The notes under the pieces were generated by a model. That model had not been told where the DNA came from. It saw nothing but the letters and a program-made list of their open reading frames with translations, and did not search any database. 64,000 nt of DNA from Hyaloraphidium curvatum. Taxonomy: Eukaryota > Monoblepharomycota > Hyaloraphidiomycetes > Hyaloraphidiales > Hyaloraphidiaceae. Within the stretch, counting starts at the first letter, position 1, and each line of letters starts with the position of its first letter. Shown here one piece after another: positions 1-64,000 of the stretch. The stretch is taken from assembly GCA_025558095.1 (NCBI GenBank), contig JAIVFI010000020.1, positions 124,001 to 188,000 of the forward strand, in the 5' to 3' direction. A program made the translations under genes and the position numbers.

Positions 1-1361
1 CGTTCTCGATGGCGTACATCATCCCATCGGCGACGTCGTCGGGCTGCAGTTTCGGCGGTTCTTAGCAACGAACTGGTGCAGGGAGCGAGGAAACCCACGA
101 CGAGGATCCCGAGCTCGTGCTCGTTGGCCTTGCCGAGTTCGTCCGCCCCCGGGATCGTGGTGAAAGAGGACCGTGCCAGCGGCGTGTTGACGGCGCCCGG
201 GTGGACAGCTGGCAAGTGCAATCAGCGCGTGCCATCTATCGTGCTGCTTGCGGAGCACTCACTGTGGACGCGGACCTTGGGTAGCAGCTTGGAGACGGAA
301 CGGGCAAAGTTGTAGACAAAAGACTTGGTGCCGACGTAGACGGGGAGCGACTTGACCTGCGGTGGAAGCCAGATGAGCTGTTCAGCGCTGGCAAGCGTTG
401 CCGGGGAGTCGACACACAGCATGGAAAGAGCCGATCGAGGCCGTAATGACGATCGTTCCAGGCTTATTCATCTCACGGAATTCAGCCATGGCTAGCTCTG
501 ACAATGGGTAGTGTAAGCGAGCGCCGCGCCGGTCGGGCTCGCGACACGAACGAGTTCCGTAGACAACGGCATTGACGTTGACGTCAACCATGGTCTTCCA
601 AGCGGTGTTGTCAGGGTTCTTCTCGTCAAAAAAGAACTTGTCGCCGTCGCCGATGCCGGCGTTGAGAATGACAATCTGCGATCAGACAACGCGCCGGGAG
701 GCGGGAAAGTCTGAGAATTCGAAAAGAGAGGTCCACGATGCTCCACCCACGTCCACCGTCGCGAAGCGCTTCATGCACTCGTCAAAGACCTTCTTCGTCC
801 CTTCGAAAGTCGACAGATCCGCTTGGACGAACGGGAAGAATCCAATGTCCAGCTCGCCGCCATAGCTTCCCCCGAAGAAAATCAGCTGACGGTCACGACG
901 CCAAAGAGCCCGTCCCACGTCGTGTCCAGCTCCTTCGCGAGTTTCTCGCCGCGCTCCGCGTCCTTGTCGGCCAGCACAACGATGGCACCCTGAAAGCGAT
1001 TCGTAGACGACGCCCGCAGCGACCAGAGACGGCATTCCGCAAGAAACCCGCGGCGGTGGGATGTAACGTTCGGCAAGGCACCGGAAAAACGCCCGGGGCG
1101 GGGGGAGACAGCGTTCCGGCAGACACGGGAGACAGGGAAACAACAAGGTCGACACCGTCAGACACGTCAATCTTGCCGCATGGGCACCGTACCCTAGCCG
1201 CGAGTTGCCGAGAAATGGCTTCGCCGCTATAGCAACGGACGATGAGAACCTTCAAGGGCCAGGAGGCCAGCAACCCACAATCCCGATGCCGCACCGGTCA
1301 CAATGCACACCTTCCGAGTCAGGTTCTTCTTGTGCGCCACGGCAGGACCTGCGGGAGCCAT
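1..1361 (-). CDS. short-chain dehydrogenase/reductase, partial at left edge
   Basis: Classical SDR, an NAD(P)-dependent oxidoreductase of unknown substrate. Translation starts at the ATG read leftwards from 1361 (MAPAGPAV...). Splicing out an intron that begins in the glycine motif gives TGAASGFGEAI, the Rossmann TGxxxGxG signature; later exons give GAIVVLADKD, the acidic residue that usually favours NAD, then ILNAGIGDGD (the NNAG region) and GTIVITASIG (catalytic Ser strand). VYVGTKSFVYNFAR carries the YxxxK pair. Exons lie in several frames joined by short introns, and not every junction was fixed. The reading frame is still open at base 1 (LQPDDVADGMMYAIEN), so the C-terminus lies outside the window. 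It is divergent from the tandem SDR pair but not closely similar to it. Confidence 0.8.
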
Positions 1362-1686
1362 TCTTTGGTCTAGAAGAGTAGGATTCCCGCGGTCGATTCG
1401 TTCAGGGGAGCTGCGGGTGCTTTGTTTGAACGACTGCCGGTTGCCGGACTTGCCGATCCGATCGCGGCCGGCGCTGCGCATGGCACGACATCGTGGAAGC
1501 GCGAAGTCCGTGCCGCGCAACTAAATGATTCTCTCCAACGTCTAACAAAGTAGAGCTTTCGAATCAATGGTCACATTCCTAGTCCGGCAGCTTGATGCGG
1601 CCGCCGGATCTCACTGTTTACGTCACTCGTGTCACGCGCTCCTAGTGCAAACTATCGCAAACAGCGGCCACTCGGCCATTTGAACC
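1362..1686. promoter_or_regulatory. shared divergent promoter of two SDR genes, with a TTACGTCA site
   Basis: 325 bases between the divergent start codons. TTACGTCA at 1618-1625, about 70 bases before the rightward ATG, is a CRE/bZIP-type motif, and the same octamer with flanks lies at the matching position of the duplicated gene (3127-3134). No other element was recognised. Confidence 0.45.
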
Positions 1687-2828
1687 ATGGGCTTCGTTGG
1701 TGTCATGTCGGTATCTGCTTAGCAGCGCGTCCTTCGCGTTTCTGACGGCCGCGGCCGGGATCCAGCGTGGGAGGCACCCGCGGCATTGGGCACGCGCTCG
1801 CGAAAGCTCTGGCCCAGGACGTCGCGTCGAGCCAAGACGGGGGTGTCGTCTACCTCACCGCGGTGAGCGAACGTGCTGGAACAGGCGAAGTACACGCTGA
1901 GGCTACAACGCTTCCAGCGCAACGAGGAATCGGGCCGCAAGGCCGTTGAAACAATCCCGGTCCCCGCTGCCGGCAGTACCTCCGTCAAATACCTCGTTGC
2001 CGATCTTTCGGATCCCTCGACACTCGATTCTTTGGCAGAACACGTTCGCAAAGAGCACCCGGAAGGGCTGGACGCGTTGGGTGGGCACCCACCTCCTTGT
2101 CACTGAGGTCTCAGACTCATTCGTGCCCTTTTCACCTGATTCGGCTGTTGCCTCTTTCCCAGTCATCAACGGGGCCTATGCACCCCGCGACGGAATCCCC
2201 GCCGACGAAGATGCCCCCCTCATGATTAGGACCAACAACCACGGCACCGAGCACCTCCTCCGTACCTTCCCGACGCTGATGAAGCCCGGCGGAAGGATCC
2301 TTGTTGTCGCATCGGGATTTGGGATGCTGAAGAATATTCCGGGCAAGGCAACAAGGGACAAGTTCCGGGCGGCTATATCGAAGGGCGACATTTCTGGGGT
2401 TGGAGCGTTGATGGACCAGTATGTGGCCGAAACTTTAGCCGGCACCGAGTCGGAGGAATGGGGAGGGTGGGTCAATGGGCCTTCGAAAGGTGGATTGGAA
2501 CTGCATTGCCTTGTCGCCTGGGCAGTCTTACAAGTCCCTCCTCGTGCGGACAGTCGGTCAAGTCGCTGCCGCCCGCGCCCTCGCAACATCTCTTGCCTCG
2601 CAACCTCCGTCTTCCCGGCCCTTCATCATGGCTGTTAACCCTGGGTGGACTTACACTGACGCGGCGGGCCCGTACATCGCCAAGAGCGAGGACCTGCAGA
2701 AGATTGCGAAGCAGCCTGACGAGGCCGCCGCTTACCTGCTTGGGTACGTGAAGGAGCCGAAGCCGCAGTGGTTCGGGGAGCTGGTACGCTACAACGAGAT
2801 CCAGCCGTTCGACGAGGAGAAGCCTTAG
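1687..2828 (+). CDS. SDR-family protein, tandem copy 1, catalytic Tyr replaced
   Basis: SDR-fold protein of 293 residues in five exons: 1687-1706, 1766-1862, 1918-2080, 2163-2489 and 2554-2828. These sum to 882 bases, a whole number of codons. The joined protein starts MGFVGVIVGGTRGIGHAL (cofactor-binding TGxxxGIG-like loop), continues VYLTARNEESG, LDALVINGAYA (in place of NNAG), TNNHGT and ILVVASGFG (catalytic Ser), resembling carbonyl-reductase-type SDRs. Where Tyr of YxxxK is expected, the spliced sequence reads NGPSK, so the proton-donor Tyr is Asn while Lys is kept. The first intron has a weak donor (GTCGGT) and is the least certain junction. Nearly identical architecture to the copy at 3190-4331. 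Oxidoreductase activity is therefore doubtful. Confidence 0.8.
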
Positions 2829-3189
2829 TGTAAAGAGGATTGGATCTTCTTCGCGAATGCAGCTGTCCCGGCCCGCAGGTCACGTGAGCAGCATACAGTA
2901 TGCTCTTTTGGTTAATCCTGCTTCGGCAGGCTGACTGAGGAAAGGAGCGCGAAGCTTGGGGGACAAAGACGCAATCCCGACCCTCGCGCTGGCGAATAGA
3001 CCGACATTCAATGCAGCTTCACATGAGCTGCTTTCTTTTGAGGTCCCTCTGAAGGCAGGCTTTCGGTTCAACGTCCAATGAATGCTAACGCCGTGGGCTG
3101 CTAATGCGGCCGGTGGATCCGACTGTTTACGTCACCCCGCGTCCTATTTGCAAACCATCGCGGACATCTCCGTCGCACCGAGTTGAGCC
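2829..3189 (+). promoter_or_regulatory. spacer between tandem SDR copies with duplicated TTACGTCA site
   Basis: 361 bases. The last 80 or so resemble the upstream region of copy 1 (GCGGCCG..., CTGTTTACGTCAC, GCAAAC.ATCGC, then the start codon), so the duplication included the proximal promoter. The CRE-like TTACGTCA is at 3127-3134. No gene is seen in the rest. Confidence 0.5.
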
Positions 3190-4331
3190 ATGGGCTTCGT
3201 TGGTGTCATGTCGGTATCTGCTTAGCAGCGCGTTCTTCGCGTTTCTGACGGCCACGGCCGGGATTCAGCGTGGGAGGCACACGCGGAATCGGGCACGCGC
3301 TGGCGAAAGCTCTGGCCGAGGACGTCGGGTCCGGCCAAGGTGGAGGTGTCGTCTACCTTACGGCGGTGAGAGAGCGTGCTGGAGACATCGCGAGCATAGT
3401 CTCATGCTACGACGCCGTCAGCGCAACGACGAATCGGGCCGCAAGGCCGTTGAAACAATCCCCGTCCCGGCCGCGGGCAACACTTCCGTCAAATACCTCG
3501 TTGCCGATCTTTCGGATCCCTCGACACTCGATTCTTTGGCAGAATACGTGCGCAAAGAGCACCCCGGCGGGCTGGACGCGTTGGGTGGGCACCTACGGCC
3601 CGCCGCGTGTATCCCCGGACTCATTCGTCTTCTTCTAACCGGATTCTGCTTTTGCCTGATCGTAGTCATCAACGGAGCCTATGCCGCCCGCCCCGGTGTT
3701 CCCGCCGCCGAAGATGCCCCCCTCATGATTAGAACCAACAACCAGGGCACCGTGCACCTCCTCCGTAGCTTCCCGGCGCTGATGAAACCCGGCGGAAGGA
3801 TTCTTGTCGTCGCCTCGGGGTTCGGCTTGCTCAAGACAATCCCGGGCAAGGCAACGAGGGACCATTTTCGGGCGGCAATCGCGAAAGGGGACGTTTCTGG
3901 AGTCGGCTCGCTCATGGACGAGTACGTGGCCAAGACTTCGGCTGGCACCGAGACGGAGGAATGGGGAGGATGGGTCAATGGGCCTTCAAAAGGTGGCTCG
4001 ATCTGCAGTGCCCCGTCGTGAGGTGGCTTTTGACATTTCCGTCCTCGTGCGAACAGTCGGTCAAGTCGCCGCCCTCCGCGCCCTCGCGACCTCTCTTGCC
4101 TCGCAACCTCCGTCGTCCCGGCCCTTCGTCATGGCTGTCTGTCCCGGCTGGACGTACACGGACGCTGCGGGGCCATATATCGCCAAGAGCGAGGACCTGC
4201 AGAAGATTGCGAAGCAGCCCGACGAGGCCGCCGCTTACCTGCTTGGGTACGTGAAGGAGCCCAAGGAGGAGTGGTTCGGGGAGCTGGTGCAGTACAACAA
4301 GATCCTCCCGTTCGACGAGGGGAAGCCTTAG
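3190..4331 (+). CDS. SDR-family protein, tandem copy 2, catalytic Tyr replaced
   Basis: Second member of the tandem pair, 293 residues. Exons 3190-3209, 3269-3365, 3422-3584, 3666-3992 and 4057-4331 have exactly the same lengths as in copy 1 (20, 97, 163, 327 and 275 bases), and intron positions match although intron sequences differ. Shared motifs are GGTRGIGHALAKALA, VYLTARNDESG, VINGAYA, TNNQGT, ILVVASGFG and NGPSKVGQVAALRALA. As in copy 1, Asn replaces the YxxxK tyrosine, so the substitution predates the duplication. The fourth intron (64 bases) has an in-frame stop in this copy, which confirms that it is spliced. Function unknown; a binding or regulatory role is as likely as catalysis. 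Confidence 0.82.
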
Positions 4332-4581
4332 GACTCGAGATGGTCAGATCGGGAGATCCTTTGCAGGTGCACGTGTGCCGGCCCACAGGTCGCATGTAGT
4401 GCGTGCTCTCGTAAATCAGTCTAGTGCTCGCGCGTTCTCATCGTGGAAAAGAGCGCGACGTAGAGTGCATGGGAGAGGCGGGAATCAGTTTCCGCCTGCC
4501 GCCACTCCGCCCGCGGACAGGTCTCCCACGAACACCGTTCTCCTCTCGCGGTCCTCCTGGTCCTCTTTTCTCGTACATGAC

Positions 4582-5360
4582 ATGGCGTTAAACGCCGATC
4601 AACGGGCTGCCCACGCTGAGACGCTGTCGAAGGTGGGACGCCGTGGAGAGCGTGCGAGGTTCGCCGTTCCCGCCACCTGCGGTCGACGCAACCCCCGCTT
4701 CCCCGCGTGCCTTGGGGCCGAAGACTTCGCAGCTGACACTATGCCGCCTTCCGCACTTGCTCTCCGCGCCATTTCGCGGCTCCCTTGTGCTCGGTCTGCG
4801 TCTGGATCCCTGCGTGCTCTCTCTCTCCTCCGCTCCTCCCCTTTTCCTTCCCCGCTTTCCCTCTTCGCCGTCATCTTCGACAGATTCAGGAGATCCTCGA
4901 CGCACACGGCTACTCGGACGCTACTCCCCTTTCCCGTGTGCCCAACATCTTCAAACCGTCCCACTGCCATCCCTTCGACGCCATGGGAATCGTTTTCGGA
5001 GGGCGTTTCCGGGTGCGGACGGACGACAACGTCTTTGACTGTGTGCGTACTCAATGTCTCGTCTAATGGAGCTTCTGATGCGAACATTTGATTCACCAGG
5101 CACCCGATCCGAAGACGAGGATCTCTCAACCCTTCTTTGTTCCCAGCATGACGCTGCACACCGAGGAGACGTGGGGACAGGGCGCCATGATGGTGATCGG
5201 GCGGAAGTGGCCGGAAGGCGACCTCGGTGCGTCCCGCCATCCACTTTTGCTTCTTCAAGAGCTGACTGTCCACGATCGGGCAGAGCAAATAACGGAGGGC
5301 AAAATCACGAAGCTGCCGCAGAAGTCGGAGGAGGTCGTTGGGTCCAAAAACAGGCTCTAG
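4582..5360 (+). CDS. small orphan protein, four exons
   Basis: Predicted 137-residue soluble protein beginning MALNADQRAAHAETLSK. Exons 4582-4632, 4884-5042, 5100-5226 and 5284-5360 sum to 414 bases. Joined, they give an acidic start, IQEILDAHGYSDATPLS, then a His/Cys/Phe-rich stretch (NIFKPSHCHPFDAMGIVFGG), and TEETWGQGAMMVIGRKWPEG, with a charged C-terminus. I do not recognise a family. The first intron (251 bases) is four to five times longer than others here, so a further small exon may hide in it. No signal peptide or membrane segment is visible. Confidence 0.6.
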
Positions 5361-5506
5361 AATAGAAGGCCGCGTTGAGTGGACAAGATGGATGCCATGG
5401 ATGTTCGAGGACGTGCGTCACGTGATCGCCCGGCCCGCGAAATCAGCCGTCCTCGATTCCCGCACACCCCCTGCCGAAGGCCAGGGCAGATAGCGACGGG
5501 CCCAAA

Positions 5507-6554
5507 ATGGCCACCGTGGCGGCCTTGTCCTCCGCGCCGTCTTCGGCGGTCAACTTCTTCGACTCCACGACGGAGATTCGCCGGGTCGGAAACACCAACG
5601 AATACGTCGGCCGGGTCCACAAGACCTGGGCGAACCCCGACAAGGGGGCCTTTGGCGGGGTGGGCTTCGGTCGGCCCCTCTTCTTTGCGCTTCTGACCTC
5701 GATTGCCCCGCCAGGCCGGCGTCATGTACATGCTGCGGGCTCTGATCCTCCACGCGACACAGATTGGCTTCCCCACGCCGGTCTCCTTCACGTGCGGCTT
5801 TCCCGGGGCGCCAAAGGAGGACAACTTCTTTCGTATCCAGACCGAGACGGTGCGCAAGGGCCGCTCGCTCCTTTTCGTTCGGGCCACCATGGCCGGCGCG
5901 AAACCCGGCGACGATCCGCTGCTCGTGGCCCAAGGCATGTTTGCCTCGCGCACCCGGCAGGTCGACATCTTCCCGCCGAGGGCGCTGCCGGGGATGTCGT
6001 CGCCGCAGCCGAAATCGGACGACCTGGTGCCGCTGCTGCCCCTGATCGGCATGCAGGGCGTGATCAAGCACTTTGAGGCGCACGCGGACCTTCGTGTCTC
6101 GAAGTCCGAGTATTTGAGGGCCGCTGTGGAGTTGAGGGACCTTCTGGCCAACGTGAAGGATGGCGCGGACGCCGAGGCGATCATGTTGCGGGCGTGGTCG
6201 GTGCTGACACCCGACATCTGGGTCGCCCACAAGCCCGATCCCGCGCTTGGCGGCCGCAGGAGGCGCCCCGACGAGGTTTCAATGGGATACTGGTCAGACG
6301 TTTTCATGACGATGGCGCAATCGGCGCTGCTCCCTCTGGACCTGGTGAAGACCATCCCGAAGCTGCTGAAGCGGGCCGAGCAAAAGGGGAGCGAGCACCT
6401 CCGCGATGTCGTCGACGGCTTGGAGGCGCCGAAGCTGGAGAACATCGCCTTGGCCTACCAGACGGGCGAGGACGGAGAAGGACGGGTGGGCAGGAAGCCG
6501 GGCCCGAAAGGCATGGCTGATGTTGGTGAATTCAAGTACTTGCGCCCGAGGTGA
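5507..6554 (+). CDS. thioesterase-like (hotdog) family protein
   Basis: Predicted 330-residue protein from exons 5507-5659 and 5715-6554; the 55-base intron removes a frame change. The N-terminal block RVHKTWANPDKGAFGGAGVMYMLRA followed by a TPVSFTCGFPG strand and a GRSLLFVRATM strand resembles fungal thioesterase-like proteins (Pfam 4HBT_3 type), in which WxxxxGxFGG opens the hotdog helix. Such enzymes hydrolyse acyl-CoA or related thioesters. The C-terminal half includes a possible second hotdog (MSMGYWSDVFMTMAQSALLP region) and a basic tail. The assignment rests on motif resemblance, and the substrate is unknown. Confidence 0.6.
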
Positions 6555-6658
6555 GGCTCCTCGTCGGTCATTCGATCGCTAGTGCTGACTAGGTGCCTGC
6601 CCCATGAAGCACGAGCAGCTTGACGATGCATTGGCTGCCTCTCCCCCCTGGCAGCCCC

Positions 6659-6868
6659 ATGGACCGCCTGGACGACGGCCCGCTCCGATCCGACGACGAG
6701 GACTTTAAGAGCTCCGCCGTCGTGCTCCGCGTCCAGATGACGGCGCAGGCGCGCGACGTCTCGGAGCGGGAGGTGCAGATGTTCCTGCCGGACGCCCAGG
6801 GCACGTACCAGATGGTCTGCGTGGCCCGTCAGATCCTCTTCTGGCGCTACCTTTCCGTCAAGCTCTGA
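6659..6868 (+). CDS. possible small orphan protein
   Basis: Single open frame of 69 codons from the ATG at 6659 (MDRLDDGPLRSDDEDF). It has an acidic start and a more hydrophobic end (MVCVARQILFWRYLSVKL). Codon usage is GC-rich like its neighbours, but no family is recognised and it could be chance or the last exon of a longer gene. It lies between the thioesterase-like and LRAT-like genes. The following 300 bases up to the LRAT start are lower in GC and contain no gene I can support. Confidence 0.28.
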   Translation: MDRLDDGPLRSDDEDFKSSAVVLRVQMTAQARDVSEREVQMFLPDAQGTYQMVCVARQILFWRYLSVKL

Positions 6869-7169
6869 GGAATGCGGGCTGATTCTACTTTGGCGACATC
6901 GCTACGACAAGCAAGCTCGGAGTTTCCGAAGATTGTGCTGCTGAAGGCGTGCCGAATGAAGGTGCCAGGTGCTGCTGATAGACAGAAGCTATTGCTAGAT
7001 GTAGAATCGCCCATAGAATTGTGACATTTAGTTAGCCATCGCTGGGAGTGGGGTGCGATGAGTCCGGCTGCCGGGCGGCGAGGCGGGCGGAGCTTGCGAT
7101 CGCCACGACGCTCAAAAGTCGGACCCTGACCTCCGCTTGCGACTCACCGCCCGGGATCAACGCAACCGC

Positions 7170-8240
7170 ATGGGAGGTTCATTCTCGACGCAGCCCGCTT
7201 CCGCCGAGCAGCTCGACGTTCCGCGCTCCGGCACGATGGCCGACGCCGGGCAGTCGAAGGCCCCCTCGTTCGGGCACCCTCTCGATGTGCACATCCCCCC
7301 GTCGGAAACCCACACGCCCGTGGTTTCGCCGTCGCAGCTGCGGCGCGGCGATGCCGTCTACTACGTCTTCTCCCTTTCCGATCACAAGGTGGACGGCAAC
7401 CCCTCTTCCTTGGGCTCCTCCCTCCCCGCCAACATCCTGGCCTCGGCCAAGGCCCCGCCCAAGGGCGGCGTGCACCTCGCCCTGGACTTTGACGCCCTCT
7501 CCCTGGACGCCCGCGCCCGCCACGTGGCCATTTACGTCGGCACCGCCTGCGTGCCGTGCCGCAGGCCCCTGCCGATGGAGGCCGCCGAGTGCGACCAGTG
7601 CGGCCGCAAGGCGCGGCGGGACCTGCTCGTCGAGCGCATGAACGAGACCGCTATGATCATCCCTCCGGACTGCAACGGCGCGGACGACGAGCTCTGCGCG
7701 CTCGAATGGGTCGAGCAGCGCAAGCTCGCCAAGGGCACCCAGGCCGGGGCCGTCAAGAAGGTCGCCGTGCTCTGGTCCACCTTCCCTTCCTTCCTCGCGC
7801 GGGCCTCGAAGCTGCACATGCCGGTGTGGCGGCTCGATGCTCCCAGGGGGGCCAAGGACATCCACCCGGACGAGCGCGCCGCGCGCGCGCTCTACTTCCT
7901 CGGGAAGGAAGAGGTCGGCGGGATGCCCTACTCCCTCCTCGCCAACAACTGCGAGACCTTTGCCGCCTGGTGCTGCTGGGACGTGATCGAGAGCGCGCAG
8001 GTCCAGCACGCGCTGTCTACGGCCTACTCTGGCGCCATGGGGTTGCTGGGCGTCGGGCTGGCCGTGATCGCCGCGTCGTTCATCTACGGCGCCGTGCGGA
8101 GCGCCCGCAGCGACCCGGAGCCGCAGCCCATGGAGGGCAGGCCGCGGAGCCGCAGCCGCAGCCAGGAGCGCCGGCCGTGGGAGTTTGAGTCTTCTGGTGC
8201 AGCGAACGCTGCGATGATGATGCACGGCAGGCCGTCTTGA
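7170..8240 (+). CDS. LRAT-domain protein with zinc-ribbon-like insert and C-terminal membrane segment
   Basis: Single-exon protein of 356 residues from the ATG at 7170; a start at 7137 would add 11 residues. LRAT/H-rev107 proteins are papain-like acyltransferases or phospholipases that use His and Cys. Seen here: RRGDAVYYVF near residue 50, the H-box HVAIYVG near 118, and NNCETFAAWCC with the catalytic Cys near 260, matching the family NCEHF box. Right after the H-box sits a CxxC...CxxC insert (CVPC, CDQCG) that could bind zinc. A hydrophobic segment (GLLGVGLAVIAASFIYGAV, about 287-310) precedes an Arg/Ser-rich tail. The start MGGSFSTQ fits an N-myristoylation signal. A membrane-tethered lipid acyltransferase is likely. 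Confidence 0.78.
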   Translation: MGGSFSTQPASAEQLDVPRSGTMADAGQSKAPSFGHPLDVHIPPSETHTPVVSPSQLRRGDAVYYVFSLSDHKVDGNPSSLGSSLPANILASAKAPPKGGVHLALDFDALSLDARARHVAIYVGTACVPCRRPLPMEAAECDQCGRKARRDLLVERMNETAMIIPPDCNGADDELCALEWVEQRKLAKGTQAGAVKKVAVLWSTFPSFLARASKLHMPVWRLDAPRGAKDIHPDERAARALYFLGKEEVGGMPYSLLANNCETFAAWCCWDVIESAQVQHALSTAYSGAMGLLGVGLAVIAASFIYGAVRSARSDPEPQPMEGRPRSRSRSQERRPWEFESSGAANAAMMMHGRPS

Positions 8241-8334
8241 CGGACGAGGCCGCTCACGAACACTTGGACACCGCACAAAGCAAACGGAGTTTGTTGTAAC
8301 TTGCGAATTAGATGCCATTGCACTGCACTTTCTA

Positions 8335-9265
8335 CTACAGTTCGGGCCAGACCATCTTGCCGCTCGCAACTTCCCACGCTTTGCCCGTCAGAAACACCCT
8401 CTTCTTTTCGCGGTCCCACCTCACGCCAATCTCCCCGGTCCTCGCACTATCCTGCCTCCCGCGCATCTCGTCCGCCCCGAGCTTGGGAGCCCAAAGGCAC
8501 GCGAGCGTGCAGTGTGCGGAACCTGTCGCCGGGTCTTCCGGGATGCCGGCGTTGGGGCCGAAGAAGCGCGAGAGGAAGTGCGGTCCGCCCTCTGGACCGC
8601 GCACGGTGACGATCACTCCGCGGCCAGGAATCTTGGCCTGCTTTCGCGATCAGACGAAGTGCGACACGGGAACCAGCAAGTACCAACCAGCGCCGTCATG
8701 TTGGTCTTCAGATCCCGCAGGTTGTACCCCTCCTTGAGCACCACGACGACGTCGTCCTTGCCCCTCCCCGTCCACTCGACCGCCTCCCTGGCGACCCCGA
8801 GCCCGGCCGTGATTCCCGTCCATATCGCCTCCTCGTCCGCGGCCTGCGGCACGTCCTCCGGGAAATCGAGCTCCACCTCGTCCCCCTTCCGACGCGCGAC
8901 GAGGGTCCCGGAAAGGGTCTCGAAGTCGATGCTCTGCAGCGACGCGTCGACGGAGAAGAGGTGCGCGGCCGAAGCCAGCGTCGCGTGGCCACAGAGGGAG
9001 ACCTCGACGGCGGGGGTGAACCACCGCAGCTTGTGCTTTCCGGGCGACTGTGGCATCAGGAAAGCCGTTTCGCTGAGGTTGAACTCCCTGGAATGGCCCG
9101 TCAGGGAGGCAGACCGAGGAGGCAGCTCGAGGAGACAAACGCGGCAATCTTCTTCAGGACCTCATCGCCGGGCCACGACGGGCCGGAGAGCGGCACGATG
9201 GCGGCGGGGTTCCCCGCGAACGGGCGCGCGGCGAACGCGTCGACGACGGCGAACGCGAACGACAT
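8335..9265 (-). CDS. PhzF-family isomerase/epimerase-like protein
   Basis: PhzF-fold enzyme, related to diaminopimelate epimerase and phenazine biosynthesis isomerase. Three exons: MSFAFAVVDAFAARPFAGNPAA..., then EFNLSETAFL, CGHATLASAAHLF and a middle domain, then GVIVTVRGPEGGPHF, GIPEDPATGSAHCTLA and a C-terminal strand. These are hallmark PhzF motifs, including the catalytic Glu of NLSET and the GHATL and DPATGSA loops. Introns lie after the IAA codons and after MTAL. The ATG read leftwards from 9265 is preferred, because a 24-base direct repeat puts a second, in-frame SFAFAVVD stretch just upstream without its own nearby ATG. Substrate unknown. Confidence 0.85.
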
Positions 9266-9301
9266 AGTGAGCGGGGAGTCGACGACGGCGAACGCGAACG
9301 A
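9239..9301. repeat. 24-base perfect direct repeat at the PhzF start codon
   Basis: The same 24 bases occur at 9239-9262 and 9278-9301, offset by 39 bases, so the leftward reading frame is kept. The repeat encodes SFAFAVVD twice, once after and once before the ATG. Confidence 0.9.
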
Positions 9302-9735
9302 AGTGCGCCGGCGGGCGGAGTTGTCTGGTGGCGCGGTTGGCGCGGGTCGGCCGGGATGCACCTCGAATCTTCCGCGCAGAGAAGCCACGGGTCTCACTCC
9401 AAACATTGAAACATTGGCCGATCGGCTACAAATGGACTCTATTTGCGTCTGTCGGATCGTTTCAGGGGACTCGCGACGCTCCGCCCGACCGGAATGAATT
9501 GCCTTTCCCCCCCCCGCCAGTCAGTCCCACACAGCCAGACGCGCCAGCTCGCCAGCAGTCGCAAGCTCTGCCATCCTCGCACGGCGTTGGGGTCCTCCGT
9601 CGGACGCGGCGCTGCGTCAGCCTTGCGCTCGGGGCGGTGCGCGGGGACCCCATCGCAACGCCAGTCAGCCATCTATAAACATTGCGACGCGCCGCGCCGA
9701 TCGGCCCGACGAAAACAACTGGACTCCCGCAGACC
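9302..9735. other. intergenic, divergent promoter region
   Basis: About 430 bases between the PhzF start and the first deacetylase start. I see no gene; it contains a pyrimidine-rich run (CCCCCCCCGCC near 9510). It should hold promoters for both flanking genes. Confidence 0.4.
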
Positions 9736-11390
9736 ATGCAATCTCCGACAGACGGTGCTTGCGCTCCCGCCGACGGCACGCTGCCGGCCATGGACGGCCC
9801 TGCGTCTCCCCCGGCCTCGCAGCCCTCTGCATCGCCGCCGCCGGCCTCTCCCCCTCGACCCGCCCCTCGCCCCCGCCCGCCGCCCATAACCACCATCACA
9901 ACCGCCCCCGCGCCCTCGCCTGTCACGCACCGCCGCGTGCCGTCGCGTCCCACCCCCGCCGCCAACGTGCCCGAACACCCCGTTCCGCGGCACCCTCCCC
10001 CGCGGGTGGAGTCGGCGCCGCACCGCCCGCGCCTGCGCAACATCGTGTCGCCGCTGCTCGCTGCGGGCCCGGCGAAGCAGACGGACGACGGCGGTGGGAT
10101 CTCATGGCCCGGCCCCGGGGGCGGGAAGGTGCAGGAAGACGGGAAACCGGCGAGCCCGGCGCGGGTGATGCTGGAGCCCAAGACGAGGTGCGGGGGGCAT
10201 TGCGGGGCCGGTCGGGGGTTCTGGGTGCTCGTGGTGCTCGGTGGGCATTTCATTCGCCTTTGTCGGGTCCGCACCGTGGTTGACGGGTCGCGCCGCGTTT
10301 GACAGGTGTCGTGGTGCTGCTGACCGTGGTCATCGCGCCGACTGCTGTGGTCTTTTCGAGGTCGTCGGAGGTTGAAGCGGACACCGGCAGCCCCAGCGGC
10401 GGACTTATCGAGATACCGTTGTCTGCGACCACGTTAATGTACCCCTCCCCGACGCCGGTGCGGACCACGCGTCGGACCACGACGGTGAGCACCATCTTGC
10501 CCCATCGCACGCACCACTCGGAGCTCACCGATCCTCCCGCGGACCAGAAATCCCGCACTACGACGACCACCACCACCCGCCGCACCCTCCCCGCGCCCGA
10601 CGCCCCCCTCCCCCGGGTCGCCCCGCTTCCGCCGGCCCAGCCCATCCGCGGCTGCGTCGTCCCGGGCACCATGGCGCTGACCTTCGACGACGGCCCCTCG
10701 GCTGTGCACACGGCGAGGATACTGGACGTGCTGGGCCGGGAGGGGGTGCCGGCGACCTTCTTCGTGGGTCTTCCGTTTGCGGCCCGACGGCGGGGCATGC
10801 TGATCCTTCCGGGTCCTCAGATCAACGGCCGCAACGACGGCGACATCACCCGCGAACCCTGGCTCTCTATCGTCCGCCGCATGCCCGCCGAGGGCCACGC
10901 CGTGGCCAGCCACACGTGGTCGCACCGCGTCCTGCCCTGGGCCACCGAAGCTGAGGTCCGTTCGGAGCTGGCGATGCTGGAGAACGCGACTTGGCACCAG
11001 TACGGCTTCCGCGCCGCCTACTTCAGACCGCCCCAGGGGAAGCACGGCGAGGATGTGCGGAGGCTACTGGGGGAGCACGGGTACAGGAGGATCGTGATGT
11101 GGAACGTGGACACGGAGGACTTTGCGTCGCGGGAGGACCCGGAGCCGCCGTTCCGCGCCTTCCTGCGGGACATCGCGTTCGTGGACAAGGAGAGGGAGGG
11201 GGCCATCGTGCTCATGCACGACCTGTACGGGGGCACGGCGAGGGGGCTCGTGGAGATGGTCGTCAAATGGGCGAGGGGCAACGGGTGGAGGCTGGTGCCG
11301 CTGCACGTCTGCCTGGGGGACAGGGCCGAGGAGGTCTACAAGCCAGGTGCCAGGCCCATCAACGAGCACATCTCGCGGTACCATCGGTGA
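9736..11390 (+). CDS. membrane-anchored polysaccharide (chitin) deacetylase, tandem copy 1
   Basis: Type II membrane protein of 510 residues. Exons 9736-10240, 10306-10763 and 10821-11390 sum to 1533 bases. The first 155 residues are a Pro/Ala-rich cytosolic tail. Splicing creates the membrane segment GFWVLVVLGVVVLLTVVIAP (about 159-182). A Thr/Pro-rich stalk follows, then a NodB domain (about 285-500). Catalytic motifs are intact: MALTFDDGPS (Asp-Asp), SHTWSH (HxxxH metal ligands), RPPQG, NVDTEDF and LMHD. The family de-N-acetylates chitin at the cell surface. The 57-base intron after ATFF is a multiple of three, so reading through it would add 19 residues; the neighbour's intron at the same place supports splicing. 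Confidence 0.88.
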
Positions 11391-11639
11391 TGGCTGGAGA
11401 GGGACTCCGGGGAGATGAGGGGATCGGCAGGGCAACGGGCCGGCCAAGGGCGTAGGGGCCCTGGATACAACCTACAAGAACATGTAGACGAGCTAGAACT
11501 ATACCAATGCTTTGTCACTCCGTTGCTTTGGCAGCTCTGGCTGTTTGCTTGGGGGCTTTCGGGACCGGCCAGGGGCAAGGAACCCGCCCGCGTGCGGACG
11601 CTCCCCCAAACAACCGATCGAACCCCGAATCCCGGCCCG

Positions 11640-13584
11640 ATGGACGGCGCCCCGGGGCCCGGCGTGCCGCCGCACGGCCTCAAGCCGCTCGCGGTGCCGC
11701 GGCACAAGCCGCGCCGGTCGGCGGGCGTCGCGGCGCAGTCGGCCACGCTCCACAACCCGCCGCCGGCGGAGGGCGACGCGCGGCGCCGCTCGGCCGAGGC
11801 ATCGCGCGGCGCCGGCGCAGGCAGCACTTCGGCGACCCATGTCCGCCGCTCGTCGCACCTCGCGGAGCCGCACGTCGTGCAGACGTCGGCCGCCCGCGTG
11901 TCGCCGACGTCGCCGGTCGCCCACCGCGCCGGCTACACCGCCGCCGAGGAGGCGTACTACCCGCCAGCCAGCCCCGCGCACGCAGCAACCCCCGTCTCGG
12001 CTGCCGACGCCGCCCCGCACAGGCCCGTCAGCATCTTCACGCGGCTGCAGGCGCTGGTGGCCGGCGCGGGCAGGGTGCAGCCCATCTCGCCGACCTCGGG
12101 GCCGCAGTCGTCGACGCCGTCCAAGCCGTCGGCACTGGCCAAATGGCCCGCCGTCGCCGTGGTGTCGGAGGACTGGAGCACGGGCAGGGCGTCGGGCGTG
12201 GACTGGAAGGACTCCGCGGTAGCGGGGCCGGACAAGATGGACGACGAGGACGACAAGGCCTCCAAGCCCTCGTCGCCGTCCATGATCATGCTGCAGCAGA
12301 AGCAGCGGTGCGGATCGTGGTCGGCCACGCGCATCTGGGGACTGGTCATTCTCCTGCTCGGTGGGCTTGAATCCGCCCCCAGACGGAAAGGACTCACGCC
12401 CTCCCGCAGCCGTCATCACCGTGCTGGTCATCGTCATTGTTCCCACCGTGGTCGTCGTCAAGCAGACCCAAGATGCCGGCCTGGTGGCCCAGGAGTTCGA
12501 TGCCCCGGTCGAGCAGTACGAGACCTACGCGGTCACGTCGTCCTCGACCTCGTCGACCACCTCGCGGACAACCAGCCGGACGGCGACGCCCACAAAGACG
12601 AGGACGCGGACCACCACCGCCACCACCGTCCGTATCCTGGCTGCAGTGCCTTGTCGACGTGCCCCGAACTAACCTAAATCCGCTTTCCTCCGCAGACGCA
12701 GACCACGACGACGACAACCCGGCGCCTGCCGGACGCCTGGGATCCCCTGCCCTGGACGGACCCCCTCGGCCCCGCCAACGTCGTCAACCGCTGCGTGGAA
12801 CCCGGAATGTTTGCGCTCACCTTCGACGACGGTGGGATGCGGCGCGGCCGAAGAGCTGGGTTTCGAGGATGCTGACAGCCGTCTGCCTCCAGGTCCGATG
12901 GACTGGACCAACATCCTGTTGGACCAGCTGGCGCAGGAGGGCGTGACTGCGACCTTCTTCGTTGGTACCTCGTCCTGCCGTTCCTCGCATCCCGCTCACC
13001 CGCACCCAGATCAACGGCCGCAACTTCGGCGACATCCGGATGCAGCCCTACATGTCCATGGTGGACCGCATGACCTCCGAGGGCCACGTTGTCGCCAGCC
13101 ACACCTGGGGCCACCGCACCCTCCGGGGGCTAAGCGAGGACGACATACGGTGGCAGATGAACAACCTCGACAACGCGACGGTAACTCGCCCCTTCCCCCG
13201 CGCCTCTCTCGTCCGGAAGATCTGACGCGTGCGCGGCAGTTCTACCAGTACGGCTTCCGCCCGCGCTACATGCGGCCCCCCTCGGGCCGGTACGACGACT
13301 CGGTCCGCCGCGTGCTCGGCGAGCTGGGCTACCGCGACATGGTCCTCTGGACCGTGGACCCGGAGGACTGGTCCACCCCGCAGGACCCCGAGGGCACCTT
13401 CCGGCGGTACGCCGGCATCATGCAGGGCTTCGACCCCGCGCGGGACGGCATCATCCTGCTGCTGCACGACGTGCACGAGTCGACGGCGCGGACGCTGGCG
13501 AGGAGGGTGGTCAGGCATGCCAAGGACAACGGGTGGAGGTTCGTGACGATGGATGCGTGCTTGGGGCAGTGGGGGCAGGCGTAG
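11640..13584 (+). CDS. membrane-anchored polysaccharide (chitin) deacetylase, tandem copy 2
   Basis: Paralogue of the preceding gene, 552 residues from six exons: 11640-12360, 12410-12627, 12696-12831, 12893-12960, 13010-13180 and 13240-13584 (1659 bases). A long Ala/Pro/Ser-rich cytosolic tail (1-230) is followed by a membrane segment made across the first intron (WGLVILLLAVITVLVIVIVP), a stalk with runs of Thr and Ser, and the NodB domain (about 345-545) with FALTFDDGPM, SHTWGH, RPPSG, TVDPEDW and LLHD. Intron positions in the membrane segment and after ATFF match copy 1; three further introns are unique. The catalytic set is intact. It probably acts on chitin at the plasma membrane beside copy 1. 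Confidence 0.87.
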
Positions 13585-13837
13585 TGAGTCTTGTCGCGCG
13601 GTTCGGTTTCCGAAGGCTTCCTGATGCCGTCCGTGCAGCCGCGAGAGGCCGGTAAAGGACTATTACGCTCCATGAGCACAATGTTTCGTTTCATGTAGGG
13701 CGAGCGGCGCGGCGGCGAGGGACTCTGACGGACAACATGTATCTCTTTCCACATCCGCGGACGGCGGCAAGGCAGATACCCCGAAATAGACGCCTGGGCG
13801 ATCCTGACACCATACACTCCAACCCCGCCGCGCGTCT

Positions 13838-15862
13838 CTAGTTCTTCAGGGCAACCTTGAAGTCCGCCCCCGTCGTCGCCCGCACGTCCTCGACCGTGCT
13901 CCCGGGCATCAGCTCGACGAGGGTGAGGCCCTCCTTGGGGTCCACGTCGAACACGCACTGTCGGTCCGGGGAGTGAGTCGGCAATGACCGCAACGGCCGT
14001 GTCAAAGACGCACCTTCTCCGTGATGATCCGCGAGACGCACTTGGTGCCCGTGAGGGGCAGCGTGCACTTTTTCAGGATCTTGGGCTTGTCCTGGACGTG
14101 GTCGGGGTCTGTTAGCATGTCCGGCGGCTTGAGATCGCCGAGGCCACATACCCCTTTCGCGGTGTGCTCCATCGTCACGACGACCCTCGTCTTTTCCGGG
14201 CTCGACACGAGGTCCATCGCGCCGCCCATGCCCTTGACCATCTTGCCGGGAATGATCCAGTTGGCCAGGTCCCCGTGCTCCGACACCTCCATGGCCCCCA
14301 GCACGGTCAGCTGCACCTTGCCGCCGCGGATCATGGCGAAGCTCTGGTCGCTCGAAAACACCGACGACAGGGGGAGCAGCGTCACGGTCTCCTTGCCGGC
14401 GTTGATCAGGTCCGGGTCCTCCTTGCCCTTGACCGGGAACGGCCCGAGGCCGAGGATGCCGTTCTCGGACTGGAGGACGACCTTGGTCCCGGGGGCGATG
14501 TAGTTGGACGCGAGCATGGGCATGCCGATGCCGAGGTTGGCGTAGGTGCCGTCGCTGAACTCGGCGGCCGCGCGGCGGACGATGAGCTCGCGCTTGGCGT
14601 GGTCCGAGCTGGGTTTCTTGGACTTGACGGTGGTCGCGCCCGACGGGTCCGACAGGGTGAGGCGCTGCGCGGGTTGCAAGAATCAGTGCCCTCCCACTCC
14701 CGATTTGTGACCAACACACCTCAATCCGCTTCTCGTAGCTGGGCCCCTTGACCACCCGGTGGACGTAGATCCCGGGCAGGTGGATGTTGTCCGGGTCCAG
14801 CTCCCCGACCTCGACCACCTCCTCCGCCTCGACGATGCACGTCCTCCCGGCCATCCCGCACGCGGGGTTGAAGTTCCTCGCCGCCATCCGGAACACGCAG
14901 TTGCCCTCCTTGTCGGCCTTCCACGCCTTGACGAGGGAAAAGTCGCCCGTGATGGCCTCCTCCATCACGTGGGGCTTGCCGTTGAAGGAGCGGACCTCGC
15001 GGGGGGCGGAGACGATCTTGGGGACGAGGGTGGGTTTGGAGCCCGCGGGAACCGGCTCGTACGAGATGGGGAAGCCGCCTTCGGCGATGACCGTGCCGTA
15101 CGCGGTGGGAGTGTCTGCCAGAGACTCGGACGTCAAGCTTGGTTGATCTCGGCAGCAGTTGGCAGCGACCCACAGAACGCCGGAATTCCGGCACCTCCCG
15201 CCCTCAGCCGCTCTGCGAGGGTACCCTGCGGGGTCAGTTCGACCTCCAGCTCGCCGTGGAGGTACTGCCGCTCGAACTCGGCGTTCTCCCCGACGTAGGA
15301 GGAGATCATTCGGCGGATCTGCTTCTTCTGGAGCAGCCGACCGAGGCCAAAGTCGTCAACGCTGTCGAATCGACGCGTTAGGCGCCCCGAACGATCGGTA
15401 TCTGGCCATCGGACCCACCCAGCGTTGTTCGAGACCACGACGAGGTCCTTCACATCGTCCCGCTTGTTGAGCGCCGCAATCAAATTCTCCGGGATCCCGC
15501 AGAGCCTGTCCAGTGCCGCGGCAATCAGCTTCAAGCGGGGCTGAACCACGGTGGCCCTCCCACCCGAATCCCCCGACAAGAAGCTTCATTCCGCTCTTGA
15601 TGTCAGCCACCGCCTCGTCCGCGGTCTCGTAGATTTTGTCGCTGGGCTTGCGCGCCTGGACGACGCTCGCAAAGAAACGGAAGGCATGGGCCGGGGATGG
15701 GGAGCTGAGCCTCAGCTGAGGTCGCGGGGAGACTCGCGGACGGGGGGAGGAGTGGGGGACGGCCGCGGCGGTGCGGAATCCCCGCGACGCGCACGGAGCG
15801 GCGGCGCAGGGCCGCGCCAGAAGCACGCCAACAGAGGCGCGGGAACGCGTCGGTGCGAGCAT
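13838..15862 (-). CDS. succinyl-CoA:3-ketoacid CoA-transferase, mitochondrial
   Basis: SCOT transfers CoA from succinyl-CoA to acetoacetate. Reading leftwards from 15862: an Arg/Ala-rich N-terminus ([18 protein letters not shown]) typical of a mitochondrial presequence, then [64 protein letters not shown] and [17 protein letters not shown] of the A domain. After a linker comes the B domain with [12 protein letters not shown] and [11 protein letters not shown], whose Glu forms the acyl-CoA intermediate. At least five short introns separate these blocks; the last exon ends VALKN. Length fits the roughly 500-residue eukaryotic enzyme. It is followed in the same direction by an HSL-type esterase. 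Confidence 0.92.
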
Positions 15863-16035
15863 GTCGCGTCGCGTCTGGGGCGGGAGACGGGGCGGAAACT
15901 GAAGGCAAGTTTCCGCTGCCTCCTCCCTCCTCACTTGCCACTCTTCGAGCGTGATCGGTTCGGGACTCTGAAGGCCAAAAGCAGTCGAATCAAAGAAAAG
16001 ACACGCGTAAAAGCTGCTATCTCTCGATCTCGCCC

Positions 16036-17644
16036 TCACTTGCCCGCCGCGAGGTAAACATCCTTGATTGGACCCTTCCACCCAACCTTCTCCGCCCTTT
16101 CGATGTAGCTCTTGAGCATGCGCTTGAGCTCCTCGACCGGGCCCGAGTGCTCCCGCGCCTTGCCCTCGTAGTCGATCGACTCGGCCTCCGGCATTACCGC
16201 CTTGGGATCGGACACGGCGCGCCTCAGGAAATCCGCGATCCTGTCCAAGCAGACCTGCGTCTGGACGAGGAACGGGAGCAACTGGAAAACCTGCACGGAA
16301 AGCACGGCCTGTGAGGATGGACGAACGAAGCCGAATCCGCGAAAGTCACCCACGTGGAACTGATCCAGGTAGATGTCCACCTCCACGGGAGCCCCAGTCG
16401 CCATCCTCGGCACGTAGAAAGCGAGGTCCTTGCCAAGAAGCCTGTCCGCGGTGGCGAGGCAGGCGAGCGTGGGCGGCAGGGCCTTGCCGATCGGGTCGGC
16501 GATCGGGGCGAAGGTCGGGTCGTCCAACTTCTTCGAGTAGATCTCCTTGGATCCGGCGTACGACACGGCCACTGAAGAGGAAGTTCGCGAGTCAATTTGT
16601 AATCCAATGCGTGCGAAGGACGGCCATGGCTCACTGGAATCCGTTTGGTCCCCCAAAGTCTTCGGAAGAATGTCAGCGTCGAACTCGTCGCCGAGGTACG
16701 ACGTCGGGCTGCTTCCACTCAGATCGAGCCAAGGACTGCAAACAGCGAATCAGTGCCTTGCCTGCAGAACGTTTCCATCGACATGGGCACCTGATCGCCA
16801 CGATCCCCGCCACCTGTCCGCCGAACTCAGGGTGCTCGCGCAGGTAGACCGCCGCCGCGTGGGCAAGCCCGCCACCGGCCGAATCTCCGGCAATGCAGAT
16901 CTTCTCGGCGGGGACGTCGGAGCAGCGGAGGTGGCGCCACGCGGAGAGCGCGTCGCAAACGGCCGCAGGGTGCGGGTTCTCGGGCGCGAGGCGGTCTGCG
17001 GTGGGAGGAAAGCAAGCGCTACGGATTTGGCCGGTCACGATTAAGTCAGCCGCACAGTCGATCGAGAGGACGCGGATGCCGCGAGCGGCGATTGCGCCCG
17101 TGATCATGCGGTGGCTCTTGGGTGACATCATAACGTAGCCGCCCTGATCAAATGGTCAGAACTACGCGCTTCACGCCAGCGCATGTCTTACTCCGTGCAC
17201 GTAGATGAGCACCGGGAGCTGCTCGTCCCCCTCGCTACCCTTGGGCTCAAGCCACTCGCCGTGCACTTCTCCCTCGGGCTCCTCCTCCCACCCGGGCACC
17301 TTGAAGCGCGCAAACGTGGTCGGAGTCAGCGTGACGTTGTCAGGCACGGGAGCGACCGGAAACTGCTCGGCCATGTGCCTGTGGAAAGCGGGGTCGAGGT
17401 GAGGAACGTCCCGCTCGTCGCGTCAAGAAGCCGCCCCGGACGCAGACGGACCTTATGGCCTTGACGTACACCGCGACGCCGGACTCGGCGCTTAGGCCGG
17501 CCCTGAAGGCTGCGACCGCGGCGGTCTCCTCCTGCGACCAGCTCGCTGGGTGCGGCGCGTCTGTCCGTCAGCGTCGGAGCGCGTCTAATGGCGCGAGCCG
17601 TGCCCACCAGGAACCTTGGGGAGACCGGCAGTTTGCGTCGCCAT
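16036..17644 (-). CDS. HSL-family alpha/beta hydrolase (esterase/lipase)
   Basis: Carboxylester hydrolase of the hormone-sensitive-lipase/arylacetamide-deacetylase type. The likely start is the ATG read leftwards from 17644 (MATQTAGLPKVPGG). Exons then give SQEETAAVAAFRAGL, PVLIYVHG spliced to GGYVMMSPKSHR (the HGG oxyanion-hole motif), RLAPENPHPAAVCDALSAW, and ICIAGDSAGGGLAHAAAVYL, the GDSAGG nucleophile elbow. The C-terminal third has PRMATGAPVEVDIYLDQFHV, which supplies the expected catalytic Asp and His. Several short introns were not all fixed at base level. No signal peptide seen. Confidence 0.8.
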
Positions 17645-18144
17645 GTTGCGCTCTTGATGTAGCGGTTGATTTCGGCACGATGGGCGAAACGGGAACGGGA
17701 TAGCGGGGGACAGAACAGGACAGGACAGTCGGACAGTCGACGCAAGCGGGCAGTCGGTGACTCGACGACCGAAAGCCCGCCGGCAAAAGCACGCTTCGCC
17801 GGTCATCATTTCCATTCCAGCGAAGATAAGTGAACACTCAGCGAGTTTCAGGATCAAAGTCTCCGGGGAGCTGGAGGAATGGCGGAGTCCTAATATAGGC
17901 TCCTCGATGCCTCCTTCCGATGAACGGTGGAAACGTCTAAGCCGCCTCCAGGTGGTAAGCCGCGCCGGAATGGCAGGCATTGGAGGTCAAGGGTGCTGAT
18001 TGGTAAGAGCTCAATGTATTGTGGGCGGAAACGTGTTGGTTTGTTTTGCGTGGGCGACGGCGCGATAAAAGGCGACAGTTCGGACTGACACCACGCGGCG
18101 GAGTTCCGGGATCCTGCGCGGCGATGTTGATCTTGGTCCATTCA
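17645..18144. other. intergenic, no gene recognised
   Basis: 500 bases between two leftward genes: upstream region of the HSL esterase and 3' region of the MDR reductase. It includes tandem GGACAGGACAGTCGGACAGTCG-type repeats near 17708-17736. No coding signal on either strand. Confidence 0.4.
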
Positions 18145-19513
18145 TCAGGAGAACTTCACGACGAGCTTGCCCATGTTCTGCGCGCCTTGGAAAAGCGACG
18201 CAAAGTGCTCCGGCACCCGCTCGAACCTACGCACGGTGCGGCATCAGCCCCAGAAACATCCCCCGTACGGCGGTGAACCCACCCCTCGACGACCGTCTGC
18301 CTCGCCACCAGCTTCCCCTCCCTCATCCACGCCGTCAGCTTCCCCCTCGCCTCCCCGAACCTGTCCGCGTAGTCCGGCAAAAGGAACCCCTCCATCCTCG
18401 CCCTCCTCGTGACCATCGCCGTCGTATCGAGCGGGTATGAAGGATCCGCTGCGTTGTAAACCGACGCGGCGCCGCACAGCGCTATGCGGGCGCGGTTGGC
18501 GACGATGGGGAGGACGGCGGCCAAGACGGGGCCGCCGGTGTTGTCGAAGAACAGGTCGATACCGTCCGGGGCGAGGGAGAGGAGGGCGGAGCGGAGGGAG
18601 GGGACAGGTTGGCGGTGCGTGAGGGCGTGGTCGGCGCCGATGGTGAGGAGCCAGTCGCTGCGGATCGGGGGGCGTCAGCAGCTTCACCAGCTCAGGCAAA
18701 GGTCGTACCATTTCTCCTTAGAGCCCGATCGCTGCCGATTCTTCAAGATCTGCACGGCCACACAGCCCGTGCCACCTGCAGCCTGTTGATGTGCGGTTGC
18801 GATCAACTGCCCATGCATCCCGAAAGCGCCGGAAAACCCCACCGCAGACACGACCGCGACCTCCCCCGCCTTGGCCTTGAGTATGTCCGTGACCCCGAAG
18901 TAAGCAGTCATGCCCGAATTCACCAGCATCTGCAGCGCCGTCCCGTCGTCCACCCCGTCCGGCACCCGATCGCCCTCGGCCGGAGACACGACGCCGTGCT
19001 CCTTCCAGCCGAGCCTGCACGAGATCCTATCGCCCGGCGCGAAGGAGGGGTGGCGCGAGGCGAGCACGCGGGCGACGCAGGAGCCGGGGACGGGGGAGCC
19101 GAGGGGGGTGGGGGGGAGGTAGCCCCGGATGTTGGGGTCTGCGAGGTTCCGGCAACATCACTCGGCGAGGGAGCGTGAAATGGAGAACGAATGGCTCACT
19201 CATGGCGACCAGGCGCACTGCGAATGGGAAGTCGTGGGAGACATCGCGTCAGAAGGCGATACTCCGACCAACCGGGCATTCCGGAGACTCACTGCCGGCA
19301 TCAAGGGCCAACATAAGATTCTGCACGAGCACCTCGCCGTCCTTTGGTGATGGGAGTTGGCCATGTGGTCGCGGTGGAACGAGTCCGGGGCGTGACCACC
19401 TTCAGCGCGGGCAGGGGCGCCGTCTCGAGCCTAAACGTCCCGACGTCGACCATGGCGGCCGGGTACTCTGCAATCACCCATTGACGCGTCTCGGTCGGCA
19501 GCTTGTCACCCAT
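18145..19513 (-). CDS. zinc-free MDR oxidoreductase, prostaglandin-reductase-like
   Basis: Medium-chain dehydrogenase/reductase of the leukotriene-B4/prostaglandin reductase and NADPH alkenal reductase type; these reduce C=C bonds of enones with NADPH. Starting from the ATG read leftwards from 19513: MGDKLPTETRQWVIAEYP, DGEVLVQNLMLALD spliced to PNIRGYLPPTPLG, PSFAPGDRISCRLGW, MLVNSGMTAYFGVTDI, AGEVAVVSA, AAGGTGCVAVQILK (nucleotide loop), a block reading DGIDLFFDNTGG, ARIALCGAASVYN, MEGFLLPDYADRF and a final strand ending GKLVVKFS. No zinc-ligand Cys cluster is present, as expected. About six exons. It diverges from the P4H-like gene with only 70 bases between start codons. Confidence 0.84.
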
Positions 19514-19583
19514 ACTGGCAAGGACGAGACTGCGTGCGCGCGTGGCGTCGATCACCCGGCCTTGTTTACGTCGCCACATCGTC

Positions 19584-21167
19584 ATGGGCAAGGCGGCGCA
19601 GGAGGCGAAGAAGCGGCGGCGGGAGCGCGAGCTGGGGTTGGGCCCGTACGCCCATGTCCGCGAACCGGTCGCCGTGGCCGCGGAGGACGGCGATGGGGCG
19701 GACGAGGGGAACGGGGCACCTCCGCTTGTCGGACTTCCCGTGTCGGCCGCCGAGCTGGCGACGGCCTCCCGCGTGCTGGCGGCCCTAGCCGGGGCGCAAT
19801 CTCAGCTGCACCCGTCCGCGGCTGCGGCGCGGGAGCTGAAGCCGCTTCGGCGGGCGGTGCACGCCTTTCTCCGCGCCGAGCAGGAGGCCTCGGGCACCGG
19901 CGCCTCGCTCTCCTCGCGGGTTTCTTTGGCGCTGGCGTCGGGCCGGTTTACGGACGCACGGGTGCTGCTCGCCGAAATGGCCATCAGGGGACTGCCGCTC
20001 AAGCTGGGCCAGGTCCAACGCTGGGTCAGGGAGTGTGACGCCGCCGCCACGTCGGCCGAGGCCGACCGGGCAGAGGTGTGGCGCGCCCTCGAGGGCATCT
20101 TGCGGGCCGCCGGGGAGTACGAGCCGCCGAAAGGCAGCCAAAGTGGTGCCTGGAAACGCGCAACGGACGGAGAGCACGACCCGGGGCAATCGTCGGACGA
20201 GTACGGCCCCGGCGCACCGGTCTTTCGGCACCGCCCCTGGACCGTTGGCGATCCGTCGCCTCTCCAATTGTGGGCGCAGCGCGAAACCGGCACCCTCTTC
20301 GCCCCAGACGAGCTCCAAGCCCTCCGTGCCCCCTTCCGGGACGTCCTCACGACGCCCGGCCCGCAACGGCAACCCCCGAATCTGCACCCCGCCGTCGTCT
20401 GGGCCTCCGAACCCGGCAGCATCCCTCTTACCGCTTCGGCACCCGTGACGCGGCACGACCACCCATCCGTGCCGGGCTGCTTCCTCCTCCGCGACCTGCT
20501 CGACATCGAGGACTGCCGCACCATCCTCCGCCATGCCGAGGCGGTTGGCTACCTCCCCGACCAGCCGCAGGCCAACAAAGACTCGATCCTCGCGCACAAC
20601 TTCATCTGGCTCGCCGACCCGGCGTTCATGTCTGCGCTCTTTTCGCGCGCGCGCGAACTGCTGCCGCAGGAGACGGACGGGGGCCGGCTGCGGGGGATCA
20701 ACCCGCGGTTCCGGTGCTACCGGTACGTTCCCGGCGCGGTGTACAGGCCGCACATCGACGGCGCGTGGCCCGAGAGCGGGCTGGATGGGGAGGGGAACTA
20801 TGTCTACGACGTCAACGGGGCGAAAGGCGAGGCGGTGTGGAGCAGGCTCACCTTGTGGGTCCTCCTGTTCGCCTCATCCTCGCAATCCCTCTTGCTCACA
20901 TTCCCCGCGCGTACCAGCCTGATCTACCTTAACGACGACTTTTCCGGCGGCTGCACGACCTTCTTCCTGCCCCGTCCCGGAGGCGGCCTCGACGCCTTCC
21001 CCGTGCGCCCGCGCGCCGGATGCGCGCTCGTGTTCCCGCACGGGGAGGCGAGGGGGAGCCTGCTTCACGAGGGGTCGGGGGTCGAGGAGGGCGGGAAGTT
21101 CGTGATCAGGACGGAGGTGCTGTACGAGGTCGGAAGGAAGGCGGGGGAGGGGACGGGGATGTTCTGA
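19584..21167 (+). CDS. 2-oxoglutarate/Fe(II) dioxygenase, prolyl-4-hydroxylase-like
   Basis: Predicted 506 residues from exons 19584-20854 and 20918-21167. The 63-base intron is a multiple of three, so an unspliced reading would insert 21 hydrophobic residues; splicing gives LTFLIYLNDDFSGGCTTFF, the expected core strand. Iron ligands are His and Asp of RPHIDG (about 389-392) and the distal His of LLHEG (about 472), with Arg in FVIRTEVLY binding 2-oxoglutarate. The DSBH domain is C-terminal (about 285-490). The first 280 residues are Ala/Arg-rich with a basic lysine-rich start (MGKAAQEAKKRRRERE) and no recognised domain. No secretion signal, so probably cytosolic or nuclear. Confidence 0.83.
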   Translation: MGKAAQEAKKRRRERELGLGPYAHVREPVAVAAEDGDGADEGNGAPPLVGLPVSAAELATASRVLAALAGAQSQLHPSAAAARELKPLRRAVHAFLRAEQEASGTGASLSSRVSLALASGRFTDARVLLAEMAIRGLPLKLGQVQRWVRECDAAATSAEADRAEVWRALEGILRAAGEYEPPKGSQSGAWKRATDGEHDPGQSSDEYGPGAPVFRHRPWTVGDPSPLQLWAQRETGTLFAPDELQALRAPFRDVLTTPGPQRQPPNLHPAVVWASEPGSIPLTASAPVTRHDHPSVPGCFLLRDLLDIEDCRTILRHAEAVGYLPDQPQANKDSILAHNFIWLADPAFMSALFSRARELLPQETDGGRLRGINPRFRCYRYVPGAVYRPHIDGAWPESGLDGEGNYVYDVNGAKGEAVWSRLTLWVLLFASSSQSLLLTFPARTSLIYLNDDFSGGCTTFFLPRPGGGLDAFPVRPRAGCALVFPHGEARGSLLHEGSGVEEGGKFVIRTEVLYEVGRKAGEGTGMF

Positions 21168-21387
21168 CGTCGGCCTGGATCACTTACTGTTCTTCCTGGT
21201 GTGATTCTGGAATTCATGGTGCTCTGCGGATTCTCCACGCATCGCGCACCGATCGTCGCAGCTGCGAAGGCGATTGCGGGAACGCCTGCCAGGCGTTGAG
21301 TCAGAGGCGAAACAAAACAACAAACGTCCCGCCGCCACACCGGCAGTTCCAAGGCGAGCATCGCCGCCTAGAAGGTCCGCCGCCGCG

Positions 21388-23041
21388 ATGTCGACGCCGA
21401 CATCGAAGCGCCCCGCCTCGGGATCCCCCTCGGCGTCGGCTAAGAAGCAGAAGCAAAAGGCCGCCGACATCCCGCCCGTCGAGATCCGAGCGCTATATTC
21501 CGCCGACTCGCCCGTCGTCGCGGCCCTGGGCGAGGCTTTCCGCGGCCACAAGGACCACAAGGACGAGGAATCGGGGGCCTTCGTCGTCGGCGCGCCCTTC
21601 CCCGTCTGCGTTCTCGACGGGCCGTTCGACGACGGCTTCCTCCGCACCGTCAAGGAGGAGCTCGAGGACCAGGAATGGGTGCCCAAGTCCAACGACCTCT
21701 ACGAATTCGTGCAGACCAAGATGGACCTCGGCCGCGCCGACACCCCCGCCATCTCGGCCCTGCGCACGGCGCTGTACTCCCCCGAGTTCCGCGCGCTCGT
21801 GGGGGCCGTCACGGGCCTGGAATTCAACGACACTACCGACCTCTCCTCGCACCGGTACCCGCCCAACGGGTACCTGGCGTGCCACGACGACGACATCGCG
21901 GACGACGCGGGCAACGGCCGCCGCGTGGCGTTCATCCTGTACCTGGTCCCCGAGGGATGGGACCACGAGCACGGCGGGCGGTTGGAGCTGTTCGATACGG
22001 ACGGGGACGGGCAGCCCAAGGAGGTCGGGGCGCGGATCATCCCGCGGTTCGGCCGGTTCGCGTTTTTCGAGACCACGCCGACGTCGTACCACCAGGTGTC
22101 CGAGAACCTGGCCAACATGGACCGGTGGTCCATCAGCGGTTCGTGATCCGGCTTCTCGGCGGGATCTTTGTCATGGAGCTCACCTGATCCGCGATCCAGG
22201 TTGGCTCCACGGCCCGCGGCCAAAGGTCACGCCTCCCAAGCAGCCATCCGCGATCCAGAACCCCGAGCTCTCCCTGCACGACCGCCCCGCGGGCGAGCTG
22301 GCCGACTGGATCAACAAGGAGTACCTGACGGAGAAGCTGGCCGAGGAGATTTCGGACCAGTTCGTCAAGGCGTCAGAGGCCGACCTGCGCCGCTGCCTTG
22401 TGCCGGAAAAGTACGCCGCCGTGGCCAAGCAGCTCGAGGAGGCGTCGTGGGAGGACGTTGGGCCGGCCAACCGCCGGCGGTACGCGATCCTCAGGGACCC
22501 CATGGCCGACAAGGAGACGCCGCTGGCGAAACTCCTCGACTTCGCCACCTCGGCCAAGTTCGCGGGCTACCTCAACAGGCTGACCAACCTCGACCTGGAA
22601 TCCGTCCGCGTCGAGGTGCGCCAGCTCGAGGCCGGGAGCTACACCCTCCTCTCGGACAGCGACGCCGGCGAGCGGCCTACGCTCGACGTGCTCCTCACCT
22701 TCTTCGAGAAGCCCGACGGCACGTGGCCCGAGGAGTGGGGCGGGGAGCACCACTACGTGGCGGGGGAGGACGACCTGCTGGTGGTGTTCCCGTACGACAA
22801 TGCGCTCAGCATGGTGTACCGCGAGGCGGGCGTCATGCGCTTCGTCAAGATGGTCAACCACCAGTGCGAATTTGCCCGGAGGGAGATCGTGCTCACCTTC
22901 GCGGAAAAGGAGCGCGAGCCGGGCGAGAGCGGCAGCGAGGAAGAGGGAGACGAGGATGCGGGCGAAGAAAGCCCGAGCGACGAGGACATCGACGAAGGCG
23001 ACGCGCTCGAGATGGAAGACGAGGACGAGGACGATGTATGA
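21388..23041 (+). CDS. Tpa1/Ofd1/OGFOD1-like prolyl 3,4-dihydroxylase
   Basis: Fungal Tpa1 and animal OGFOD1 hydroxylate a proline of ribosomal protein uS12 (Rps23). Predicted 530 residues from exons 21388-22138 and 22200-23041. The N-terminal catalytic DSBH has the iron motif CHDDDI and the distal SYHQVSE; splicing restores RWSISGWLHGP, a signature of the family. The second, non-catalytic DSBH follows (LSLHDRPAGELADWINKEYL, then WPEEWGGEHHYVAGEDDLLV and FVKMVNHQCEFARREIVLTF). It starts with a basic, Lys-rich segment (KKQKQK) and ends in about 50 mostly acidic residues (EEEGDEDAGEE...), which may hold the protein near ribosomes or in the nucleus. Length fits the family. Confidence 0.9.
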
Positions 23042-23106
23042 GATGTCATGGAGAATCGATTCAAGTTCAACCGTGCCAGAAAGAAGCCATTGTCTGCGGG
23101 TCTGTC

Positions 23107-24278
23107 TCATCCGTCCAACTCCATGTCCCCTTCATCCTCCTCGCTCTCGTCGCTATCGTCGCGCCGCGCCGCCCGACCGGAATCCACGTCCATGGGTTGC
23201 GGTCCTTTCCCGGGACCGCGCGCGGCGCGCCAGTTCCTGACGAAGGCGCCAACGCGCTTCGCAAACTCTTCCTGGGTTCCGGAAAGGACGCCAAGCTCCT
23301 TGATGCAGTCTATGGCGCAGAGCGTATCCGAAACCGAGGGCGAAGTGATCCAGAGCTGACCATTGAGGCCGATGGCGACGTCAAAGGTCATGTGCTGTCC
23401 TAGCGAGGGCAGGAGAGGGTGACTCGGTGCCAGCATCCTAAAAGAGAATCGTCAGGAACGCGCTTAGCATCCACCGAGAAAGAAACCCACTTTCTGCAGA
23501 TGCCGGCGGGTATCTTCGCGACCGTGCCCCCCTTCAGCTCCCCGAAACCTTCCGCGCGGCCGCTAGGTCCCAAACACTCCACTTCGCCCTCACCGGCTCC
23601 GATGCGGGTCACGCGCGCGTACACCAGATCGCCCGGTTTAAGCTCCGGTTTGTTCCTCTTTGTCGCGTTTTCGAAAGCCAGGTACGGGAGCAGCAGCGGC
23701 GGCGCGAGGGGCGCGTACGAGCAGAGGTACGCTTCAGCACCATACGGCGCACGGGCCAGCACCATGAGCACGACCGGGTCGCCAACGCTGGGCTTGTAGG
23801 CCCGCGTGGCGACGCGCTCGATGTGCCACCTCTCCGTGGGCACCTTCCCGCCCTTGGCCTTCTCCATGCCCGTGGACCGGTACAGGATGCCGGCCTGCAC
23901 ACATGTGGGCGTCGAACCGTTGAGCACGATGCCGGGTCCGAGCTTGAGCACCGTCGGCGGCTCCGGCAGGGGAAGCGGCACGACCGCGGGCGGAATCACC
24001 GGTCCGACGGCCACGGGACCCGTCGATCGCGGCTTGGCCGGCGCGTCCTGTTTTGCCTGATCGTCCTTCGCGTCCTTCTTTGGCTGGGCGTGCTTCCCGG
24101 CCCCTTTCGCGGCATCTTTGGCCGCAGGCGCGTCGCGCTCGTCGGGAAGCTTGGGCTTCACAAATCCCGGCGATGGCGACGCGGGGGCGCCGGCCGGCGG
24201 TTTGAGTCCCGGCGGAGGCTTTGCCGCGGTGGCCGGCAGCGGCGAGGCGGGTTTCCGCTTCTGCGGAGAGGGTTTCAT
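23107..24278 (-). CDS. RRP40: exosome complex subunit RRP40, with long N-terminal extension
   Basis: RRP40 (EXOSC3) is an S1/KH cap subunit of the RNA exosome. Predicted 372 residues, exons 24278-23491 and 23437-23107, intron 53 bases. After a Pro/Lys/Ala-rich region (1-about 130) comes LKLGPGIVLNGSTPTCVQAG, the N-terminal domain start, then an S1 domain (KPSVGDPVVLMVLARAPYGA) and LKPGDLVYARVTRIGAGEGEVECLGPSGRAEGFGELKGGTV, and the KH domain (HMTFDVAIGLNGQLWI). The C-terminus is acidic and may interact with other factors. The usual protein is about 230 to 275 residues, so the extension is unusual. It diverges from the thymine DNA glycosylase gene (157 bases between starts). Confidence 0.88.
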
Positions 24279-24435
24279 GTTAGTGGGCAGCGTCGCTCTG
24301 TTTACCGAGCTGTGCGGTTGCCGTCATCCCCCGGTCGTCCCCCACGCTCAGAGGGCACCTGCGCTCGAATAGCTCCGGCAACCACGGCAGCTGACGCGTT
24401 TTCTTCTTCGCATCGCCGCCCGAGGATCCGCGGTC

Positions 24436-25407
24436 ATGGACGCGGTAAAGCAGAGCACCATCGCGTTCCGCAGCGTGAAACCTGCTCGGGCTGCTTCCGG
24501 CGGCGAGAAGAAACCGGAAGACCCGGCACTGATTGCTCCGAAAAATGCCGTGTGGAAGCCGACGAAGGAGCAAATTGCTGCCGCCGCGGGAAAGACCCTT
24601 GAGGACGTCATCGCGCCCGGCCTCTCCATCCTTTTCGTCGGAATCAACCCGAGTCTCTACAGCGCTGCTATTGGACACCATTTCGGGCGGCCTGGGAACC
24701 GCTTCTGGCGCGCGCTTCACCTCGGAGGACTGACCCCCGGCGTGCTCTCCCCGTTCGACGAGCGCGAGCTGCTCTCGCACGGGATCGGGATCACGGACGT
24801 CGTGGACCGCGCGACAAAGTGCGAGGACAACCTATCGCCCGCCGAAAAGCGCGAGGGGGCAAAGAAGCTCGCGGAGAAGATACGCACGTACCGCCCGAAA
24901 GTCGTGGCCTTTGTCGGGATGACGGTCTATCGGGACGCTTTCGGACGGAAGGATGCCGCCGTGGGGCTCCAGAAGGAGTCGCTGGGCGGAAGGCCGGTTT
25001 GGATCCTGCCGAGCACGAGCGGGCTCAACGCGAACTACCAGCTGCCCGAGCTCGCGAAGCTGTTCGGCGAGGTCAAGGCCGCCGCAGACTCGAAGAACAG
25101 CCTCGAGATCGGACCGGACCTTTTGGATGGCATCGATGACCTCCGTGCGGCGAGCTCGAAACCCAAGAGGAGCGAGCATGCGCCGTCAAAGAGGAAAAAG
25201 ATCAAGAAGGAGCACGACGTCGGCAACGGCGGGAAATCCGGAAACATGTTTGCCCAGTTCATGTTTGAATCAGCCGCTGTTGTGGGCGTCGGAACCGATG
25301 CTGAGCCTCACACCGTTGGCGGCGTCACGGAAGCCCCGCAAGTGGAAGTCAAAATCGAGGCACTGGAAGTGGAAGTGAAGATTGAATCCAACTACTTTGC
25401 TAGTTGA
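24436..25407 (+). CDS. G/T mismatch-specific thymine DNA glycosylase (TDG/MUG family)
   Basis: Base-excision repair enzyme that removes thymine or uracil opposite guanine. Single exon, 323 residues. The catalytic core has FVGINPSLYSAAIGHHFGRP (motif 1; Asn71 is the expected catalytic residue of GINP), RFWRALHLGGLTP, GIGITDVVDRAT, VVAFVGMTVY and PSTSGLNANY (motif 2, which inserts into DNA). A basic linker (KRKKIKKEHD) is followed by a C-terminal tail containing VKIE twice and IKKE once, all matching the SUMO consensus. Human TDG is controlled by SUMOylation of its C-terminal region, so comparable control is plausible. Confidence 0.92.
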   Translation: MDAVKQSTIAFRSVKPARAASGGEKKPEDPALIAPKNAVWKPTKEQIAAAAGKTLEDVIAPGLSILFVGINPSLYSAAIGHHFGRPGNRFWRALHLGGLTPGVLSPFDERELLSHGIGITDVVDRATKCEDNLSPAEKREGAKKLAEKIRTYRPKVVAFVGMTVYRDAFGRKDAAVGLQKESLGGRPVWILPSTSGLNANYQLPELAKLFGEVKAAADSKNSLEIGPDLLDGIDDLRAASSKPKRSEHAPSKRKKIKKEHDVGNGGKSGNMFAQFMFESAAVVGVGTDAEPHTVGGVTEAPQVEVKIEALEVEVKIESNYFAS

Positions 25408-25465
25408 AAGTTGTGATACCTGCGCGATACTGTAGGCATTCTATTCGTTGCTTTTCGTTGAATGG

Positions 25466-26442
25466 TCACGCGGACCCCGGCCCGCCCTTAACGATTCCCT
25501 TCTCTATCGCCTCCTTTGTGATTTCATCGTTGATGGGTCCTTCGGACTCCACGGGCCCTCCATTCCAGCACCACTCGATCCACGACCCGTCGTAGAGCCT
25601 CATGCGCTCGAAAGGGACGCCCAGCTTGGCCAGGTAGAGCGACACCCCGGCCGCAGCGACGCCGGAACCGCACATGGTGACGAGCACCTGGTCCGGATTG
25701 GAAAACTCCACGCCGACCTTCTCGAACGCGGCCTTGAGCCGGTCGTCGGAGACCAGGACGCCGTCCTTCGTGACGAACTCGAGCGCGGGTATGGAAACCG
25801 CACCGGGGATGTGGCCCGACGGCATATACGGCCGCGGTTCAAGGCCCGTGCCGTCGAAGCGGGCGGCCGGCCTGCCGTCGATGATAAGCTGTTCGGTTCG
25901 AGGCAGCGCGTAGGTCCCTTTGACGTCCTCGTACGAAACCCAGGTCGGAGGAGGCGGATTGCTCGAATACCTCGTCGGCTATCGAGCGCTTTAGCGATGG
26001 GTGATTTCGAGATGCTCTGGAGGAGGCTCACGGTCACTTTCGGCTCGCCACTTTCCACCGGGCGACCCTCCGCGATCCATTTCGGCAGCCCGCCGTCCAG
26101 CACGGAAACCTTTTCGTGACCAAACTCCCTGAACGTCCACCACACGCGTGGAGAGGCATTCACTCCGTACGTGTCGTAGACGACAACGTGGCTGTCCTCC
26201 GAAATGCCGAGAGCACCGACCGCGGCGTCAAAGACCTCCTTCGGCGGCTTCATGTGCGGGAGGTTGGTGCTCTTGTCCTTGTGCTCCTCGATGTCGAAGA
26301 AAAGGGCCCCGGGAATGTGCGACGCCCTGTATTCCGCCAGCGCGTCGCGTCCCAGGCGTGGGAGGTGCCAGGTCCCGTCCAGGACGACCACATTCAGGTT
26401 CGCCGCGAGCCACTCCGTGGACACGAGCAGCGGTGCCGCCAT
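25466..26442 (-). CDS. 3-mercaptopyruvate/thiosulfate sulfurtransferase
   Basis: Two-rhodanese-domain sulfurtransferase that moves sulfur from 3-mercaptopyruvate or thiosulfate to acceptors. Predicted 307 residues: exons 26442-26032 and 25978-25466 with a 53-base intron. Seen: VSTEWLAANLNVVVLDGTW, RASHIPGALFFDIEEH, HVVVYDTYGVNASPRVWWTF and VLDGGLPKWIAEGRPVE in the inactive first domain; LIIDGRPAARF, SGHIPGAVSIPALEF and TMCGSGVAAAGVSLYL in the second, with the catalytic Cys near residue 239. CGSGV resembles mercaptopyruvate rather than thiosulfate enzymes. No clear targeting peptide (MAAPLLVSTEWLAAN). Confidence 0.9.
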
Positions 26443-26589
26443 GAACGCTGTGTCGCGTCACGCGCCAGACGCGTGAAATATGATTGCAACGCGCCCGTGG
26501 AAGTGGGCGACAGTGACAGTGAAGCTCGCGTCATTCGGCAGCTCGCGATCGACGATCGTCGAATCACCTCCCATTCACCGTCTTTCGTC

Positions 26590-27183
26590 AGTCCGGAGAG
26601 CTCAGCGACGCCACGCGGTTCCTCCTCCTTGTCGTCGTCGTCGCCGTCGCCGGGGCCCTTTTGGCGCCCGTCTCCGGCAACGCCCAGACCACGGTGAACA
26701 TCCCGATCACGTCCCCCACGCAGGGCCAGGTCTATCAGGCGTGCAGGCGAGTGGCTATTTCCCTCAATCACAGTTGCAATCTGACGCTGCTTCCACACAA
26801 GCTGCATCAACATCACGTGGACCTCGCTTGTCGGTGCCGGAGACTTCGACCTTCACTTCGACGCCTGGCGCGCCAACACCACGGTAAGCTCGATCGACTT
26901 CTTCTCCTACCTTTGCAAATGCTGATTGATGCTCTTCTTACGCAGTGGGCCCCGATTCACGTCCAGGACAATGTGCCGTACACCCGAGGCAGCGACGGCG
27001 GCTTCTCCGCGGGCATCCCCTGCAGCGCCAAGCCTGGTACGTGGTGCCAGCAGACTAATGGAGAGTGGCCGCGATGGTCTATTCATTCTCTTAGGTCTCT
27101 ACTACATCACCGGAGGCGGAACGTCGCCGACCGGGGTGGACTTCGTCGGAACGAGCGGCGTTTTCAACATGACCTCGTACTGA
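26590..27183 (+). CDS. secreted Kre9/Knh1-like (Ser-Thr-rich GPI-type) protein, 5' end unresolved
   Basis: Small secreted wall-type protein. A hydrophobic signal (FLLLVVVVAVAGALLAPVSG) leads to TVNIPITSPTQGQVYQA; splicing a 65-base-scale intron gives ACINITWTSLVGAGDFDLHF, the N-I-T-W core of Kre9/Knh1 domains, then AWRANTT, WAPIHVQDNVPYTRG, GIPCSAKPG and LYYITGGGTSPTGVDFVG. Stop at 27183. I could not find an ATG directly before the signal peptide in frame; a short upstream first exon, perhaps from 26480, is likely. Other fungal members assist beta-glucan assembly or sit at the cell surface. About 120 to 140 residues. Confidence 0.65.
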
Positions 27184-27615
27184 GGAGAAGGTTACCGCAT
27201 CGCCGAGGGCGGCCAAGGGCGACATTCTGATCGCCAACCGCACGAATGTGCGATGGGCTTTCTTCTTCACATGTAGGGGATCCTTGGGGGATGATCGGTG
27301 CACGGTTCAGCGAGAGGGGAGAGGGAGCGGCCGCAGACATAAATCTTGATCGGGTTTGGGGACACATCGTCGTCACCGCGCCCTCGATCGGATCCCTGTG
27401 TCCGCAGCGGGCGGTGCAGCTGCGGAGCTCGGCTGCCGCATAAAAGGGCCAGGGATCGCCGGTCGGTCCAACACCTCGGCATTGCATTCCGCCCTGCGAC
27501 CTCGACGATTCTGCACTCCAACAGCAACATGTGCGACCCCGGCGCCCTTGAAGCGAGCGCGATGTCTATGAAGCTGATTGGCCGTCGGCATCCCCCCTGC
27601 TGCAGGATCCCCAGC
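27184..27615. other. intergenic, no gene recognised
   Basis: 432 bases between two rightward secreted-protein genes. It should contain the 3' region of the Kre9-like gene and the promoter of the CAP gene. No convincing coding frame. Confidence 0.4.
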
Positions 27616-28722
27616 ATGCTCCGACTCTCGCGAGCGGCATTCGTCGTGGCCACGGTGGTCCTTCTCGCCAGCCCAGTGTTCGCCGACCTCTTGTGCCTTA
27701 CGAACCTCGGTGAGTTCCATTCTGCGCTGGAATCCGTGCATGCACTGAGCGTGAGCCCGGATCCCTCAATCCCCCGCTCCCCCGCCACCCATCCGCAGAG
27801 CGCCAGAAGGCCGGCCTTCGTCCTCTGCGGTACAACCAGATCCTGTCCAATGCGGCCAAGGCGCACACCGACGACATGTCATCCAAGGGTTTCATGTGTA
27901 CGTCCTTTCTCGCCGGGGTGCTGCGGAGCCTGATCACTTGACCGTCCTACAGCCCACGTCGGCTCCGATGGATCGAGCCCCTGGGACCGCTTCGCCCGTG
28001 CCGGATTCACCAACATGAGGACCGGCGGCGAGAACGTTGCTGCGTGAGTGCGCTTGCGGGCTCCCGGGAAGCAGTTGATTGACTTCTCCAACAGGGGCCA
28101 GACTTCCGAAGACCAGGTCATGCGCGACTGGATGAACTCTCCCGTACGTCATTTCCGAGCTTTCAGGTCCCCGAGTGCTGATCCTTGCCACAGGGCCACA
28201 GGGCAAACATCCTCAGCCCGGACTTCACCCTCTTCGGCTGGGCTCGCACTGGCAACTACTGGGGTGCGCTGAGCTGCTTGCCTGCTTGACATGTTTGCTG
28301 ACGAGCTCCATGCAGCCCAGGAGTTCGCGGCCACCTTCAACGACGACCCCTCGGTGCCTCCCGTGTGTCCCGGCGCGCCTGCCCCTCCGCCCCCGCCGCC
28401 GCCTGCTCCTGCTCCGCCGCCGCCGCCGCCGCCGCCGGCTCCCACTCCTCCTCCTCCGCCGCCGCCGGCTCCCGTTCCCCCGCCGCCGCCTCCGCCGAAG
28501 ACGACCAGCCCGCTCATCCGTCCGGCGACCACAAAAGTCAACGCCCCGGCGCCGACCAAGAACCTCAGCGCGTACAGGTGGATTATCAACGGCAAGCGCT
28601 GCATGCTGACGTGCCTTCCGGCGTCGTACTTCCGGCCGTCGTCGAACAAGCGCCCGGCCAATGCGAACGAGTACCGCTACATCGTCAACGGCAGGCGCTG
28701 CAGGGCCACCTGCTTGCCTTGA
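27616..28722 (+). CDS. secreted CAP/SCP (PR-1-like) protein with poly-Pro linker and Cys repeats
   Basis: CAP-superfamily secreted protein. Start ATG 27616 gives a signal peptide (MLRLSRAAFVVATVVLLASPVFA). Exons then spell the CAP domain: NQILSNAAKAHTDDMSSKGFM, AHVGSDGSSPWDRFARAGF, GENVAA, DQVMRDWMNSP, GHRANILSPDF and TGNYW; these are the classical H/GENVA/GHR motifs. Five or so short introns separate them. After AQEFAATFNDDPSVPPVCPG comes a roughly 60-residue proline-rich linker, then two copies of a Tyr/Asn/Cys motif (YRWIINGKRCMLTCLP and YRYIVNGRRCRATCLP) at the end. The linker and repeats suggest a wall- or substrate-binding tail. Confidence 0.82.
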
Positions 28723-28852
28723 ACTTTCGCATCTTAGCAGTGAGGAGGGAGATAGGTAGCGTTCTGCTGGCAAGAGTGCACCGAGGAATAGCAGTCAGTC
28801 TTGGACCGGGATGTAGCTTGCGGTAGCTCGTACCATGATCAACATGATTCAT

Positions 28853-29513
28853 TCAATCATCGGTCTCCACAAATTCGAGTCCACCGGAACCGGCGATCGC
28901 GTCCGGCGGCATCGTGCCGAACTTCGAGAGATACAGCGCCGTCTTGAACGGCCGGAGGCCCGTGCGGTTCTCGACGTACTCCGAACAAACATAACACCTT
29001 CGAAAAGCAGGTAAGTGCCTGACGAATGGAGCCAAAACGGACCAACTAGACTAACCACGTCGACAGATCAGAGAAAGACGTTGCAATCGCGTGGCCGGTC
29101 TCGTTGTGGTGGATCTGGCCGTGTCCATGAACTACCCGCTCTTGTCAGGACCTTCCTCGGAAAAAAGAGCAGTCGGACCCACCATAGCGAGAACAAAAGA
29201 CCTGGTGGCACCGGAGACATATCCAGTTCTCGGGAGACGCTCCGCACACGCTGCACGGGTCCTGCACCGAAATCACGACGTTCGGACCCAAGGGTGCGAC
29301 GCCGGCTTCGGATCTGATATGAGGGCAGTCGAGCTTGGGCTGAACGCTGAAGAATCCGCCCTCCTCGTCGTCGAACGACAAGTCCGGCGGCAACGCGTCG
29401 GCGGAGCCCGAACCCGAGCTGGGACCGCTTGCCGACGCGTTGCCAGTCAATTTGTCTTTTCCTTTGGTATCTGGCACCTCCGCCGGCGCTTTTCCTTTCC
29501 CCTTGTCGCTCAT
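28853..29513 (-). CDS. stand-alone UBP-type zinc finger protein
   Basis: Read leftwards from the ATG at 29513: MSDKGKGKAPAEVPDTKGKD, a low-complexity Ser/Gly stretch, DLSFDDEEGGFFSVQP, CPHIRSE, DPCSVCGASPENWICLRCHQVFCSRY spliced to VHGHGQIHHNETGHAIATSFSDLSTW, then CYVCSEYVENRTGLRPFKTALYLSKFG. This is a complete ZnF-UBP (PHD-like) domain with its Cys and His ligands and the residues that read the free C-terminus of ubiquitin. In HDAC6 and USP5 it is part of much larger enzymes; here little follows it, so the product (about 170 residues) is a ubiquitin-tail binder without a catalytic domain. Confidence 0.8.
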
Positions 29514-29589
29514 CGTCGCAACGATGAAACGGTGCCCAGGATCAGTTGAGAGGTCCCAGAATCCGGGTGACCTCAAATCAAGGTGCCGG

Positions 29590-30844
29590 ATGGCCCTGCT
29601 CGTGAGCACGGTCAACCGAGGACTCCGAGAGCTCGCCGAATGGGACATCGAAGACACCATGGGGGACGCCGCGGCTCTCCTCCGACCGCAACCTTTCAAC
29701 GAGGGCAAAGTCTTTTACAGGCTGACGGGCCGCTCTTCCTCTGGGCTCAAAAGGAGTCACGACGAGATGTCTCGAGAAGGGGATTCTGCGGACGCGGAAG
29801 CTCCATGGAACGATTTGCGCGAAGCTGTGAAGTTGACGGAGCGGCTTCGAACGGTCGAACGGACATTCGCGTGCCTTGGTTTTGAAGCTTTTGACGCAGT
29901 GCCAGCTCCTGTTCAATGGAGCCCCGATGTCGTGTACCAAAGGGTTCTTGATCTCGCCGGCAAGTCGGACTGGAAACTTGGGGTCGCTGCTTGGAGTGCG
30001 GCCCGATCCTGGAAGGGACGGACGTTGGAGGACAGTCCTCCCACCTTTCGCGTTTCCCTCCGCTTCCGGGGAAAGGACAGCAGGCAACCGGACCTGTACG
30101 AACAGCTTTCGGCTTCGATAGCCAGGGCTCTGCAGGGGAACTGGCGGGATACGCTCCCAGAATCGGAGCTTCCCTGGAATGTCGACTTGCAGAGCTACGA
30201 CATCGAGGTGTGGGTTCATCTCAACGATGACGGCATCGTCGTTGGGCTTCCATTGCGTCCGGGTCGCAATGTTTACGGCTCCGGCAACGAAAAGGGAGGG
30301 CTCCGCGAAAGCGTAGCGTGGTGCCTAGCGAGGCTATCTTTTTCTGGAGAGTCACCCGCTCTTGCTGTGGATCCTTGCGCCGGGAAAGGGACCGTGGTTG
30401 CGAAACTGTCTGATTTGAGCCGTCTTGCTTGGATCGTCGCTGGGGATATGGACAGAGACTCTCTTTGCCAAGCACGGGGATGGCATGGTGAACGACACAC
30501 GGACTTTGTCTTGTGGGACTTCACGCGTAAGCTGTTGCCTAATCGCTTCCCTTCGCGGCAAACTGACATTAGAATCAGGACCTCCTGTGAGGCAAGGAGT
30601 CTTTGACCTCGTCGTGTCCGACCTTCCCTTTGGCCACCAACACGCCCTACCTTCGGATTTATATACCCGCCTTCGCCGATCATTCTCCAGGACATTGAGT
30701 CCGGGAGGCAAGGCCGTGCTGCTCTGCGCCGCTCATCGATCGCTGGATCTGACTGCGCCTGATTTCATCCAAGAAAAGGCGCTCTCGACGCGTGTTGGAT
30801 CCATAGAAACACAGATCCTTGTTTCGCGAAGGTCTTCGGAGTGA
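29590..30844 (+). CDS. THUMP-type RNA (guanine-N2) methyltransferase
   Basis: Predicted 402 residues from exons 29590-30526 and 30573-30844 (46-base intron, the shortest here). Start MALLVSTVNRGLRELAEWDI resembles the N-terminus of THUMPD2/3 and Trm14 enzymes, which methylate tRNA or snRNA guanosines. A THUMP-like region (about 100-210) precedes the SAM-binding VDPCAGKGTVV (about 260) and FDLVVSDLPFGH (about 330), whose DLPFG replaces NPPY in this group. An ATG at 29524 would lengthen the N-terminus. Divergent from the UBP zinc finger gene, 76 bases apart. Confidence 0.83.
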
Positions 30845-30926
30845 CCAACAGACCGCGTTTCTGAATCGGAAGCAATCAGCCCTGCTTTCTTGCCTCCCAG
30901 ATTGCGACTAATTTCCACTTGCACTT

Positions 30927-31324
30927 TCAGCCGATCTCCGGGAGGGAGAGCAAGAATTCTCGTATGTCCTCCATGCCGCCGTACCCGCAGCTCCGCTGCC
31001 AGGTTCTTGACGAACCACAACTCGTCCCGCTCTCTTCCTGCCCCGGGGGCCAATTTCCGCGAGAGTTCCGTATGCTTCAAGCGAATCAATGTACGCCAGG
31101 ACGATGTTGCACGACGCAATCTGCCGCACGGAACGTTCTGCCAGATCACGCCGGGTGACGCCGTCCACCCCGTGGTCCCTGATCGACGAAGGTCCAGCGT
31201 AGGCCAGACGCTTGCACATTTCTGCGTTCAATTCATGCGTTTTCATGACGTCGCTGCCAAGGATATTGCTTCTGTAGCTGTCTACTCGGCCGGCAAAGTA
31301 GATGCGCGGCCTTTCGGTGCCCAT
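30927..31324 (-). pseudogene. nucleoside 2-deoxyribosyltransferase-like, frame-broken
   Basis: From the ATG read leftwards from 31324: MGTERPRIYFAGRVDSYRSN, HGVDGVTRRDLAERSVRQIA, SCNIVLAYIDSLEAYGTLAEIG, an NDT-fold core of about 90 residues with the nucleoside-binding YIDSLEAYGT-AEIG region. After that, family-like sequence continues in two other frames: RERDELWFVKNLAAEL, then YGGMEDIREFLLSLPEIG with a stop at 30927-30929. The steps are too close together (tens of bases) for introns, so two frameshifts are the simplest reading. It could be a decaying gene or contain assembly errors. Confidence 0.55.
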
Positions 31325-31534
31325 CCCCCTGCCAAAGAAGCGCTATCAGCCGGAGGTTCTCGCTTTGCTGAATATCAGCGGCACCCGGCAACGCGCGGAC
31401 CCGGCACCTGCTGCACGGATGTGTGTTTGGGGCTAGCTTCCTTATGTGTAATGAGGAGCTAGCAATCCCACCGTACACTTAGCACGAACGCGTTTCAGGC
31501 GCCTGTCTCCCCGCCGTCACCCTCATCGAGATTT

Positions 31535-32722
31535 ATGCCCCGCCTGCGCCGCACTCTAGCCCCCTTGCTAGTTGCTACCGCAGTGTACATCGCGCTCTAC
31601 CGCTACAGTTCTCCGTCGGCCGACCCCGATCCGCCAGTGCGGCCCGCCGCCCGCGAAATGTCCCCCGAACTCGAGAAGCTGCAGAAGGACTACGTCGAAC
31701 GCGCCTTCGGCTCGTTTCTCCACTTCTCCGTCGGTACTTTCACCGACGAGGAATGGGCCAAGCCGAAGCGAACCGACGTCGCGACCATCTTCAACCCAGC
31801 CGAGCTAGACACCGACCAATGGGCCGATGCCGCCGCGTCCGCGGGCATGAAGTACTCCGTGCTCACCACGAAGCACCACGATGGATTTGCGCTATGGGAG
31901 ACGGACATTGACGCTCTGAAGCCGTACTCCGTGTTGGCAACAGAGTGGCACAAGAAGGAGAAGGCCGCCGGCCGTTCGGGTGACATTGTGAAGCGATACG
32001 TCGAATCGTGCCGCTCGCGGGGCATCGCGCCGGGATTCTACTTCAGCATCTGGGACAGGACCCTCGACCTGAGCCTGAAGAAGACGACGGACAAAAGATG
32101 GGCGACGGACTTTGTCAAGGCCCAGCTCACGGAGCTCCTGACCAAGTACGGCGAGATCGCCTGCATTTGGACCGATGGCTGGCTGTGGTTCGACCTGAAG
32201 GAGCCGGGGCCCGTGGGGTACGAGCTGGTGGACTACCAGGAAGTCTACGATCATATCAAGAAACTCTCCCCGCGGACTTTGCTGGTGGAGAACAACCACG
32301 AGCGGAATCTCCAGCACTCTGACATTGTTGGATTCGAGCGCAACGTCATCTGTGAGCCGTGGCCTTCGTCTTGCCGCGAAGCGAACTTCTAACTCTCGCC
32401 GAATAGCAATGCCTCCCCACTCCAACCAGCTGCCGTCGGAAGTCTGCGACACCATCCGTGCCGACAAGTGCGTACTGTTCGTTGGTGCCCGACTTTCGCT
32501 CACGCTCTGTGTGGCAGCCGATGGTTTTACCACCCGGGAGACGACGACGTCAAGTCGGTGGACTTCATCGTCGAGAGCCTCAAGGCCTGCAAGGAGCGCA
32601 ACACGGCGTACCTGCTGGATCTGACGCCGGATCGGAGGGGTTTGATACCTGAGAGCCAGGTGAACAGGCTGAAGGAGGTCGGGAAGGCGCTGGAGGCGCG
32701 CGGAGGCGTAGCGAAACTCTAG
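31535..32722 (+). CDS. GH29 alpha-L-fucosidase-like protein
   Basis: Glycoside hydrolase family 29, which releases alpha-L-fucose. Predicted 360 residues; exons 31535-32351, 32407-32467 and 32518-32722 (1083 bases). The N-terminus (TLAPLLVATAVYIALYRYS) is a signal anchor or signal peptide. Then GSFLHFSVGTFTDEEWA, SVLTTKHHDGFALWETDI (the hallmark HHDGF), YFSIWDRTLD, LLTKYGEIACIWTDGWLWF (nucleophile Asp expected near 214), TLLVENNHE, and after splicing DNRWFYHPGDDDVKS, NTAYLLDLTPDRRGLIP. The usual C-terminal beta-sandwich is missing, so it is a compact catalytic-domain form. Confidence 0.85.
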
Positions 32723-32784
32723 AGTCTAGGGAATCCATAGGCCCGCGGAGCCGTGGCGACTAGAGTCTAGAGCAGCATAGGAAT

Positions 32785-33952
32785 CTATAGCTTGGGGTAC
32801 ACGGGCGCTTTCTTTGCCAGAAGGCTCGCCTTGCCGGCCTCCATGTCCTTGCCCTGGTTCACTGGTGAACGGAGAAGCGTGTGTGAGTGACCGGGAGACA
32901 ACTGACTACGGCAAATCTCACCGAAGGCATTGTGGAGATGGTTATACTGAGGGAGAAAGGCGGACATGAGTCCACTACCCAAGCGGGGCCGACCCCACAC
33001 CCACCTTGATCGACGCGTCGACGCTGTGGTCCCGGGTGAAGAGCAGCACGTCCTTGATGGAAGTCGAGGCGATGGGCGATTTGGCTGTCGCAAAACGACA
33101 TGAGCACCTGTCTCCGTGAATCTGGCGGGCCAATCCTACCAGCGATCATCCTGGCCGTCTCGAGGGCGGCTTCGATTGCGGCCTCCCTAGTCGGGAGGAT
33201 CTCCGACACAAAGCCCTGGAACCGGGTGGTCAGCAAGTGCTGCCGGCCGAGGACAGCAGAAACCAACCCCAACGAGCGCCTTTTGCGCCGGAACGTTCCG
33301 TGCAGTGAGCGCGAGGTCCCTGACGAAAGACTGGTTCCCGCAGCTCTTCGAGATCCGCTGGAGACCGCCACCATCCGCGGGAATCCCCATCTCGGCCTCG
33401 CGCAGCGAGAACACGGCGTCCGCGCTGCAGTACCGGATGTCGCAGGCGCTCATAAGCTCCATCCCGCCGCCGATGCAGATTCCGTGGCTGACGGCGATCA
33501 CGGGTTTCCCGCACTCCTCCACGGCGCGGAAGCAGCCCTCGATCGTCTTGCGCAGGCCGCGGACGATCCAGTACGCCTTGCGGGCGGGGTCGTCCAGGTC
33601 GCGGCCCTTCTGGGCCGAGCTGCCGTTGGCTCCAGCGGTGGCCTTGAGGTCCAGGCCTGAACGTCGCGGTAGTAATGTTAGCCTGGCCGTTTTTCGGGCC
33701 TAGGACGGCGTTCTGACCCGCGCAGAACATCCTCCCCTGCGCCGAGATGATGACGGCCCGCACGTCGCCGTCCTCCGGGATCCGCTTGAAAACGTGCTCG
33801 ACCTCCTGGAAGAACCGCGGCGACATGGCGTTCAACTGGTTCGGCCGCGCCATCTCGACGTGTAGGACGTATTCAGCGGGGAAAGACAGCTGAATCGTCT
33901 GGAGGGGCCCGAGGCCGTGGATCGCGTTGTACTGGGCGAGGACGTCGGTCAT
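32785..33952 (-). CDS. delta3,5-delta2,4-dienoyl-CoA isomerase (ECH1-like)
   Basis: Crotonase-fold enzyme of unsaturated fatty-acid beta-oxidation. From the ATG read leftwards from 33952: MTDVLAQYNAIHGLGPLQTI, VLHVEMARPNQLNAMSPRFF, DVRAVIISAQGRMFCAGQNA (oxyanion hole), then after an intron KAYWIVRGLRKTIEGCFRAV, CGKPVIAVSHGICIGGGMEL, SACDIRYCSADAVFSLREAE (acidic catalytic residues), MGIPADGGGLQRI, and terminal exons RFQGFVSEILPTREAAIEA and DMEAGKASLLAKKAPVYPKL. The order matches ECH1. The C-terminal PKL is one step away from a canonical SKL/AKL peroxisomal signal. Confidence 0.86.
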
Positions 33953-34213
33953 CTCTTTAAGGCGGCGATAAAGAGGTGGCGGTGGGCGGAAGGCGCGAGA
34001 GGCGGGGAGGTGAGGGAGACGGGCTTGCGGACAAACAGGAAGCGCCGGAGCCGAGTCGCGGCCGCGGGCGGATACGTCCACTCCCAACCCCTGAGGCCGC
34101 GCCTATTGCCCATACAGAACTCTAAACACGGATTCGTTGATCCCATGTGTTCCACAGTGAGGTGGCTGGCAACTGCCGGGGCAATGCGCTCTCTATGCCT
34201 ACACTCGGACCTT
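33953..34213. other. intergenic, no gene recognised
   Basis: 261 bases between the ECH1-like start and the end of the downstream NDT gene, both leftward. It is the promoter region of the ECH1-like gene; no coding signal. Confidence 0.35.
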
Positions 34214-34771
34214 TTATCTAGCCTTGAAATGCCTCGCACACGCGTCGGCCGCCTCCTCAAACGACGAATACACGCCCTCCACGGCCTCGCATATCATAAG
34301 GTTCTCCTCCAGGTCCCTCCCGTCCCTGTGCTGAAAGTGTTCGATCGCGAGCCCCTTCGAGTCCTCCCAGGAGCCGTCGGCCCGCTCCCGCGCGTCGGGA
34401 TCAATCGCGCGGCACCGCAACGCGTAGGATCGCGGCAGCTTCCCGGGATCCAGGTAGGCAAACACGGGCTTGCCCAGCGCCGCCGCGAAACCGACCTCGA
34501 ACGCCGTGCCCGAGTCCATCCCCGGGCCCCTGAACGGATCCAGATTGGCAATGACCGCGTCGGCGCGCCGGACCATGTCCACGTTGGCGACGTAGATGTT
34601 GCGCGCGGTCGGCGCGACCAGCACCGCGTCCATCGGGAAGAGGCCGTCGAGGCCGCGCGCCGCGCACATCGACTTGAGGCTCGCGGCGGCGCCGGCGTGG
34701 TCCGGGAGGAAGACATCGGGGCCAGCGAGGTACACCTGCACCTGCGCGGGGGAGGAAGACGCGTCGCCCAT
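34214..34771 (-). CDS. nucleoside 2-deoxyribosyltransferase-like protein
   Basis: Single exon, 185 residues from the ATG read leftwards from 34771 (MGDASSSPAQVQVYLAGPDVF); an ATG at 34789 would add six. NDT-fold motifs: VYLAGPDVFLPDHAG, the middle RNIYVANVDMVRRADAVIANL, and DPFRGPGMDSGTAFEVGFAAALGKPVFAYLD, where GxxxDxGTAFEVGFAxALGKPV is characteristic and includes the expected catalytic Glu. These enzymes swap bases on 2-deoxynucleosides or hydrolyse nucleotides. Intronless and common in bacteria, so bacterial origin is possible. A broken family member lies 3 kb away at 30927-31324. Confidence 0.82.
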   Translation of the reverse strand: MGDASSSPAQVQVYLAGPDVFLPDHAGAAASLKSMCAARGLDGLFPMDAVLVAPTARNIYVANVDMVRRADAVIANLDPFRGPGMDSGTAFEVGFAAALGKPVFAYLDPGKLPRSYALRCRAIDPDARERADGSWEDSKGLAIEHFQHRDGRDLEENLMICEAVEGVYSSFEEAADACARHFKAR

Positions 34772-34860
34772 CAGTACGCAGGTTGTCATACTACAAACAA
34801 GGGCGCCTATGTCGCAAGGCTCAGAGCCACATCTCCAAAGATACCGCCCCCGACCATAGT

Positions 34861-35185
34861 GACGGCCGCGAACGCTGAGGCTAAGAAGGTGGAATATTTC
34901 AACGGTCGCTTTGCGATCCCGGACCCGGCTCCGGTGGACTATGTTCCTCTCGGCCAAGAGACCCACGGTCGGCTCGGACCCGCGGCAGCGGCCTTCATCC
35001 CGCGGATCGCCCGACGCGCGCACCCCCCGCTGGAAGGATCAGACGGTAAGGAATGGGACGTGGGGGGTTTGATGGCACGGTACACGGCTCGCCTTCGCGC
35101 CCGAATTCAAATAGCGCGGGCCATGGGCAATGATATCCTTTTTCAGGCGTTGCGTGAGGGCAAGCCCCGGGTGAGGCGGCGGTAG
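34861..35185 (+). mobile_element. possible reverse-transcriptase C-terminal remnant
   Basis: An open frame contains VDYVPLGQETHGRLGPAAAAF, then an Arg-rich stretch ending RIQIARAMGNDILFQALREG. The pattern (V/F)PxGxETxGRxGxxAxxF followed by a helix with an (A/C)xGN motif resembles the end of some non-LTR retroelement reverse transcriptases. No upstream polymerase motifs, terminal repeats or target-site duplications were found, so at most this is a decayed fragment. It sits beside the broken MYND gene. Confidence 0.35.
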
Positions 35186-35439
35186 CGGTCTTCGATTTGT
35201 ATACGCACTGGAGCCCAACACGACCAAATCCCTCGCCGCGACCGCCTCGACACAACCGTCACTTCCTCCGCGCTAGTCGGCCTCAGCGGACCCTCGCGCC
35301 ATCCGCAACAGAAGGGGGAGTCGTGGGAGGAGATTTGGACCTCGATCGGGGGTAGGCTCACGCTCCCAGGATCGGAGCTTCCCTAAGCCGCGCGCGCCCG
35401 CTGAGCTGTCCAATCGAACGCCCACAGAAAAGCCGCTCC

Positions 35440-36055
35440 CCCGTCGTCGCCGCGATAAGGCCACCTGGAAAGATTTCGACCGCAAACTGTTCTGGAGCGT
35501 CGTCACCGACGCCGCGGCGGGGTACGCAGCCGCCGCTTCAGGGGCCGCCGATGCGCTACTGGCCGCGGACCCGTCCTCCTGGCCACGCCTGTGGGCCGGC
35601 ATGGAAGGAGCGGTGGGAAAGGAGATGCGGCGATGCGCCGTGCCTCTGCGCGCCGTGAAACCCTTCTTCGACTACCACCCGTTCTGGCAGAGGTACGGCG
35701 CCCCGTGCCTTCCCGCCGGCCGCGGGTTGCCCTCGGATACGGCCTCCCCGGCTCTCAAGAACGACGTAGGGCTCGAGGTTTTTGGCGGAGCGTTCGACCA
35801 AGGGCGGCAGTGCGCCGTGAAGCTCGGCCGGATGGCTTCGGCGGCGGGCTGGAAGCCACAGTGGGAGACGGGCGCGACGCCACGGGGGCGCCGGCCAAGG
35901 GCGACCACCCGCTCTACGAGGTCTACCACGGCGTTTGCGGCAAGGTCGCCGGAACAGAGTTCAAGCTGCGCAAGTGCGGGCGCTGCAAGACGGCGCACTA
36001 CTGCTCGCCCGAACGCCAGAGGCGCGCGAGGGCGAGGCGGCCTAATGTACTGTAG
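35440..36055 (+). pseudogene. degenerate MYND-type zinc finger gene
   Basis: One frame reads KATWKDFDRKLFWSVVTDAA and on through SSWPRLWAGMEGAVGKEMRR to FDQGRQCAVKLGRMASAAGW without an obvious ATG. The continuation HPLYEVYHGVCGKVAGTEFK, LRKCGRCKTAHYCSPERQ lies in another frame with no fitting GT-AG intron. The finger keeps CGRCKTAHYC, but the first CxxC has lost a Cys, CSPERQ replaces CSxxCQ, and the final HxxxC is absent. This looks like an inactivated relative of the MYND proteins at 45.4-46.7 and 48.7-50.0 kb. Confidence 0.5.
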
Positions 36056-36294
36056 CCGTTCACGCGCATTAGATCCGTCAGACTTGAAAGCTGTGCTTTT
36101 GTACACCGGATATACGGACCCTACTCCAGTCGCGTGGTAGAATCCCGAAGTGATCCGCCATTAAGTAAGCTCTTCAAGTGAAGTTATCGGCTCCGCCGGT
36201 TTTATTTCAGTGGAGGCACGAGTTCCAGCGCTTGCGGCGCCTGATCCGAGTTCCAGCCAAGGTCGACGCCCGTCGCCTCCAGCGCTCGCCCGCC

Positions 36295-37990
36295 ATGGAC
36301 TCGGTCGCGACGCCTGCCGATCATGCTGCCGACGGTTCCTCCAAGCCGGCCGGGTTCTTCCTCCCCGAGGACCTCGCCGCAGCGTTCCCGCGGCCCCTGC
36401 CGCCACCGGGCCCTTGGGACCGCGGCAGGCCCTCCAACCCCGCCCCGGCCGCACCGTGCACGGAGGACGCGCTCATGGCCGCGCTGGAGCCGTACCCGAC
36501 CCTGCGGACGCTCGCGAAATGGCATCTGACTCTGTTTTGGATGCCGTCAACGCTCCTGGTGCGCTATTCCGTTACGAGCGCCGTCGTCGTGGCGTTTTGC
36601 GCGTGCGCGCTCGTCTTCGGCGGGGACACTTTCGGGGCGCGCCAGCTTATTGGCGGCTTCGTGCTTGTGGCGATCTACTGCGTCGCGATCCCCACCGTGT
36701 GGTTCGCCGCGCAGGTAGTGTTTGTGGCTCGCCTCGTCCCCGACATGTTCCCGACTTTGGCGGCGGCCGCGCGCATTTTGCTGCGGGGCCAAATCCGGCC
36801 CGCTGTCGACGGAGACAATCTCCGGATGTACATTCTGTCGGGCTACGCCATGGTGCCCGCGTGGGCGCGGTGCGTGAAGGACGGTGCGCTTTTCGCAACC
36901 GGGCTCGGCCACGTGGAAGGCGATTCCGAGTGCACATGCGCCGCTCAGCGTTGCTCCGGCGGCCTATTGACAGCCGCCGCGCGCCAGTGGGCGTTCAGTG
37001 TTACTGCTTGGTTGATCCTGTCTCTGGGGCCGTTCGTTTTCATGGGCTGGACGCCTTTGTTCTCCCTCCCGCAGGTCTGGGCTCACGCATGGGGCATCTT
37101 CCTTGGGGTCTGCTTCTGTGGGTGGCGGGGGCGGCCGGGCTTTGGAGTTTGCCAGCTGACACACCCGTCACCTGTTCCGCCGCGGCGGCAGGTCTCGCAG
37201 TGGTGCACATGGCGGCCGAGCCATTCGCCAATCCGACGGCGGAGAATATGCTCCTCAGATTGGAAGGCCGCGTCCGCAGGAGGCTGCTACGCCGCGCTCT
37301 CGCTGCCTTCCTCGACCGCGCACGGCACGCCGCCCTCGCCGAGAGAGCTTTCCCGGCACCTAAAGATCTTTGGGGATTGCCGGAAGAGCCGTACATGCAG
37401 CTCCGCGCCGAGCTGCGGCCGCGGTGGCGGCAAGATGTCTCGTCAAACACCATCCCCTTTGTCTACCCCATCTTCATCGGCCTCTCGATCCTCCTGATGG
37501 CCGCCAGCATCGTAAGTCAAGCCCTCCCTGCCCCCCAACCCTGCCCCCACTGCCCACCCCCGCCCAGATCATCGGCACCTGCATCCCGGCATGGATGCTT
37601 GCAGTCCTCGCCCACTTCGCTTACTACCTCCTGCGCGACCTCTGGCACGCCGCCGTCGCCAACTCCGAGATCGCCTCCGTCGGAGACCTATACACCTCCG
37701 CGCTCGTCGAAACCCGGGACCTCCTCGTTTCCGCCTCCCCCCCTTCCCCGGACTCCGCTGACGCACCCCGTGTTTCGGCGCTGCGGCGGCACCTCAAATC
37801 CCACGCTGCCGCGCTCGAACTCTACGCCGGCGAAGCCCGCGACGCGAGGCGCCGGTTCCTCGGCGTCGCCGTGGGATTCGGGTCGTTCAGGGGCCTGCTG
37901 GTGTCGCTGGCGACGGTGGTGTTCGCGGCGTGGGGGCTGATGAGGGGTTTCGGGGTCGCGGCGACGCTCGAGACCGTGTGTCCGGGCTGA
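36295..37990 (+). CDS. multi-pass membrane protein of an undescribed family, intact member
   Basis: Predicted 521 residues: exons 36295-37117, 37192-37511 and 37568-37990 (1566 bases, introns 74 and 56). After a Pro-rich N-terminus there are about seven hydrophobic segments, including RYSVTSAVVVAFCACALVF, LIGGFVLVAIYCVAIPTVWF, FSVTAWLILSLGPFVFMGW, PIFIGLSILLMAASI and AWMLAVLAHFAYYLL. Between them lies a loop with CTCAAQRCSGGLLT (36931-36972). The C-terminus reads VGFGSFRGLLVSLATVVFAA, WGLMRGFGVAATLETVCPG. Both blocks recur in the broken paralogue at 55.7-57.1 kb. No known transporter or receptor signature was recognised. Confidence 0.75.
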
Positions 37991-38323
37991 TATTGGGGTG
38001 AGCGGGGAACGGCGGACCCGGGCGTACCAGAGGACTTGGAGTAACCTATGCAGCGCAAAACGTGGGTTTCAGCTTTGGCTTGCATGATGTCATTGCGGAG
38101 CCAACCGTCTCTCCTGGCGGCAGTGGAGAACCTGTTTCAACCTGCGGCGGAGAATGAAGATATTCGGCAGCTCCTACAGCGGCCCTTTTTGTTCTTGGTC
38201 GAAATCGAGGCGGCCGTCGGCAGGGAGCTTTTCGGGCGGAGGGTCGCAACGGCCTACAACTAGACGACAGCAGCGAGTACATTTTGCAGCCCAAAGGCCA
38301 ATACAACTTCCATCCACCCTCCT
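37991..38323. other. intergenic between convergent genes
   Basis: 333 bases where the membrane-protein gene (rightward) and the secreted repeat gene (leftward) converge. No gene seen; it holds 3' ends only. Confidence 0.4.
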
Positions 38324-39391
38324 TCAAGTCAGATACTGCACTACAAATCTGCTGTCGGCCGGCTGCCCGTCCGCCGCGAAGCACCACACGTCGACGTACG
38401 CCCCGCCCCACCCAAAGATCGAGCACCTCCTCCCCTCGTCCCCGACCGCGTCGACATGCGGGCTGCCCGGTCGCACCTGATCCACCGGCAGGCCGTGGAC
38501 GAAGCGGTAGCGCCCCACTCCGACCCGCGAGACCATGTTCCCCGTACCGGCGGGCTGGGAGCGCCACTGGAACGCCGACAGGGGCGGGTACGAGGCCTGC
38601 GAGCCGGGCCGCTCCGCCAGCGCGTAGGCATGGTTCATGGGAAACGCCGAGAGCGGCTGCCTCTCGGTCCAGATGAGCGAGAAGGGCGAGTCCCCGTCGT
38701 TGATCCGGTACCGGCACCGGACCTGCACGACAAGGGGGCTGCCGCCCCACCCGACCAGCGAGCAGCGGCTCTGACCGCCGCGCACAGCAGTCACCTTGGC
38801 CGTGCCGCGAACACCGTTGACGATGGCGGGGAAGGTGACGTTGTACCTGCCCTGCGCGATGCGTCGGACGGTCGCTGGCGGTCCGGGCGGGCCGGCCTGA
38901 ACCGGGGGAGAGTAGGGCGCGGCCGCGGTGGGCAGGTTGGCCAGGACGTGCGCCCATCCGGGGGGCCGGCCGTCGGCGTTGGTGAACATGACGGTGAAGC
39001 GCGAGTCTTTCAGGTTGGCGGCCTTGTCGAAGCACTTGACCTTCACCCGCACAGCGGTGGCGAGGATCGTCCAGTCGTCCACGGTGCAAAAGTCGCCGTA
39101 CCCGGGGCCGTAGGCCGATGCCGCGACGGCGCCGCGGAAGGGGCCGCCGCCGACGCGGGGGAACCGCACGTCGTAGCGGCCGTAGGCGGTGCGCGTGATC
39201 GAGGCGGACTCGGTGGGTGCGACCGAGTTCCACGCGAACCGGGCCTTTTGGGGCTGGTTGTACGGGGTCGAGGGGTCGGCGCACCACGCGTACGCGGCGC
39301 GGGTGACGGTGGCGGCCGAGGGGGCGGGCGCGGCGAGGAGCAGCGCGGCGGCGAGCGCGAGCAGCGCGGCGGCGGGACCGGGGCGGTGCAT
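38324..39391 (-). CDS. secreted bacterial-type triple beta-repeat protein
   Basis: Single exon, 355 residues. An Ala/Leu signal peptide (MHRPGPAAALLALAAALLL) is followed by three units of about 100 residues. Each has an aromatic opening (RAAYAWCADP, PPLSAFQWRS), a GRYDVRFP/GRYNVTFP/GRYRFVHG strand, a G-rich stretch, a CTVDDW/CSLVGW/CSIFGW motif, a VxVxC strand and DSxFxV at the end (DSRFTVMF, DSPFSLIW, DSRFVVQY). Repeats of this kind are familiar in secreted actinobacterial and other bacterial proteins of unknown role. Two Cys per unit suggest one disulfide each. Intronless among multi-exon neighbours, which favours acquisition from bacteria. Confidence 0.75.
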   Translation of the reverse strand: MHRPGPAAALLALAAALLLAAPAPSAATVTRAAYAWCADPSTPYNQPQKARFAWNSVAPTESASITRTAYGRYDVRFPRVGGGPFRGAVAASAYGPGYGDFCTVDDWTILATAVRVKVKCFDKAANLKDSRFTVMFTNADGRPPGWAHVLANLPTAAAPYSPPVQAGPPGPPATVRRIAQGRYNVTFPAIVNGVRGTAKVTAVRGGQSRCSLVGWGGSPLVVQVRCRYRINDGDSPFSLIWTERQPLSAFPMNHAYALAERPGSQASYPPLSAFQWRSQPAGTGNMVSRVGVGRYRFVHGLPVDQVRPGSPHVDAVGDEGRRCSIFGWGGAYVDVWCFAADGQPADSRFVVQYLT

Positions 39392-39981
39392 TGCTTCGGC
39401 TAGTTGACGCGCAGTGGTGGCAGAGCAGCACTTTTGTGTTTGGCGTTGCCGCATCGGGTGGGCCGGAATGACGAAATGCTGTGGCGGGACGAAGCGGAGC
39501 TGTGCTTTTGATCCGTCCGCCGAATCCCGCCCGCTCGCTCGCTCGCTTGCCACGTCCACAGGCCGAACAAATGACTCCACTAAGGTCTGGAGCGATATCT
39601 TCTGCCTTCCAGCTCTCACTGGCCGCGGAAGCGGCGTTGCTTATGCGCAAACGGCCGGCTTGGGGTCCTCCCGCGAGCATGCGGAACGGCTGCCAAGCCC
39701 CGACTGCCACCGCACGACCATCTGCGGCAAATGACGTCAACAGCTTGCGCAAGTGCCGGGCGCTAGACCGCGCACCACTGCTTGGCCGAATGTCGAAGCG
39801 CGCGAAGTGATCGCGGACGTGGGAAGCTTCGGGACCGGAGCTGCCGCATGAGGCGCGGATGGTGTCTCTGATGAAGTTTGGGCAGGATGCTTCCTGGTGG
39901 AGGACACGCCGCACAGTAGCGTTGACCGATAGATTGTTTCATGCGCGATGCTGTGGCAATGGCGGGCGAGCCTGTCCCAAC
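39392..39981. other. intergenic, no gene recognised
   Basis: 590 bases separating two leftward genes, containing the promoter of the secreted repeat gene. Open frames here are short and have no family-like sequence. Confidence 0.4.
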
Positions 39982-41310
39982 TCATCCAGCATCCGACCCT
40001 GCCTCGCTCCCCGAACCTTCCTCGTCGGACCCAGTCTCCCCTCCCGATCCCCCGCCGCCGCTCCCGCCGTCCCACTCGGATCCGCTCTCGAAACCCTCCA
40101 GCGCCTCCTCCCACCATCCCCCGTCCCGCACGGGGATCTCAACCCGCGGCTGCGCCGCCCAGAACGCCTCCTCGGCCCTCGCGGCGCGCACCTGTTCCGC
40201 GTCGACCCAGGACCCCTCCATCGTGTCCCAATCCGGCTCGATGCGCAGCGCCGTCCGCGACGCGGCCGCGGCGGCCCGCACCGCGCCGAACGCGGCCGGG
40301 GAGAGGTCGAGCCGGCACCGCTCGAGGACCAGCTCCTCCAGCGCGGTCCAGCAGCCGTCCGCGAGGATGGCGGTGCGGTGCATGGCGAGCTCCAGGGAAG
40401 CGAGGCCCGGGAACGCGGCGAGCACGGCGCGGAGGTCGGCGCGGTTCGGGGATTCGGAGCGGAAGCACAGCCGTCTGGCGCGGGGGAAGGCCCCCGGGAC
40501 GAGGGTCCAGAGGGCGGAATCCGACGCGGGGAGCTCGAGTTCGTCGAGCCGGGCGGCGACGTTGGGGAAGCGGCGGATGGCGCTCGGCCAGTCGAGCCAG
40601 CCGGGGGCGGTCCCGGGGGGCGGACCGTCGTCGACCGGGTCGAACAGCGAGAGCGCTTCGAATGTTGCGAGGCAGTCGAGGCGTTGCAGGAGGGGGAGGA
40701 AGTGCGCCGCCTTGGGATCCCCGGCCGGCCGTTCGGGATCGTAGATGCCGTTAATGGTTGCCCGTCGCAGCGCGGCGATGCTCTCGGCCGCGCCGAGGAA
40801 CGACATAATTCCGGCCGTGCAGCTGGCGTAGATCGTGAGCTCTTCCAGCGAGGGGCCGACGCCGGCGAGGAGCGCGGCGAAGAACGGGTCCGCGCAGGAC
40901 ATCCCGACGGAGAGCTTCCTGACCATGCGCAGCTTCCCGAGCCCGAGTCCGTCCGCGAGGAGGCCGCGGAACTTGTCCAGGAAATCGCCCGGGCCGTCGC
41001 CCTGCTCGTCGACGAACTGCAGCGCGGTCGCGTCCCACCTCCGCCGGGGCTCGTCCGTCACATCCAGCTCCCTGACCAGGATCCCCATCCCGAGCTCCAT
41101 CATGGTCCGACACGTGGAGAGCAGGTTGAGCAGCGACCGCCGCTGGAAGCTGCTCAGGAGCAGTTCTCCGAGAAGGAGCATGATGTCCGCGGGGAGCGCG
41201 GCGAACGGTTCGTCGGTCCACTCCTCGGCCGGGTCCGCGGCAGATGCATGTTCATCGGGCTGCGAGGCATCGGTTTCCTGTCGCACATCGGCGGCAGTGA
41301 GCTCTGCCAT
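39982..41310 (-). CDS. F-box-like protein, single exon
   Basis: 442 residues. After an acidic N-terminus, FAALPADIMLLLGELLLSSFQRRSLLNLLSTCRTMMELG matches the F-box pattern (LPxDIxxxIxxxL...LxxLxxxCRxM), the Skp1-binding helix set of SCF ubiquitin ligases. The rest is irregular Leu-rich (LEELTIYASC, RLDELELPAS, ALEELVLERCRL), as in LRR-type substrate receptors, and ends in a Gly/Ser/Glu-rich tail. Starts are 117 bases apart from the divergent hydrolase gene. A related but frame-broken gene lies at 53721-54681. Confidence 0.72.
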   Translation of the reverse strand: MAELTAADVRQETDASQPDEHASAADPAEEWTDEPFAALPADIMLLLGELLLSSFQRRSLLNLLSTCRTMMELGMGILVRELDVTDEPRRRWDATALQFVDEQGDGPGDFLDKFRGLLADGLGLGKLRMVRKLSVGMSCADPFFAALLAGVGPSLEELTIYASCTAGIMSFLGAAESIAALRRATINGIYDPERPAGDPKAAHFLPLLQRLDCLATFEALSLFDPVDDGPPPGTAPGWLDWPSAIRRFPNVAARLDELELPASDSALWTLVPGAFPRARRLCFRSESPNRADLRAVLAAFPGLASLELAMHRTAILADGCWTALEELVLERCRLDLSPAAFGAVRAAAAASRTALRIEPDWDTMEGSWVDAEQVRAARAEEAFWAAQPRVEIPVRDGGWWEEALEGFESGSEWDGGSGGGGSGGETGSDEEGSGSEAGSDAG

Positions 41311-41426
41311 TGCGACAAACGCGCAAGCGTCGGTCTGTTTATCACCGTCCCCAACTGCCCGACCGAAAGGCTTCGCTTTTCAGTAGTGTACTCGTTTAGA
41401 TTCGGCGTCAGGACCGAAGCGGAAGG

Positions 41427-42341
41427 ATGCGCACGGTCTCCTTCACCGTTTCCGTGCCGCCGCCCTCGCACCCCGACTCGCTGGTCTGGGGCGACGACCC
41501 GGCCCGCGACCCAATCGACCTCGCGTGCCGGCTGGACCGCCGGGGAGGTCCTCGTCAGGGGATCGTTGTCCTGTGCCACGGCCTCCTGGACAACAAGGAG
41601 AAGCCGCTGGTGTCGGCGCTGAGGGAACGGCTGCCGTGCGATGTCGTCTCGTTCGACTTCAGGGGCATGGGGGGTTCCGGCGGGAGCACTTCGTTTGCCA
41701 ATCACGGCTTGGACGCGGACGATATCCACCACGTGATCTCGCATGTGGAGGACCATTTCGGACCCGTCCTCTGCGTGGTGGCACACTCCGCTGGCGGCGC
41801 CGCCGGCTGCATCTGGGCGGCGCGGTATCCTCTGCAATCCGCGCGCGTCGGCCGACTCGTCACCGTTTCGGCGCTCTACTTTAACGGCGTGCCGCCGCCG
41901 GACGGCCACAGGAACCCGGATCCGCTGAAGCTGGCCAAGGGCAGCAGGCCGGAGCCGCCTTACCTGTTTGCGACCTACCGCCGCGGACCGCCAGGAGCGC
42001 GCAACGAAACAGTGGACGTCTTCGTGACCGAGCGCGCGCTACAGCTCCGGAACGAGGTGCTGCCCATGAGCCGGCACGTTCCCCGGTTCCCGCATTCGCT
42101 GTCAATGCTGGCGCTCATCGGCGGGGCGGACAGGCTGATTGTCGCGGAGCGGGACGTGCCGCTCTGGAAGGCCAGCTTTCCCGGGGCCGACATTACGGTG
42201 AAGGTGCTCGACGGGTGCGAACACAACTTCAGGGAGACGCGGGAGCAGGACGTTGCCGTTGCCGAGGTGTCGAGCTGGCTGGAAGCGCGATGGCCCGCGG
42301 AGCTGGAGACGGTAGGAGCATCCGCGGAAGCAAAGCTCTAG
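41427..42341 (+). CDS. alpha/beta hydrolase with C-terminal AKL (peroxisomal) signal
   Basis: Single exon, 304 residues, serine hydrolase of the alpha/beta fold. VVLCHGLLDNKEK gives the oxyanion loop, VVAHSAGGAAGCIWA the nucleophile elbow (Ser near 121), LIGGADRLI the acid (about 234) and GCEHNF the His (about 265). The last three residues, AKL, fit the PTS1 consensus [SAC][KRH]L, so import into peroxisomes is likely. Substrate unknown; related proteins act on esters or acyl chains. Confidence 0.8.
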   Translation: MRTVSFTVSVPPPSHPDSLVWGDDPARDPIDLACRLDRRGGPRQGIVVLCHGLLDNKEKPLVSALRERLPCDVVSFDFRGMGGSGGSTSFANHGLDADDIHHVISHVEDHFGPVLCVVAHSAGGAAGCIWAARYPLQSARVGRLVTVSALYFNGVPPPDGHRNPDPLKLAKGSRPEPPYLFATYRRGPPGARNETVDVFVTERALQLRNEVLPMSRHVPRFPHSLSMLALIGGADRLIVAERDVPLWKASFPGADITVKVLDGCEHNFRETREQDVAVAEVSSWLEARWPAELETVGASAEAKL

Positions 42342-42369
42342 AGCTAGAAGCAACAAGGAAGGATGCCAA

Positions 42370-42858
42370 TCACTTTGCGATTCCGAGAACCTTCCAGACG
42401 GTTTCGGTCGTCCGGAAGAAGGCTCCAACGTGAGGCACCACCCCGTCCGCCGCCGCTGCCGCTCCGTCCACCCCGTTGTTCAGGACCAGCAACGCCGCGT
42501 GCAGAACCCCCATGAACGCGTCGCTGATCGCTAGCGACGCCATGCCCGACGGCCCCTCCCCCTTGGCAACGAGGTACCAAATGGCGGAACCGGCGGCAGC
42601 GTGGACGGCGACGCTGGCCGCGAGGAACCGCGGATCGTCCCGCATCGCGTACTGCAGCGCACCGGCGGTGGCAAAAGCGATGCCGAGGAACTTTGTCGCC
42701 GCGGAGGTCGCAAAGACGGGTGCGGTCGATTCCAGCTTCAGTGCCTTGTTCTGCGCGTCCAACGCGCCGGAAACCAGGTCGCCGCGGCCGAGGAAGAGTG
42801 CCAAGCCACCTGCGATGTTGGAGAGCGCGGAGAACGCCCAGAGAAAGGTCGATGCCAT
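42370..42858 (-). CDS. small four-helix membrane protein
   Basis: Single exon, 162 residues. Four hydrophobic segments: FLWAFSALSNIAGGLALFL, TKFLGIAFATAGALQYA, LAASVAVHAAAGSAIWYLVA and ISDAFMGVLHAALLVLN. The layout, including the Asp-containing third turn, recalls small 4-TM proteins of the DoxX/TMEM type, but I cannot name a family. It diverges from the epoxide hydrolase gene, 98 bases between starts, and the two could be co-regulated. Confidence 0.6.
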   Translation of the reverse strand: MASTFLWAFSALSNIAGGLALFLGRGDLVSGALDAQNKALKLESTAPVFATSAATKFLGIAFATAGALQYAMRDDPRFLAASVAVHAAAGSAIWYLVAKGEGPSGMASLAISDAFMGVLHAALLVLNNGVDGAAAAADGVVPHVGAFFRTTETVWKVLGIAK

Positions 42859-42956
42859 TTCGGGCGGATTCCGGAGTTATGTTCTGGATGGGAGACGGGG
42901 GGCCGGATGAACTCGCCCTTATTCCGGCGGTCCGTTCCCTCTCATCCAATCACGCA

Positions 42957-44141
42957 ATGAAGTACCCAGCGATTGCCGGCGCGAAGCAATTGCGCGCTAA
43001 GACCAACGGGATCGAGCTGGACTACCTCGAAGCCGGCCCGCCGGACGGCGAGCTCGTCGTCCTCCTGCACGGCTTCCCGGAATCGCTATGGTCGTGGAGG
43101 CACCAGGTCCCGGCCCTCGCCGCCGCCGGCTACCGCGTCGTCGCGCCGGACCAGCGCGGCTACGGCGGCTCCAGCAAGCCCCGCGAGGTGGACGCGTATT
43201 CCTCGGACCAGCTGCAGAAGGACGCGCTGGGGCTCGTGGACGCCGTGACCGGCAAGCCGGGCAGCAAGGCCGTCTTTGTCGGGCACGACTGGGGTGCGCT
43301 GCTGGTCTGGGATCTCGTCCGCGAGAACCCGGACCGCGTGAGGGCCGCCGTGGCGGTGTCGGTGCCGTACACGCCCTGGCCGGCCCCGCCGACCGCGGTC
43401 CTCAAGGCTATGGTGGGGGACAAATTCCATTACATCCGTAGGAGCACCGTCCAGCGTTGTGCCTGGCAGGGACCTCATTTCCTGCCGTCGCCAGTGTACT
43501 TCCAAACCGTCGGCCCCGCCGAAACCGAGATGGACGCCGACAAGTCGGACGTCCTGCGCAAGACCATCTGGGGGGTCAGCGGGGACATGCCCCGCGGACC
43601 AGCCTGGGGCACCCAGAACGACGTGCTGCTCGAGGGCGGCAAGCTCGCGGACACGATGCAGGGCATCCCGGACGGGCTGCCGCCGTTCGTCACCGAGGAG
43701 GACTTTGCGACGTGGAAGGCGGCGTACGACGAATCGGGATTCTTCGGGCCCGTGTCGTGGTGGGCGTTGCCGTGGCGCGTCCGTCGGCTGCGCGTGCTGA
43801 TGCCGCTGCTTTTCAAGGTACCGCAACCTCGACCGCAACTACGAGCGCACGAAGTCGATCCCCGCCTCGGTCGTCAGCTTCCCGGTCTTCTTCATCGGCT
43901 CCGAAGCCGACATGGTGCTCGCCGGCAGGGCAACAGAGGAGGCCATGGACGCCGTGCACAAGGATCTCCCGGGGTACAAGGGGGCCAAGGTGCTTCCCAA
44001 GGCCGGGCACTGTGGGTGGAGGCGGCGGAGACCCGCATCTGTTCTGAACTGCAGGTGCCAGGGACGCAGCAGGAGATACCCGCCGAGTTCAACAGGGAGC
44101 TGTTGGCGTTCCTCAAGTCGCTGCCGCCGGCATCCGCGTAG
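42957..44141 (+). CDS. soluble epoxide hydrolase-like protein
   Basis: 339 residues from exons 42957-43437, 43495-43759, 43818-44011 and 44062-44141 (1020 bases; introns 57, 58 and 50). Motifs are HGFPESLWSW (oxyanion), DQRGYGGSSKP, GHDWGA with nucleophile Asp near 111, YILYFQTVGPAETEMDADKS (lid Tyr), SEADMVL (acid) and AGHW (catalytic His). The last intron splits the Trp codon, so AGHWTQQEIPAEF, the normal C-terminal pattern, appears only after splicing. Typical enzymes open epoxides to diols. Intact, despite apparent frame changes in the genomic reading. Confidence 0.87.
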   Translation: MKYPAIAGAKQLRAKTNGIELDYLEAGPPDGELVVLLHGFPESLWSWRHQVPALAAAGYRVVAPDQRGYGGSSKPREVDAYSSDQLQKDALGLVDAVTGKPGSKAVFVGHDWGALLVWDLVRENPDRVRAAVAVSVPYTPWPAPPTAVLKAMVGDKFHYIRRSTVQRCAWQGPHFLPSPVYFQTVGPAETEMDADKSDVLRKTIWGVSGDMPRGPAWGTQNDVLLEGGKLADTMQGIPDGLPPFVTEEDFATWKAAYDESGFFGPVSWWALPWRVRRLRVLMPLLFKVPQPRPQLRAHEVDPRLGRQLPGLLHRLRSRHGARRQGNRGGHGRRAQGSPGVQGGQGASQGRALWVEAAETRICSELQVPGTQQEIPAEFNRELLAFLKSLPPASA

Positions 44142-44257
44142 TCTTTGGGTCGGAATGTGATAAAGCTTGGTTAGAACTCTGCGATGTGCGGCTACAAAAG
44201 CGTCGATCTGTTTACCCTTTCAAGACGCGTTCTAGTGCTTCGTCCACCGTCCCCGCG

Positions 44258-45313
44258 ATGGACGACGAGGCCGCGCTCCGGCAGTGGGACGCCGGCTCGG
44301 TGTCGCACCCGCCGCCGCACGCGCTGCCCGCGGCGGCGCTCGTCCCGTTCCTCAACCCGCCGCCGCGTGGCCGCCCGCCGTTCGCGCCGGTCCCCGTCGC
44401 GCGCCTCGCCGCCGCCCGCGCGCGGTGGAGCGCCCCGCCCGGCGACGCCGCCGCCGTCGTCGACGAGTTCTACGCGGGGCTGGCGGCGCAGCGGGGAGCG
44501 GTGGGCGGGCAGGGCGACTTCGGCGAGGAGGAGGCGGCGGGGGGCGGCGACCAGACCGGCGGGTACGAGTGGGACGGCGAGGGCTGGGAGAAGGGGTACC
44601 TGGACGCGTGGTACGCCGTCGTGGGGGCGCACAACGCGGAGGTCAAGGCGCGGGGCAGCCTGGGCGGGGGGAACGGGACCGGGCTGCAGGCCGCCGGCAG
44701 GAACGACGCCCGCGGGAGGAGCAGGGACGCGCAGCGCGACCGGGACCGCGCGAGGCAGAGGAGCAGGGACCGCAGCGGGTCGCCGCAGCGGGGCGGGGGC
44801 GGGGGAGGCCGGGGGAGGATGCGCACCCCCTCGCGCTCCCGATCCCGTTCCTACTCGCGGTCACGATCGCGCTCCTACTCGCGGTCGCGATCCCGCTCCC
44901 GCTCCCGCTCGCGGCAGCGCTCGCGCGACCGCCGCCGCCCCCCCTCGCGGCGGCGCCGGCGCTCCCCCTCCCGCAGCCGCTCGCGCTCCCCGCCGCGCCG
45001 CAGGCAGCGCCGCTCCCGCTCGCGGACGCCGAGCAGGGACCGTGGGGGAAAGCGCCGCGCGAGGTCACGCTCCGGCTCCCCGCCGTACCGGCCGTCCTCG
45101 CGGTCCCCACCCCGCGGCGGGGGCAAACCGGCAATGGGCACGCAGCGGACCATCGCGCCGCGCCCCAACATGCCCGCTGCGCAGCCGGCGGCGGCGCAGC
45201 AGAAGCCAGCGGACCCGCTGGACGACATGGTGGAGAGGTTCAGGAAGCAGAAGAGCCAGCAGGTGCAGATGATGCTGGGGATGTACGGAAGGAGGCCCGG
45301 CGGGCCGGAGTGA
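44258..45313 (+). CDS. RS-domain (Arg/Ser-rich) protein
   Basis: Single exon, 351 residues. Residues 1-130 are an Ala/Pro-rich region with acidic patches (DEEAALRQWDAGS, YEWDGEGWEKGYLDAWYAVV); about 170-300 is an Arg/Ser dipeptide domain (RSRSRSYSRSRSRSYSRS and similar) typical of splicing regulators. It ends PLDDMVERFRKQKSQQVQMM. No RRM was recognised. The N-terminal Trp-rich block could bind a partner. Expected to be nuclear and phosphorylated on the RS domain. Confidence 0.68.
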   Translation: MDDEAALRQWDAGSVSHPPPHALPAAALVPFLNPPPRGRPPFAPVPVARLAAARARWSAPPGDAAAVVDEFYAGLAAQRGAVGGQGDFGEEEAAGGGDQTGGYEWDGEGWEKGYLDAWYAVVGAHNAEVKARGSLGGGNGTGLQAAGRNDARGRSRDAQRDRDRARQRSRDRSGSPQRGGGGGGRGRMRTPSRSRSRSYSRSRSRSYSRSRSRSRSRSRQRSRDRRRPPSRRRRRSPSRSRSRSPPRRRQRRSRSRTPSRDRGGKRRARSRSGSPPYRPSSRSPPRGGGKPAMGTQRTIAPRPNMPAAQPAAAQQKPADPLDDMVERFRKQKSQQVQMMLGMYGRRPGGPE

Positions 45314-45449
45314 GGCGCCGAGGCGGGACGGCGACGGTGTGCGGTGGGTTGGGTTCGGGAGGGGACGGACCTGAAGGGCGTTCCGTGCGGGATGACAAGG
45401 AAGATCGAATCGATTCTCTCTCCAAGATCGCCCGGTCTTGCCTGCCCTT

Positions 45450-46706
45450 TCACCCATCCTCGCCCTCCACGCCCTCCTTCTCCTGCACCAGCACCGGGAG
45501 CCCCAGCCTGCGCTGCATGCCCTCGACCGCGCTCCGGCCCGAGGCGTACCAGGCCGCGCTGCCCACCAGAAGCCGGCCGTCGCCCGGCCGTTGCTCGACC
45601 GGGCCGGGATCGGCGCGGAGAGGGGAGCCCGCCTGATCGCCCGGGTCCACCGGAGGCCCGCCTGCATCGTCCGAGCTGGCGGGCTCCTCGGCGATCTCGG
45701 GGTTCCTCGCCAGTTCGCACTTCCTCGAACCTCCTCTTCTTCGGGGGGAGGTGCTCGAGCGCCCTCGCTCGCGCTCGGCGGGTCTTGGGCGGGGAGATCG
45801 GTGCGCGGGCTTTCGCTGCGGTGCTCCACCTCGCGGCTCTCCGCCGGCAAACGATCGAGCCTCCGCTGCGCGAACTCAAGGCCCTGGACAGCTGCCTTGC
45901 GGAACCACTTTGCCGCAGCCACGAGATCCTGAGCGACGCCCTTGCCGTTCTTGTAGCACAATCCGAGGTTGTACTGCGCAACCGCGTGGCCCTGGTCAGC
46001 CGCCTTGCGGTACCATCGCGCCGCTTCGGCAAGATCCTGCGGTACGCCCTCGCCCTTCTCGCAGCGCACTCCGACCTCGAACTGCGCCTCCACGTGGCCC
46101 TGCTCGGCCGCTTTGCGAAGCTATTCCGCCGCCAAGACTGCGTCCCGGTCGACGCCGTCGCGGCCGACCGCGCAGCGCTTTCCGAGTTCGTACTGCGCCC
46201 ACAGGTGACCCCGTTCAGCCATTATGCGGAGGTCCGTCACCTCGGTGAGGTGCGGATCGCAAGGATTGCGCGCGGTTTGTTTGGTCCTCGGCATCGCGAC
46301 GCACGCGGCTTTGCCGTGCGTTCTGGATGTTGTGGTGGCTGACCGATGACGTGGCCGTGCCGCCTCCGGTCCCGCGTGCACGTCGGTCCGCGCATGCCCA
46401 TCTCCAAATGCCAGGTCGCGGGCCACAGACAATGCGGACAGGAGGATCGAAGGCCGAAATCCTTCCGATAGGAGCCCAGGGCAATCGAGATCGATTCCGA
46501 TGTATTCCTCCCGTCTAAGTCTGCGATCAAGACCACTGTCTGCAGATGTCCTTGTGCTCCTTCCACGCGGCCCGCTGGCAGTTAGTACCGCAGTACCGCG
46601 TGACCTTGCACCCGCCGCATCGCATGAGGCGCTCCGCCTGGGCGCCGCACCGGTCACATAGGTCACCGACTTCGCCGACGAAAAGCTCGTCGTCGTCGTC
46701 TATGGT
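45450..46706 (-). CDS. MYND zinc finger plus Sel1-repeat protein
   Basis: Reading leftwards, DDDELFVGEVGD leads into CDRCGAQAERLMRCGGCKV, TRYCGTNCQRAAWKEHKDIC, a complete MYND finger. After an intron come TEVTDLRIMAERGHLWAQYE and Sel1 repeats: QGHVEAQFEVGVRCEKGEGV, ARWYRKAADQGHAVAQYNLG and FRKAAVQGLEFAQ. The C-terminal exons include PPKKRRFEEV, ELARNPEIAEEPASSDDAGG and DGRLLVGSAAWYASGRSAVE. Sel1 repeats scaffold protein complexes. The first exon and some 3' junctions are unresolved; no ATG precedes the MYND block in frame, so an upstream exon lies between 46710 and 46945. Confidence 0.62.
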
Positions 46707-47128
46707 GCGTCTTCGGGCGGCCGGGGTGCACCGGACTCAATCGCAATCTTCGAGCACCTGAGCTCAAGAGCACCGCTCTTCCTTTGTCGCCGCACGACGC
46801 AAAATGGCACACGTGCCAATGAATCTGAAGACGTCGTACAACGCCGCACCCAACCGAGCCGATCCATCCGTTGGCCGCACCTTGACCTCATCAGAAACTC
46901 CAATGAGTCAACCTTCAGTCCCGCACAGGCATTGGCATCCACCTTAGGCGCATGTTAGCCGGAAGAGCTGAATAAAGAATCAGATGCCCGCGCGGTTGGA
47001 GGCGAGGAGGAGTGTAAGTGGCAAGGGCTCACCAAGGATTTCTCCGCAGAAACGCTCGACTTCCACCGAACGTTCCAAACATCGCTCGGATCTCGCTCTC
47101 CGATTGAAAGCAACTACGTCTTGCTCCT
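46707..47128. other. intergenic / unresolved first exon region
   Basis: About 420 bases between the MYND-Sel1 gene and the next rightward gene. Probably contains the missing first exon of the former and the promoter of both. Lower GC than neighbours, no other gene seen. Confidence 0.35.
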
Positions 47129-48043
47129 ATGGCCGACATGCTGGCTCCTCCGCCCTTTGCCGCTGCGATTCTCTCCGGCGCGCACGGCCGCGTGGTCCTC
47201 GACTCCCCCGGACCCGGCCCGCTCTTCTGGCCCAGTATCCTCGGAGTCGACCGGATTCTGGTCGCCGTCTCGGGGAGCGAAGCGCGGGCAGCAATGCTCT
47301 GCGGGATGGGGCTCGGCGGCGGCATGACAGGCACAATGGCCGCGATGCAGGGCGGAGCGTCGGCGGCCGTGGGGATCGATGTTGCGCGGGTGCTGGCCGC
47401 GGCAGTCGTCGGCGATCCCGGCCGCAACCCCAAAGGTGGCCTTTTGCTTGACGCCGTGGCGCTCGAAAAGGTCGCAGTCGAGTACAAGCGCCCTGCGGCG
47501 ATCCCGGCGTGGCTGGACGTGAGAGCCTCTGCTACGAAGGCGCCCGACGGGACCGTTTCGTGCCGGTCGGCGCTCTGGGACCCCAAAAGGGAAAAGGAAC
47601 TCGTCGTCGTTACCACCGGCTGGATTTCTCGTGAGGCCAGCGCCGGGGACAGCCCGGTCGCCGCTGAGGTCGCCAATGGAGCCGAAAAGGAGCTACCGGC
47701 CGCCCTGCAAGCCCTAGTCGATGCCCACGGCGACGCCGGGAACATTGCAATCACCGATCGTGCCTTTTTGGAATTCTTTGAGGCTGGGCGCCCGGTCGTG
47801 ATTTCGCATCTCGGGCCTCCCGACGACCCGCGGACGCACGCCTTGCCCCCCAGCTTCAGCCGCTCCCAGTTCATCTGGGTCTCACGCAAAGAAGGGAGGC
47901 TGTATAGCCTGTGCTTCTCCGTCTCCTGGCCCAAGGGGCTGGAATCTTGGTACGAGGTTCCGCGGAAGGGCGAGGAGCTCCTCTCCGCCGGAGGAAGCGT
48001 GCACCCCGCGATCCCCTTCACCATTGTGGAGTGGGTGCACTAG
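47129..48043 (+). CDS. orphan 304-residue protein
   Basis: Single exon starting MADMLAPPPFAAAILSGAHG. Contains a Met/Gly-rich patch (ARAAMLCGMGLGGGMTGTMA), a middle alpha/beta-like region (VDVARVLAAAVVGD, KELVVVTTGWISREA) and WVSRKEGRLYSLCFSVSWPK near the end. No signal peptide or clear membrane helix. I do not recognise the family. The long even codon bias and clean start and stop support it as a real gene. Confidence 0.6.
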   Translation: MADMLAPPPFAAAILSGAHGRVVLDSPGPGPLFWPSILGVDRILVAVSGSEARAAMLCGMGLGGGMTGTMAAMQGGASAAVGIDVARVLAAAVVGDPGRNPKGGLLLDAVALEKVAVEYKRPAAIPAWLDVRASATKAPDGTVSCRSALWDPKREKELVVVTTGWISREASAGDSPVAAEVANGAEKELPAALQALVDAHGDAGNIAITDRAFLEFFEAGRPVVISHLGPPDDPRTHALPPSFSRSQFIWVSRKEGRLYSLCFSVSWPKGLESWYEVPRKGEELLSAGGSVHPAIPFTIVEWVH

Positions 48044-48130
48044 ATCGGCATATCGCAGTCGCCGCTCTGACCTTCGACGTCTCTCTGCAGCCTCGCCCTA
48101 ACCGGCCTCTCTTTTTCGTTTTCGAAGAAG

Positions 48131-48334
48131 GTGACTGCCACGTCGACGCTCTCGGTTTCGACCACCCCGGAAGGCCGCCGATTCTTGGGCGGATGGACCC
48201 GCACCACGGGGAAGGTCATCCATGCTACCGAAAAGAGGGTACGAATCACGGGGGAGGTCGCGGACGAGGCGGGACGCTTGCTGATGACGGCGGACGGGGA
48301 ATTCGCGGCGATCGGGCCCCTTTCCATGCTGTGA
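48131..48334 (+). pseudogene. thioesterase-like fragment
   Basis: 67-codon frame whose part TGKVIHATEKRVRITGEVAD, EAGRLLMTADGEFA looks like the last two strands of a hotdog thioesterase (strand, then GRLLxxAxGxF). No N-terminal half is present upstream. A remnant or chance resemblance. Confidence 0.25.
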
Positions 48335-48691
48335 TCTCAATCCGAACCGCTGCCGCCCGCACGGGCTACCTAGAACGTGCTTCAGGTTCCTGGTGAACTG
48401 CTGCTAGGAGAGAACGTGTCGGGCTTATTTTGGCGGCGAACCCCGAGGCGTCGGCAGAAGTTGACCGCTTGCGCGCCCAGGCTTAGTGTTCTATGCCAAG
48501 TCGTGGAATGCTACAACAGTTAAGGCCTTATATCGAGCTGGATTCGAGACATGGCCATCGGATCGACTGCTCCAGGGTGACGTGTTTGCATGTTTACGGT
48601 CCTCCGTGCGCGTCACTCATAGTTGCGCGCCTTTGCTGCCCCAACGACCTTGACACGGGCATCGCCCTAGCTTTTCGCGACCGTAACGGCG
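48335..48691. other. intergenic, promoter of MYND gene
   Basis: 357 bases without a coding signal; lower GC than the flanking genes. Confidence 0.35.
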
Positions 48692-49999
48692 ATGGCGCAC
48701 TCGTGCGGCGGCTCGTGCGGCCACGCCCACGGCCCGCCGGCGCGCAACCCGGGCCTCGCGCCCATCGCCCTGTCCACGCCGGCGGGCTCGCCGTGGGCGG
48801 GCTTCGACGCCGCGGCCTTCGCGGACCACGTGTGCGCGCTGCTGGACGGCACCGCGGCCCTGCGCGAGGCGTACTTCGTGCCCGGCTGCCCGGCCGACGC
48901 GGCGGAGCTGTACGCGGTTGCGGCGCGGTATCGCCGCTCGTTGGACCTGTCCAGGTACCTCGTCGTATTCCTCTCGCCGATGGCCATGGTCGAGAAGTAC
49001 AGGAGCGATTGGAAGGGCAGGAGCCCGGAGGAGTACGAGGCCGCGCGGCGGACCCTGGCCGGCTTCCTCCCGGACGGGCGCGCGGCGCCGGAGGAGGCGC
49101 TGCCCGAGGCCACGTTCCACGAGCTGGCGCTGGCGCTCCACCGCAGGACGTACCACCACATCAGGCTGGCACTCATGGAGTGGGCGGACCAGGAGCGTCG
49201 CAAGGCGTGGGGCCTCGAGGAGCTCGACATGGAGGGCGCGCCCGCCTGGGACGCCCTCGCGTGGGACCGGTACGAGCGGTGGAAGGGCGCATACTGGCCC
49301 CTCTTCTACGCTGCCGCCCAAATACTGAACATGCTGACCACGGCCGCGCCCGTGCGCCGCCGGGTGGCTCAAGACATCGAGCTGCTCGACAGGATCGCCG
49401 TCGGCATGCTTCTCATGCCCGAATTCTACCTTTTCGCGCGGTTCCCCCGAGGACCCCCACCCGCCTTCTTCCCGCCCCGCTCCCGCGCCGACCTCGCCAG
49501 CCGGGGCTTGTGGGAGTTTGTCAACTTTCTCCCGCTCCTGCCCAACATCTTCGTTGTCCATCCCGGCCCGTGGCGCCGGCACACCCGCGCGCTCCTCCGC
49601 GCCGGCCGCTTCGCCCCCGGCGCTTTCCTGTGCGACGCCATCGGATCGTTCCTCCGCGCCCCGGAGCTCGATGCCTTGCCCGAGCTGCACGACGAGGTGC
49701 ACCAGATGAACCACACGCTTGCCATGATGAGGGACGGGCTGCGTATCGGGAGGAGGGAAGAGATGACGGACTACGAGCGGGACTGGAAGGACGCGGCGCG
49801 CGGGCTGGGCGCCATCTCGGACACGTGCGACAAGTGCGGCAGGGTCCCCGAAGAGGGACAGAAGTTCAAGAAGTGCGCGAGGTGCAAGGCGGCCTGGTAC
49901 TGCGGGCCCGAGTGCCAGCGCGAGGCGTGGAAGGCGTGGCACAAGGAGGTCTGCGTCGAGGTCGCGGACGGCGCCGGGGAGGGGGCGTCGGCGGCATGA
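48692..49999 (+). CDS. MYND zinc finger protein, single exon
   Basis: 435 residues. The MYND finger is near the C-terminus (about 378-418): CDKCGRVPEEGQKFKKC, ARCKAAWYCGPECQREAWKA, WHKEVC, with all Cys/His ligands. Upstream is a mostly helical region of about 370 residues with no recognised domain (for example YRRSLDLSRYLVVFLSPMAM, LALALHRRTYHHIRLALMEW). The first residues, MAHSCGGSCGHAHG, are Cys/His-rich and might bind metal. MYND proteins are numerous in early-diverging fungi and act as interaction modules. Confidence 0.75.
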   Translation: MAHSCGGSCGHAHGPPARNPGLAPIALSTPAGSPWAGFDAAAFADHVCALLDGTAALREAYFVPGCPADAAELYAVAARYRRSLDLSRYLVVFLSPMAMVEKYRSDWKGRSPEEYEAARRTLAGFLPDGRAAPEEALPEATFHELALALHRRTYHHIRLALMEWADQERRKAWGLEELDMEGAPAWDALAWDRYERWKGAYWPLFYAAAQILNMLTTAAPVRRRVAQDIELLDRIAVGMLLMPEFYLFARFPRGPPPAFFPPRSRADLASRGLWEFVNFLPLLPNIFVVHPGPWRRHTRALLRAGRFAPGAFLCDAIGSFLRAPELDALPELHDEVHQMNHTLAMMRDGLRIGRREEMTDYERDWKDAARGLGAISDTCDKCGRVPEEGQKFKKCARCKAAWYCGPECQREAWKAWHKEVCVEVADGAGEGASAA

Positions 50000-50083
50000 C
50001 CGGAATCGTTGTGATTGTTTCGTAGAGTGTCGGTTGTTCTGAATCCTCTTGATTTATATCTCATCGTGCTTTAGTCAATTGCG

Positions 50084-51532
50084 CTACGCCCCGGCTTGCT
50101 GCGCAACCAGCCCCGTCCGCTCGCAGATCGCCCTCTGCACCTCGGCCGCCCTCCTCACCACCTCGCCCGGATTCAAATTCACCATCCTCCCCGCCATCTT
50201 GAGCACTCTCCCGTCAACCACCACCGTGTCCACGTTCGCCGGCGCCGCGTGCTGCACGAGCTGGAACGCCGGGTCCGCGCCGGGCGCCGGGATCATGTTG
50301 GGGTCGCCGGTGCGCACGAGGATCAGGTCGGCGCGCTTGCCCGGCGTGAGGGAGCCGGTGATCGCGCCGAGGCCGAGCACTTTGGCGCCGTTGAGCGTGC
50401 CCAGCTCGAGGATCTTGCGGGGCGGGAACAGCGGCACCGGCGGGCCGGCGCCGAAGAGGTCCTCCGCGACCACGCGGTCGAACGACGCACCCGGGCCGCG
50501 CTGCGCGACGCGGGCGGCGTTGCAGAGGATGCGTACCGAGGCGAAAGGGTCGGCGGGGGTCTGCGCGGTCACGTCGACCGAGAAGGAGATGTCCTCGAAG
50601 GGCACTCCGGCCTCGAGAAGCTGCTGCAGCGGGGGGTAGCCGGCGCCGATGAGCGGGTCCGTGGCGGGGCAGAGGGAGACCTTCATCCCCGATTGGGCGA
50701 CGTGCCGAAGCTGCTCGGGCGGAGCGCCGGCGCCGTGCGTGAAGAGGCAGTCGGGGCCCACGAGCTCGGGGTGCTTGGAGTAGTCCGCGTGCAGGCCGAT
50801 CGTGGGCAGGCCGAGCTCGCGGGAGGCTTTGATTTCGTCGGCCAGGGCGGCGCCGTTGTGGATCGCAAGGCCCAAGGTGAGCCTGCCGTCCCCGTGCTCG
50901 GCCTCCCATTCTTTCGCGCGCCTCAGGTCGTCAACCGTCAGCGGCTTCTGCACCAGCGGGAACGAATCGCAGTAGCCGAAGCGCGCCCGCAGGCCCGAAT
51001 CCACCAGGGCGCGCATCTCGGCCTCGGCGTCGGCAAAGTCCTTGAGCGAACTCGTCCAATTATGCACCGTCGTTATCCCGGCACTGACCGCCTCGAGCGC
51101 GGCGTAGCGCACGGCGTCGTAGTGGTCCTGGGCCGTGAACGCGCCCGCCGTGCGGCCCGTCATGGCGAAGTAGCCTTTCGCGTCATGCGTCAGGCCGCGG
51201 AGGACGCCGTTCCACATGTGCCAATGGGTTTCGACGAAGCCCGGCATCGCGATCATGTCGGTGCCGTCGATCACCTCGGCTCCCGCGGCGTCCAGCATGC
51301 CCGTGGGGCCGACGGCCGCGATGCGCCCGTCACGGATCAGCACGTCGCCGGCGGGGAAACCGCCAAGCGACGCGTCCATCGTGAGAGTGTGAGCGCCCTT
51401 GATCAGGAGGTCCTGCCGTGGCATGGCTCCGGGGGTGCGAGCGGCCGCCATCGCGGAGAATGTGAAGTGGAAGACACCGTGAGCGGGAGGCAAGGTTGGG
51501 GCGAGGCGGGTGAGGAACCGGTCCGTGCGCAT
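50084..51532 (-). CDS. amidohydrolase (TRZ/ATZ, chlorohydrolase-deaminase type)
   Basis: Metal-dependent hydrolase/deaminase, single exon. LLIKGAHTLTMDASL and ADVLIRDGRIAAVGPTG-type strands open the composite domain; the barrel carries METHWHMWN (HxH), GLAIHNG, IGLHADYSKH (His), SLCPATDPL, and FSVDVTAQTPADPF (Asp). The end GSLTPGKRADLILVRTG closes the sandwich. Substrates could be N-heterocycles or nucleosides. Starts at 51532 (482 residues), 51451 or 51424 (446 residues) are possible; the longest adds an Arg-containing N-terminus that could target mitochondria. Intronless and bacterial in appearance. Confidence 0.83.
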   Translation of the reverse strand: MRTDRFLTRLAPTLPPAHGVFHFTFSAMAAARTPGAMPRQDLLIKGAHTLTMDASLGGFPAGDVLIRDGRIAAVGPTGMLDAAGAEVIDGTDMIAMPGFVETHWHMWNGVLRGLTHDAKGYFAMTGRTAGAFTAQDHYDAVRYAALEAVSAGITTVHNWTSSLKDFADAEAEMRALVDSGLRARFGYCDSFPLVQKPLTVDDLRRAKEWEAEHGDGRLTLGLAIHNGAALADEIKASRELGLPTIGLHADYSKHPELVGPDCLFTHGAGAPPEQLRHVAQSGMKVSLCPATDPLIGAGYPPLQQLLEAGVPFEDISFSVDVTAQTPADPFASVRILCNAARVAQRGPGASFDRVVAEDLFGAGPPVPLFPPRKILELGTLNGAKVLGLGAITGSLTPGKRADLILVRTGDPNMIPAPGADPAFQLVQHAAPANVDTVVVDGRVLKMAGRMVNLNPGEVVRRAAEVQRAICERTGLVAQQAGA

Positions 51533-51919
51533 TCCCCCTCGCCTACTGCTCCCCTGGGCACTAGCCAGTTGAATGCATGGGCAAGAAGATGCTGGGACGC
51601 CGATGAATGGAGCTTGGCCCCACGCGTCACCGGCGGATGTGTCTCAAGCTCATGTCTTGTTTCGGCGGCCCTCTGGCGCGGTAATGAAGCCTACGCGGCG
51701 CGTAGCCCGGTCGATGATTTCAGTTTCGCACCACGACGAGCAGAGAAGGCAGGCTGCTTCCGATTTCCGAACATTCTTGGGGATTGTGCGCGGGTGAATG
51801 GTGTGAAGCCTTGCAAGCCGACCGATGACTTTCACCTGCCGCACCGGACACGCGTCGCACGGCACTCCGCGTCCACCGCGTCTTCCGGCCACTTCCGCGC
51901 CACGACAGCTGCCAAGGTG
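51533..51919. other. divergent promoter region
   Basis: 387 bases between the amidohydrolase start (leftward) and the orphan gene start (rightward). No coding signal recognised. Confidence 0.4.
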
Positions 51920-53510
51920 ATGCGCTCCGACGGTGCCGACGCGTGGCGCTCCGGGGCCGCGGCCGGCGACCTCTTCGCGTGCGAAGCCGCGTGGCTCGCG
52001 TCGGCGTCTCCCCGCCGCGACAGCTCCCGCTCCGGCCGCCGGCGCGTCGCTCTCGGCGCGGTCTCAGGAAGGAGCCTGCCGCCCGCGTGTGACGGCCCGC
52101 GCCCGACCGCCTGCGCCTTCGCCTTCCGCGCTGCCGTCCCGCCGCCGAACCCCGTCCGCGAACCGCGCCCCGCGTCGCCGACCGCCCGCCGCATCCTCGC
52201 GCGCTACGCTCTTGGAAGCGATCTCGGCTCCGACGAAGACGGCCGTGCACGTCTTGCCGCCCTCGCGCTGCTGCACGACCAGCCTGTCGCTCTGCTCTCC
52301 GCCCTTCGCACGCTCGACGGGAACTTCCTCTGCCCGGACCCCGACAAACCACGCAGGGTGGACTGGCACCCCGGCCTGGACCCCGGCAGCTACCCCTCGA
52401 CGCTTTCGGTCGCGCTCGTCGCCGCCGCCGTCGACGCGCCCGCGTGCTTCATCGCGCTCCCCGGCTCGGCGGCGGCAGACGTGCCGATCGGCGACGTTCT
52501 GCGCACTGCGGTCGAGAACTTTTCCGTCGGCGTCGTCGGGGTGCTCGTCTCGCTCGCGGGGAGGCCGGGCTGCATGGCCGCGGAGGAGCTTGCTGGGCCC
52601 TGGAGGGACTCGGTGGCGGGGGTGCTGGACAAGGCTGAGGACAGGCGAAAGCTGGTCGACAGGGCGTGGAAAGGGGAGCTGGAGCTCAGGAAGCTGCACG
52701 GGAAGGAGGGAGAGCTGCCGGCCGAGTGGGAGGCGAGGATCGCCGAGACGATGGGGCTTCTCAAGGTGACGTGCGCTGACGTGCGCCTTCCGCTCGACGA
52801 CTTACCATCCCCCCACCGCACAGGCCGCCTTCCTCCGCATCGAATCCGCTTACCCCACCCTCGCGGACCTGTACACGCTCGACGGCCCGCACTCTCACCC
52901 TGTCCTGTACCCGCCGCGCCTCCCCAACGCCCCGGTCGTCTCGTCGCTCCTCTCCTCCGAGCTGTCGCACGCCGTGCTGCCCTGCCACGCGGAGCACGCG
53001 TTCCCGGGACTGCTCATTGCCCCGGCGATGCCCTCGACCGCGTGCGCCGCGCTCGTCCGCATGCTCTCTTCGTTGCCGCGCGCATCCGCCGCCGAAATGC
53101 TGCCGCCCTACCTCCCGCAGCTCCTCTCGCGTTGCCGCTCCCCCAAGGTGATGCGTTTCCTGGTCAAAGAAGGCATGCTCCCCCCCTCGGGCTGCGTTGC
53201 GATGTTCCTCGCGGGGGAACCGCCCGATGGGAGCGGACTGCGCGCGCTCAAGGTGCTCCTGGACCACGCCGCGCGCCGCTCCCCTCTTTCGCTCGTCGGG
53301 CTGCACGGACGCTACGTTGCCCGCCTCTCCCGGCGCGGCGATCGGGGAGCAGGAGGGGCGGGGAAGCTGCTCGCGGTGTACGACCCCGTCGCGCAGGGCG
53401 AGGACGGCGAGGCGGGGAGGGCGTGGAGGGGGTGGTTGCGCACGGGAGGATTGGGCGGGCTGCCGGAGGAGGTGGGGTGGGAGGTGGCGCTGCTGAGCTG
53501 GGGGGCGTGA
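51920..53510 (+). CDS. orphan 510-residue protein, two exons
   Basis: Start ATG 51920 (MRSDGADAWRSGAAAGDLFA). Exons 51920-52765 and 52824-53510 (1533 bases, 58-base intron after the codons for GLLK). The joined junction reads MGLLKAAFLRIESAYPTLAD. Ala/Leu/Arg-rich with no transmembrane or signal segment; segments such as STACAALVRMLSSLPRASAA and FLVKEGMLPPSGC suggest a helical-repeat fold. A family was not recognised. Codon use matches the rest of the window. Confidence 0.6.
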
Positions 53511-53720
53511 TCGGGCGGCGGAGGCGGGACGGGTCGGTGATCGGAGGCAGGAACGGGCAGGGGACGGTTGTGCGATACCCGGATACAACGAAGTGCTTGT
53601 CGCGTTGGTGGAAGGGGGTGACGTCCTGCGTGCCGGCTCAGAGGCGGGCCCTCCGCGGCCAGTGAGGGGCGTGCGAATCCAACTCGAACACAACGGCTTC
53701 TCCGTGACTCCACCGCCAAA

Positions 53721-54681
53721 ATGGCCCACCACGCCGCCGAACAGGGCACTCCCGCCACCGAAGCGCAGCCGGAGCCCGGCGTTGCGTCGTCGCCGGGCGC
53801 GGCCGCCTCAAACGCGCAAACCGGGCAGAGCCCCCTTTTCCTCCCGGAGCTGCTCCTCCACGTCGCCTCGGTCCTCCCCGCCGGTTCGCGCAGCCTCCTC
53901 GAGCTGATGCTCGCGTGCCGCGAGTTCCACCGCGCGCTGCTTCCGCACCTCATGTCCCGGTTCTCGGGGAAGTGGCTGCCGCATCGAGGAGTTCGTGGGG
54001 GCGCTGGAGCGGAGCGACAGCCTGCGGTTCGTGAAAGACCTGGACCTGAGAGGTTCCTGCACGAATGGGGAGCGCATGCCAGACGGTTTCAATGGCCGGG
54101 TCCTTCTGCCGTGCAGCGGACCGGAGGCTGCGCTCGTGAGGCTGTCCCTGATCCTGGACAACGAAACGGACGCGCAGATCTTTCTGGACGCAGCTTTCCC
54201 GCACCTGGAATATCTGGATCTCAAACTCGCTGTGATGCCGCCGGAGCCGCCCGCCTTTCGCTTCCCGCCTTGCCCGAAGCTGCGCCGGCTCGTGATACAG
54301 ACGGCCTACGATGATCAGTTCTTCGCTTCCATAGAAGCTGCCTACCCTGCTCTCGTGGAAGCGCATTTGGACGTGGCTTTTCGTTTGGGCAGCCACAACG
54401 CGTGGTTTTCCATGTGGTTGCTGGCCAGAACCTCGACATTTACGAGCTACCACCCGTTCAAGCTCGCCCATCTCGCAAACGTCCCGCAATTCGCGCCCAA
54501 AACTCTCAAACTCAGGATGCCCAAACTCACGGTGGCTGCACCTGCCGTCTCGCGGTGCAGCAGCGTGGATCCGACGATTCGGACGGTGGCAGCGAAGCAT
54601 CCGATCTCGAAAGCGAAGGAGCACACTCCGGCAGCGAAGCTGGGCCTGGAGAAGATGAATAGGAGAAGACCGGGCGAATAG
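53721..54681 (+). pseudogene. F-box-like gene with a frame break
   Basis: MAHHAAEQGTPATEAQPEPG is followed by FLPELLLHVASVLPAGSRSL, LELMLACREFHRALLPHLMS, an F-box. Right after HLMSRFSGKWLP the frame changes: RIEEFVGALERSDSLRFVKD, LDLRG and a Leu-rich region (LRRLVIQTAYDDQFF) continue in a different frame. The gap could only be a 29-base intron, too short to be credible, so a one-base indel is more likely. The rest is intact to 54681. It is either a recent pseudogene or has a sequencing error. Confidence 0.5.
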
Positions 54682-54697
54682 ACCTCGATCCGCCACC

Positions 54698-55408
54698 TTA
54701 GTTCACATCTGAGGTCTGCACCCTGCGCATCTCCTTCGTCGCATCGTAGCCCTTGCTCTTCAATGTTTCCGTCACCCATGCCCGATCCCACGTTCCCTCA
54801 TCAATCGCCGTCTGCGTCATTCCCTCCTTCTCGTGGAGCCTCTCTGCGGCTTCCACAACCGCCTCGGCCTCCTCGCGCGGCACAACCACCAAGCCGTCCA
54901 AATCCGCGACGAGGAGATCCCCCGGCATCACCACCAAACCCCCGCAGCACACCGGCACCCCGATCTCCCCCGGCCCGTCCTTGAACGGCCCCGCCGGGGT
55001 CGCCGCGCGCGCCCAAACACCAATGTCCAGCGTCCGCAGCGTGTCGACGTCGCGCACCGCCCCGTCGATCACGAAACCCGCGATCCCTCTCGACGCGGCG
55101 TACGACGCCATGAGCTCCCCGATCAGCGCTACCGTCACGTCCCCCGCGCCGTCGACCACCAGAATGTCCCCCGGCTCCGCGAGGTCCAGCGCGCGATGGA
55201 GGAGCAAATTGTCCCCCGCGCGCACCCGAACCGTCAGCGCGGGCCCCGAGATGGACGCGCGGCCGCCATAGCGATGGAATGGCACGCGGGCGGATTGCAT
55301 GCGCGACATGGCGTCCCCCAGGTTTGCCGCGGGGAGGCGCGACGCGCGGGCAGCGATCTCCGCGGGGGCGCGTGGGAAGTGCGCGACGATGCGGGTGCCG
55401 ACGACCAT
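54698..55408 (-). CDS. RraA-like / 4-hydroxy-4-methyl-2-oxoglutarate aldolase family
   Basis: Single exon, 236 residues from the ATG read leftwards from 55408 (MVVGTRIVAHFPRAP). Motifs: ANLGDAMSRMQSARV, ISGPALTVRVRAGDNLLLHR, PGDILVVDGAGDVTVALIGE, GIAGFVIDGAVRDVDTL, PVCCGGLVVMPGDLLVADLDG and VVVPREEAEAVVE. The GAVRD Arg and GDxxxxD loops are those of RraA-like aldolases, which cleave oxoglutarate derivatives or decarboxylate oxaloacetate; true RraA proteins inhibit RNase E and lack the aldolase loops. The full catalytic set suggests an enzyme. Intronless, possibly of bacterial origin. Confidence 0.85.
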   Translation of the reverse strand: MVVGTRIVAHFPRAPAEIAARASRLPAANLGDAMSRMQSARVPFHRYGGRASISGPALTVRVRAGDNLLLHRALDLAEPGDILVVDGAGDVTVALIGELMASYAASRGIAGFVIDGAVRDVDTLRTLDIGVWARAATPAGPFKDGPGEIGVPVCCGGLVVMPGDLLVADLDGLVVVPREEAEAVVEAAERLHEKEGMTQTAIDEGTWDRAWVTETLKSKGYDATKEMRRVQTSDVN

Positions 55409-55664
55409 CGCTCGCTCCGGCCAGCGAAGCTGATCTCGGAGCCGATGAATAGGAAAAGGACAGCGCGAGTCGACCTGCCCGGGAGACGTCCAGGATGTGC
55501 TTTGGCCGCGTCGATCACTCGGCTGGCTGGAGCCGGAGGCAGCAAGAGTTGGCACGCGCTCCGTGAGGTCCGTCAGGTCCGTGAGGCCTCGGGATACGCC
55601 ACGTCGCGTCCCGTCGTTGCTACGGAAGCCATCTTTCGGCAGTCCACGCCGGAGCGGGCGAGAA
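55409..55664. repeat. degenerate copy of the end of the F-box gene
   Basis: Bases around 55426-55486 (AGCGAAGCTG...GATGAATAGGA.AAG...GCGA.TCGACCTG) resemble 54638-54700 at the end of the F-box-like gene. An apparent short duplication; the rest of the stretch holds the RraA gene's promoter and no gene. Confidence 0.45.
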
Positions 55665-57132
55665 TATGCCTCCCCCGGAGGCCACCGCGCTGTCGGCCGC
55701 GGAATGGCTCGTGCTCTTCCCCGGCGGCAGGACAAAGGCGCCCTCCCGCCCGCTCGCCGACCTTCCCCAGGCTGCGCGACGAGGATCCGCTGACGGCGAA
55801 GCTCGTCGCCGAAACCTTTGCTTCCGCCGGCCTGCGCTCCATGGCCCGCCTGGTGCGCTTCCATGAGCTGGTGCCTTTCGTCCGGATGTAGTTTCGGCTG
55901 CTGCACCTCGTGCTGTGGGGTGTCGTGCCGGCTCTGGTCTGGACGGGTCTTTACGCAACGGAGAACCCATATAGCCAGCGGGCCACCGCGGCCGGTCTTG
56001 TCGTCGCCCTGCTGGTAACATGTGAGCCGTCGATCTACGCCCTCTGGGATTATCTGGCGAAGTTTGGACTCCAAAAGCCAGCTTCTGCCATCCCTTACGA
56101 CACATTGGCTCCCGGAGCCATGGTCAGGTGGCTGCAGCTCTGCAATCGTTGCGGCAGTTCGGCACAGAAGAGCGAGACCTCGGTGCTACTTCTGCACGAC
56201 GAGGACGATGCCATGTGCTCGTGCCCGCGCGAGGATTGCGCCGGCGGACAGCTGACGCGGGACTCGTTTCTTCGTTTCATTGACTTTGTCAGCGACATGC
56301 TCCGTACGTCAATCGTGCTTCCGCTATTGCTGTGGACTCCGATGGTCTCCCTCGCAAACGAGGGTTTCTGGACCTCGTGGTGCGTGACTGGGTTCGTCGC
56401 TGCCCTCATTTGGCTCGTCGTGGTTTGCCCTTTCGCCCTTCATCGCGAGAGATTGCCGTTCACACTGGGGCCAGCGCGAACTTCTTGCGGCGGAACCTTC
56501 ACCGGGCGCTCTCTTCGTCTCTGCGCTCCTTCCTACGGCGCTACCGGGATTTTCTCTCTCAAGGCACCGGCACGAATCCTGCAGCGGTTTCCTCGGTCGA
56601 GCTGCACCCGCGCATTCTTGCCTTGCTGGCGCAAGCTTGGGCCGCCCCGCTTGCCTACTTGGACATCATCCGCCGGCACATTGTCACGACCATAGCCGCC
56701 AACCTCATTGCCTTCGTCGTGAACCTCGCAGTCGGACCCTGCATTGCGGCCTACCAGATCGCCGACGTCGCCGGCCTCATTCTCCTCGTTGCGCGGGATC
56801 TCCTGACCCTCGCGGCGTACAACGCCCAGGTGGAGGACGTGGCCAATCTCTGCACCGCCGCCGCCACCGCTTCCCGCAACCTACTGGCGGAATCTGCGGG
56901 CAACTCGCCCGATCCGGCGGCCTTTGCCGCCCTCCGTGCGCATGCGGACCTGCTCTCGGATGCCGCGGCGTCGGCGCTGGGGCAGCGGGTCAAGTTCCTG
57001 GGGCAGCCGATCGGGTTCGGGACCGCGAGGGGGCTGGCCATCACGGGGATCACGGTCATGTTCGCAGCGGTGGGGGCGATGAGGGGATTCGGGGTGCGCA
57101 TCGTGCTCGAGACGGTCTGCGTCCCCGGGTGA
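55665..57132 (+). pseudogene. broken paralogue of the 36.3 kb membrane protein
   Basis: Blocks in order match the intact member: a start MPPPEATALSAAEWLVLFPG, DEDPLTAKLVAETFASAGL, MARLVRFHELVPFVRM, then an in-frame TAG (55889-55891), FRLLHLVLWGVVPALVWTGL, CSCPREDCAGGQLT (56216-56257), hydrophobic helices, a frame change near 56449, and the C-terminus IGFGTARGLAITGITVMFAA, VGAMRGFGVRIVLETVCVPG. The early stop and frameshift make a functional product unlikely, though most of the coding sequence is well preserved, so inactivation is recent or due to errors. Confidence 0.6.
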
Positions 57133-57472
57133 AGGTGATTGGCGGGCTTGGTCAAGGAGGGCTGCATGTCAGCATCCTTTCAAGGCAAATCACAATTCAA
57201 GCAGGATCGGACCGTTTTTCCGGTCCGTAGCGCGATGTTAGCACCGCCACCTGCGAATATGCGAGTGATGTGGCGCCGGCTCATTCCGGCTCATTACGGT
57301 TGTTCCTAGAGGACCCCGCCCGCCCGACGACTCCGCCTCACGAATCCCAAGCCCCGACGGTATCCCACGGGCGACACATTCGACGCTGGGAATCCCGTCC
57401 TTGCTCCAGCGATTCTACTTTGTCGCCGACTCCGCCGCTCCTCTTTTGCCCCTCGCGACCGGAGCCGCCAGA
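57133..57472. other. intergenic with hairpin, promoter of P450
   Basis: 340 bases. A perfect 7-base inverted repeat (CGGACCG, loop TTTTTC, CGGTCCG) lies at 57208-57227. Two copies of GGCTCATT occur near 57277-57296. No coding signal. Confidence 0.45.
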
Positions 57473-59296
57473 ATGTCGGCCGCTGGGACCCTCTCGGTCC
57501 CAATCCCCCCCACGCCCCCGTACCTCCTCATGGCCGCCGTCTCCCTCCTCGTCGGCTCCGTCTTCCTCGTCGCCGTGCTCGCGCTGCAGTTCCCGAACCG
57601 CGCCATCTTCACGCGGAAGCGGACCGACGTGCCCCTCGTCAAGGGCGGGAAGCCCCTCATTGGCAACCTCTACGGCGGCCTGGAGCACCACGGGCGCCGG
57701 CTGGAGCGGGAGTTGGAGCAGGTCAAGGAGTACGGCATCGTCAGGAGGGCGACGGCGTGGCCAATCTTCAGGAAACCGGTCGACGCGCTCATCACGCACC
57801 ACCCGCAGGACGTCCGTGGGTGTTTTTGGGCGGTGTTTGCTCCTCCGTGTTCTCATTGACCCTGCCATTCGCAGAATTCGTGCTCTCGGACCCTTACCTG
57901 TTCATCAAGGATCACGGAAGCGACCCGACCTTCAAGGACATGCTCGGCGACGGAATCTTCATCTCTGACGGCCACGCTTGGGCCTCCAGCCGCAAGATCG
58001 CCTCCAAGCTGTTCACGGTCAAGTCCTTCCGCGACGTCTTCAGCCGCGACTTTGTCGAGGAGTGCGACCACCTCTCGGCGCACCTGCGCAAGGCGGCCGA
58101 CCAGGGCGCCGTCGTCGATCTGCAGGAGCTCCTGCTGAGGTGTACTCTGGACTCTTTCACGCGGTTGGCGTTGGGGAAGGACCCGGCCTGCTTGAGCGGG
58201 GAGGGCAAGGTCGTCGACGGACGGTGAGCTGATCGCCCTGCCGTGGCAGTTACGGCCAAGCTGATCCTCTTGTCGTTGCAGGTACACCCTTCCGCCCAGC
58301 GAGTTCATGACCATGTTCGATCTATTCGTGCTCCTGTGCTCGGTCAGGACCATCGACCCCCTCTGGCGCTTCAGCGAAGTCTTCAACGGCCGCGGCCGGA
58401 TGATCGCCGAGTGCAAGCGCGTCGTCCACGGCTTCGCCTCGGAGGTGATCGCCGAGAAGCGCCGCGCCAACGCCGCCAAGGCGGACCGCGAAAAAGCCGC
58501 AGACGACCGCTTCGACCTGCTTGACCACTTCATGCAGAGCCGCAACGACGACGGCTCGGACCTCACGGACGACCAGCTGCGCGACGCCGTGTCCAACTTC
58601 CTCCTCGCGGGCAGGGACACCACCGCGCAGACCCTGAGCTGGTGCTTCTGGGAGATCGCGCAGCGGCCCGAGGTGGCGGAGAAGCTGCGAGAGGAGGCGC
58701 TGCGCGTGCTCGGGCCCGACGGACCGACGACCTACGAAAGCCTGAAGGATCTGCAGTACACGTACTGCGTGTTCCAGGAGGTGCTGCGGCTGCACAGCAA
58801 CGTGCCCTCGATGGGCAAGATCGCCACCGCGGACACTGTCCTCCCCGGTACCGGGACGAAGGTCTATGCGGGGCAGGAGGTGAACTACTCGACCTTCGCC
58901 ATGGGCTACCTGCCCGAGGTCTGGGGCCCCGACGCCGCCGAGTTCCGCCCGGAGAGGTGGATGCTCCCCGGCGGCGGCGTCATGAAGCAAAATACGGTCA
59001 AGCACCCCGTATTCAACAGCGGTCCCCGGCTGTGCCTCGGGATGAACTTTGCGCAGCAGGAGGCGACTGGTGAGCGGCGCTCTGTTCCACTGCCGCTGCG
59101 CATGATTGCTGACCCATTCGCAGTCTTCCTTTCCACGCTCATCCGGAGGTTCAAGTTCACGCTTGTCAACGAGGACGACCCCGAAAAGTGGGGGGCGTGG
59201 AACCCGGATCCGGCCAAGCGGCAAGGCCGGTACACGGAGGCCATCACGCTGGGCCTTCGGAAAGGCGTCGACTTTGCCCTGACCCCTCTGATGTGA
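57473..59296 (+). CDS. cytochrome P450, fatty-acid hydroxylase-like
   Basis: 550 residues; exons 57473-57815, 57875-58223, 58282-59069 and 59124-59296 (1653 bases). A membrane anchor (LLMAAVSLLVGSVFLVAVLAL, about 18-38) precedes the P450 fold: WASSRKIASKLFTVKSFRD (C-helix), LLAGRDTTAQTLSWCFWEI (I-helix, about 339), FQEVLRLHSNVPSMG (ExxR), FRPERWM, and FNSGPRLCLGMNFAQQEAT with the heme Cys near 482. The pattern is close to CYP86/94- and CYP52-type omega-hydroxylases of fatty acids. ER-membrane enzyme facing the cytosol. Confidence 0.9.
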
Positions 59297-60422
59297 GGAT
59301 CGGCGATGGGCTTATTGGACAGAACCGCTGCGGGCGGGCTCGGGCGATCGGCGGAATGGCAGCCCGTGCGGGGCCGCCAGAAAAAGCAAATACATCGCAT
59401 CCACTTGCTTTGCTGCTTGATCGTGTCCGTCGAGTACTTGCCCGGGACTTTCGTGCGTGCTGATTCTCCCCCTCTGTGCCGGGGCGACATTCGCATGCGC
59501 TCCCGGAACGAGTTTTCCTTCACCGCACAACCCACCACCGCCCGCTCCCCCGGGCCGTCCTCCGCCGCTCCGCCGCCGCCTCGCTCGCGCGCGCCACCGG
59601 TCCCGCCGTCCGCCGCCGCGCTCCGCAGCCGCCCCGCCGCACCGCGCCCCGTGAGTGCCGCCGCCGGCCGGCCGCCCGCCGAAAGCGGGATCCGCGCCTC
59701 GGCCGCCGTCTCCGCGCTGCGACGACGATTCTAACAAGCGCCGCCTCGCCCATCCCGCCCCCCGTCGCCCGCTGCCGTGTGTTGTGCCGGTGCTTCCCCG
59801 CCGCCGCCCTCCCGCCCCGCTGCCCGCCCGCCGCGCACCGCGCCGGAACGCATTTCGCGCCGACCATCGCGCCTGGCCGCTGTTTTCATCGCGCCGCGCC
59901 GGCACGGCCCACAGGTGCGCCTTATCAGACGACTAGCCTGCTTTGAACGACCCGTGCGCCGGGGCGTTCAAAGTATGAATAGTCGCCTTTGATTTCGACT
60001 CCGAAACTCGCAGTTTTGCCTACTCCAGCCAGGTGCGTTGGGCGGTGCCGTGTGGTTGCGCAAGCGAGGACTGACCGAGCCGTCCACCTCACCAGCTCGT
60101 ATGCCTTCTCCGCTCACCTCGGACTATTCTTTTCCTTACGACAGTGTAAAGGACATCCTCTACCGGTGCGGCGATGCGCAGGGCTTTGCTGAAGGCCTCG
60201 CTAACCTCTTTCTTGCGCAGCGTACACTTCGCGGACCACTACAGGTGACAAGCCCAAAGGCAGACCCCTTTGCGCTTGCCAGCGACAGACCACAGCTTTT
60301 GGCTGTGCACCGAACCCCGAAGGAACCACCTTAACCCGACCGGCCGTCGGCTGAAACCGACGTAAAGCCACCACCGAACACTCCTCGCCGCATTCGATCC
60401 CCCGGTCACCGAGGGATACCGA
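59297..60422 (+). promoter_or_regulatory. long 5' leader region of AdoMetDC
   Basis: 1126 bases between the P450 stop and the AdoMetDC start. Contains a C-rich, low-complexity tract (about 59480-59700), a perfect 9-base inverted repeat (59941-59949 and 59965-59973) and an upstream open frame at 60101-60334 (MPSPLTSDYSFPYDSVKDIL). Such leaders control AdoMetDC translation by polyamines in animals and plants. No gene for another product was recognised. Confidence 0.45.
59941..59973. other. 9-base inverted repeat (stem-loop)
   Basis: CTTTGAACG at 59941 and CGTTCAAAG at 59965 are perfectly complementary around a 15-base loop. It could fold in the mRNA leader or bind a dimeric transcription factor. 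Confidence 0.6.
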
Positions 60423-62064
60423 ATGCTGGTGAAAGTCCCTCCCTTCCAGCCTTCGGGCCCTCCCAGCGATGTCGTTGTGAACGACGCCTCCGCGGCCGCT
60501 GATGCGGCCGACTCCCACGCCCCCAACTACGTCACGGCGTCGAGCTCCGGCTTTGAGGGGCCCGAGAAGCTCCTCGAGCTGTGGTTCTACCCCAACGCCG
60601 AAGACTGCGGCTACGACCCCACGGACCCGACCAGCACGCACACCCATGGCGACTGCGGCCTGCGCAAGGTCGCGCGCCCCGTCTGGGAGGACATGCTGGA
60701 CCTCGTGCACTGCAAGGTCCTCAGCGTCATCTCGAACGAGCACATGGACGCGTACCTGCTCTCGGAATCCTCCATGTTCGTGCACTCGCACAAGCTGATC
60801 CTCAAGACGTGCGGGACGACGACGCTGCTGCACGCCATCCCGCGCATCCTCGAGATCGCGCACAAGATGTGCGGGCTCACCTACGTCGACTCGTGTTTCT
60901 ACTCGCGCAAGAGCTTCATGTTCCCGGACAAGCAGACGTGGCCGCACGGCTCGTGGGCCGACGAGGTCAAGTACCTGGACCTCATCTTCAACCGCGGCCA
61001 CTTCCACACCTCGGCCTACATCGTCGGCAAGACCAACGACGACCACTGGAACCTCTACATCGCCACGCCCAAGTACTCCAAGGAGGACGAGGGCCGCACG
61101 CCCGAGGAGATCATGGACCTCGACGACGAGGAGGAGGAAAAGATCGACGCCGAGATGGACCGCATGTACCAGGACGACATCACGCTCGAGGTGCTCATGA
61201 CGGATCTGAACCCCGAGAAGATGAAGATGTTCTACAGCAAGGGCGAGGGCGACGACGGGCCCAGGGTCTACGTGGGTGTTTCCCTCTCGCATGGTCGCTG
61301 ACCGAATGCTTACTTTGCATGCGCAGCACGAGACGGGCATGGACGAGATCTACCCGCACTCGGTGGTCGACAGCTTCCTCTTCGACCCATGCGGCTTCTC
61401 GCTCAACGGCATGCTCGGCCCGTACTACTGGACCGTGCACGTGACACCCGAGGACCACTGCTCGTACGCCTCGCTCGAGTCCAACATCCCCATCACGGCC
61501 ATCGGCAAGGCGCCCGACTCGGAGCACGACCTGTACGGGTCGTACGAGGAGGTCGTGCGCAAGGTCGTCGAGGTCTTCGAGCCGGGCAAGTTCACGTGCA
61601 CGCTCTTCAGCCGCAAGCCCGACGAGCTCACGCGCGAGGAGTCCGACTCGGAGTCGGTGCAGTCGACCAACAGCGGCGGGTCCGGCGGCGGCACGCCCGT
61701 CATCACCGGCACCGTCACCCCGGCGTCGCAGGCCACCGTCGGCGGCAAGCCCGAGCGCGCCCTGTCGCCGGCCCGCAGCCGCGCCAGCAGCGCCGGTTCC
61801 AACGCGCGTTCGGTGCTCTCCCTCGACCCCATCATCGCGCAGGAGCACGCTCGCATGCTGCTGTCGTCCAAGACGGTCGTGGAAGGCTTCAGGCGCCGCG
61901 ACCGGATCGTATTCGACCTCGGCCGGTGGGACCTGGTGTTCTCGCAGTTTGCGCTGGGCAAGAAGCATCTCGCGGCGCGCAAGCCCATCGCGAACGGCAC
62001 GGCCAACGGGCTCAAGGTCCCCGGGGACAAGGACGGCGACGGGATCCCCGATCGCAAGAAGTGA
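60423..62064 (+). CDS. S-adenosylmethionine decarboxylase proenzyme
   Basis: Makes decarboxylated SAM for spermidine and spermine. 528 residues from exons 60423-61271 and 61327-62064 (55-base intron). Motifs: GFEGPEKLLELWFYP, YLLSESSMFVHSHKLILKTC with the ESS self-cleavage site that forms the pyruvoyl cofactor (about residue 116), CGTTTLLHAI, FYSRKSFMFPDKQTWPHGSW, and after splicing DSFLFDPCGFSLNGML and PEDHCSYASLESN. The C-terminal 130 residues (Ser-rich, then LDPIIAQEHARMLL...) extend beyond the usual length; the middle has an acidic DDEEEEK insertion. A long leader with an upstream frame precedes it. Confidence 0.94.
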
Positions 62065-62226
62065 CTTTGACATTCCTGCACTTTTGTGCACCTTTGGTGG
62101 AGGGGGGATTCGCGGCCTCAGCCGCGGATGTGGAGAGGGAAGCACGGATATTCTCTCGCGGCGCGCGCGTATGCGCCGTTTCAGTGATATGGGTCTTGTA
62201 CGGGTGAGGGCAGGGTGCCCCGCGGT

Positions 62227-63903
62227 TCAAAGCCGCCAAAAATACAAGAGAGTGACAAAGGCTACAGAAATCGAGCTCCAAGAAGGCGTCCGTGCGTGCG
62301 CCGAGGCGAGCTTGCGCCGGCCGTCGGCCTCGCTCCACGATTCGATGGTGAAGAGCTGCCCGACCGCCTCGACCAGCTCCTCTTCGGTCCGATCGCCCCG
62401 CTGCGCCGTCCCCACGAACGCTGCCTGCCGGCCCCAGATCCTCACCGCGTACCTCGAGCTGCTGGGCAGCCCGCTGGGCACCTTCCAGGCCGCCTCCAGC
62501 CTGGTGTTTTCGACGCCGGCCTCGATCGTCGCCACAAGGGTGGATGCGAGATCGTAGCAATGCAGCTCGACGGTGTAAGACTCCAGCACGGCGTTTCTCA
62601 CGGTCCATTCCACGCTCGCGGGGAGGGATTTGGTCCATTTGTCTTCGGAAGATGGACCGCGGATGAGGATGAGGGGGTTCCGGAAAGAGGCCGAGGGCCA
62701 GGGGTTCGCGGTGCACGCCCAGAGGAGGCGGGAGGTGCCGTCGGCGGGCGATCCGTCACGGCGATGTAGAGGAAAGCCCCAGATGCGGAGAAAGTGGAAG
62801 GTTCCGGCTTCGAGGTCCGGAGGAAGCGGGATCGAGGCGGAGGTGCGCGTCATTGGCTGATCCCGCGCAAGGGGAATGCCGAGGAAGCAAGGTGCGGAAG
62901 CGTTGGAGCAATGGATATCCAGGTTCCACGAAGAGAGTGGGGTGCCTCGGTAGCTGAAGGAAACATGGAGTTCCGCACCCGGGATGAGCTCGTTGGACGG
63001 TGACGGGGACTGGAGGCGGAAGCTCGATGTCGACGGCGGCCGGGAAATGCAAAAAGGGTCGCTGGTGGCATTGACAAGCTGGTCCGGCACTCCAGTCCTC
63101 TCGAAGTCCTGCTCAGACATTCCGCTGACCCGATAGACGTAGTGACATCCTTCGGGCAGGGTGAACGGAATGCTCCAGTGCACCTCTGTCGTTCCCGGGC
63201 TTTGGTTTTCGGCAACCAAGATCCTCTGCAGATCAGTCTCGCTTTGGCTACCGGAAATCTGCCCGCGCGAAACCGGCCTGAGGTCCAGCAGTTCGACCGT
63301 CAAGGGCAGCAGGGCGCCCCAACCCGCCGCATCGAGTTCGACCCGGGCAACGGAGCCGGCGACGACCGGTCGCTCGGGAGCCGCCACCGAGAGGCCGCCA
63401 ATGGCAAAGTACTGCTCGCTGAGCGCGAACCGCGGTTTCGAGCCGTTCCCGGGGAAGGCAAGCAGCCGAAGGTAGTAGACCTTGGCGGGCTCCAAGTGGG
63501 GGACTGTCCACAGGAACGAGTCCGAATCCCCGGGCAGCCCGTTGGCGACACGAACCAGCGGGCGAGATTTGTTTGCCGCCGAAAAGAGGTCCAGCTGGAA
63601 CGACGCCGCGGAAAGAAAGGGCGGCGCCGCCCAACGGACCTCGGCGGCGGCACCGGCAAAGAGCACCGCGTCCGCCGGCGGCGCCAGCACAGAGAGCTCG
63701 TGCACCGGTGGCCGCATGCGAATCTGAGAGTCATGTTTCCTACCGGGCGCCGGCCGCAGAGGGTCCACCGCCTCGGCCGGGTACAGATGCGCTGCGACGG
63801 AGCGGGCGACGCGCACGGCTGTCCGCTCGGCCCCGCCGCCCGAGTAGAAGGCCCATGCCGCGACGCAGAGCAGGAGCACAAAGATTCTGAACGAATTCAG
63901 CAT
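62227..63903 (-). CDS. large Kre9/Knh1-like surface protein, probable GPI anchor
   Basis: Single exon, 558 residues. N-terminal signal (MLNSFRIFVLLLCVAAWAFY). Then at least four beta-sandwich units, each with the Kre9-type frame (LSVLAPPADAVLFAGAAAEV-RW, ... SFLWTVPHLEPAKVYYLRL; LSVAAPERPVVAGSVARVEL; LIPGAELHVSFSYRG; LILIRGPSSEDKWTKSLPAS, ... AAWKVPSGLPSSSRYAVRIW). A short hydrophobic end (SSISVAFVTLLYFWRL) after a Ser-rich stretch could be a GPI signal. Related fungal proteins help organise beta-glucan. Single exon among spliced neighbours. Confidence 0.68.
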   Translation of the reverse strand: MLNSFRIFVLLLCVAAWAFYSGGGAERTAVRVARSVAAHLYPAEAVDPLRPAPGRKHDSQIRMRPPVHELSVLAPPADAVLFAGAAAEVRWAAPPFLSAASFQLDLFSAANKSRPLVRVANGLPGDSDSFLWTVPHLEPAKVYYLRLLAFPGNGSKPRFALSEQYFAIGGLSVAAPERPVVAGSVARVELDAAGWGALLPLTVELLDLRPVSRGQISGSQSETDLQRILVAENQSPGTTEVHWSIPFTLPEGCHYVYRVSGMSEQDFERTGVPDQLVNATSDPFCISRPPSTSSFRLQSPSPSNELIPGAELHVSFSYRGTPLSSWNLDIHCSNASAPCFLGIPLARDQPMTRTSASIPLPPDLEAGTFHFLRIWGFPLHRRDGSPADGTSRLLWACTANPWPSASFRNPLILIRGPSSEDKWTKSLPASVEWTVRNAVLESYTVELHCYDLASTLVATIEAGVENTRLEAAWKVPSGLPSSSRYAVRIWGRQAAFVGTAQRGDRTEEELVEAVGQLFTIESWSEADGRRKLASAHARTPSWSSISVAFVTLLYFWRL

Positions 63904-64000
63904 GGTCGCTGGTCGGAGAAGGTGACAGAGGGGGAGGAGCTCATCCGGAATTCGAGGCCGTTGGCCGGTTCGTAGTCCATTCTTACACAAGCAAATCCCA

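Follow-up and report, generated by a model that had tools for sequence, protein, structure and literature searches.

A large lineage-expanded family of predicted seven-helix membrane proteins in Hyaloraphidium curvatum

The window, that is, the whole stretch of 64,000 nucleotides analysed here (positions 124001-188000 of contig C20 of Hyaloraphidium curvatum), contains two related genes on its forward strand (Table 1). Gene 1 (36295-37990) is intact, its three exons encoding a protein of 521 amino acids between an ATG at 36295 and a stop codon at 37990. Gene 2 is an intronless pseudogene that extends from approximately an ATG at 55668 to a stop codon at 57132 and is disrupted by two frameshifts and an in-frame stop. 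The sequence-only reading of this DNA had proposed a gene at 36.3 kb and a broken copy at 55.7 kb, and both were found there. Relative to L061, its closest intact relative (69% DNA identity), gene 2 has lost 14 bp near 55766 and 1 bp near 56436, and its in-frame stop is the TAG at 55889-55891.

Table 1. Positions of the two genes and their features within the window.
Feature	Position	Strand	Basis
Gene 1 exon 1: start codon, cytosolic N-terminus (predicted), TM1-TM4, H-x6-C-x-C-x4-C loop	36295..37117	+	ORF, splice comparison
Gene 1 H-x6-C-x-C-x4-C (His206, Cys213, Cys215, Cys220), putative cytosolic zinc site in the loop TM2-TM3	36910..36954	+	Invariant in 50/50 full-length relatives; predicted membrane side
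Gene 1 intron 1, 74 bp, GTGGGT...CAG	37118..37191	+	Donor and acceptor kept in L032-L038 and L041
Gene 1 exon 2: loop TM4-TM5 and TM5	37192..37511	+	Family model match, splice comparison, alignment
Gene 1 intron 2, 56 bp, GTAAGT...CAG	37512..37567	+	Kept in relatives
Gene 1 exon 3: outer-side Cys (TCIPAW, 37580-37582), TM6, loop 6, TM7, tail ending ETVCPG, stop	37568..37990	+	Family model match, splice comparison, alignment
Gene 1 C-terminal signature RRRFLGVAVGFGSFRGLLVSLATVVFAAWGLMRGFGVAATLETVCPG	37847..37987	+	Tail search of the genome, 150 or more matches, E 1.1e-6 or better
Gene 2, pseudogene derived from an intronless gene whose closest intact relative is L061, MPPPEATALSAAEWLVLFP...LETVCVPG	55668..57132	+	Three frames; lesions relative to L061
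Gene 2 H-x6-C-x-C-x4-C loop	56195..56239	+	Family alignment
Gene 2 TM7 and C-terminal signature	56983..57129	+	Tail search, family model, alignment

The donors and acceptors of both gene 1 introns are kept in eight relatives, and because of this comparison intron 1 is regarded as a true intron; the reading of this position as a frameshift was ruled out. Both introns are carried by the subclade to which gene 1 belongs, while most members of the family are intronless and encode about 500 amino acids. Exon 1 matches positions 9-290 of the family model. The dN/dS ratio between gene 1 and its relatives is 0.27-0.39 and the gene has no in-frame stop; it is therefore a maintained gene under purifying selection. 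Intron-bearing loci most closely related to gene 1 lie together on contig C1 of the same genome (1505486-1522430), and in one of them, L039, the N-terminal part joins the tail GVAATLETVCPG directly, apparently via an internal deletion.

Other genes were also recognized in the window. An open reading frame at 48671-49996 (forward strand) encodes a protein of 442 amino acids with a MYND zinc finger at its end (PF01753, E 1e-10), and shortly before the start of gene 1, at about 35.3-36.05 kb, there is another MYND-like fragment, CGRCKTAHYCSPERQRR. On the reverse strand, the open reading frame at 45065-46120 contains the Sel1-like repeats AEQGHVEAQFEVG and ADQGHAVAQYNLG. Adjoining gene 2, a cytochrome P450 gene with introns is located at 57.3-59.3 kb on the forward strand (PF00067, E 2.8e-51 for 58268-59293).

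The distribution of related sequences was studied in the GC-rich genome of the same organism, which comprises 31.9 Mb in 55 contigs. Using the 49-residue tail of gene 1 as query yielded at least 150 matches, and among the matches listed all had E values of 1.1e-6 or lower and were free of stops. A consensus-like tail gave, for the best 150 of 504 candidates, a worst E value of 6e-11, at loci that were partly different. The union of both tail searches contains 198 loci and is a lower bound; adding unpartnered matches to the Cys loop raised the set to 290, and adding matches to exon 1 and collapsing near neighbours gave 304, these merged counts being derived from hand-transcribed positions. Counting tail matches only, the family thus has 198 loci or more; its probable size is about 300, which places it among the largest in its genome. 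We found no earlier description of it in the open-access literature, of which our coverage was incomplete, and a search with one member as query detected no homologues in IMG/VR and prokaryote genomes, collections in which fungal genes would hardly be looked for. For a single fungus, so large an undescribed family is unexpected.

Loci of the family are present on nearly all contigs and are clustered, with a median distance between neighbours of 17 kb versus 37 kb at random, and 37% of them have a neighbour within 10 kb (17% at random). Among adjacent pairs within 10 kb, 40 are on opposite strands and 24 on the same strand. Loci within 100 kb of contig ends are enriched (87 versus 57 expected), while the count within 50 kb is borderline and that within 30 kb is not enriched; this is not decisive for a subtelomeric location because contig ends need not be telomeres. 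Copy number, pseudogenes, and presence on nearly all contigs are what a selfish or spreading gene family lacking a host function would produce. We consider such an origin very improbable, since intact copies are under purifying selection (dN/dS 0.26-0.58 between close paralogs, and the values given above for gene 1) and the introns are conserved within one subclade; nor was a mobile-element feature noticed in passing.

For the analysis of conserved features, 50 intact members encoded in a single frame and a single exon (461-554 amino acids) were aligned. Their median pairwise identity is 26%, and the effective number of sequences is 42. Between gene 1 and gene 2 themselves, 11 of 103 positions are identical in TM1-5, and 20 of 35 in TM7 plus the tail, in agreement with the initial observation that they share little in their helices. 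That gene 1 and gene 2 are two members of one lineage-expanded family of membrane proteins is well supported.

Hydropathy averaged over the 50 members revealed seven transmembrane segments, with a fused peak for TM5 and TM6 that is split at a conserved GSCIPAW turn. Membrane flanks of 15 residues contain 12.6 lysine or arginine residues on the side of the N-terminus and loops L2, L4, and L6 versus 1.6 on the other side, and 50 of 50 members agree in this bias; following the positive-inside rule, the N-terminus is therefore placed in the cytosol and the C-terminus outside. This seven-helix topology with an inside N-terminus, predicted from hydropathy and charge, is well supported. Loops L1, L3, and L5 have lengths of 11, 11, and 3 amino acids, and loops L2, L4, and L6 have lengths of 76, 77, and 67 amino acids. 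Helical-moment analysis of the loops gave mixed results, with only L6b showing a peak near 100 degrees. The sequence-only reading was correct in what it observed but understated it, having missed the introns of gene 1, the size of the family, and this topology.

Residues invariant in all 50 members are P25, L186, H189, C196, C198, C203, C370, N397, G485, and C494 (consensus columns). At a median identity of 26%, the invariance of key residues in the three-Cys loop and in the C-terminal tail indicates conservation far beyond chance. The cysteine spacing of the CxCx4C[SA]GGxLT motif described initially is kept in all 50 members, but its C[SA]GGxLT part is looser, usually C-[A/G/S]-G. A fourth invariant candidate ligand is a histidine located seven residues before the first cysteine, so that the motif reads H-x6-C-x-C-x4-C, and this CCCH-type feature, with its four candidate ligands invariant in 50 of 50 members, lies within one loop, L2, on the predicted cytosolic side. 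A cytosolic Cys3His zinc site is thus a plausible assignment. The two other invariant cysteines are both on the outer side, one in the TM5-TM6 turn (SCIPAW) and one three residues from the C-terminus (CPG), and they probably form a disulfide. A metal or disulfide site had been suggested for the three-Cys loop; the metal part of this suggestion stands as a plausible one, and the disulfide is likelier to involve the two outer cysteines. The simplest reading, with zinc bound on the cytosolic side and a disulfide on the outer one, agrees with the predicted topology.

An invariant His/Cys cluster together with other invariant cytosolic residues might also be expected of a membrane scaffold or an enzyme, for example a zinc-dependent one, that had been expanded by gene dosage and had no sensory role. 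The spacing of the histidine and cysteines looks structural, not catalytic, and an identity of about 26% across some 300 copies is unlike what dosage would leave, so that we regard this explanation as unlikely.

Selection was compared between regions by pN/pS. TM7 (T-V-x-x-A-L-W-x-x-L-R-G) has the lowest value, 0.20, and is the slowest-evolving part of the protein, which bears out the proposed conservation of the C-terminal helix; outer loops 1 and 3 follow with 0.25-0.28 and the tail with 0.27. In TM1-6, the inner halves have a pN/pS of 0.79 versus 0.44 for the outer halves, a contrast most pronounced in TM2 and TM4 and, in seven separate pairs, larger than in any of 5000 column permutations. 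Conservation thus falls on the outer cap and TM7, and variation on the part of the bundle that faces the cytosol. In the classical picture, insect receptors bind their ligands towards the outside. A variable half that faces the cytosol is the opposite of what such an outward-facing pocket predicts and makes it less likely that the family simply reproduces the mechanism of insect receptors.

These values also bear on the idea that the proteins serve self/non-self or neighbour recognition, with a large, clustered, and diversifying repertoire that is not chemosensory. The great size and clustering of the family, its pseudogenes, and its fast-evolving parts would suit such a role. Variation would then be expected outside, whereas the outer surface is short and, after TM7, the most conserved part (0.25-0.44 for outer loops and outer halves), and the family has no extracellular domain; recognition is accordingly an improbable explanation.

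The family had been called undescribed, with a Pfam search proposed as the test of this claim, and the claim held: neither the 50 members nor any piece of the two window genes gave anything above the gathering score, the best E value being 0.0084 for single members and mutually inconsistent families. None of the 50 members matched NCBIfam. The profile matched no PDB chain of interest: used in full or restricted to the C-terminal part, it detected no odorant or gustatory receptor chain at E<=10 in a set that contains at least 14 of them. The models PF08395 and PF12056 gave no match against the genome, and their controls were silent too. The family lacks the TM7 motif (T/S)Yhhhhh(Q/K/E)(F/L/M); of the four motif positions, only the T is kept.

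AlphaFold2 was applied to pieces of the proteins. The C-terminal half, taken from gene 2, was modelled with a pLDDT of 57 and a pTM of 0.50, and the N-terminal half with a pLDDT of 46. In the low-confidence partial model of gene 2, a TM5 helix of 39 residues and a TM6 helix of 53 residues are followed by a 30-residue helix, a break at GQPIGFG, and TM7. The 7TMIC fold would call for this order of helices, but at such low confidence the model is a poor basis for fold searches. Matches of the partial model in Foldseek and VIA-align (syntaxin, MukF, STAT, and designed bundles) were treated as generic helical bundles.

Within the 7TMICs, which include the gustatory-receptor-like proteins (GRLs), the insect OR-GR channels, 7tm_7 (PF08395), and the plant DUF3537 proteins (PF12056), many features of the family recur: a length of about 500 amino acids, seven transmembrane segments and an inside N-terminus (both predicted here), long inner and short outer loops, a TM7 that is the most conserved part, and a large multigene family. 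The low-confidence model adds a TM6 extended into the cytosol and a helix-break-helix TM7. The family differs from them in having no detectable sequence similarity, in lacking the TM7 motif, and in possessing the invariant H-x6-C-x-C-x4-C and a putative outer disulfide. To our knowledge, neither a putative zinc site nor long, even loops with conserved soluble motifs have been seen in insect receptors. In unicellular eukaryotes, GRLs were recognized as proteins of about 350-500 amino acids with seven transmembrane segments, an inside N-terminus, longer inner loops, and a TM7 motif that many of them lack (PMC7746228). By these measures the family is of suitable length, though slightly above the range, has seven segments in averaged hydropathy, an intracellular N-terminus predicted from the charge bias in 50 of 50 members, and inner loops far longer than the outer ones; the TM7 motif and sequence or profile similarity to GRLs are absent. 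Published fungal GRLs also keep one of the four TM7 motif positions; fungal candidates so far number one per species in two chytrids, and only one to a few copies have been reported per unicellular species (PMC7746228). Later work describes the 7TMIC fold as having long cytosolic TM4-6 and a split TM7 (PMC9998090). The family is therefore built like a 7TMIC, but homology to 7TMICs is not claimed; the earlier suggestion of a 7TM ion-channel-like fold fits the architecture, but neither the sequence searches nor the fold searches with the partial model gave a match.

Other seven-helix families were also compared. In the PAQR/adiponectin-receptor family, the zinc site lies within the membrane and the loops are short. 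Seven transmembrane segments, an inside N-terminus, and zinc (putative here) are common to both, but the family described here has no Pfam match. Pth11-like GPCRs have an outside N-terminus, and some carry outer Cys-rich CFEM domains. They form lineage-expanded seven-helix families in fungi and are confined to Pezizomycotina (PMC12842992). Lineage expansion and seven segments are shared with them, but the present family has its N-terminus inside, a cytosolic Cys loop, and no Pfam match.

Based on architecture and repertoire size, we suggest that the family may consist of lineage-expanded, ligand-gated channel-like sensors, the likeliest reading but a tentative one, to which we assign a probability of roughly 35%. 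In such proteins, one histidine and three cysteines of the TM2-TM3 loop would hold a zinc ion and thereby tie the cytosolic loop together, and the outer cysteine of the short TM5-TM6 turn would pair with the cysteine at the end of the tail, locking TM7 against TM5 and TM6. The TM6 helix would run on into the cytosol, turn at a conserved proline, return as a short helix, and enter the membrane as TM7. This would be the layout of the insect odorant and gustatory receptor channels, in which the subunit anchor is made of cytosolic extensions of this kind and the pore is lined by TM7. Assembly through the conserved cytosolic part and TM7 could then produce ligand-gated channels, and members could differ in ligand or gating through their variable TM1-TM6 bundle, especially through the half of it that faces the cytosol, and together form a sensory repertoire.

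Ranked nearly as likely as channel-like sensors is a novel family of seven-helix receptors or transporters with an inside N-terminus and a fold of its own, unrelated to 7TMICs and lacking a pore lined by TM7, whose members would sense or move small molecules. It is consistent with the absence of matches in Pfam, NCBIfam, and the PDB, with the long, even loops, conserved soluble motifs, and putative zinc site, and with the position of the variable part in the inner half of the helices. However, the loop pattern and the modelled succession of TM6 extension, break, and TM7 match 7TMICs feature by feature, and a new fold is not needed to explain them.

If the proteins are sensors, one of the largest gene families of the organism would be an undescribed class of membrane receptors and would provide concrete candidate genes for how early-diverging fungi perceive their surroundings. 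If they have the insect chemoreceptor fold, they would represent a large expansion of the superfamily outside animals and bear on how such repertoires arise. A bolder reading, doubtful but possible, is that the roughly 300 proteins of this fungus share the build of insect taste and smell receptor channels, whether as the first very large expansion of that superfamily beyond animals or because the same architecture arose independently. They would then also have a zinc clamp in the cytosol and a disulfide on the outer side, neither of which is known from insect receptors.

Two further observations were made in the same genome: a search for the ciliary gene IFT57 gave one sub-threshold match, and chitin synthases are encoded (best match 609 bits).
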